A stretch of 20,318 bases of DNA from a virus. Numbering within the stretch: the stretch's first letter is position 1; the number at the start of each line of letters is the position of its first letter. Position numbers and translations under genes: made by a program. Location: the IMG/VR virus record IMGVR_UViG_3300042429_000179, positions 1-20,318 of that record; one strand, written 5' to 3'. Positions 1 through 20,318 of this stretch are shown here, in pieces. Under the pieces are notes generated by a model. The model was not told the origin of the DNA and made no database searches. It saw nothing but the letters and a program-made list of their open reading frames with translations.

Positions 1-1323
1 GATTCCAATTTTTCCAGATTCTTCTCTGTTAATCTCTCTTGCTTTTTCACGCAATGTCATTAGAAATGACTCAAGCATAACTATATCTTCTTTGCCAGAC
101 ATAAATTTGTGACCAAACTGTCCAGTCAATGAAACTCCAAGAAGTCTTTCTTCTTCTGTGTTGTCTTTCCAAATTTTACGAAGATACTTAAAGTCTGTTA
201 GGGTTGATTGCCAAGTCCCAAGAATTGTTGCAAGCTCAACTTTGCGCTGGATGTCTTTCTTTGTATCGTTTTCACGTAATACAACTTCTGAAAGGTTACA
301 AAACTGATAAGGACGTAAAATAATTTCTGAACACGGGTTAGTTCCGTAGTGTATATCTGGATCTCTTCTTCCAAACTTTGATGCTTGGGCTTGAGCTGCG
401 GCCACATTGTATATGCCTCGCTCTCCTGATTTTGAGTCATATAAAGATTTCCATTCTGCAATAAATTGCTCCATCTGTGGCTTTCTTGAATATGCAACAG
501 AATTGTTTGACAAAGCACGTTGTGGGCTTTGCTCCCACCAATTTCCTGATTTGGCTTGAGCCATTTCAATGTCATTAATATTTGAAAGAGATATCATTGC
601 TGATCTGCGAACCCCTCCAACTACAACAACCTCACCAATCTTGCACATAATGTCATGGCATTCAATTGGCTTTAAATTTCTTCCTGCAGCGTTCTTAAAC
701 TTTGCAATTGTAAAATCAAATAGATTAATAAGCGGCTGTGGTCCTGAAGACCTTCCACCCATGGTCTTTAATCTTGCGCCTGCGGGACGAACTTTAGAAA
801 CATCAATAGCTGGAATATGTCCAGTCCAAAGTAAAGCAAGCAATTCACGATAAGCTTTTGCCCAACCTTGTTTTGAATCTTCAACAACAATTACTGTGTC
901 TGATTTTTCAAGTTTCTCTGGGACTGACGGGAGCTTGTTAATATATTTATATTCTACTGAGAATCCGACACCAGTTCCACACATAAGAACATACATTGTT
1001 TCATCAAATGAGCGGGGAGAATCAACTGGAAGAAAAGCACAGTTGTATCCAGCCACATTATCTCTTTCTAGAGCAGCACCTGAAGTCATTACTGATCTCA
1101 TAGATGGCATTACATTTCGTTCAAAAACAAACTCTTTTAATTCCGCAACTAGCTTTTCATTTGGAATATAATTATAGTTTGTTTTTAAATGATTAGTCAT
1201 AAAGTTAAAGTATCTATCTACTGTTTCTCCCCATGTTTCTCTACGACCTTCTGTTTCTACCCATTTTGCATATCTAGATAGAGCAATAAAGTTTTCATAA
1301 GGATTTTCAATAGTTTGTGACAT
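1..1323 (-). CDS. nrdJ: Adenosylcobalamin-dependent (class II) ribonucleotide reductase, partial
   Basis: Reduces ribonucleotides to deoxyribonucleotides using adenosylcobalamin, supplying DNA precursors in the cytoplasm. The frame is open from ATG at 1323 to the left edge, giving 441 codons; the C-terminus lies outside the window. The class II monomeric (Lactobacillus leichmannii RTPR-like) type is shown by an ALERDNVAGYNC block near residue 84, MCGTGVGF near 113, RLKTMGGRSSGPQPL near 183 and GTNPCSEIILRPYQFCNLSE near 327. In the NPCSE motif C331 is the expected thiyl-radical cysteine, flanked by N329 and E333. C95 and C342 match the redox pair; the 11-residue gap C331-C342 equals that of C408-C419 in RTPR. 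AAAGG lies about 11 bases before the start. It is transcribed divergently from the lytic transglycosylase-like gene. Family assignment is secure. Confidence 0.95.
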   Translation of the reverse strand, partial: MSQTIENPYENFIALSRYAKWVETEGRRETWGETVDRYFNFMTNHLKTNYNYIPNEKLVAELKEFVFERNVMPSMRSVMTSGAALERDNVAGYNCAFLPVDSPRSFDETMYVLMCGTGVGFSVEYKYINKLPSVPEKLEKSDTVIVVEDSKQGWAKAYRELLALLWTGHIPAIDVSKVRPAGARLKTMGGRSSGPQPLINLFDFTIAKFKNAAGRNLKPIECHDIMCKIGEVVVVGGVRRSAMISLSNINDIEMAQAKSGNWWEQSPQRALSNNSVAYSRKPQMEQFIAEWKSLYDSKSGERGIYNVAAAQAQASKFGRRDPDIHYGTNPCSEIILRPYQFCNLSEVVLRENDTKKDIQRKVELATILGTWQSTLTDFKYLRKIWKDNTEEERLLGVSLTGQFGHKFMSGKEDIVMLESFLMTLREKAREINREESGKIGI

Positions 1324-1375
1324 TTACTATACGACCTTTTCTCCGCCTTGCGGTGCTAATTTTAAGTGAAGTCCT

Positions 1376-1404
1376 AGTGTATCAAACTTTTATTTAATGG
1401 TCTA
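1376..1404 (-). promoter_or_regulatory. Candidate promoter for nrdJ
   Basis: Minus-strand TAGACC (1399-1404), 17-base spacer, TACACT (1376-1381), about 50 bases before the nrdJ start. Both hexamers are 4-5 of 6 matches to sigma-70/SigA consensus. Placement supports it, but no other evidence does. Confidence 0.45.
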
Positions 1405-1462
1405 GGGGTTAAAAATATTTTTAAAAATATCATTATGTGAGATAGTGTTTTGGTCAACTAAC

Positions 1463-1490
1463 TTGACAGATCTTTGTATTTAATGATACT
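1463..1490 (+). promoter_or_regulatory. SigA-type promoter of the transglycosylase operon
   Basis: A perfect TTGACA (1463-1468), 16-base spacer, GATACT (1485-1490). It lies 36 bases before the chosen start of the next gene and is of the canonical -35/-10 type, unlike the TGTCAG promoters of the rightward arm. Confidence 0.6.
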
Positions 1491-1525
1491 CTTAGAGTTC
1501 GTTATCTCTATAGGAGGAAATGCCA

Positions 1526-2074
1526 ATGGAGAATATAAAGCAACAGTTTAGCGATTTAGTTCGTGACTGGACAATAATAGCAGTGACAACACTGTTTTTG
1601 TTTTCTGGACAACCATCATCTAGCGCTTTAACTGTAGTAGCACCTTTAGTGAAAACTGAAGCCCAATTAAAGCAAGAAGTCTTAGATAGCTTTAGTAAAG
1701 AAATTTACAAACCATCTGAGATGCTTACAGACAAAGAGTTAAAACTATTACTTGAGACTGTAGGATTCGAAGGAGTAGGCCTTAAAAAAGCTTGGTCCAT
1801 AGCAAAGCGTGAATCTAATGGAAGACCGCTTGCATATAACGGGAATAGGAATACAGGAGACAGTTCTTACGGACTGTTTCAGATAAACATGATTGGAAAT
1901 CTTGGTCCTACAAGACTTGAGAAATTTAATCTACAGAGTAACAAAGAGTTATTCGACCCAGTAACAAACGCAGAGATAACGTACTATATGACTAATGGCG
2001 GTATTGATTGGTCAGCTTGGAAGGGTATGACCCCAAGAGCTAAGGAATTTTTATTAAAATTTCCGACAAAGTAA
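1526..2074 (+). CDS. Lytic transglycosylase/lysozyme-like protein with N-terminal signal or membrane segment
   Basis: Likely cleaves peptidoglycan, as a virion-associated or lysis enzyme. With ATG at 1526 it has 182 residues. The start is chosen because AGGAGG at 1512-1517 is 8 bases upstream; an ATG at 1520 would be almost on top of that site. A hydrophobic stretch near residues 14-34 ends at an SSSA-like cleavage site, so it may be secreted. Residues about 75-182 look like an SLT/lysozyme-like fold: AWSIAKRESNGRP with a candidate catalytic Glu near 93, then GDSSYGLFQINM, a classic transglycosylase motif, and a C-terminal WSAWKGMTP. Followed 10 bases later by a small zinc-binding gene. The fold is fairly sure; the biological role (infection, lysis or other) is inferred. 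Confidence 0.78.
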   Translation: MENIKQQFSDLVRDWTIIAVTTLFLFSGQPSSSALTVVAPLVKTEAQLKQEVLDSFSKEIYKPSEMLTDKELKLLLETVGFEGVGLKKAWSIAKRESNGRPLAYNGNRNTGDSSYGLFQINMIGNLGPTRLEKFNLQSNKELFDPVTNAEITYYMTNGGIDWSAWKGMTPRAKEFLLKFPTK

Positions 2075-2084
2075 AGGAGATGGG

Positions 2085-2294
2085 ATGAGGATACAATACG
2101 TATCAACCTACATCTCCATGTCAGAAGAAGGATTGGTTGAAAAGCTTTTATGCCCAGTAGACCAATCCATTCTTTTTTGTAATCAGACTATTTCAGATGA
2201 GGTATACTTATATTGCCTATCTTGTGAGTATAAAAAAGCATTAGGGCTAGCAACTTATCAGAATATAGTTGCTCAGGTGGATAAAAATGTGTAA
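2085..2294 (+). CDS. Small zinc-ribbon-like protein
   Basis: 69 residues. AAAGGAG at 2073-2079 sits 5 bases before the ATG, so the start is well supported. The middle holds CPVDQSILFC followed by YLYCLSCEYK, giving a C-x8-C ... C-x2-C pattern compatible with one zinc site. No enzyme motif is visible. It overlaps the next small gene by 8 bases, indicating one operon with the transglycosylase-like gene. Function unknown; nucleic-acid or protein binding is a guess from the Cys arrangement. Confidence 0.7.
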   Translation: MRIQYVSTYISMSEEGLVEKLLCPVDQSILFCNQTISDEVYLYCLSCEYKKALGLATYQNIVAQVDKNV

Positions 2295-2403
2295 AGAAGA
2301 ATGTATTTGTAAATTAGAAACTGAGTCTGCTCCAATTCAAGTGACAGACGCAATGGGTAGAGAGGTTTTTTGGCTAGATGCAGGAAGACCAGAAGGACAA
2401 TAA
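2287..2403 (+). CDS. 38-residue hypothetical protein
   Basis: A short frame starting MCKEECICK and ending at TAA 2401-2403. AGGTGG lies about 7 bases before the ATG. It overlaps its upstream neighbour by 8 bases and the next gene by 26, as expected in a tightly packed phage operon. Three cysteines in the first eight residues (C-x3-C-x-C) hint at metal binding, followed by an acidic/polar segment. I do not recognise a family. Real expression is plausible but not proven because of its size and the long downstream overlap. Confidence 0.5.
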   Translation: MCKEECICKLETESAPIQVTDAMGREVFWLDAGRPEGQ

Positions 2404-2596
2404 TATATCAACCTCTGATTTAGAGGATAATTTACCTATGGTAACTTATATAATGCTTCACAGAATATATGACGTATTGACGCTATTGGCAAATAAAGTT
2501 GTCGGTGGAGAAGATACTCAAAAAATGGTAGAATATCATAACCAGGGCTATCTGCTTGGACCAGCCCCATCATTTAAACCAAACGAGGAAGAATAA
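2378..2596 (+). CDS. Hypothetical small protein
   Basis: 72 residues beginning MQEDQKDNN, with an acidic N-terminus, a central helix-like stretch (YIMLHRIYDVLTLLANK, about residues 24-40) and an acidic tail ending NEEE. GAGG lies 12 bases before the ATG. The start region overlaps the 38-residue gene by 26 bases; a start at the internal ATG around codon 21 is an alternative that would remove the overlap. It ends one base before the ATG of the next gene. Family unknown. Confidence 0.6.
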   Translation: MQEDQKDNNISTSDLEDNLPMVTYIMLHRIYDVLTLLANKVVGGEDTQKMVEYHNQGYLLGPAPSFKPNEEE

Positions 2597-2597
2597 A

Positions 2598-2786
2598 ATG
2601 GAAAAAGAAAAAGTAGTGCTTTTAATGCTTGAAAAATTAAACAATGACACACGATTTGCTGGCGTATCTAGCGGAGCAGATATTGCAGACGTAGAACAAC
2701 AAATAATTAAAAACCAGCCGTTCCTTGAATGGCAAATGGGTAACATGTACGACACTCTTGTTGAAAAAGGTATTATTATTCCTTGA
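2598..2786 (+). CDS. Hypothetical small protein
   Basis: 62 residues beginning MEKEKVVLLMLEKLNN. The ATG at 2598 is preferred over an upstream in-frame ATG at 2556, because GAGGAA lies at about 8 bases and the upstream choice would overlap the previous gene by 41 bases. The predicted protein is soluble and mostly helical. Its stop codon overlaps the -35 element of the following small RNA promoter. No family recognised. Confidence 0.65.
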   Translation: MEKEKVVLLMLEKLNNDTRFAGVSSGADIADVEQQIIKNQPFLEWQMGNMYDTLVEKGIIIP

Positions 2787-2811
2787 CATTAAATCTTTAT
2801 TAACTTATAAT
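2783..2811 (+). promoter_or_regulatory. Perfect-consensus SigA promoter driving a short untranslated unit
   Basis: TTGACA at 2783-2788, exactly 17 bases, TATAAT at 2806-2811: both hexamers and the spacing match the consensus perfectly. The predicted start is near 2818. A strong terminator lies only about 30-60 bases downstream, with no reading frame between. Confidence 0.8.
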
Positions 2812-2817
2812 AAAGTG

Positions 2818-2882
2818 TTGGTTGAGATTATTCTCCCAATTGTAAAGCCCCCTTTTGGATCCGCCTCCGAAGGGGGTTTTTT
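2818..2882 (+). ncRNA. Candidate small RNA, about 65 nt
   Basis: The transcript predicted from the perfect promoter at 2783-2811 to the intrinsic terminator. It could fold into two hairpins. The first is TTGG/CCAA plus GAG/CTC around an ATTATT loop with a 2-base bulge (2818-2839). The second is the terminator stem. No start codon with a ribosome site is present. Not recognised as a known RNA family. Role unknown; an antisense or decoy regulator would be typical for a phage RNA of this size. Confidence 0.55.
2848..2882 (+). terminator. Intrinsic terminator
   Basis: CCCCCTT (2848-2854) pairs with AAGGGGG (2870-2876) and is followed by six T residues. It ends the candidate small RNA and insulates the next gene. 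Confidence 0.8.
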
Positions 2883-2892
2883 ACATCTCTGG

Positions 2893-2901
2893 TGGTATAA
2901 T
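2893..2901 (+). promoter_or_regulatory. Extended -10 promoter, possibly giving a leaderless mRNA
   Basis: TGG followed by TATAAT (2896-2901) just after the terminator. The expected start point (2908-2911) coincides with the ATG at 2911, and no ribosome site precedes it, so the mRNA may be leaderless. No clear -35 is seen; the region 17 bases upstream lies in the terminator stem. Confidence 0.5.
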
Positions 2902-2910
2902 AATTATATA

Positions 2911-3069
2911 ATGGCAAGGGACCACTTTTCGCAAGCATCAAGGAATCCTAGGTATAACAGCAGTTTTTATAAAAACCAGGAGTCTAAAGAAGCCACGTCG
3001 GAAATCAAAATTGAATTATTTTTTTTAAAAATATTTTCTAAACTAAAAAGAATGGCTGGCAAAAAATAA
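2911..3069 (+). CDS. Small basic protein coupled to the oxygenase gene
   Basis: 52 residues, start MARDHFSQASRNPRYN, with a Lys-rich C-terminus (IFSKLKRMAGKK). Its TAA overlaps the ATG of the oxygenase gene by one base (TAATG), so the two are probably translated together. Upstream is an extended -10 promoter and no clear ribosome site. The positive charge could suit nucleic acid or membrane binding, but no motif is recognisable. Its coupling suggests a function linked to the hydroxylase. Confidence 0.6.
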   Translation: MARDHFSQASRNPRYNSSFYKNQESKEATSEIKIELFFLKIFSKLKRMAGKK

Positions 3070-3908
3070 TGTTTACAGATAATCCAAACGTTGAGCAAAT
3101 AGCAGACCAGGTCTGGGTATATAGAAACTTTATAACAGAAGAAGAAAACGAAACTATACTGCGTCTTATGAAAGAGCATGAAGAGTCATACAAAGACTCT
3201 AAAGATGCGTTTATTTTTGAAGATCAGTATATAGACTGGTACAAGGACAAAACTGGACCACTGATGCCAGAGCTTAAGCCAATATGGGACAGAATATCTA
3301 TGTTGATATATCCAGAACATTACATCCACCCACAGCTTTTTGTAAATGTTATGCGTCCTGGAGATGACGGAATGTTTGTACACGCAGATAGCCCTGGCAT
3401 GAATATGGAACACGATTTAACACAGCTAGACCGATGGTCAACATGCTGCAGACTTAGCCATGGAATTGTTGCTTATTTGGGAAATTACGAAGGCGGAGAA
3501 ATATTTTACCCAAACATAGAAAAAGACGGCACAGTTAAGGATCGACCAGGAGACCCAGATGATTGCCTTCAGGTAAATGTTAGACCTAGAGATATTGCAA
3601 TACATGGAGCCACTCACCCTTGGGAACACGGAGTAAGGCAAATAACTAGTGGGATTAGATTTGCTTATTCAAACTTCTGTATGGAAAAAGAACACGCACC
3701 AGGAACTTATGAATTGTTTAACCCAGACAAGCACCCTTTGATGTCGGACCCAGAAGAGATTAAACTTTGGAACAATACTGTTTATCCTGAAACAACATTT
3801 TGCAAAAAGAAATGTATTTGTGGTCAATCAGCAGATTTTCCTTATTGCGATAACACCCACAAGATTATTAATAAGAAGAAACAAGAAGAAGGCAATTCAG
3901 ACATTTAG
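3069..3908 (+). CDS. 2-oxoglutarate/Fe(II) oxygenase (prolyl-hydroxylase-like) fused to a CDGSH-type iron-sulfur motif
   Basis: 279 residues. Residues about 80-205 form the double-stranded beta-helix of prolyl-4-hydroxylase-like dioxygenases. The iron ligands are H105-x-D107 and H187, with R197 placed for 2-oxoglutarate; supporting motifs are YEGGEIFYP near 140 and RPRDIAIHG near 172. Such enzymes couple 2-oxoglutarate decarboxylation to hydroxylation; the substrate is unknown. Residues 249-264 read CICGQSADFPYCDNTH, which fits the CDGSH [2Fe-2S] signature C-x-C-x2-S-x3-P-x-C-D-x2-H (ligands C249, C251, C260, H264). The Gly of CDGSH is Asn here. A hydroxylase with a built-in 3Cys/1His cluster is unusual. 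The oxygenase call is firm and the cluster strongly suggested; the fusion is read directly from one open frame. Confidence 0.88.
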   Translation: MFTDNPNVEQIADQVWVYRNFITEEENETILRLMKEHEESYKDSKDAFIFEDQYIDWYKDKTGPLMPELKPIWDRISMLIYPEHYIHPQLFVNVMRPGDDGMFVHADSPGMNMEHDLTQLDRWSTCCRLSHGIVAYLGNYEGGEIFYPNIEKDGTVKDRPGDPDDCLQVNVRPRDIAIHGATHPWEHGVRQITSGIRFAYSNFCMEKEHAPGTYELFNPDKHPLMSDPEEIKLWNNTVYPETTFCKKKCICGQSADFPYCDNTHKIINKKKQEEGNSDI

Positions 3909-3963
3909 TGCGAAAGTGCAAAAGTGAAAAAATTGAAGTGCGGCGGCGGTAGAAGAACCCATT

Positions 3964-4233
3964 TTAGAATTTAGCATCATACAGGGGATCTCCACTATAT
4001 TCGTATATTAGATTCATTAATAATAAACAGCTTGTATGCGATTCTAAGTACCATATGTCACATACCCCTGAACTTGCATTCAAACATTCCTCTAATCGGC
4101 TCTTGAGACCTTTTAAGACCCATTCTAGCGAAGACCTAGCCATAAGATTGTTAGCTTCAAAATAATTATTTTCTTGATATCGAACTTCGGCTAGATATTT
4201 CGCTAACTTGTCCGATATGTCCTTATTTACCAA
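3964..4233 (-). CDS. Hypothetical protein, TTG start
   Basis: 89 residues, starting from a TTG at 4231-4233 with AGG about 7 bases upstream. No ATG is available before codon 31. Composition is protein-like: a helical, charged middle (ARSSLEWVLKGLKSRLEECL) and a C-terminus ending GDPLYDAKF. It is the last gene of the leftward block and converges on the oxygenase gene across a 55-base gap with no clear terminator. No family recognised. The start codon is uncertain. Confidence 0.5.
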   Translation of the reverse strand: MVNKDISDKLAKYLAEVRYQENNYFEANNLMARSSLEWVLKGLKSRLEECLNASSGVCDIWYLESHTSCLLLMNLIYEYSGDPLYDAKF

Positions 4234-4290
4234 AATAGACCTATTACGACATATACATCAACAAGTATTAAGCTGAAGATTTGTAAAGAT

Positions 4291-4440
4291 CTATAGACTG
4301 GGGAATTCATCGTCTATGTCTTCATTTAGGTCAAAATCAAAGATTTCTTTTTCCCCCGCCCAATTTAGAAATTTAGACAATGCAAGTCCTGAAAGGATTG
4401 CTGTCGCAATTAGACTTATCAATGCCCATAACTTCTTCAT
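4291..4440 (-). CDS. Mini membrane protein, 49 aa
   Basis: Begins MKKLWALISLIATAILSGLA: a positive start followed by a hydrophobic segment of about 18 residues, then an acidic C-terminal tail (FDLNEDIDDEFPSL). AGGA lies 6 bases before the ATG. This is either a signal-anchored protein or a cleaved secreted peptide. It follows another mini membrane gene by 7 bases, so they share a transcript. Function unknown; candidates include a lysis accessory or superinfection-exclusion protein, but nothing specific supports either. Confidence 0.65.
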   Translation of the reverse strand: MKKLWALISLIATAILSGLALSKFLNWAGEKEIFDFDLNEDIDDEFPSL

Positions 4441-4447
4441 ATATATC

Positions 4448-4555
4448 CTAGTTGACTGAGATTATTAGTATCGATATCATGATTACTAATAGAATACAAA
4501 TTGATCTTACTTTTTTTCTTCTTGGCCATTCTTGAGGTACTTTTACATTATTCAT
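4448..4555 (-). CDS. Mini membrane protein, 35 aa
   Basis: Begins MNNVKVPQEWPRRKKVRS, then about 16 hydrophobic residues (ICILLVIMISILIISV) to the stop. A cytoplasmic basic head and one transmembrane helix are predicted by eye. GGAG lies 6 bases before the ATG. It sits between tRNA-Ile and the 49-residue membrane gene on the same strand. No family recognised. Confidence 0.6.
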   Translation of the reverse strand: MNNVKVPQEWPRRKKVRSICILLVIMISILIISVN

Positions 4556-4569
4556 TTTCTACTCCATTG

Positions 4570-4644
4570 TAGGGATATTGGGATTTGAACCCAAAGTCGT
4601 TTGTATATAAGACAAATGCTTTAACCAGATTAAGCTATATCCCC
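4570..4644 (-). tRNA. tRNA-Ile (anticodon UAU)
   Basis: Minus-strand cloverleaf of 75 bases: acceptor GGGGATA/TATCCCT with discriminator A; D arm with GCTT and AAGC; anticodon arm TTTGT/ACAAA around loop CTTATAT (anticodon TAT at 4607-4609); T arm TTGGG-TTCAAAT-CCCAA. The encoded end is followed by CAA, not CCA. It reads AUA, a codon used freely in the neighbouring AT-rich genes and usually rare in actinobacteria. It is flanked by mini membrane genes; the upstream one ends on its first base. Confidence 0.9.
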
Positions 4645-4724
4645 TAGTTTATATATAGTTGTAGGATTAACCCACATATATTAACTAGGACTACTATAAT
4701 CCCGATCTTAAGCATTAATTTCAT
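4644..4724 (-). CDS. Very short membrane peptide, 26 aa
   Basis: MKLMLKIGIIVVLVNICGLI and six more residues: nearly entirely one hydrophobic helix with two lysines at the front. GGGCGGGAA lies immediately before the ATG, which overlaps the stop of the upstream zinc-protein gene (ATGA). A second in-frame ATG at 4715 would also serve. The last base of its stop codon is the first base of tRNA-Ile. Too short for composition tests; called because of coupling, hydrophobic pattern and similar neighbours. Confidence 0.4.
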   Translation of the reverse strand: MKLMLKIGIIVVLVNICGLILQLYIN

Positions 4725-4843
4725 TTCCCGCCCTTTGTTTGCTGAACAACTTTTTCTATGCACTTTGTGCAAAAATTCTCAAGTATGCCTTTAGCGTTAA
4801 TACGCTCTACATACTTTGGGTTTTCGCAAAAGTCACATTTCAT
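4721..4843 (-). CDS. Mini zinc-finger-like protein, 40 aa
   Basis: Reads MKCDFCENPKY ... FCTKCIEK: two C-x2-C knuckles (C3/C6 and C25/C28) separated by 18 residues, a typical single-zinc ribbon. No ribosome site is visible. The minus-strand -10-like TATACT at 4850-4855 would start transcription exactly at this ATG, so translation may be leaderless. Probably a nucleic-acid- or protein-binding adaptor. Partner and role unknown. Confidence 0.65.
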   Translation of the reverse strand: MKCDFCENPKYVERINAKGILENFCTKCIEKVVQQTKGGK

Positions 4844-4849
4844 AATATT

Positions 4850-4871
4850 AGTATACCATGATTCTAGTCAA
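4850..4871 (-). promoter_or_regulatory. Candidate promoter for the mini-gene/tRNA-Ile cluster
   Basis: Minus-strand TTGACT (4866-4871), only 10 bases, then TGG-adjacent TATACT (4850-4855). The 10-base spacing is far shorter than canonical and echoes the TGTCAG-N10-TATAAT class, although the upstream box differs. The predicted start is A of ATG 4843. Confidence 0.4.
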
Positions 4872-5769
4872 CTGCTTTTACTACATATACAGTTGTATTG
4901 TTTGCATCGTGACTTTCCTGAGCTTTTTGAAGAGAATCATATACTCTGCACTGCCAGCCAAATTTTGCAAATCCTTCTTTTTCTTTTTCTTTAAGCAATG
5001 CCTCAAACTCTTCTTCTGGCATAGAATTTTTTGTATTAACAAAATCTTCTTTAAACGATGCCGTTAAGAATTGACGAACATAAAACTTGTTTCCTACTAC
5101 TGGTGTAACTGCATGATATAAGTCTGTTCTAAATAGCAGACCGTCTCCAGCCTCCATCTTATATCTAATTGGTGGATCAATCATACGACACTGTTGTTCT
5201 TTTCCAGTACAATCTATATATGTCGATAAATCTGCATCTTCAGTATTTATAAGAAGTATTTCTCCACCTTCATAATCATCGTTTGTATAAATGTTGAAAT
5301 TGAAGATGTGAGGAGTTCCTCCAAACCAAGGTCTGCGATCTTGATGATATTCCATTGAAAGCTGAAGAGACTTGTCTGTATTTTCTGATTCTAGAATAAC
5401 TACATCTGCAGAGCAATATGAAGGATGCTCTCTAGCTTCTTGCATTGATGTTGGAATATTTGGATCTTCATTTATTAGTTTAAAGTAATCTTCGTTTAAA
5501 TAGTTTTCTTTGTAGATCTTCATAGCGTCCCAGAAAATATCTAAAAATTCTCTAAGATGTGCTCCACCTTCATTTTTACATACTTCATATGATGGATCTT
5601 GATATGGGTATGCTTTTGAATATTGACCCCATGGTCTCCAGTCTTGCCAATCGCCAAACCACTGGTCATTATTTGTCTTTGATCGTATAATAAAATCTTG
5701 AGTCGCTGCTGGGTCCTTTAAAGTATTTTTAAAAAGGATTACATCTTTTGTTAATAGTTTGTGTTCCAT
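4864..5769 (-). CDS. 2-oxoglutarate/Fe(II) oxygenase (prolyl-hydroxylase-like)
   Basis: 301 residues. The catalytic domain spans about residues 120-240: iron ligands H142-x-D144 (MEYHQDRRPW) and H219 (DLYHAVTP), with R232 (FYVRQF) placed for the 2-oxoglutarate carboxylate. DDYEGGEILLI near 164 and MEAGDGLLF near 205 are typical core strands. An N-terminal 110 residues rich in Trp and Tyr may bind substrate; the C-terminus is a charged helix. The start follows the upstream oxygenase stop directly (TAAATG) with GGGGGA before it, so translation is coupled. Substrate unknown. Family assignment is firm. Confidence 0.88.
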   Translation of the reverse strand: MEHKLLTKDVILFKNTLKDPAATQDFIIRSKTNNDQWFGDWQDWRPWGQYSKAYPYQDPSYEVCKNEGGAHLREFLDIFWDAMKIYKENYLNEDYFKLINEDPNIPTSMQEAREHPSYCSADVVILESENTDKSLQLSMEYHQDRRPWFGGTPHIFNFNIYTNDDYEGGEILLINTEDADLSTYIDCTGKEQQCRMIDPPIRYKMEAGDGLLFRTDLYHAVTPVVGNKFYVRQFLTASFKEDFVNTKNSMPEEEFEALLKEKEKEGFAKFGWQCRVYDSLQKAQESHDANNTTVYVVKAVD

Positions 5770-6420
5770 TTATCCCCCTAATATGTCTCTTGCCCAAAAA
5801 GGCCATTCTTCTGCCCAGCGTTTTCCAGTTTCTGAAGATAGCCAGTCCTTACATCCTCTAATTGTATCAGTTCTCCATTTTAAATATTCTTCTTGGTCCC
5901 AGTTTGTTCCTGGTTTAGTTTTATCGTATACTACAAATGTAACAGTTCTCTTGTTATCTCCCGCTGCCGATTCTGCACCGTGCAATACAGCAGAAGATTG
6001 AACTACTAGGTCGCCTTTGTGTGGTTGCATCCATGTATTTGTTTCTGGATAGTAAAGTCGTCCTCCATCCATTTCTGCTAGGTATATAACTCCGCCAAAA
6101 GATTTTTTATGTGGATGAGGGTCGTATGCCTGGTCGTCGCTGTGAATTCCAAATGGTTTACCTGGGACTGAGTACCAGTGTAAAAAAGTATTTACATCGT
6201 ATTGATCTTTATCAAAGATTTCTTTAACTCTTTCTACAAGCTGGCGTAGCATGGGAACTTGCAATAAGAGTATTCCTTTATTACTAGGGTTTTCGGTTAT
6301 CTCACCGATTTCTTGTGCCATCCTAGATTGTTCAAAAGCTAAATCACATAGCTCTTCAGAGATAAATCCTCTGTATACATATGCAGAGTCATTTATTTTT
6401 TCCCAACCAGTAAAATCCAT
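5770..6420 (-). CDS. 2-oxoglutarate/Fe(II) oxygenase (prolyl-hydroxylase-like)
   Basis: 216 residues from the ATG at 6420; AAAGG is 7 bases upstream, and a GTG two codons earlier is too close to that site. Counting from this ATG, the iron ligands are H93-x-D95 (FGIHSDDQ) and H147 (AVLHGAES), with R158 (NKRTVTF) for 2-oxoglutarate. MDGGRLYYP near 117 and PHKGDLVVQ near 133 complete the core. Shorter than its downstream partner, with which it forms an operon without a gap. The pair differ widely in sequence, so they probably act on different substrates or as a heteromer. Family assignment is firm. Confidence 0.88.
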   Translation of the reverse strand: MDFTGWEKINDSAYVYRGFISEELCDLAFEQSRMAQEIGEITENPSNKGILLLQVPMLRQLVERVKEIFDKDQYDVNTFLHWYSVPGKPFGIHSDDQAYDPHPHKKSFGGVIYLAEMDGGRLYYPETNTWMQPHKGDLVVQSSAVLHGAESAAGDNKRTVTFVVYDKTKPGTNWDQEEYLKWRTDTIRGCKDWLSSETGKRWAEEWPFWARDILGG

Positions 6421-6445
6421 ATACACACCTTTTCTCGTTATATAA

Positions 6446-6454
6446 ATTATACCA
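6446..6454 (-). promoter_or_regulatory. Extended -10 promoter of the oxygenase pair
   Basis: Minus-strand TGG followed by perfect TATAAT (6446-6451). The predicted start leaves a leader of about 20 bases containing the AAAGG ribosome site. No good -35 or TGTCAG box is seen. Confidence 0.55.
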
Positions 6455-6469
6455 TTCTGCTGATTAGGA

Positions 6470-6498
6470 TTGACTAATGGGGCTAATTATTTTAAAAT
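6470..6498 (+). promoter_or_regulatory. Candidate SigA promoter
   Basis: TTGACT (6470-6475), 17 bases, TAAAAT (6493-6498). It would transcribe the non-coding AT-rich region toward the first gene of the rightward arm. Supported by match only. Confidence 0.35.
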
Positions 6499-6531
6499 GT
6501 TAATATAATTTTTTGGAGTTGTATCACTTGA

Positions 6532-6550
6532 TCTTAGGTCTTAGGTCTTA
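6532..6550. repeat. Tandem 7-base repeat
   Basis: TCTTAGG, TCTTAGG, TCTTA in direct tandem, followed 35 bases later by a tandem 8-base unit GACCCCCC (6586-6601). Possible protein-binding or slippage sites; nothing else known. Confidence 0.6.
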
Positions 6551-6758
6551 CTATATATTTAATATTTATTATTTATTGATTTACTGACCCCCCGACCCCC
6601 CTATTGGAAGTATACTATTTCTATTTTCGATGTCAAGCTTCCCACCAAAAAATATTTTTTTTGAGATTTTACAAAATGTTAATATATCTTTATCTTGTAC
6701 GATACACACTATAAAAAAATTCGGACATTTTGGATAGACCGCACATATTGAGCGTGAG

Positions 6759-6774
6759 TGTGTCCTATATCACA
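6759..6774 (+). promoter_or_regulatory. CRP/GlxR-like operator
   Basis: TGTGT-N6-TCACA. Its centre lies 56.5 bp before the TGTCAG box at 6823. One mismatch to the TGTGA-N6-TCACA consensus. Confidence 0.55.
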
Positions 6775-6822
6775 GGGTTTTTCTAAGATTTATTTGCGAC
6801 ACGCCCGAGAAACACCTCTAAA

Positions 6823-6844
6823 TGTCAGTCCCCCCTGCTATGCT
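6823..6844 (+). promoter_or_regulatory. TGTCAG-N10-TATGCT promoter
   Basis: TGTCAG (6823-6828), 10 bases, TATGCT (6839-6844) with extended -10 TGC. The predicted leader to the ATG at 6901 is about 50 bases and holds an AGCGG/CCGCT hairpin (6864-6882) and ACGAAAGGAG. Confidence 0.65.
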
Positions 6845-6900
6845 TAAGGTATAAAGAAAAACAAGCGGTAAAGAAATCCGCTAACGAAAGGAGCAATCAA

Positions 6901-7053
6901 ATGCTCACTCAAAAAACACTAGACGCAATCGTCTATGAATACCAACACGGGGGCGTGAAGTCCAACCACCCCGAATTGACTACCTATGAACGCAAGGCGT
7001 TGCTAAAGCACCTCTTTAGCCTACCGACCTATTGCGCTTGTTGTGTGAGGTAA
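6901..7053 (+). CDS. Hypothetical 50-aa protein, first gene of the rightward arm
   Basis: Begins MLTQKTLDAIVYEYQHGG and ends CACCVR, with C-x-C-C at the extreme C-terminus. A strong ribosome site (ACGAAAGGAG) lies just upstream. The stop codon is inside a near-perfect CRP-like palindrome (7044-7059), so the end of the gene doubles as regulatory DNA for the next operon. Codon use is richer in G and C than in the left arm. No family recognised. Confidence 0.65.
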   Translation: MLTQKTLDAIVYEYQHGGVKSNHPELTTYERKALLKHLFSLPTYCACCVR

Positions 7054-7059
7054 ATCACA
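7044..7059 (+). promoter_or_regulatory. CRP/GlxR-like operator
   Basis: TGTGA-GGTAAA-TCACA, a perfect consensus palindrome extended by flanking G and C residues (GTGTGA/TCACAC). Its centre is 36.5 bp before the TGTCAG box at 7088. Confidence 0.7.
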
Positions 7060-7087
7060 CACGACACTAGCCCCAAATGGGTCTAAA

Positions 7088-7109
7088 TGTCAGTAGGTCG
7101 TGATAGTCT
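7088..7109 (+). promoter_or_regulatory. TGTCAG-N10-TAGTCT promoter
   Basis: TGTCAG (7088-7093), 10 bases, TAGTCT (7104-7109), TGA extended -10. The -10 is the weakest of the set. The long leader (about 113 bases) carries the 19-base direct repeat. Confidence 0.5.
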
Positions 7110-7135
7110 TACGACATACAAATAAATAAAGAATT

Positions 7136-7189
7136 AGAGCGTGAGCCTAGCAAATAATCCGAAAGGTGAGCCTAGCAAATAATCGCTCT
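7136..7189 (+). repeat. 19-bp direct repeat inside inverted arms, in an mRNA leader
   Basis: Two exact copies of GTGAGCCTAGCAAATAATC (7141-7159 and 7166-7184), 6 bases apart. They are enclosed by AGAGCG (7136-7141) and CGCTCT (7184-7189), which can pair. Located in the 5' leader of the gene at 7229. Could be a structured regulatory leader or a repeated binding site. Confidence 0.75.
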
Positions 7190-7228
7190 CAACAAAATAA
7201 CCAACTAACGAAAAGGATAGAAAATAAA

Positions 7229-7378
7229 ATGACAATCACTTACTCACTATGGGACGGCGCACAATTCCTAGGTTTCTTTACAGCAACTAGCGCAGACGAA
7301 ATGAACAAGACAGTAACCGAACTACAAAAGGTTTCTAAAAATGTAGTAGCACACCTACGAAAGGTAGAACAGAACTAA
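7229..7378 (+). CDS. Hypothetical 49-aa protein
   Basis: Start ATG at 7229 with ACGAAAAGGA about 11 bases upstream. An in-frame GTG at 7166 lies inside the direct repeat with its ribosome site touching the codon, so it is unlikely. The sequence MTITYSLWDGAQFLGFFTA followed by a helix (ADEMNKTVTELQKVSKNVVAHL) suggests a small alpha/beta fold. TAATG overlap with the next gene. No family recognised. Confidence 0.65.
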   Translation: MTITYSLWDGAQFLGFFTATSADEMNKTVTELQKVSKNVVAHLRKVEQN

Positions 7379-7560
7379 TGTCATACGCATACTCTTACCA
7401 AACTAACTCAATAGATAAATACGCCTCTATCCAATCAGATGTCGCAGACGCATACGCTTACCTTGATGAAGTAGATGAGGAACAACCTCCACTTGATGAC
7501 TTTGATGACTCAGATGATGAACAACTAGCAAAACTATACTCACTAACTTGGGAAGGCTAA
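7378..7560 (+). CDS. Small acidic protein
   Basis: 60 residues, N-terminal Tyr-rich segment (MSYAYSYQTNSIDKYAS), then a strongly acidic region (LDDFDDSDDEQLAKLY). The start overlaps the previous stop by one base (TAATG). Acidic phage proteins of this kind may mimic DNA or bind host proteins, but nothing here identifies a target. Confidence 0.6.
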   Translation: MSYAYSYQTNSIDKYASIQSDVADAYAYLDEVDEEQPPLDDFDDSDDEQLAKLYSLTWEG

Positions 7561-7563
7561 TAA

Positions 7564-7758
7564 ATGACTATCGAACTAAATGAATACGGCTTAATGATTG
7601 ACCTAGGCGACTTCCTCTATGTATCTCTAGGGTGGGCGTTCATTATCTTGACCGCTCTAGTTATTGTCGGCGTTAAGGTATACAATAAGATAAAGAATAA
7701 GCGAGTAGCGGATACATTCGTAACCGATACAACTACTAACGATTTATGGAGTAACTAA
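7564..7758 (+). CDS. Single-pass membrane protein
   Basis: 64 residues: a short extracytoplasmic or acidic N-terminus (MTIELNEYGLMIDLGDF), a hydrophobic helix about residues 19-38 (SLGWAFIILTALVIVGVKVY), then a basic stop-transfer (NKIKNKR) and polar tail. GGAAGG lies about 9 bases upstream. One-base overlap with the next membrane gene suggests a two-protein unit. Function unknown. Confidence 0.65.
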   Translation: MTIELNEYGLMIDLGDFLYVSLGWAFIILTALVIVGVKVYNKIKNKRVADTFVTDTTTNDLWSN

Positions 7759-7883
7759 TGACTACTAATCGCATACTAACTACACTAGTCCAATTAGGTA
7801 TCGGTATCCCCGCCCTACTTATGGCTCGCCTTGTATGGCGTGAGATCGTGTCCGATTATAGGGAGTGGGCTAAATCACACTAA
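7758..7883 (+). CDS. Mini membrane protein, 41 aa
   Basis: Begins MTTNRILTTLVQLGIGIPAL and continues hydrophobic to about residue 22, then a charged tail (WREIVSDYREWAKSH). It starts within the stop of the preceding membrane gene (TAATG). Probably an inner-membrane peptide co-translated with it. No family recognised. Confidence 0.6.
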   Translation: MTTNRILTTLVQLGIGIPALLMARLVWREIVSDYREWAKSH

Positions 7884-7994
7884 CGCTACGGCGTGTCGGC
7901 TTGACAAAGTCAAGCTGGCCCGCAAAGGCACGGGGTCGGGCGTGTCGTTACGGGTACCTACTAGAACCCCTGGAATTTTGTGAGATTTATCACA
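7884..7994. repeat. Intergenic cassette, copy 1
   Basis: Contains, in order, GGCGTGTCGG (7890-7899), a perfect hairpin GCTTGAC-AAA-GTCAAGC (7899-7915), GCCCGCAAAGG (from 7918), CGGGGTCGGGCGTGTCG (to 7947), TTACGGG, AACCCCTGGAATTTT (to 7979) and a CRP-like palindrome. The same block recurs at 8893, 10164, 11411 and, degenerately, at 13296, 14600, 16885 and 19749. The GC-rich part may terminate transcription, though no T run follows. Confidence 0.75.
7979..7994 (+). promoter_or_regulatory. CRP/GlxR-like operator
   Basis: TGTGA-GATTTA-TCACA, perfect arms. Centre 47.5 bp before the TGTCGG box at 8034. Confidence 0.7.
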
Positions 7995-8026
7995 TAAAAA
8001 GATTTCTTGAAATACGGCGTGTCGTG

Positions 8027-8055
8027 TTGATAATGTCGGTGTGCTCGTGTATAAT
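8027..8055 (+). promoter_or_regulatory. TGTCGG-N10-TATAAT promoter with an additional canonical -35
   Basis: TGTCGG (8034-8039), 10 bases, TATAAT (8050-8055), extended -10 TG. This copy also has TTGATA at 8027-8032, exactly 17 bases before the -10, so it could work as an ordinary SigA promoter as well. The leader to ATG 8087 is about 25 bases and contains ACGAAAGG. Confidence 0.75.
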
Positions 8056-8086
8056 ACCATTATAACCACAACGAAAGGTCGATAAA

Positions 8087-8215
8087 ATGACACTAGATGA
8101 ATACAAGGCTTATGTAGAAGCCACACGCAAGGAAAGCCTACTAAAGGCTATCGCAACAATGTCAGAGGCTAATGATAAGATGTCCTCACTATTCAATACT
8201 AAGGAGGCAGACTAA
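8087..8215 (+). CDS. Hypothetical 42-aa helical protein
   Basis: Begins MTLDEYKAYVEATRKESLLK; a single amphipathic helix is likely across most of its length. Preceded by ACGAAAGG in the stereotyped leader of its own promoter. It is followed without a gap by the next ATG (TAAATG). Function unknown. Confidence 0.6.
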   Translation: MTLDEYKAYVEATRKESLLKAIATMSEANDKMSSLFNTKEAD

Positions 8216-8341
8216 ATGGGTTATGTAGAAATCTTTCGCATAGATAACGAGGGTGCGGGTTGGGTAGATTTATCCGAGGCAACACCAGATGAACTATTCA
8301 ACATTGAATTAGGATTACTAAATGAAGGGGCGTTTGAATAA
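8216..8341 (+). CDS. Hypothetical 41-aa acidic protein
   Basis: Begins MGYVEIFRIDNEGAGWVDLS with a Glu-rich second half. AAGGAGG lies at about 7 bases inside the end of the previous gene, giving good translation support. It ends TAATG onto the next gene. No family recognised. Confidence 0.6.
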   Translation: MGYVEIFRIDNEGAGWVDLSEATPDELFNIELGLLNEGAFE

Positions 8342-8466
8342 TGGCTAGTAATTGGACAACATTCGCAACTGTAAGAGATTACCCTAGCGGGCTAATGAAT
8401 GAATGCGTATGCGGGCAAGTAGTCCTTGCGCCAAAAACACGACACGAGAATTGCGAGAATAAATAA
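8341..8466 (+). CDS. Hypothetical 41-aa protein with possible metal site
   Basis: Begins MASNWTTFATVRDYPSGLMN, then ECVCGQVVLAPKTRHENCENK. The C-x-C-G turn plus H and C about 14 residues later resemble a minimal zinc knuckle (C-x-C ... H-x2-C). Coupled by TAATG to its upstream neighbour and followed directly by the next ATG. Function unknown. Confidence 0.6.
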   Translation: MASNWTTFATVRDYPSGLMNECVCGQVVLAPKTRHENCENK

Positions 8467-8619
8467 ATGAAAAGATACACATTCGGCGTTTGGCTAGACA
8501 TAGACGCAGAGGACGAAAATCAGGCGGTGTCTTTATTTGATAGCGTTGTGAAAAACACTTTTGTTTCAGACTCTTATTGTTTTGAATGGAAAGAGGTCGC
8601 AGATGAAATCGCAATTTGA
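8467..8619 (+). CDS. Hypothetical 50-aa protein
   Basis: Begins MKRYTFGVWLDIDAEDENQA. The pattern of a beta strand, an acidic loop (DAEDENQAVSLFDSVV) and a second strand suggests a small ferredoxin-like half-fold such as those that handle aldehyde or DNA-mimic functions in phages, but no family is recognised. It begins immediately after the previous stop and overlaps the next gene by 17 bases. Confidence 0.55.
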   Translation: MKRYTFGVWLDIDAEDENQAVSLFDSVVKNTFVSDSYCFEWKEVADEIAI

Positions 8620-8797
8620 AAAAGATTTAGAAATAAAAGAAAGTTTTATTGATTTACTAAATGATGTTTATCCAACTGTAAAAATTGGTTATTCAACTTT
8701 TACTCCCGCCGAGATTTTGGAATGTTGCGACCCTGTTGCTTTTTCTATCGGACTAATTGAACACGAGGACTATCTAGCAGAAATGGAAAACGAATGA
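8603..8797 (+). CDS. Hypothetical 64-aa protein
   Basis: ATG at 8603 with AGAGG about 8 bases upstream, inside the end of the previous gene. Sequence MKSQFEKDLEIKESFIDLLN followed by a segment with ECCDPVAF; mostly helical and acidic. The pattern of a hydrophobic core with a GLIEHEDYLAEM tail occurs in actinophage hypotheticals, but I do not recognise a named family. Overlaps the next gene by 4 bases. Confidence 0.6.
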   Translation: MKSQFEKDLEIKESFIDLLNDVYPTVKIGYSTFTPAEILECCDPVAFSIGLIEHEDYLAEMENE

Positions 8798-8892
8798 GCG
8801 ATTTATTTGGATTTGAAAAAGCAATTCAGCTCGATCATCTTACCGATAAACAAATAAACGAATTAGAAGAAATTCTAAAAGATTATCAATAG
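8794..8892 (+). CDS. Hypothetical 32-aa peptide
   Basis: ATGA overlap with the previous stop. Sequence MSDLFGFEKAIQLDHLTDKQ plus a short acidic helix ending KDYQ. Translational coupling and position at the end of the operon support it; length makes it uncertain. It ends just before intergenic cassette copy 2. Confidence 0.45.
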   Translation: MSDLFGFEKAIQLDHLTDKQINELEEILKDYQ

Positions 8893-9041
8893 ATAGCGGC
8901 GTGTCGCCTTGACAAAAGGTGATCCGCCCGCAAAAGCACGGGGTCGGGCGTGTCGTTATGAAAGAGTTATAAAACCCCTGGAATTTTACGGCGTGTCGAT
9001 TTGACAGACAAAACGGACATATCTATGTGATTAGTATCACA
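8893..9041. repeat. Intergenic cassette, copy 2
   Basis: Same order as copy 1: GGCGTGTCG (from 8899) followed by CCTTGACA, GCCCGCAAAAGCACGGGGTCGGGCGTGTCG (split from 8925 to 8955), AACCCCTGGAATTTT, then another GGCGTGTCG with TTGACA at 9001-9006, and the CRP-like palindrome at 9026. Confidence 0.75.
9026..9041 (+). promoter_or_regulatory. CRP/GlxR-like operator
   Basis: TGTGA-TTAGTA-TCACA, perfect arms. Centre 56.5 bp before the TGTCAG box at 9090. Confidence 0.7.
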
Positions 9042-9089
9042 CCGCTTGAGCGTCTCAATATTTGGAATTACTGGCTAGTAATGTGAAAA

Positions 9090-9111
9090 TGTCAGCCCTA
9101 TCCGCTATAAT
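9090..9111 (+). promoter_or_regulatory. TGTCAG-N10-TATAAT promoter
   Basis: TGTCAG (9090-9095), 10 bases, perfect TATAAT (9106-9111). Leader about 25 bases with ACGAAAGG. A palindrome ATTACT-GGCT-AGTAAT (9066-9081) lies just upstream. Confidence 0.75.
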
Positions 9112-9142
9112 TGCGGTATAACCAAACGAAAGGTGACAACTT

Positions 9143-9343
9143 ATGTCAGCAAATGTCTATTCCGTAGCAAACCTACTTGTAGGAAAAATGTATTACTCTC
9201 GCTCAGTATCGGGCGAAATTATTGACGCAGAAAAAACCGATAAGGTCTGGTATGCGGATTGCGATAGTTATCGAATTCAGGTAAGAGCGCAAAACACTTT
9301 CAGAGATACTTATCGCTATGTAGCCGTAAAGGTAGGTGAATAA
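9143..9343 (+). CDS. Hypothetical 66-aa protein
   Basis: Begins MSANVYSVANLLVGKMYYSR; alternates strands and loops (GEIIDAEKTDKVWYADCDSYRIQVRAQ), suggesting a small beta-barrel. ACGAAAGG lies about 10 bases before the ATG. First gene of an operon of six. Function unknown. Confidence 0.65.
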   Translation: MSANVYSVANLLVGKMYYSRSVSGEIIDAEKTDKVWYADCDSYRIQVRAQNTFRDTYRYVAVKVGE

Positions 9344-9514
9344 ATGTTAGATACAAAATACATTGACGAAACCGAATTCTATTTCATAAAAGATGAAATA
9401 AAATTTCATTGTGACGAAAGCCAATTTGTTTATGTGTGTAAAGCACACGGCGAGCAAATGGGTTGCTACTATTGCGAATTTAACTATGATGAGAATTGCG
9501 AGTGTGAAGGATAA
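9344..9514 (+). CDS. Cys-rich, zinc-binding-like 56-aa protein
   Basis: Begins MLDTKYIDETEFYFIKDEIK, then cysteines at 23, 32, 41, 44, 52 and 54, with H22 and H35 nearby (FHC, VCKAHG, CYYC, NCEC). This is enough for one or two zinc sites. Start immediately follows the previous stop (TAAATG) and it is coupled to the next gene by TAATG. Function unknown. Confidence 0.65.
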   Translation: MLDTKYIDETEFYFIKDEIKFHCDESQFVYVCKAHGEQMGCYYCEFNYDENCECEG

Positions 9515-9651
9515 TGATAAACTCAGTAATGCGTATAGATTGCTCAGATTGTAATTCAACTGGACTAATCTTTTTTGGAGATAACAATAATTTTGATGTC
9601 GAAACTTGCGATTGCGATTTCGGCAAAGAGCAAGACTCATTTTTTAACTAA
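9514..9651 (+). CDS. Zinc-ribbon-like 45-aa protein
   Basis: Begins MINSVMRIDCSDCNSTGLIF and later ETCDCDFG: C10-x2-C13 and C32-x-C34, reminiscent of a DnaJ-type or rubredoxin knuckle with the CNSTG turn. One-base overlap (TAATG) with the preceding Cys-rich gene, so the two may act together. Its last codons overlap the ACGAAAGGG site of the next gene. No named family. Confidence 0.65.
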   Translation: MINSVMRIDCSDCNSTGLIFFGDNNNFDVETCDCDFGKEQDSFFN

Positions 9652-9665
9652 CGAAAGGGAAACTA

Positions 9666-9869
9666 ATGTATAAAATAACTCTAGCCTATGACGGAAATGC
9701 GCCACATTGGCAAGGCGATTACTATGATGAAATGGAAGCGTGGTCAGCGTTTTTCAAATTCACCGATTGGGGATTTGCTGATGAATTCTCAACTGTAAAT
9801 ATTTACACTCCCGAATTGAAATGCTATACAAAAAACTTTTATCGTAGCGGAATGGTGGTAGCAAAATGA
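9666..9869 (+). CDS. Hypothetical 67-aa protein
   Basis: Begins MYKITLAYDGNAPHWQGDYY, followed by a helix (DEMEAWSAFFKFTDWGFADE) and strands. ACGAAAGGG is 9 bases before the ATG even though no TGTCAG promoter precedes it, showing that this motif belongs to translation rather than transcription. Small alpha/beta fold likely. Function unknown. Confidence 0.65.
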   Translation: MYKITLAYDGNAPHWQGDYYDEMEAWSAFFKFTDWGFADEFSTVNIYTPELKCYTKNFYRSGMVVAK

Positions 9870-10057
9870 TGACACGCAAAGACTATGTAGCAACCGCAGA
9901 AATTCTAAAGTATGCTAGCGATAAAACTCACCCCGCTTTATTTTCTAAAATCGTAAATGATTTCGCTGAAATGTTTGCGAAAGATAATGAGCGATTTGAT
10001 GTAAAACGATTTCACGAAGCGAGCAATTACAATGTTCCTAAATTCACTTCAAGATAA
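9866..10057 (+). CDS. Hypothetical 63-aa protein
   Basis: Begins MMTRKDYVATAEILKYASDK and is followed by a helix ending NDFAEMFAKDNERFDVKRFH. This pattern (RKDYVATAEIL ... FA.MFA.DNPRFD..RF) is a common hypothetical protein of actinophages and plasmids, without known function. ATGA-type overlap of 4 bases with the previous gene; translation could start at either of the two adjacent ATGs. Confidence 0.7.
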   Translation: MMTRKDYVATAEILKYASDKTHPALFSKIVNDFAEMFAKDNERFDVKRFHEASNYNVPKFTSR

Positions 10058-10163
10058 AGTAAAACGCATTCAGGAATTGCGCCGCAGTAATGCGGCGCAA
10101 CCTGTTCGCAATAAAAAAAAATACACACGCAAAATAAAACATAAAAATAAATTCGATCAATAG
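10032..10163 (+). CDS. Small basic protein, 43 aa
   Basis: Begins MFLNSLQDKVKRIQELRRSN and ends in a Lys/Arg-rich tail (KKKYTRKIKHKNK), so it probably binds nucleic acid. It overlaps the previous gene by 26 bases; the ribosome site is weak. A perfect 10-bp hairpin with a GTAA loop (10077-10100) lies within it. Coding status is plausible but not secure. Confidence 0.45.
   Translation: MFLNSLQDKVKRIQELRRSNAAQPVRNKKKYTRKIKHKNKFDQ
10077..10100 (+). other. Perfect hairpin with GNRA-type loop
   Basis: TTGCGCCGCA pairs exactly with TGCGGCGCAA around GTAA. An A-rich stretch follows, not a T run, so it is not a standard terminator. It could stabilise or process the mRNA 3' end, or slow ribosomes in the overlapping small gene. 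Confidence 0.7.
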
Positions 10164-10240
10164 CCCACAGCTCGGCCCGCAAAGGTACGGGGTCGGGCGT
10201 GTCGTTAAGACTGTGATCTAAAACACCCTGGAAAATTGGG
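10164..10240. repeat. Intergenic cassette, copy 3
   Basis: GCCCGCAAAGGTACGGGGTCGGGCGTGTCG (split across 10174-10204), TTAAGACTG, then the CCCTGGAAAATT block (10226-10238). It lacks the leading GTGTCG/TTGACA part. Here the CRP-like half-site precedes the CCCTGG block rather than following it. Confidence 0.65.
10212..10227 (+). promoter_or_regulatory. Degenerate CRP-like operator
   Basis: TGTGA-TCTAAA-ACACC: one perfect arm, 3 of 5 in the other. Centre 35.5 bp before the TGTCAG box at 10255. Confidence 0.4.
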
Positions 10241-10254
10241 CGTGGCGTGGAAAA

Positions 10255-10276
10255 TGTCAGTCTAATCTGCTATAAT
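10255..10276 (+). promoter_or_regulatory. TGTCAG-N10-TATAAT promoter
   Basis: TGTCAG (10255-10260), 10 bases ending TGC, perfect TATAAT (10271-10276). Leader of about 24 bases with ACGAAAGAGG. Confidence 0.75.
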
Positions 10277-10306
10277 TCCAATATCTACCAACGAAAGAGG
10301 TCCATT

Positions 10307-10516
10307 ATGGAACTATTTACAGTATCTTGCTTGAACTATGAAATTTGTGGCGCTCAAGAAACTTTTGACAATGATTCAGAATATGAAATTTATGGCGATG
10401 ATTATATCTGCGCTGAATGCTATGCGTCTGAGGAAATGGAATTCTTTGAAACTATTGGCTGGGCTGATTCTGATGCTCTTGCTTCCGCTGGATTTGGAAT
10501 GGATGAGGATTACTAA
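10307..10516 (+). CDS. Acidic zinc-binding-like protein, 69 aa
   Basis: Start ATG 10307, after ACGAAAGAGG at about 7 bases. Sequence MELFTVSCLNYEICGAQETF, then YICAECYASEEMEFFE: C8 and C14 with C36-x2-C39 can form one zinc ribbon, followed by an acidic C-terminus. The pattern 'C..CG ... YICAEC' resembles small actinophage zinc ribbons. Ends two bases before the next TGTCAG promoter. Function unknown. Confidence 0.65.
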   Translation: MELFTVSCLNYEICGAQETFDNDSEYEIYGDDYICAECYASEEMEFFETIGWADSDALASAGFGMDEDY

Positions 10517-10518
10517 TA

Positions 10519-10540
10519 TGTCAGACCCAACCGCTATAAT
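10519..10540 (+). promoter_or_regulatory. TGTCAG-N10-TATAAT promoter placed for a leaderless mRNA
   Basis: TGTCAG (10519-10524), 10 bases, perfect TATAAT (10535-10540), then 7 bases to ATG 10548, which is where transcription should begin. No CRP-like site is present; the box starts 3 bases after the upstream stop codon. Confidence 0.75.
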
Positions 10541-10547
10541 TACCCCT

Positions 10548-11267
10548 ATGAAACTGAAACGCTCTAACGATAGAAAGGTGGCTAACCTTGTCACAAAAAA
10601 TGGAAAGCAAGCGGCAATTGCTAACACTTTCGGATTACCTGCTGGAAAAGCTTACTCGTGCCCTGGTGCCACTAGTATTTGTGAAAGCGTTTGCTACGCA
10701 GGAAAACTCGAAAAGTTATTCCCTGGAGTAAAAACTAATCTGCTACACAATTGGGAATTGCTACGCAATGCCGATATGGATACAATGCTTATTCTATTAG
10801 ATGAGATGATTGTAGAATTTATCGCCGATTGTGAAAAGAAAGACGCTCCTAAGTTATTCCGTATCCACTGGGACGGGGACTTCTTCAATGATACTTACGC
10901 ATATGCCTGGAAAGTAATCATTACTAACCACCCCGATGTTCAATTCTGGGTTTACACTCGTGTAAAGTCTGCAGCGCTTATTCTTAAGGATGTCTCTAAT
11001 TTATCTCTTTACTATTCCACCGATGATGAGAATAAAGAAATAGCATTCGATTTGAAAACTAATTCTAAGGTCCGCCTTGCTTATCTAGGGAAGACATTCG
11101 CTTCAACCGAAGACACGATGAAAGAATTGACTGGCAAGCCTGGCGCTAAGTGCCCTGAGAATATGAAAAGTATTCCGCTTATCTCTAGCAATGGGTCCGC
11201 CTGCGTTTCTTGTGGCCTATGTGTTTACGGTAAAGCAGATATTAGATTTTCTGCGAGTAAAAAATAA
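10548..11267 (+). CDS. Gp88-like actinophage protein with Cys clusters
   Basis: 239 residues from ATG 10548. It resembles the actinophage Gene product 88 family. Seen: FGLPAGKAYSCPGATSICES with C38, C45 and C49, then RIHWDGDFFNDTYAYAW near 105, FWVYTRV near 133 and a C-terminal C202, C219-x2-C222-x2-C225. Seven cysteines in two groups suggest a metal (perhaps iron-sulfur) centre; biochemical function is unknown. The start is chosen because the promoter TATAAT ends 7 bases before this ATG. An in-frame ATG at 10518 would place the promoter inside the gene, and a degenerate ACGATAGAAAGG lies after the ATG. Coupled by TAATG to a mini membrane gene. Confidence 0.75.
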   Translation: MKLKRSNDRKVANLVTKNGKQAAIANTFGLPAGKAYSCPGATSICESVCYAGKLEKLFPGVKTNLLHNWELLRNADMDTMLILLDEMIVEFIADCEKKDAPKLFRIHWDGDFFNDTYAYAWKVIITNHPDVQFWVYTRVKSAALILKDVSNLSLYYSTDDENKEIAFDLKTNSKVRLAYLGKTFASTEDTMKELTGKPGAKCPENMKSIPLISSNGSACVSCGLCVYGKADIRFSASKK

Positions 11268-11410
11268 TGTATGACTTTATCGGATCCATTCTTGGAATTG
11301 GATTAATTGCATTCTTGTGCTCACCAATTGTGCTAGCCGTGTACATGTGGAATGGCGCAAAATTTGATGATGATAATGACGGAATAGAAGATTTGCCTAA
11401 TCGTTGGTAA
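11267..11410 (+). CDS. Mini membrane protein, 47 aa
   Basis: Begins MYDFIGSILGIGLIAFLCSP and continues hydrophobic to about residue 27, then a short acidic tail (KFDDDNDGIEDLPNRW). It starts within the stop of the Gp88-like gene. The small-membrane-plus-acidic-tail layout repeats that of 4291-4440. Function unknown. Confidence 0.6.
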   Translation: MYDFIGSILGIGLIAFLCSPIVLAVYMWNGAKFDDDNDGIEDLPNRW

Positions 11411-11459
11411 CGGCGTGTCGGCTTGACAAAGTCAAGCTGGCCCGCAATGTTGTGGGGGG

Positions 11460-11489
11460 TTATCCACAGGCTTACGAGAGTTATCCACA
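11460..11489 (+). promoter_or_regulatory. Two direct DnaA boxes
   Basis: Perfect TTATCCACA at 11460-11468 and again at 11481-11489, 21 bp apart start to start (two helical turns), separated by GGCTTACGAGAG. Possible replication origin element or host DnaA binding/titration site. Confidence 0.65.
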
Positions 11490-11500
11490 ACCCCTAGAAT

Positions 11501-11516
11501 TGTGAGTATTATCACA
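11501..11516 (+). promoter_or_regulatory. CRP/GlxR-like operator
   Basis: TGTGA-GTATTA-TCACA, perfect arms. Centre 41.5 bp before the TGTCAG box at 11550, half a turn out of phase with most copies. Confidence 0.65.
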
Positions 11517-11549
11517 AAAGCTGCGACACGCCCATAATGGATTAGGTAA

Positions 11550-11571
11550 TGTCAGTGGCAAATGCTATAAT
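11550..11571 (+). promoter_or_regulatory. TGTCAG-N10-TATAAT promoter
   Basis: TGTCAG (11550-11555), 10 bases ending TGC, perfect TATAAT (11566-11571). Leader of about 22 bases with CAACGAAAGG. Confidence 0.75.
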
Positions 11572-11599
11572 ACTCTTATCCAACAACGAAAGGTAACAA

Positions 11600-11806
11600 A
11601 TGACACCAGTAGAACACTCACTCAAATTCGTAACCGAGTTTGACGAAACACATCCTATCGCAAAACAATTCTTACAATTAGATGAACAATCACAAATTGC
11701 TATGCTAGAGTCAATGCTAAAAGATTTATTGGTATCTGCTATCCAACCAGTAATTGACCACATCAACGAAAACGGCTCATACGCAATTCTAAAGGTGGCT
11801 AACTAA
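11600..11806 (+). CDS. Hypothetical 68-aa helical protein
   Basis: Begins MTPVEHSLKFVTEFDETHPI, then helices (AMLESMLKDLLVSAIQPVIDHI). Soluble and acidic. CAACGAAAGG is 7 bases before the ATG. Coupled to the next gene by TAATG. No family recognised. Confidence 0.65.
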   Translation: MTPVEHSLKFVTEFDETHPIAKQFLQLDEQSQIAMLESMLKDLLVSAIQPVIDHINENGSYAILKVAN

Positions 11807-12069
11807 TGGGATACACAACAGCGCTAGATTTATCAGACTTAGGATTAGAGCAAGGTATCTCTATTCACTTACAAGGTAATCACTACCCACCCGTTCCACT
11901 TTCTATGGTGAAGCCGTGTATCGATGCTATCGATGCTTGGTGGGATGAGGATTCAGATAGGTTGATCGAAATGCCTGAAGGCGTATCTTATCGAGGAGAT
12001 AAGTTTGCCCCCGCCCACGCAATAATTGACCAACACCACTTACACGCTTGGCTACAAGAAAGTGATTAG
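11806..12069 (+). CDS. Hypothetical 87-aa protein
   Basis: Begins MGYTTALDLSDLGLEQGISI; contains a Trp-rich, acidic middle (DAIDAWWDEDSDRL) and a His-rich C-terminus (AIIDQHHLHAWLQESD) that might bind metal. Its stop codon lies inside a CRP-like palindrome, as in the gene at 6901. Function unknown. Confidence 0.65.
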   Translation: MGYTTALDLSDLGLEQGISIHLQGNHYPPVPLSMVKPCIDAIDAWWDEDSDRLIEMPEGVSYRGDKFAPAHAIIDQHHLHAWLQESD

Positions 12070-12076
12070 CATCACA
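12061..12076 (+). promoter_or_regulatory. CRP/GlxR-like operator overlapping a stop codon
   Basis: AGTGA-TTAGCA-TCACA, one mismatch. Centre 46.5 bp before the TGTCAG box at 12115. The TAG of the upstream gene forms part of the spacer. Confidence 0.6.
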
Positions 12077-12114
12077 CAATAACTTTCTCAAATAATGAGA
12101 TAGGGCTAGACTAA

Positions 12115-12136
12115 TGTCAGACCCCAATGCTACAAT
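12115..12136 (+). promoter_or_regulatory. TGTCAG-N10-TACAAT promoter
   Basis: TGTCAG (12115-12120), 10 bases ending TGC, TACAAT (12131-12136). Leader about 21 bases with a variant ribosome motif AAAGAAAAGAGG. Confidence 0.7.
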
Positions 12137-12163
12137 ACTACCTAACAAAGAAAAGAGGCAAAA

Positions 12164-12343
12164 ATGACAATAGAAGGAAAACTCTATCAGGTCGGCGATT
12201 TATTCACCAGCCTAAAGTCAAAAAAGACAGGTGTTATCAAGGAGATACACCCACAGGCATCTGGCTCGGTGCGTGTGCTACTGGAACTACCTAGCAGGGA
12301 AACTCGCTGGACTTCAGTATCAGCCAAGACACTACTTGGCTAA
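12164..12343 (+). CDS. Hypothetical 59-aa basic beta-rich protein
   Basis: Begins MTIEGKLYQVGDLFTSLKSK and continues KTGVIKEIHP ... SVRVLLELPSRETRWTSVSAK. Alternating strands with a G-V-I-K-E-I turn resemble small SH3/KOW-like barrels, which bind nucleic acid or protein; this is by pattern only. AAGAGG is 7 bases upstream. It is the only gene served by its promoter and is followed by a structured non-coding segment. Confidence 0.65.
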   Translation: MTIEGKLYQVGDLFTSLKSKKTGVIKEIHPQASGSVRVLLELPSRETRWTSVSAKTLLG

Positions 12344-12453
12344 TAAGACGGAGGCATACACCATAATCGGGTGCTAAGCCACGAAACAGGGACAGTTTAG
12401 GAGAGTATCTAGTCCAATGTCGTAAGTAAGAACTCTCCCCCCTTCGGGGGAAA
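12344..12453 (+). other. Structured non-coding segment
   Basis: No gene. A perfect 7-bp stem GGAGAGT (12400-12406)/ACTCTCC (12432-12438) encloses 25 bases. Next comes CCCC-TTCG-GGGG, a UUCG-loop hairpin, just before the TGTCAG box. Could be a terminator without a T run, or an RNA element. Confidence 0.5.
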
Positions 12454-12475
12454 TGTCAGACCCCCCTGCTATACT
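12454..12475 (+). promoter_or_regulatory. TGTCAG-N10-TATACT promoter
   Basis: TGTCAG (12454-12459), 10 bases ending TGC, TATACT (12470-12475). No CRP-like palindrome upstream, unlike other intergenic copies. Leader about 29 bases with CAACGAAAGG. Confidence 0.7.
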
Positions 12476-12510
12476 ATCCATAACAACAACCAACGAAAGG
12501 TAATAAATAA

Positions 12511-12927
12511 ATGAGCAGACAAATCACAGTAAAGGTCGCAACGACCAAAGTAATCAAGGCACTAGAAACTCGTCTAGCAACACTAGAAAAAGACTATGCC
12601 ACACAAGGCGCAAATGAAGCAAAGTATCAAAAGTCAGTAGAAGCGTGGCGCAAGGAAATTGGTAAGTGGGCTATTGCTAACTTCTCAAAGGCTGAGAACC
12701 TTCGCACAAACTATCGCTCTTGGAACAACACTCTCAATGTTGATTTTGACATCATCACAAAAGAGGGAACTTTCCCTACTGAACCTGAAAAGGATTTTGA
12801 GGTTATCCATCAGCACAGTTATCGTGAGATGAAAGAGGACATCACAAATGCTCTCACAATTCTCAAAATGACAGATGAGGAAACAGTAAATGCTTCCACA
12901 ATGAAGCAGATTGCTAAGTATCTCTAA
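12511..12927 (+). CDS. Hypothetical 138-aa protein with coiled-coil N-terminus
   Basis: Begins MSRQITVKVATTKVIKALET and continues as a long charged helix (RLATLEKDYATQGANEAKYQ), likely a coiled coil over residues 10-65. A mixed C-terminal part with helix TNALTILKMTDEETVNAST follows. CAACGAAAGG is about 11 bases before the ATG. Codons are rich in ACA and AAG with little ATA. Function unknown; seen as a conserved type of small phage protein but not named. Confidence 0.7.
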   Translation: MSRQITVKVATTKVIKALETRLATLEKDYATQGANEAKYQKSVEAWRKEIGKWAIANFSKAENLRTNYRSWNNTLNVDFDIITKEGTFPTEPEKDFEVIHQHSYREMKEDITNALTILKMTDEETVNASTMKQIAKYL

Positions 12928-13034
12928 ATAGGTTTTGGGGGGTTAGCACACAAAGTCTAGACACCTAAACCCAAACGACCTGAGTAAGTCGCCAAACTGC
13001 TCTCCTTCGGGAAACTACTAACAAAGGTAATACA
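12928..13034 (+). other. Intercistronic segment with stem-loops
   Basis: No gene or TGTCAG promoter. GGGTTAG (12940-12946) can pair with CTAAACCC (12965-12972) with one bulge, around a GTCTAGAC palindrome. A small TCC-TTCG-GGA hairpin follows before the AAAGG site of the next gene. It resembles 12344-12453 in having a CTCTCC-TTCG-GGG element. Confidence 0.4.
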
Positions 13035-13295
13035 ATGGCAAATCGTTTCAGAGTAGAAATCTACGATGCTAACAAAGCAAATGACATCACGATTTATTCA
13101 GATCAAGGTGTTGATAAAGAATACTTAACTGAATTAGTATTCAGCAACATCAGAAACTTTAGCGGAAAGATTAACGCTTATGTTTTTGATAATGTAAAAA
13201 AGAAAAAAACAACTGCGATGTTTCTTGATGAGAGCACAGTTGAGTTTAGTAAAAATCTAATTAGCAATGCTAAAAAGGTAGAGGTGGGGATTTAA
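13035..13295 (+). CDS. Hypothetical 86-aa protein
   Basis: Begins MANRFRVEIYDANKANDITI; alternating strands and a central helix (KEYLTELVFSNIRNF) suggest a ferredoxin-like fold. Lys-rich loop KKKKTT near 55. CAAAGG lies about 8 bases before the ATG. Probably co-transcribed with the coiled-coil gene. No family recognised. Confidence 0.65.
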   Translation: MANRFRVEIYDANKANDITIYSDQGVDKEYLTELVFSNIRNFSGKINAYVFDNVKKKKTTAMFLDESTVEFSKNLISNAKKVEVGI

Positions 13296-13321
13296 TCTCC
13301 AGCTCGGCCCCCGCTTTTGGG

Positions 13322-13359
13322 GGGTTATCCACAGGTTTACGAGTGCTTGTGGATAACCC
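13322..13359 (+). promoter_or_regulatory. Inverted DnaA boxes in a perfect 12-bp palindrome
   Basis: GGGTTATCCACA (13322-13333) and TGTGGATAACCC (13348-13359) are exact reverse complements 14 bases apart; each holds a perfect TTATCCACA box. Could be an origin element, a DnaA-controlled operator, or a strong RNA hairpin acting as terminator. Confidence 0.65.
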
Positions 13360-13367
13360 TGAAAGTT

Positions 13368-13383
13368 TGTGATAATGATCACA
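13368..13383 (+). promoter_or_regulatory. CRP/GlxR-like operator
   Basis: TGTGA-TAATGA-TCACA, perfect arms. Centre 46.5 bp before the TGTCAG box at 13422. Confidence 0.7.
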
Positions 13384-13421
13384 CCGCACAATTAGGACAA
13401 ATGACTATCTAATCTAGACAA

Positions 13422-13443
13422 TGTCAGTGGGGTCTGTTATACT
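13422..13443 (+). promoter_or_regulatory. TGTCAG-N10-TATACT promoter
   Basis: TGTCAG (13422-13427), 10 bases, TATACT (13438-13443), extended TGT. TAGACA at 13415-13420 is also 17 bases before the -10, so a canonical -35 overlaps. Leader about 23 bases with AAACGAAAGG. Confidence 0.75.
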
Positions 13444-13472
13444 TACAACTAATCAAACGAAAGGAAATAAAA

Positions 13473-14477
13473 ATGGCTCATAATCTAGAAATGGAAAATG
13501 GCGAAGTTGCTTTTGCGCTTCGTGGTGCTCCTGCTTGGCACAATCTCGCTAACCGAATCTTTACAAAAGATGAGGAAGTTACAACCAGTCTAATGCTTGA
13601 AGAAGCAAAGTTGGCTAATTGGAATGTTCGCTTATCTCCAATCACTGAGCACATTCCAGAATCTTGGAATGATGTATCTACCGCATCTCTTGTCATTCGT
13701 GATAACCCATTCAATGGCGCAACTGATGTTCTCGCAACTGTTGGCAAGCGTTACAAGCCAGTTCAAAATGAAGAACTGTTTGCGTTTGCTGATGCTATTC
13801 ACGACGCTAATGCTGATTGCCGTTGGGAATCTGCTGGCTCATTAAAGAAGGGCAAAGTGGTATTTGGAACTGTGGACATTCCACGCACAATGGTTCTTGA
13901 CCCACAAGGCGCTAATGATGAAACAAAACTCTATTTAATTGTTTGGACATCTCACGATGGTTCTGTTGCTGTTCAAGCAGCCGTTACACCTGTTCGTGTT
14001 GTTTGCCAAAACACTTTGAATCTTGCTATGCGTAATGCTAAGCAATCATTCAAGATTCGTCATACACAATCTGTTGAAGGACGAATTCAAGTTGCTCGTG
14101 AAACTCTTGGGCTTGCTCTTGGTTACTTTGATGAGTTTGAAGTTGAGGCTAAGGCTCTCTACTCTCAGGCAATTACTGATGCTGAGTTCTCTAAGTTGAT
14201 TCAGACAATTTATCCTAAGCCTGAAAAGGATTCTAAGGGTGCGCTAAAGAAGTGGGAAAATAAGGTTGTTCTACTTGATGACCTTTATCATAACTCACCA
14301 ACTAACGCTAACATCAAGGGAACTAAGTGGGGTGCGTTTAACGCTCTTACTGAACGCCTTGATTATTATCGTTCAGGTCGTGGTAACGGCGAAACTCTTA
14401 TGGCTGGAGCATCGGGCTTTGACCCAGTTCTAACTGCTGAAAAAAATAAAATCAAGAAATTGATTTCTGCTTTCTAA
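13473..14477 (+). CDS. DUF932-like (TIGR03299) phage/plasmid protein
   Basis: 334 residues from ATG 13473, with AAACGAAAGG about 9 bases upstream. Recognised by APAWHNLANRIF near residue 19, LATVGKRYKPVQNEELFAFA near 86, and VTPVRVVCQNTLNLAMRNAK near 170. Together these are the hallmark order of the DUF932/TIGR03299 family found in phages, plasmids and integrated elements. Biochemical role unknown; the family often neighbours replication or recombination genes. Length is normal for the family. Codon use is more balanced (GCT, GGC) than in neighbours, suggesting high expression or separate history. Followed by a terminator and tRNA-Asp. Confidence 0.85.
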   Translation: MAHNLEMENGEVAFALRGAPAWHNLANRIFTKDEEVTTSLMLEEAKLANWNVRLSPITEHIPESWNDVSTASLVIRDNPFNGATDVLATVGKRYKPVQNEELFAFADAIHDANADCRWESAGSLKKGKVVFGTVDIPRTMVLDPQGANDETKLYLIVWTSHDGSVAVQAAVTPVRVVCQNTLNLAMRNAKQSFKIRHTQSVEGRIQVARETLGLALGYFDEFEVEAKALYSQAITDAEFSKLIQTIYPKPEKDSKGALKKWENKVVLLDDLYHNSPTNANIKGTKWGAFNALTERLDYYRSGRGNGETLMAGASGFDPVLTAEKNKIKKLISAF

Positions 14478-14490
14478 ATAAATAAAATCC

Positions 14491-14522
14491 TGAGCAAGAT
14501 TTAAAACTGCTCACAATTTTTT
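14491..14522 (+). terminator. Intrinsic terminator after the DUF932-like gene
   Basis: TGAGCA (14491-14496) pairs with TGCTCA (14508-14513), then CAA and six T residues. It ends only 3 bases before tRNA-Asp, so the tRNA must rely on read-through or on a promoter not seen. Confidence 0.7.
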
Positions 14523-14525
14523 CTT

Positions 14526-14599
14526 GGTCTGTTAGCTCAGTTGGTTAGAGCGCTACCCTGTCACGGTAGAGGTCGACGGTTCAAGTCCGTTACAGATCG
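14526..14599 (+). tRNA. tRNA-Asp (anticodon GUC)
   Basis: 74-base cloverleaf: acceptor GGTCTGT/ACAGATC with discriminator G, D arm with AGCTCAGTTGGTTAGAGCG, anticodon arm CTACC/GGTAG around CTGTCAC (anticodon GTC at 14560-14562), T arm GACGG-TTCAAGT-CCGTT. No encoded CCA. Sits directly behind a terminator hairpin. Confidence 0.95.
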
Positions 14600-14675
14600 C
14601 AAAGCGCCCGCAATATTAAGGGGAAAAAAAGTGTGTTACGTCTCACATAAAAAAAACCCTGAAATCTATTGCGGA
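14600..14675. repeat. Intergenic cassette, copy 6 (reduced)
   Basis: GCGCCCGCAATATTAAGGGG follows the tRNA, then a CRP-like palindrome, then AAACCCTGAAATC. The palindrome precedes the CCCTGAAA block here. It lacks GTGTCG. Confidence 0.55.
14632..14647 (+). promoter_or_regulatory. CRP/GlxR-like operator
   Basis: TGTGT-TACGTC-TCACA, one mismatch. Centre 36.5 bp before the TGTCAG box at 14676. Confidence 0.55.
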
Positions 14676-14697
14676 TGTCAGTGGCGTCGTGTACAAT
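14676..14697 (+). promoter_or_regulatory. TGTCAG-N10-TACAAT promoter
   Basis: TGTCAG (14676-14681), 10 bases, TACAAT (14692-14697), extended TG. Leader about 23 bases with CAACGAAAGAGG. Confidence 0.75.
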
Positions 14698-14726
14698 ACT
14701 CCTATACAACAACGAAAGAGGTAAAT

Positions 14727-15155
14727 ATGTCATATGAACGGACGAAGGGCTATACAGGAAATGTCCTGGATGGCAAGAAGCTTGCTAAGATTGCAAATGA
14801 TATTTATCGTGCACAATATAGCAATGACTTTAGCGAATGCACGGTTGATAACTTATTACTAATTGAATTAGAAGAGAAGAATGTATTTGGGGATCCTAAG
14901 TATGCGGTCCTATGCTCTGAAGGTGTTGGCTGGGAACAAGATGAATATGGTTGCCTAGAAATACCTACAAACATTGGGCAGATGGGTCTATGGAATGGAA
15001 GAGTCTTTATCTCAGTAGAGACTGTTAAGTCTTGTCAGACTATCTTTAAAGAAGATGTATCAAATTACATTAGGACCTTTGGCTCCCGCCTTGATTCTAA
15101 CTGCTCCCTATGGCAGTCCAAAATGTCAGTGGAACCTGTTACAATACTCGGATGA
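14727..15155 (+). CDS. Hypothetical 142-aa protein
   Basis: Start ATG 14727, after CAACGAAAGAGG; upstream in-frame codons run through tRNA-Asp and are not coding. Begins MSYERTKGYTGNVLDGKKLA, with a helix (KIANDIYRAQY) and several cysteines but no clear zinc motif. The last codons, encoding MSVEPVTILG, contain the next TGTCAG promoter, so the protein C-terminus is constrained by regulatory DNA. Overlaps the next start by 4 bases. Function unknown. Confidence 0.7.
   Translation: MSYERTKGYTGNVLDGKKLAKIANDIYRAQYSNDFSECTVDNLLLIELEEKNVFGDPKYAVLCSEGVGWEQDEYGCLEIPTNIGQMGLWNGRVFISVETVKSCQTIFKEDVSNYIRTFGSRLDSNCSLWQSKMSVEPVTILG
15124..15145 (+). promoter_or_regulatory. TGTCAG-N10-TACAAT promoter inside a gene end; leaderless
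   Basis: TGTCAG (15124-15129), 10 bases, TACAAT (15140-15145), then 6 bases to ATG 15152, the expected start of transcription. No ribosome site precedes that ATG. No CRP-like site. Confidence 0.7.
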
Positions 15156-15805
15156 GCACAGACCTAGTATCAACCAAGTATACATTTGCCTGCGACCCAG
15201 ATGAATGTGATTGTTTAATCGAACTAACATCATCTGACGGATTTGGATTCCCGTCGGGTGTGATGCAAATCACTTGCCCGTGTGGCCGTAAGCCAGTCTT
15301 ATTGTCAGCGGTCACTGCTACAATTGCTCCAACAAACCAAACGAAAGAGGAAACAATGGAACCAACTACAACACCAATCCCTGAGTCATATAACTCTAAT
15401 CTATTGGTAACCTACAAAGTAATCCGTGGCTATTCAGATGCAGAATATGCAACTGATAAAGTTACATCTATTGAGTGGGACTTACACAATGGACGCCAAG
15501 CACAAAAGCAAGCAAATCTTTATTTGTCTAAGATTGACACAGTTAAAGATATTATCACTGAAGCATATGCCGATTCAGATGACCAAGAAACACTTCGTTC
15601 AATTGCTGAAGCGCTTGACATTCCATTGACACGAACAGTTGAGTGGTCTGCATCTGTTGAGGTTAGCGGAACCATTGAATTAGATTTGCTTTCTGATTAT
15701 GACACTGACATTGAGTCAGAGATTACAGATGCTCTTTATGTTGAAGCACAGAACGGCAACATTGAAATTGTTGACCAAGAAGTATGTAATGTGCGTGAGA
15801 ACTAA
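15152..15805 (+). CDS. Zinc-ribbon plus C-terminal domain protein with a nested in-frame start
   Basis: 217 residues from ATG 15152. Residues about 12-50 form a zinc-ribbon-like part (FACDPDECDCLIE ... QITCPCGRKPVLL). Residues 51-68 (SAVTATIAPTNQTKEET) are encoded by a complete TGTCAG promoter plus ACGAAAGAGG. ATG 15356 then begins a 149-residue product with acidic, strand-rich sequence (SVEVSGTIELDLLSDYDTDI). Two proteins sharing a C-terminus are therefore expected. The long form may instead represent an accidental fusion of two genes by loss of a stop. The upstream start would be leaderless. Function unknown for both parts. Confidence 0.65.
   Translation: MSTDLVSTKYTFACDPDECDCLIELTSSDGFGFPSGVMQITCPCGRKPVLLSAVTATIAPTNQTKEETMEPTTTPIPESYNSNLLVTYKVIRGYSDAEYATDKVTSIEWDLHNGRQAQKQANLYLSKIDTVKDIITEAYADSDDQETLRSIAEALDIPLTRTVEWSASVEVSGTIELDLLSDYDTDIESEITDALYVEAQNGNIEIVDQEVCNVREN
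15303..15324 (+). promoter_or_regulatory. TGTCAG-N10-TACAAT promoter internal to a reading frame
   Basis: TGTCAG (15303-15308), 10 bases ending TGC, TACAAT (15319-15324). Followed by AAACGAAAGAGG and ATG 15356 with the usual leader layout, although the frame is open throughout. Confidence 0.7.
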
Positions 15806-16008
15806 TGTACTTTGAGTTGACCGCTCCCGATAGGCTATCTCTTGAGATGGCTTATTGGGATGCACAAATCACAGGGCTCGACCCTGAATTTATGCCGCCA
15901 TTGACATTCAACATTGGAACTGGTAGTATTGAGAAAGTTAGTCGCATTCGTGATAAGTATAATTTAAAAGAATCGTACTGGTCAGAAAAAGAATCGACAG
16001 GATACTAG
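15805..16008 (+). CDS. Hypothetical 67-aa protein
   Basis: Begins MYFELTAPDRLSLEMAYWDA, continuing through an FNIGTGSIEKVSRIRDKYNL segment. The start overlaps the previous stop (TAATG). Predicted soluble alpha/beta. No family recognised. Confidence 0.65.
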   Translation: MYFELTAPDRLSLEMAYWDAQITGLDPEFMPPLTFNIGTGSIEKVSRIRDKYNLKESYWSEKESTGY

Positions 16009-16016
16009 GAGATAAA

Positions 16017-16163
16017 ATGTCAGATTATAAAGATGGATTTCAAGACGGGTACAAGTTTGCTCGTGAAGAACTAATGGAAAAGTTGTCAGAGATTGACATC
16101 GCTGACATTGACTCTTGGATCCTTGACCGTCTTTCAGAAATGATTGAGGGTGGCAACCTGTGA
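16017..16163 (+). CDS. Hypothetical 48-aa acidic helical protein
   Basis: Begins MSDYKDGFQDGYKFAREELM; the DGFxDGYKFARE segment is a recurrent motif in small phage proteins, followed by an acidic helical tail. AGGAG is 5 bases before the ATG. Although it opens with ATGTCAG, no -10 lies 10 bases on, so this is not a promoter copy. Overlaps the next gene by one base (TGATG). Confidence 0.65.
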   Translation: MSDYKDGFQDGYKFAREELMEKLSEIDIADIDSWILDRLSEMIEGGNL

Positions 16164-16345
16164 TGGCTGAATGGCTTAAGTGTGATCAGTGTGCAGCTCA
16201 GGCAATGTGGGAAGCAAAGAAAGACACGATGTCTCTTTATTTTTGTGGACATCATAAGAATGAACAAGGCGAGCCCCTTGTGGACTGGGCCGAAGAAATG
16301 GTACAATTACTCAACTACGAGCAACAACTAACAAAGGCGGAATAA
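16163..16345 (+). CDS. DUF7455-like zinc-ribbon protein
   Basis: 60 residues from ATG 16163 (a GTG one codon earlier is less likely). KCDQCAAQAMWEAKK then LYFCGHHKNE: C7-x2-C10 and C28-x-H30-H31, matching the small actinophage/actinobacterial zinc-ribbon family in which a CDRCGAQA...FCGHH pattern is typical. The C-terminus is an acidic helix. Overlaps the previous stop. Likely binds zinc; role unknown. Confidence 0.75.
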   Translation: MAEWLKCDQCAAQAMWEAKKDTMSLYFCGHHKNEQGEPLVDWAEEMVQLLNYEQQLTKAE

Positions 16346-16346
16346 A

Positions 16347-16715
16347 ATGGGCGACAGAGCAAACTTTGGTTTCAGAGATTCCAAGGAAAATATTGTATTT
16401 CTATATGGACACTGGGCAGGGCACCGTATGCTAGAGAATTTAGCGGACGCCGTGCAGATTGCACATCCACGTTGGAATGACGAGGCATATGCAACACGTA
16501 TTGCTATCAGTCAAATGATTGGTGATGAATGGCCTAGCGAAACAGGCTGGGGCATTAGCGTTAATGAATTGGCCGACAATGAGCACAAGGTCCCTATTAT
16601 TGATTGGAAGAATAAAACATTTACATTAATGGAAGAGGACCTGCAGACTGTAGTATTTAGCACAAGCCTTGAGGCATTCGTCGCTAAGTATTGTAGTCAA
16701 CTAAGTATGGTATAA
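16347..16715 (+). CDS. Conserved actinophage-type hypothetical protein, 122 aa
   Basis: Begins MGDRANFGFRDSKENIVFLY followed by GHWAGHRMLENLADAVQIAH and ATRIAISQMIGDEW. I recognise this as a widespread hypothetical family in actinophages (MGDRANFGF ... LYGHWAG), with no assigned function. AAGGCGG lies about 8 bases upstream. Its stop codon lies in an extended -10 element that may start a non-coding RNA. Confidence 0.75.
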   Translation: MGDRANFGFRDSKENIVFLYGHWAGHRMLENLADAVQIAHPRWNDEAYATRIAISQMIGDEWPSETGWGISVNELADNEHKVPIIDWKNKTFTLMEEDLQTVVFSTSLEAFVAKYCSQLSMV

Positions 16716-16716
16716 T
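16708..16716 (+). promoter_or_regulatory. Extended -10 promoter of a candidate non-coding RNA
   Basis: TGG then perfect TATAAT (16711-16716), overlapping the upstream stop codon. Predicted start near 16723. No TGTCAG or strong -35 seen. Confidence 0.45.
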
Positions 16717-16722
16717 TAATCT

Positions 16723-16883
16723 AGGACCTTGGTCCTGGTTTTAATACAGAAATGAAATGGTGCGTCTAACTAGTCTACGGGCCAGGCGCTAAGTAAAGCG
16801 GTTTATTTCTTTCGTTGGAAATCAGCAGCCATATTCATTACCCCCTAGTCAGCTTCAACTCTGAGCCTAGGGGGAATTTTTTT
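16723..16883 (+). ncRNA. Candidate non-coding RNA, about 160 nt
   Basis: Runs from the predicted start of the extended -10 promoter to a strong terminator with no reading frame between. It opens with an AGGACC/GGTCCT hairpin (16723-16736) and contains GCGCTAAG and AAAGCGG segments. No match to a known riboswitch or tmRNA that I can see. It is the only gene-free stretch of over 300 bases in the rightward arm. Confidence 0.5.
16841..16883 (+). terminator. Strong intrinsic terminator
   Basis: CCCCCTAG (16841-16848) pairs with CTAGGGGG (16867-16874); AA and seven T residues follow. Inner CAG/CTG pairing extends the stem. Confidence 0.85.
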
Positions 16884-16884
16884 G

Positions 16885-16961
16885 CCCGCAAGGGCGAGGG
16901 TAACATATCTCTTTTACGAGGTCAATAGCAAAACTCCTGAAAATTTGTGATCTTGACCACA
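16885..16961. repeat. Intergenic cassette, copy 7
   Basis: GCCC-GCAA-GGGC hairpin with a GNRA loop (16885-16896), GAGGGTAAC, TTTTACGAG, AACTCCTGAAAATT, and the CRP-like site. Confidence 0.6.
16946..16961 (+). promoter_or_regulatory. CRP-like operator, distal
   Basis: TGTGA-TCTTGA-CCACA, one mismatch. Centre 53.5 bp before the TGTCAG box at 17007. Confidence 0.5.
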
Positions 16962-16972
16962 AAGCTGAATAA

Positions 16973-16988
16973 TGTGGGGTGTATCACA
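16973..16988 (+). promoter_or_regulatory. CRP-like operator, proximal
   Basis: TGTGG-GGTGTA-TCACA, one mismatch, also containing GGTGT-ATC-ACACC. Centre 26.5 bp before the TGTCAG box at 17007. Confidence 0.45.
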
Positions 16989-17006
16989 CCCAAAATCTAT
17001 TCCAAA

Positions 17007-17028
17007 TGTCAGTGGTCCATTGTATAAT
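17007..17028 (+). promoter_or_regulatory. TGTCAG-N10-TATAAT promoter
   Basis: TGTCAG (17007-17012), 10 bases, perfect TATAAT (17023-17028), extended TG. Leader about 21 bases with CAACGAAAGG. Confidence 0.75.
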
Positions 17029-17055
17029 TGGAACATATCAACGAAAGGATATAAA

Positions 17056-17847
17056 ATGCCAAATTGGTGTTATAACACATTAACTATCCAAGGACCTAAG
17101 TCTGAGGTAGATATGATTAAAGATAGATTGAATGCTCCATTTACATTAGCAATGGAGAATCACGGTATGGGTGATATCTCTTCTATGGGTTTCCCCACCA
17201 AAATTAAACAGGTTGAATATAATAATCCTGTGTTTGCTTTTCATAACATCCACTCATATAAAGATGACGGCATTACTGATGAAGAATATGCTTGCCAACC
17301 TAATCGTGGAGATATAGATATTCAGAATGACCCTGATTGGTTCCGCAAATCTATTGAGTTTGCTAAGACTCAAAAGGATTGGTATTCGTGGAACAATTCT
17401 AATTGGGGAACCAAGTGGGATGTTGCAGTATCAGATGATGAGAAGTATTCTAATACAGAACTACTTGAATATAAATCAGAAGGTGATGACAACTGGCTTG
17501 TCTATAAATATGAAACTGCTTGGTCACCTGCTGTAACTATCTTAACTAAACTAAGTAATCTTGTTCCTAACTGCCTGCTTACATTAGAGTTTGAGGAAGA
17601 GACAGGCTGGGGTGGGGAATATGAGATTGTTCGTGGTGAAGTAAAAGAACTATTGGCATATGAGAACCGTTGCTATGCTTGCCAGTCTTTTGATTGTATT
17701 GACTATTGCGAGAATGACTGCGGTGAATTCTGCTCAGAATGCAATGAGGGCTCTTGGCAGGATGAGGTGGCTATGAAAGAATGTCAGACCCATATGGTAT
17801 TATTACCTTTGAAAACCTACACACAGGAAGAGGCACTAAATGTCTAG
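17056..17847 (+). CDS. DUF1281/Api92-like ferredoxin-fold protein with C-terminal Cys cluster
   Basis: 263 residues from ATG 17056 (upstream in-frame codons cross the promoter). MPNWCYNTLTIQGPKSEV is the hallmark start of the DUF1281/Api92-like family of phage and plasmid proteins with a ferredoxin-like fold. TAWSPAVTILTKLSN near 155 and EEETGWGGEYE near 185 also fit. Residues about 205-235 add a Cys cluster (CYACQSFDCIDYC ... CGEFCSEC) with eight cysteines, enough for two zinc sites. The last codons contain a TGTCAG promoter. CAACGAAAGG about 8 bases before the ATG. Molecular function unknown. Confidence 0.8.
   Translation: MPNWCYNTLTIQGPKSEVDMIKDRLNAPFTLAMENHGMGDISSMGFPTKIKQVEYNNPVFAFHNIHSYKDDGITDEEYACQPNRGDIDIQNDPDWFRKSIEFAKTQKDWYSWNNSNWGTKWDVAVSDDEKYSNTELLEYKSEGDDNWLVYKYETAWSPAVTILTKLSNLVPNCLLTLEFEEETGWGGEYEIVRGEVKELLAYENRCYACQSFDCIDYCENDCGEFCSECNEGSWQDEVAMKECQTHMVLLPLKTYTQEEALNV
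17782..17803 (+). promoter_or_regulatory. TGTCAG-N10-TATTAT promoter inside a gene end
   Basis: TGTCAG (17782-17787), 10 bases ending TGG, TATTAT (17798-17803). It lies in the last codons of the DUF1281-like gene and would give a leader of about 30 bases to ATG 17840 with GGAAGAGG. Confidence 0.6.
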
Positions 17848-18076
17848 TTTCTTAGAAAATGAAAATGAAATGTTGATTGACGCAATCTTCTCTGAAATTG
17901 GAGAACAACTCGTTGAAGATTGGATGAACTCTAATTTAGATGAAGGGCAACTATATGCCGATTGGTGTGTTGCCGATATGTCTAACAGCAATTATCTAAA
18001 AGGCAGGTTCAATCAGTTTCACAATTTAAGTCCAACAGATAATTACTACCTACAATGGGATGAGAACGCAGAATGA
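17840..18076 (+). CDS. Hypothetical 78-aa acidic protein
   Basis: Begins MSSFLENENEMLIDAIFSEI and continues GEQLVEDWMNSNLDEG; strongly acidic and helical. GGAAGAGG lies about 7 bases before the ATG. Overlaps its neighbour on each side (8 and 4 bases). No family recognised. Confidence 0.65.
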   Translation: MSSFLENENEMLIDAIFSEIGEQLVEDWMNSNLDEGQLYADWCVADMSNSNYLKGRFNQFHNLSPTDNYYLQWDENAE

Positions 18077-18243
18077 CATACTATAACTTCGTAATTAAAT
18101 TACACGGTGCCGTTGGTGCTAATAGCGAAGAAGAAGCAATTGAAAAAATCAATGGACATCTTGATGACCTTGGTCAAGTAGAAAGTATTATTAAGTATGA
18201 CTTAGGTTGGCCTGAGACATCTTGGGAATTGGAGGAACAGTAA
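18073..18243 (+). CDS. Hypothetical 56-aa protein
   Basis: Begins MTYYNFVIKLHGAVGANSEE, then a helix EEAIEKINGHL and strand QVESIIKYDLG. The beta-alpha-beta layout with NSEEEAIEKI resembles a small ferredoxin-like domain. ATGA overlap with the previous gene, TAATG with the next. Confidence 0.6.
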   Translation: MTYYNFVIKLHGAVGANSEEEAIEKINGHLDDLGQVESIIKYDLGWPETSWELEEQ

Positions 18244-18425
18244 TGCTAGGTTATACTGAATCCGATCTAAATAGAATGATTAATGCTATACACGATTCAA
18301 AGCTTTTCTATCTTAGGACCCCGTCCGATTTAATGGACAAGGAGCCTTTGAGGAAAGACTTGGAAGACGCTGTTAGTTTCTTGCAAGGTTTGTGGGCGGA
18401 GGGTTACTTTGACCACACAGACTAA
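18243..18425 (+). CDS. Hypothetical 60-aa helical protein
   Basis: Start ATG 18243 with TTGGAGGAA about 8 bases upstream. Begins MLGYTESDLNRMINAIHDSK and ends DAVSFLQGLWAEGYFDHTD. Two amphipathic helices around a basic loop are likely. No family recognised. Confidence 0.65.
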   Translation: MLGYTESDLNRMINAIHDSKLFYLRTPSDLMDKEPLRKDLEDAVSFLQGLWAEGYFDHTD

Positions 18426-18600
18426 ATCATCATACTTCTTGGAGTATATGAAGTTACATCTAATTAGTCTTAACCAGGACTTAGAGGGTGATTATAATGT
18501 TCAATCTAAGATTAATATCCAGGGACAAATTATGGCAACCGAGCATTTATTGTCAGTGGCAACTGATATAATGAATAACTCTAACGAAAGGTATGAATAA
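18409..18600 (+). CDS. Hypothetical 63-aa protein, TTG start
   Basis: The TTG at 18409 is preferred because GGAGGG (18398-18403) lies 5 bases upstream; the next ATG (18448) has GGAG only 3 bases away. Sequence MTTQTKSSYFLEYMKLHLIS continues as a helical bundle. Its last third contains the TGTCAG promoter for the next gene (codons for LLSVATDIMNNSNERYE). Overlaps the previous gene by 17 bases. Confidence 0.6.
   Translation: MTTQTKSSYFLEYMKLHLISLNQDLEGDYNVQSKINIQGQIMATEHLLSVATDIMNNSNERYE
18551..18572 (+). promoter_or_regulatory. TGTCAG-N10-TATAAT promoter inside a gene end
   Basis: TGTCAG (18551-18556), 10 bases ending TGA, perfect TATAAT (18567-18572). Followed by CTAACGAAAGG and ATG 18600. 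Entirely within the preceding coding region; no CRP-like site. Confidence 0.7.
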
Positions 18601-18803
18601 TGAATATAACATCTAGAGAAGTTACTTATCGTTCCGCCGTTGAACAAATATTTTTTGAGGACGGGACAGAATTAGTAATCACAGTCGGTGCTCCTGCCGA
18701 AGGCGGAGGAGATATCGATATCGAATATAACTGGGTAGACGGGAAGCCTGATTGGGCAGACTACTTAGATGAATCAACACTAGTGAATTATGAGGTAATC
18801 TAA
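18600..18803 (+). CDS. Hypothetical 67-aa acidic protein
   Basis: Begins MNITSREVTYRSAVEQIFFE, strand-rich (DGTELVITVGAPAEGGGDID) with an acidic C-terminus. Preceded by TAACGAAAGG at about 9 bases; overlaps the previous stop and the next start by one base each. No family recognised. Confidence 0.65.
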   Translation: MNITSREVTYRSAVEQIFFEDGTELVITVGAPAEGGGDIDIEYNWVDGKPDWADYLDESTLVNYEVI

Positions 18804-19078
18804 TGAATCAAGAAGACATTGGTCTACCACCACATTTACAGCGTATGGTCAATGCTGGAGTATCGGGCCTTGACATTATGCACGGAGAACTAAAGAATCT
18901 AATGCTCATTGCTGAGCAAGACTTGGCAGACGCATTAGAACAAGAAACATTATCTGAAGAGGCAATGGATTCTATGGTCCGAACAGAATGTGAAGGGCGC
19001 CTAGATACTCTGGTAGAACTATATAATCTAACATACCAACTATCATTTGCTATAGGAGAAAGGCAGGGGCAAAAATGA
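18803..19078 (+). CDS. Hypothetical 91-aa helical protein
   Basis: Begins MNQEDIGLPPHLQRMVNAGV followed by long acidic helices (LMLIAEQDLADALEQETLSE). The C-terminus ends GERQGQK. Predicted all-helical and soluble. Coupled by TAATG to its neighbour and by a 4-base overlap to the next. Function unknown. Confidence 0.65.
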   Translation: MNQEDIGLPPHLQRMVNAGVSGLDIMHGELKNLMLIAEQDLADALEQETLSEEAMDSMVRTECEGRLDTLVELYNLTYQLSFAIGERQGQK

Positions 19079-19305
19079 CTCATTATGAGCCAAGCTTGGA
19101 AATCCTTGAAATGGAATACTCTTGCTCACCTGGAGGAGTAGATACATTTGAAGTGTATGATAAAACAGATATACCTTTGTCTGTTCCAATATATGAGACT
19201 GAATCTTTGACGGATGCTGTGCTCTACTGTTATAATTTAGGAAAAGACTTTACTGTCAAAACATTAGCGGAATGGAATGAAAGGGAGTTAGCATATGAAG
19301 CCTGA
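19075..19305 (+). CDS. Hypothetical 76-aa protein
   Basis: Begins MTHYEPSLEILEMEYSCSPG and contains strands (GVDTFEVYDKTDIPLSVPIY) plus a helix (LTDAVLYCYNLGKDF). Mixed alpha/beta. AAAGGCAGGGG lies about 6 bases before the ATG. Overlaps the next gene by 11 bases. No family recognised. Confidence 0.65.
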   Translation: MTHYEPSLEILEMEYSCSPGGVDTFEVYDKTDIPLSVPIYETESLTDAVLYCYNLGKDFTVKTLAEWNERELAYEA

Positions 19306-19615
19306 AGATAAAGATAAACTCAACGAATGTTTAGAGATTCTTGATTCCACCGACCTTGGATTATCCCTGGTTTGGCTATGGACTTGGTCTACCATTAACA
19401 ACATCTTTGAGGATGAGACCTACAAGCAGAACTGCACCATAGACGAGATGTGGGACCACCTCTGTGAGGCCGTGGAGGCGGGCCAGGGCTTCTCTCTGGA
19501 GTACGGGGCGGAACAGCACAATGATGATGTACTTGAATGGATGATGAATCGTGAATACATTGTAGACACAATGTTTGAAGAAGAAGAGGAAGAAGACGAA
19601 GATGAAGATGAGTGA
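19295..19615 (+). CDS. Hypothetical 106-aa protein with poly-acidic tail
   Basis: Begins MKPEDKDKLNECLEILDSTD; a Trp-rich middle (LVWLWTWSTINN) is followed by a tail of 14 consecutive Glu/Asp residues. Bases 19400-19510 are noticeably richer in G and C (GAGGCCGTGGAGGCGGGCCA) than the surroundings, suggesting recent acquisition or recombination of this middle part. GGGAG is about 9 bases upstream. Function unknown; acidic tails may mimic DNA. Confidence 0.65.
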   Translation: MKPEDKDKLNECLEILDSTDLGLSLVWLWTWSTINNIFEDETYKQNCTIDEMWDHLCEAVEAGQGFSLEYGAEQHNDDVLEWMMNREYIVDTMFEEEEEEDEDEDE

Positions 19616-19748
19616 TCAGTACATCAATGATCAATTAAATACAGCACAAAAGCTTTTGTGGGGTGGATCCGAAACAGAAAATATTGAGGCCCATAACATC
19701 ATTGCTAAATTAATTAAAGATCGTATTGAGCAAGTAAATCTTTCGTAG
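19608..19748 (+). CDS. Hypothetical 46-aa helical protein
   Basis: Begins MSDQYINDQLNTAQKLLWGG and continues with a helix (AHNIIAKLIKDRIEQVNLS). It starts inside the acidic-tail codons of the previous gene (8-base overlap); an in-frame ATG two codons earlier is possible. Last gene of its operon, followed by a degenerate cassette. No family recognised. Confidence 0.55.
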   Translation: MSDQYINDQLNTAQKLLWGGSETENIEAHNIIAKLIKDRIEQVNLS

Positions 19749-19797
19749 GGGCCAAATTCGGCGGTTACGATACAACTTAATAAACTCCTGAAAGCTA
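19749..19797. repeat. Intergenic cassette, copy 8 (most degenerate)
   Basis: GGCCAAATTCGGCGGTTACGATAC then AACTCCTGAAAGCTATTT, keeping the TTACGA and CTCCTGAAA pieces but no CRP palindrome and no TGTCAG box. Confidence 0.4.
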
Positions 19798-19826
19798 TTT
19801 ACAATTTCGTGAATAGTTGATATAAT
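19798..19826 (+). promoter_or_regulatory. SigA-type promoter of the Lsr2-like gene
   Basis: TTTACA (19798-19803), 17 bases, perfect TATAAT (19821-19826) with TGA extended -10. It is canonical, unlike the TGTCAG class. Leader about 24 bases with GAAAGGGG. Confidence 0.65.
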
Positions 19827-19856
19827 AAATAAAACATCTCTTGAAAGGGGATTCAA

Positions 19857-20006
19857 ATGACAACAAAGCGTGAATATCTAAAGCAGCAAGGCATTACAGT
19901 CGGTGTACGTGGGCGCTTCTCAGGAGCAGCCAAGGTAGCTCTAGCGGAAGCTGTAGCCAAGGGCGTTACATTTACTGCAGAGACTCCAGCCAAGAAGGCT
20001 AAGTAA
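19857..20006 (+). CDS. Lsr2 C-terminal-domain-like DNA-binding mini protein
   Basis: 49 residues: KREYLKQQGITVGVRGRFSG then AAKVALAEAVAKG and a Lys-rich end (PAKKAK). The helix, a short turn with the RGR signature, and a second helix match the C-terminal DNA-binding domain of Lsr2, in which RGR inserts in the minor groove of AT-rich DNA. The N-terminal oligomerisation domain of Lsr2 is absent, so it may compete with a host silencer instead of bridging DNA. GAAAGGGG 7 bases upstream. Own canonical promoter and own terminator: a single-gene unit. Confidence 0.65.
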   Translation: MTTKREYLKQQGITVGVRGRFSGAAKVALAEAVAKGVTFTAETPAKKAK

Positions 20007-20011
20007 TCCAG

Positions 20012-20057
20012 GGTGGAGGTCGGGGCTTCGTTGGTCCTTGACCTCCTCTCTTATTTT
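20012..20057 (+). terminator. Terminator overlapping the next promoter
   Basis: GGAGGTC (20015-20021) pairs with GACCTCC (20040-20046); TCTCTTATTTTT follows. The 3' arm contains the -35 of the next promoter. Confidence 0.6.
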
Positions 20058-20066
20058 TGGTACAAT
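20038..20066 (+). promoter_or_regulatory. SigA-type promoter of the last gene
   Basis: TTGACC (20038-20043), 17 bases, TACAAT (20061-20066) with TGG extended -10. Shares bases with the terminator hairpin. Confidence 0.6.
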
Positions 20067-20091
20067 TGACAGTTAGGCGGAAGGCGGACAT

Positions 20092-20318
20092 ATGAGTAAG
20101 ACACAAGAAATCAAAGTAGCAGAATCATTAGTTAATCTAATGGATGACCATTGGTTTAATCCAACTATCTTTGGTCGATATCTGGCGGAACAGCCAATCT
20201 ATACAATTGACCGAGTTATGGAAATGATTGTTTCAGTAATTGCTGAGCAAGCAAAGATGTATGATGTATATTCAAATCAAGGTACATATACAGAAGGTTT
20301 AAACTTAGCCAATGAACT
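20092..20318 (+). CDS. Hypothetical protein, partial
   Basis: Open from ATG 20092 to the right edge (75 codons). Begins MSKTQEIKVAESLVNLMDDH, then a Trp/Phe segment (WFNPTIFGRYLAEQ) and a helix (IDRVMEMIVSVIAEQAKMYD). AAGGCGGA lies about 4 bases upstream. Reads as a helical soluble protein; the C-terminus is not in the window. No family recognised. Confidence 0.65.
   Translation, partial: MSKTQEIKVAESLVNLMDDHWFNPTIFGRYLAEQPIYTIDRVMEMIVSVIAEQAKMYDVYSNQGTYTEGLNLANE

Follow-up and report, generated by a model that had tools for sequence, protein, structure and literature searches.

The window analysed here, a stretch of viral DNA of 20,318 nucleotides, carries about 17 predicted promoters, one after another across 12 kb. 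These are very probably phage copies of a PafBC-dependent actinobacterial promoter (the RecA-NDp, or recA P1, type) that are used via the PafBC of the host. Judged on sequence comparison, the best reading is that one phage clade placed a block of genes under a host activator triggered by single-stranded DNA (ssDNA), without the LexA operator. As the array copies a switch that its likely hosts use for repair genes such as recA, the virus probably borrows the DNA-damage activator of its host.

Architecture of the promoter array

A scan of the window for TGTCRG-N10-TANNNT returned 18 matches, all 18 on the + strand, whereas 100 dinucleotide shuffles of the window gave a mean of 0.34 matches and a maximum of 4. 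A preliminary description had listed 16 sites, all on the plus strand and each with exactly 10 bases between the box and a -10-like hexamer. All 16 were recovered where they had been placed (15 TGTCAG and one TGTCGG, at 8034), with that strand and that spacing in every case. The family is larger than first described, as a well conserved site at 8160 and a weakly conserved one at 7665 had been missed. The array lies almost wholly within one block of one strand. The promoters, assigned to the predicted PafBC type, are listed below with the number of orthologous places (<97% identity) at which both the box and TANNNT are kept; some contigs are counted twice in these numbers, through overlapping loci.

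6823..6844, + strand: PafBC-type promoter, TGTCAG-N10-TATGCT, kept at 78/80
7088..7109, + strand: PafBC-type promoter, TGTCAG-N10-TAGTCT, kept at 26/26
7665..7686, + strand: candidate promoter inside an ORF, TGTCGG-N10-TACAAT, weakly kept (7/14)
8034..8055, + strand: PafBC-type promoter, TGTCGG-N10-TATAAT, kept at 50/50
8160..8181, + strand: PafBC-type promoter, TGTCAG-N10-TAAGAT, kept at 37/38
9090..9111, + strand: PafBC-type promoter, TGTCAG-N10-TATAAT, kept at 91/91 with a spacer identity of only 0.43
10255..10276, + strand: PafBC-type promoter, TGTCAG-N10-TATAAT, kept at 104/104
10519..10540, + strand: PafBC-type promoter upstream of a GP88-family gene, TGTCAG-N10-TATAAT, kept at 62/69
11550..11571, + strand: PafBC-type promoter, TGTCAG-N10-TATAAT, kept at 147/147
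12115..12136, + strand: PafBC-type promoter, TGTCAG-N10-TACAAT, kept at 132/136
12454..12475, + strand: PafBC-type promoter, TGTCAG-N10-TATACT, kept at 98/100
13422..13443, + strand: PafBC-type promoter upstream of a DUF932 gene, TGTCAG-N10-TATACT, kept at 148/149
14676..14697, + strand: PafBC-type promoter, TGTCAG-N10-TACAAT, kept at 36/36
15124..15145, + strand: PafBC-type promoter, TGTCAG-N10-TACAAT, kept at 21/22
15303..15324, + strand: PafBC-type promoter, TGTCAG-N10-TACAAT, kept at 91/94 with a spacer identity of only 0.45
17007..17028, + strand: PafBC-type promoter upstream of a gene with an Api92-like (DUF1281_C) domain, TGTCAG-N10-TATAAT, kept at 109/109
17782..17803, + strand: PafBC-type promoter, TGTCAG-N10-TATTAT, kept at 44/51 (box alone 51/51)
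18551..18572, + strand: PafBC-type promoter, TGTCAG-N10-TATAAT, kept at 92/92

Considered alone, the box reaches a conservation of 95% or more across orthologous places for 16 of the 18 promoters, the exceptions being 10519 (62/69) and 7665 (8/14).

The spacing is strict. On the + strand of the window, hexamers within one mismatch of TATAAT follow the box 15 times at N10 and 3 times at N21, and never at any of the remaining spacings from 4 to 20; on the - strand their number never rises above 1 at any spacing. Across 80 related loci, which overlap or are near-copies and so give counts that are not independent, the box is followed by a -10 at N10 873 times on the + strand and 0 times on the - strand. 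Other + strand spacings from 4 to 20 yield 0-27 matches each there, and spacings of 21, 22 and 23 yield 101, 55 and 16. A search from the -10 side, made without conditioning on the box, gave 2035 distinct sites, with TGTCAG at the exact offset in 479 and TGTCGG in 49; the next commonest hexamer at this offset was found 20 times.

Counting the -10 hexamer as -12 to -7 places the phage box at -28 to -23. The -10s are TATAAT-like, and a TGn precedes them at 12 of the 18 promoters. An extended -10 had been described as usual, which is true of 11 of the 16 listed sites; at three others TG abuts the hexamer and at two the letters are CGC. The reported scarcity of -35 elements holds: the best TTGACA match (spacers 15-19) has on average 2.6 mismatches in the array and 3.0 at random places, and one-mismatch -35s occur at only two of the 18 promoters (8034 and 13422). 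No -35 signal was found among 223 non-redundant phage array promoters. Behind 15124, the first ATG in the frame of the long ORF is at 15152, six bases past the hexamer; the gene behind this promoter would thus be leaderless. Start codons follow shortly downstream of the other listed sites.

These boxes overlap the footprint of RNA polymerase (RNAP), and the stoperators of mycobacteriophage L5 contain TGTCAAG. Both points could suggest that the box is chiefly a stoperator-like repressor operator over extended -10s, keeping the array off late in infection or in a lysogen. We consider this very unlikely, given that the box is fixed at N10 without a -35 signal in 223 non-redundant promoters. Moreover, with the 18 promoter sites excluded, TGTCRG occurs in the window at the level of a chance hexamer (9 on +, 5 on -), and no tyrosine integrase was found in 21 phage records.

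Correspondence to PafBC-dependent promoters

The LexA/RecA-independent DNA-damage promoter (RecA-NDp) has the consensus tTGTCRgtg - 8 nt - TannnT (PMC5656591). The array has the same spacing and degeneracy (TGTCRG, 10 bases, TANNNT), and its missing -35 signal fits a promoter class that does not need a sigma-A -35. Like the RecA-NDp and recA P1 promoters of Mycobacterium and other Actinobacteria, it combines TGTCRG at a fixed distance from TANNNT with C/G at spacer positions 7-8 and no -35 signal, and pafB-pafC-like genes are present in the likely hosts. It differs from them in being phage-borne, in comprising about 17 copies in a row before phage genes mostly of no known function, in having -10s nearer to TATAAT, and in the absence of an adjacent LexA-like operator in the window. 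A reading of CYGACA as an inverted -35 or a WhiA-like site was dropped once the published RecA-NDp consensus fitted.

PafBC is an actinobacterial WYL heterodimer in which PafB binds the -26 motif and PafC binds domain 4 of SigA; it is activated by ssDNA, and sigma-A is adapted when ssDNA is bound (PMC11804915). According to work cited in PMC5656591, ClgR also recognises the RecA-NDp promoter. No report of phage promoters of the PafBC type was found in the titles and abstract starts of open-licence literature.

Likely hosts

An adjoining pair of WYL genes is present in 8 of nine genomes of freshwater acI bacteria, which we infer to be hosts of this phage. One member of the pair in LanE-43 matches the solved chains 7p5x_AY and 9fnd_X (E 2e-35), entries named only as transcriptional regulator-like, partner of PafC, and also 6sj9 (PafBC). 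The other member matches 7p5x_AX (PafC; E 5e-29), and the segment RMFERDK is identical.

The pattern TGTCRG-N10-TANNNT followed by a LexA-like box was identified in 97 of 151 acI-family genomes (reversed control 0/151); in the other 54 the coupled site is absent or lies outside the covered sequence. RecA sequence is encoded downstream of the site in both loci that were translated, one from LanE-43 (L431, among the 151) and one from BS11 (L421). A strict search, which found TGTCAG-N10-TATAAT once in nine acI genomes, had seemed to speak against a host origin of the motif until a looser -10 was allowed. In the same nine genomes the loose form TGTCRG-N10-TANNNT gives 96 matches versus 71 for the reversed control. 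The case for the host rests on the LexA-coupled sites.

Host and phage sites also agree at positions 7, 8 and 14, which lay outside the search pattern. At position 7, C/G makes up 89% of 91 distinct host sites and 91% of the 223 non-redundant phage sites; at position 8 the corresponding figures are 99% and 93%. For G at position 14 they are 75% and 81%. The host profile consists of 91 distinct spellings, at least one further spelling (G067) having been left out. Compared with these host promoters, the phage ones have -10s nearer to TATAAT and lack the LexA-like operator that follows the host recA site. A phage tRNA-Asp was considered as a host marker; its identity to acI-family tRNAs (81-82% over most of its length, 86% over 56 bases) is not decisive.

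The host sites bear on a further alternative, in which the array would consist of plain extended -10 sigma-A promoters and TGTCRG would be an activator-free core contact of the host RNAP. This is highly improbable: although the -10s are strong and often preceded by TGn, the array matches a published activator-dependent motif (PMC5656591), the form is rare in the nine host genomes, and the conserved host sites are not general but coupled to LexA-like boxes, two of them to recA. Given the strong -10s, some array promoters may nevertheless fire without PafBC.

Regulators in the phage records

The preliminary description inferred a dedicated activator or use of an alternative sigma factor. Neither a phage activator nor a phage sigma factor is supported: the motif is that of PafBC, WYL genes occur in the likely hosts and in 0 of 25 phage records, the -10s are TATAAT-like, and a search of 14 phage records for sigma region 4 gave no match over the cut-off. 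Sub-cut-off matches in 10 of the 14 are frames of 47-62 aa. A WhiB-type regulator is encoded in 12 of 14 long phage contigs; its gene, the position of which was checked in three contigs, is on the strand opposite to the array and not within it. These WhiB proteins and short helix-turn-helix frames were considered as readers of the box, and no link to it was found.

It is unlikely, if somewhat less so than a repressor operator, that a phage-encoded activator, MotA-like in function, reads the same -26 box and makes host PafBC dispensable. The near confinement of the array to one block and strand, the many phage genes without known function and the frequency of WhiB would agree with such an activator. 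Against it stand the results for WYL and sigma region 4, the placement of whiB, which PMC10202952 takes as a general mark of actinophages, and the spacer features that host sites share outside the search pattern.

The array had also been likened to T4 middle promoters. Those use MotA and AsiA, with a MotA box centred near -30 and sigma domain 4 redirected. What stands of the comparison is an apparently activator-type arrangement, in which a box replaces the -35 ahead of a good and often extended -10, and a redirection of sigma domain 4 that is proposed for the array. The array box, however, lies at about -28 to -23 and its proposed activator is host-encoded and ssDNA-triggered; geometry being the sole likeness to MotA, the T4 reading was dropped.

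Related phages

In a DUF932 tree, the 34 array-bearing rows form a single clade (support 100/100). A single TGTCAG-N6-TG-N-TATAAT is present in at least 80 loci of the collection, and L151 is the sole locus among those listed to hold several sites of the looser form. The ten named actinophages in which DUF932 was matched, out of 600 records, have 0-3 matches each and none has the array; a distant relative of low GC content (L397, 39%) has zero TGTCRG-N10-TANNNT sites.

The Streptomyces BE1 phages (Stanwilliamsviridae, e.g., Jay2Jay) resemble the array phages in having nrdJ and a transglycosylase followed by a stretch of small genes that includes DUF932. They have direct terminal repeats of ~11 kb (PMC5764925), and DUF932 is found at both genome ends. 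Their promoters are unlike the array, being by eye TTGnnn with TAGACT-like -10s, and the whole Jay2Jay record has two matches to TGTCRG-N10-TANNNT versus five in the reversed control.

Proposed mechanism and its implications

Upon infection, host PafBC loaded with ssDNA would join the host RNAP-sigma-A holoenzyme. The helix-turn-helix of PafB would read the -26 box TGTCRG and PafC would hold domain 4 of sigma-A, so that a -35 would not be needed, and sigma-A would open the TANNNT -10. The ssDNA could come from phage entry, replication or breakdown of host DNA, and the array genes would be early. The block had been described as a regulon; it is indeed one gene set on one strand, but is better described as a set of phage genes added to a regulon of the host.

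We give about an even chance to a broader scenario, in which a gene block in place of the terminal-repeat genes of relatives was rewired to the host ssDNA sensor across a clade of freshwater actinophages. The array would be silent or low until ssDNA arose from entry, resection or replication, and ~17 promoters would then come on together; the sites may also divert PafBC and RNAP from host repair genes. The damage alarm of the host would in this case be the infection timer of the phage.

Phages are known either to encode sigma factors or activators of their own or to rely on plain host promoters. This group appears to place a whole block under an ssDNA-sensing host stress activator via promoter changes alone. 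If so, this would explain timing without a regulator of their own in phages of abundant freshwater bacteria, and would couple the programme of the phage to the damage that UV causes in surface water. Mutants in pafBC would then be predicted to resist or slow these phages, and structural studies of sigma adaptation could draw on the arrays for many naturally occurring versions of the -26 motif.

Promoters outside the array

Two contrasting candidate promoters flank the array:

6609..6636, - strand: TTGACA-N16-TATACT, directed towards the leftward genes and located in the gap immediately left of the array
20038..20066, + strand: TTGACC-N17-TACAAT, upstream of an ORF at 20092, beyond the array end

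In three long phage contigs, TTGACN-N16-18-TANNNT occurs 30, 26 and 27 times versus a Markov expectation of ~19 (sd ~4), a modest excess that leaves promoters outside the array poorly defined. Certain low-count relatives with a GC content of 44-48% have, by eye, neither the array nor the TTGACA set. Some relatives outside the array clade have TTGACA-type promoters instead, and the 6609..6636 form, with the same following letters, is present in 14 of 80 relatives.

Sites in the window

The window spans 20,318 bases and is a virus record. The preliminary description had listed 16 sites of the array (the plus-strand promoters at 6823-18572), and every one is present at its claimed coordinates. 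The search pattern TGTCRG-N10-TANNNT has 18 matches in the window compared with a shuffled mean of 0.34; as had been claimed, they are confined to the plus strand and the 10-base spacing is strict. Extra sites at 8160 and 7665 are kept in 37/38 and 7/14 orthologous places, respectively. Promoters of a different form occur outside the array, and in three related contigs one lies ~250-370 bases upstream of a phage whiB open frame.

Promoters outside the array
6636, minus strand: TTGACA-N16-TATACT, pointing towards the leftward genes from the gap that borders the array on its left
20038, plus strand: TTGACC-N17-TACAAT, in contrast to the array promoters
G003 44025, minus strand: TTGACA-TATAAT upstream of whiB
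G011 90935, minus strand: TTGACA-TATAAT upstream of whiB
G013 20202, minus strand: TTGACA-TATAAT upstream of whiB

At 15140-15154, six bases separate the end of the -10 (15140) from an ATG, which predicts a leaderless mRNA. The promoter at 15303 falls within the ORF served by this -10, ahead of an inner start. Matches below family cut-offs were found for 2OG-Fe(II) oxygenase families (5770-6426) and, at the end of 3069-3908, for a CDGSH-type stretch.

Conservation in related phages

The one-strand promoter family extends to related phages. In the best 80 loci from a search with a GP88-family protein (metagenome contigs, with overlapping loci counted more than once), TGTCAG-N10-TATAAT with at most one mismatch occurs 873 times on the array strand and 0 times on the opposite strand. 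Fourteen long contigs (71.7-116 kb) have 10-22 TGTCAG-N10-TANNNT sites on one strand against at most one on the other, some sites of G013 being counted twice owing to end repeats; the reversed pattern gives 0-2 per strand. Among the contigs listed, the sites form one block of ~8.5-13 kb with few stray matches outside. At orthologous promoters the box is retained where the spacer has often changed: spacer identity at 9090 is 0.43, yet the box is kept in 91/91 places (overlapping loci counted repeatedly). Another phage contig, L151 (41.8 kb), has five TGTCRG-N10 sites on the minus strand, whose -10s include TAGAGT, TATAGT and TAGTGT.

A profile of 223 non-redundant promoters, conditioned on box and -10, shows A/T-rich letters ahead of TGTCRG, C/G at positions 7-8, and TG ahead of TATAAT; it contains no -35 signal. 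Among 2035 distinct -10 sites chosen without conditioning on the box, TGTCAG (479) and TGTCGG (49) occur at the single array offset.

In the matching block of Jay2Jay, a Streptomyces phage of the BE group, the promoters are instead TTGnnn/TAGACT-like, as judged by eye, and a DUF932 gene lies at both genome ends. This DUF932 protein recovered 77 loci, of which 33 (all with G+C of 0.35-0.40) have 5-20 TGTCRG-N10-TANNNT sites on the plus strand and none on the minus strand, one (L364) has three alongside TTGACA promoters, and 43 have 0 or 1 on the plus strand. In a midpoint-rooted tree of 65 distinct DUF932 proteins, which includes some long branches, the 34 rows with an array group together as a single clade (support 100/100), which makes the array an old trait of that clade. 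L364 (in G036) falls outside it, as does the contig of L374 (G032); each has three sites, and both have many TTGACA promoters. They may be at an intermediate stage or may have gained the sites separately.

TGTCAG-N10 sites outside the array clade
L364: 4097, 4331, 6285
G032, both strands: 19055 (minus), 20888 (minus), 21032 (plus)

PafBC-type promoters and likely hosts

PMC8223512 describes the consensus of PafBC, the actinobacterial WYL heterodimer proposed as activator of the array, as closely resembling RecA-NDp, and extends the RecA-NDp promoter to other Actinobacteria. Judged from titles and abstract starts, searches of an open-licence library yielded no report of phage promoters of this kind.

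We infer that the hosts are acI-family actinobacteria. An acI 16S probe gave 17 stretches, and nine of these genomes were used further; eight encode a side-by-side WYL pair, the ninth being a 0.9 Mb record. Both proteins of the pair in the acI genome LanE-43 match chains of solved PafBC complexes. No WYL match at E 0.01 was found in 25 phage records.

TGTCRG-N10-TANNNT combined with a LexA-like box occurs in 97 of 151 host-family genomes (reversed control, 0/151). RecA sequence lies within ~200 bases downstream in both loci translated, L431 (LanE-43) and L421 (BS11, an acI genome outside the 151-genome set). Letters outside the search pattern agree between 91 distinct host sites and the phage sites (C/G at 7-8, G at 14). 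The loose form lacking the LexA box gave no clear signal in the nine genomes (96 matches vs 71 in the reversed control). Several host-family genomes have two sites of PafBC type with a LexA box; the genes identified are of recA type only. GAAC-N4-6-GTTC is absent from the window, and CGAAC-N4-GTTC is close to just 2 of 1098 phage sites.

Proposed mechanism and phage life

According to PMC11804915, PafB binds the -26 motif, PafC contacts sigma-A domain 4, and ssDNA activates the complex. Host RNAP-sigma-A would halt at a phage promoter, ssDNA-loaded PafBC would join it, and transcription would begin without a -35. The ssDNA could arise as incoming linear DNA is resected, as the phage replicates or as host DNA is broken down. 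Because the -10s are strong, some PafBC-independent expression is possible.

The array block is syntenic with the BE-phage terminal repeat, and on this basis it may be early. G013 has exact end repeats of 3269 bases inside the array, which fit a terminal repeat and a circular assembly equally. Both ends of contig G003 (114887-115479 and 1-118) carry short tandem repeats of ~57 bases. A lytic life is more likely, as a search for integrases of the tyrosine type alone gave no match in 21 phage records, which may be incomplete.

The window has two near-identical copies, at 7871-7945 and 11393-11467, of a stretch that surrounds TGTCGGCTTGACAAAGTCAAGCTGGCCCGC and contains a CTTGAC/GTCAAG inverted repeat; the core of this stretch occurs in one or two copies in 15 of the 80 relatives.
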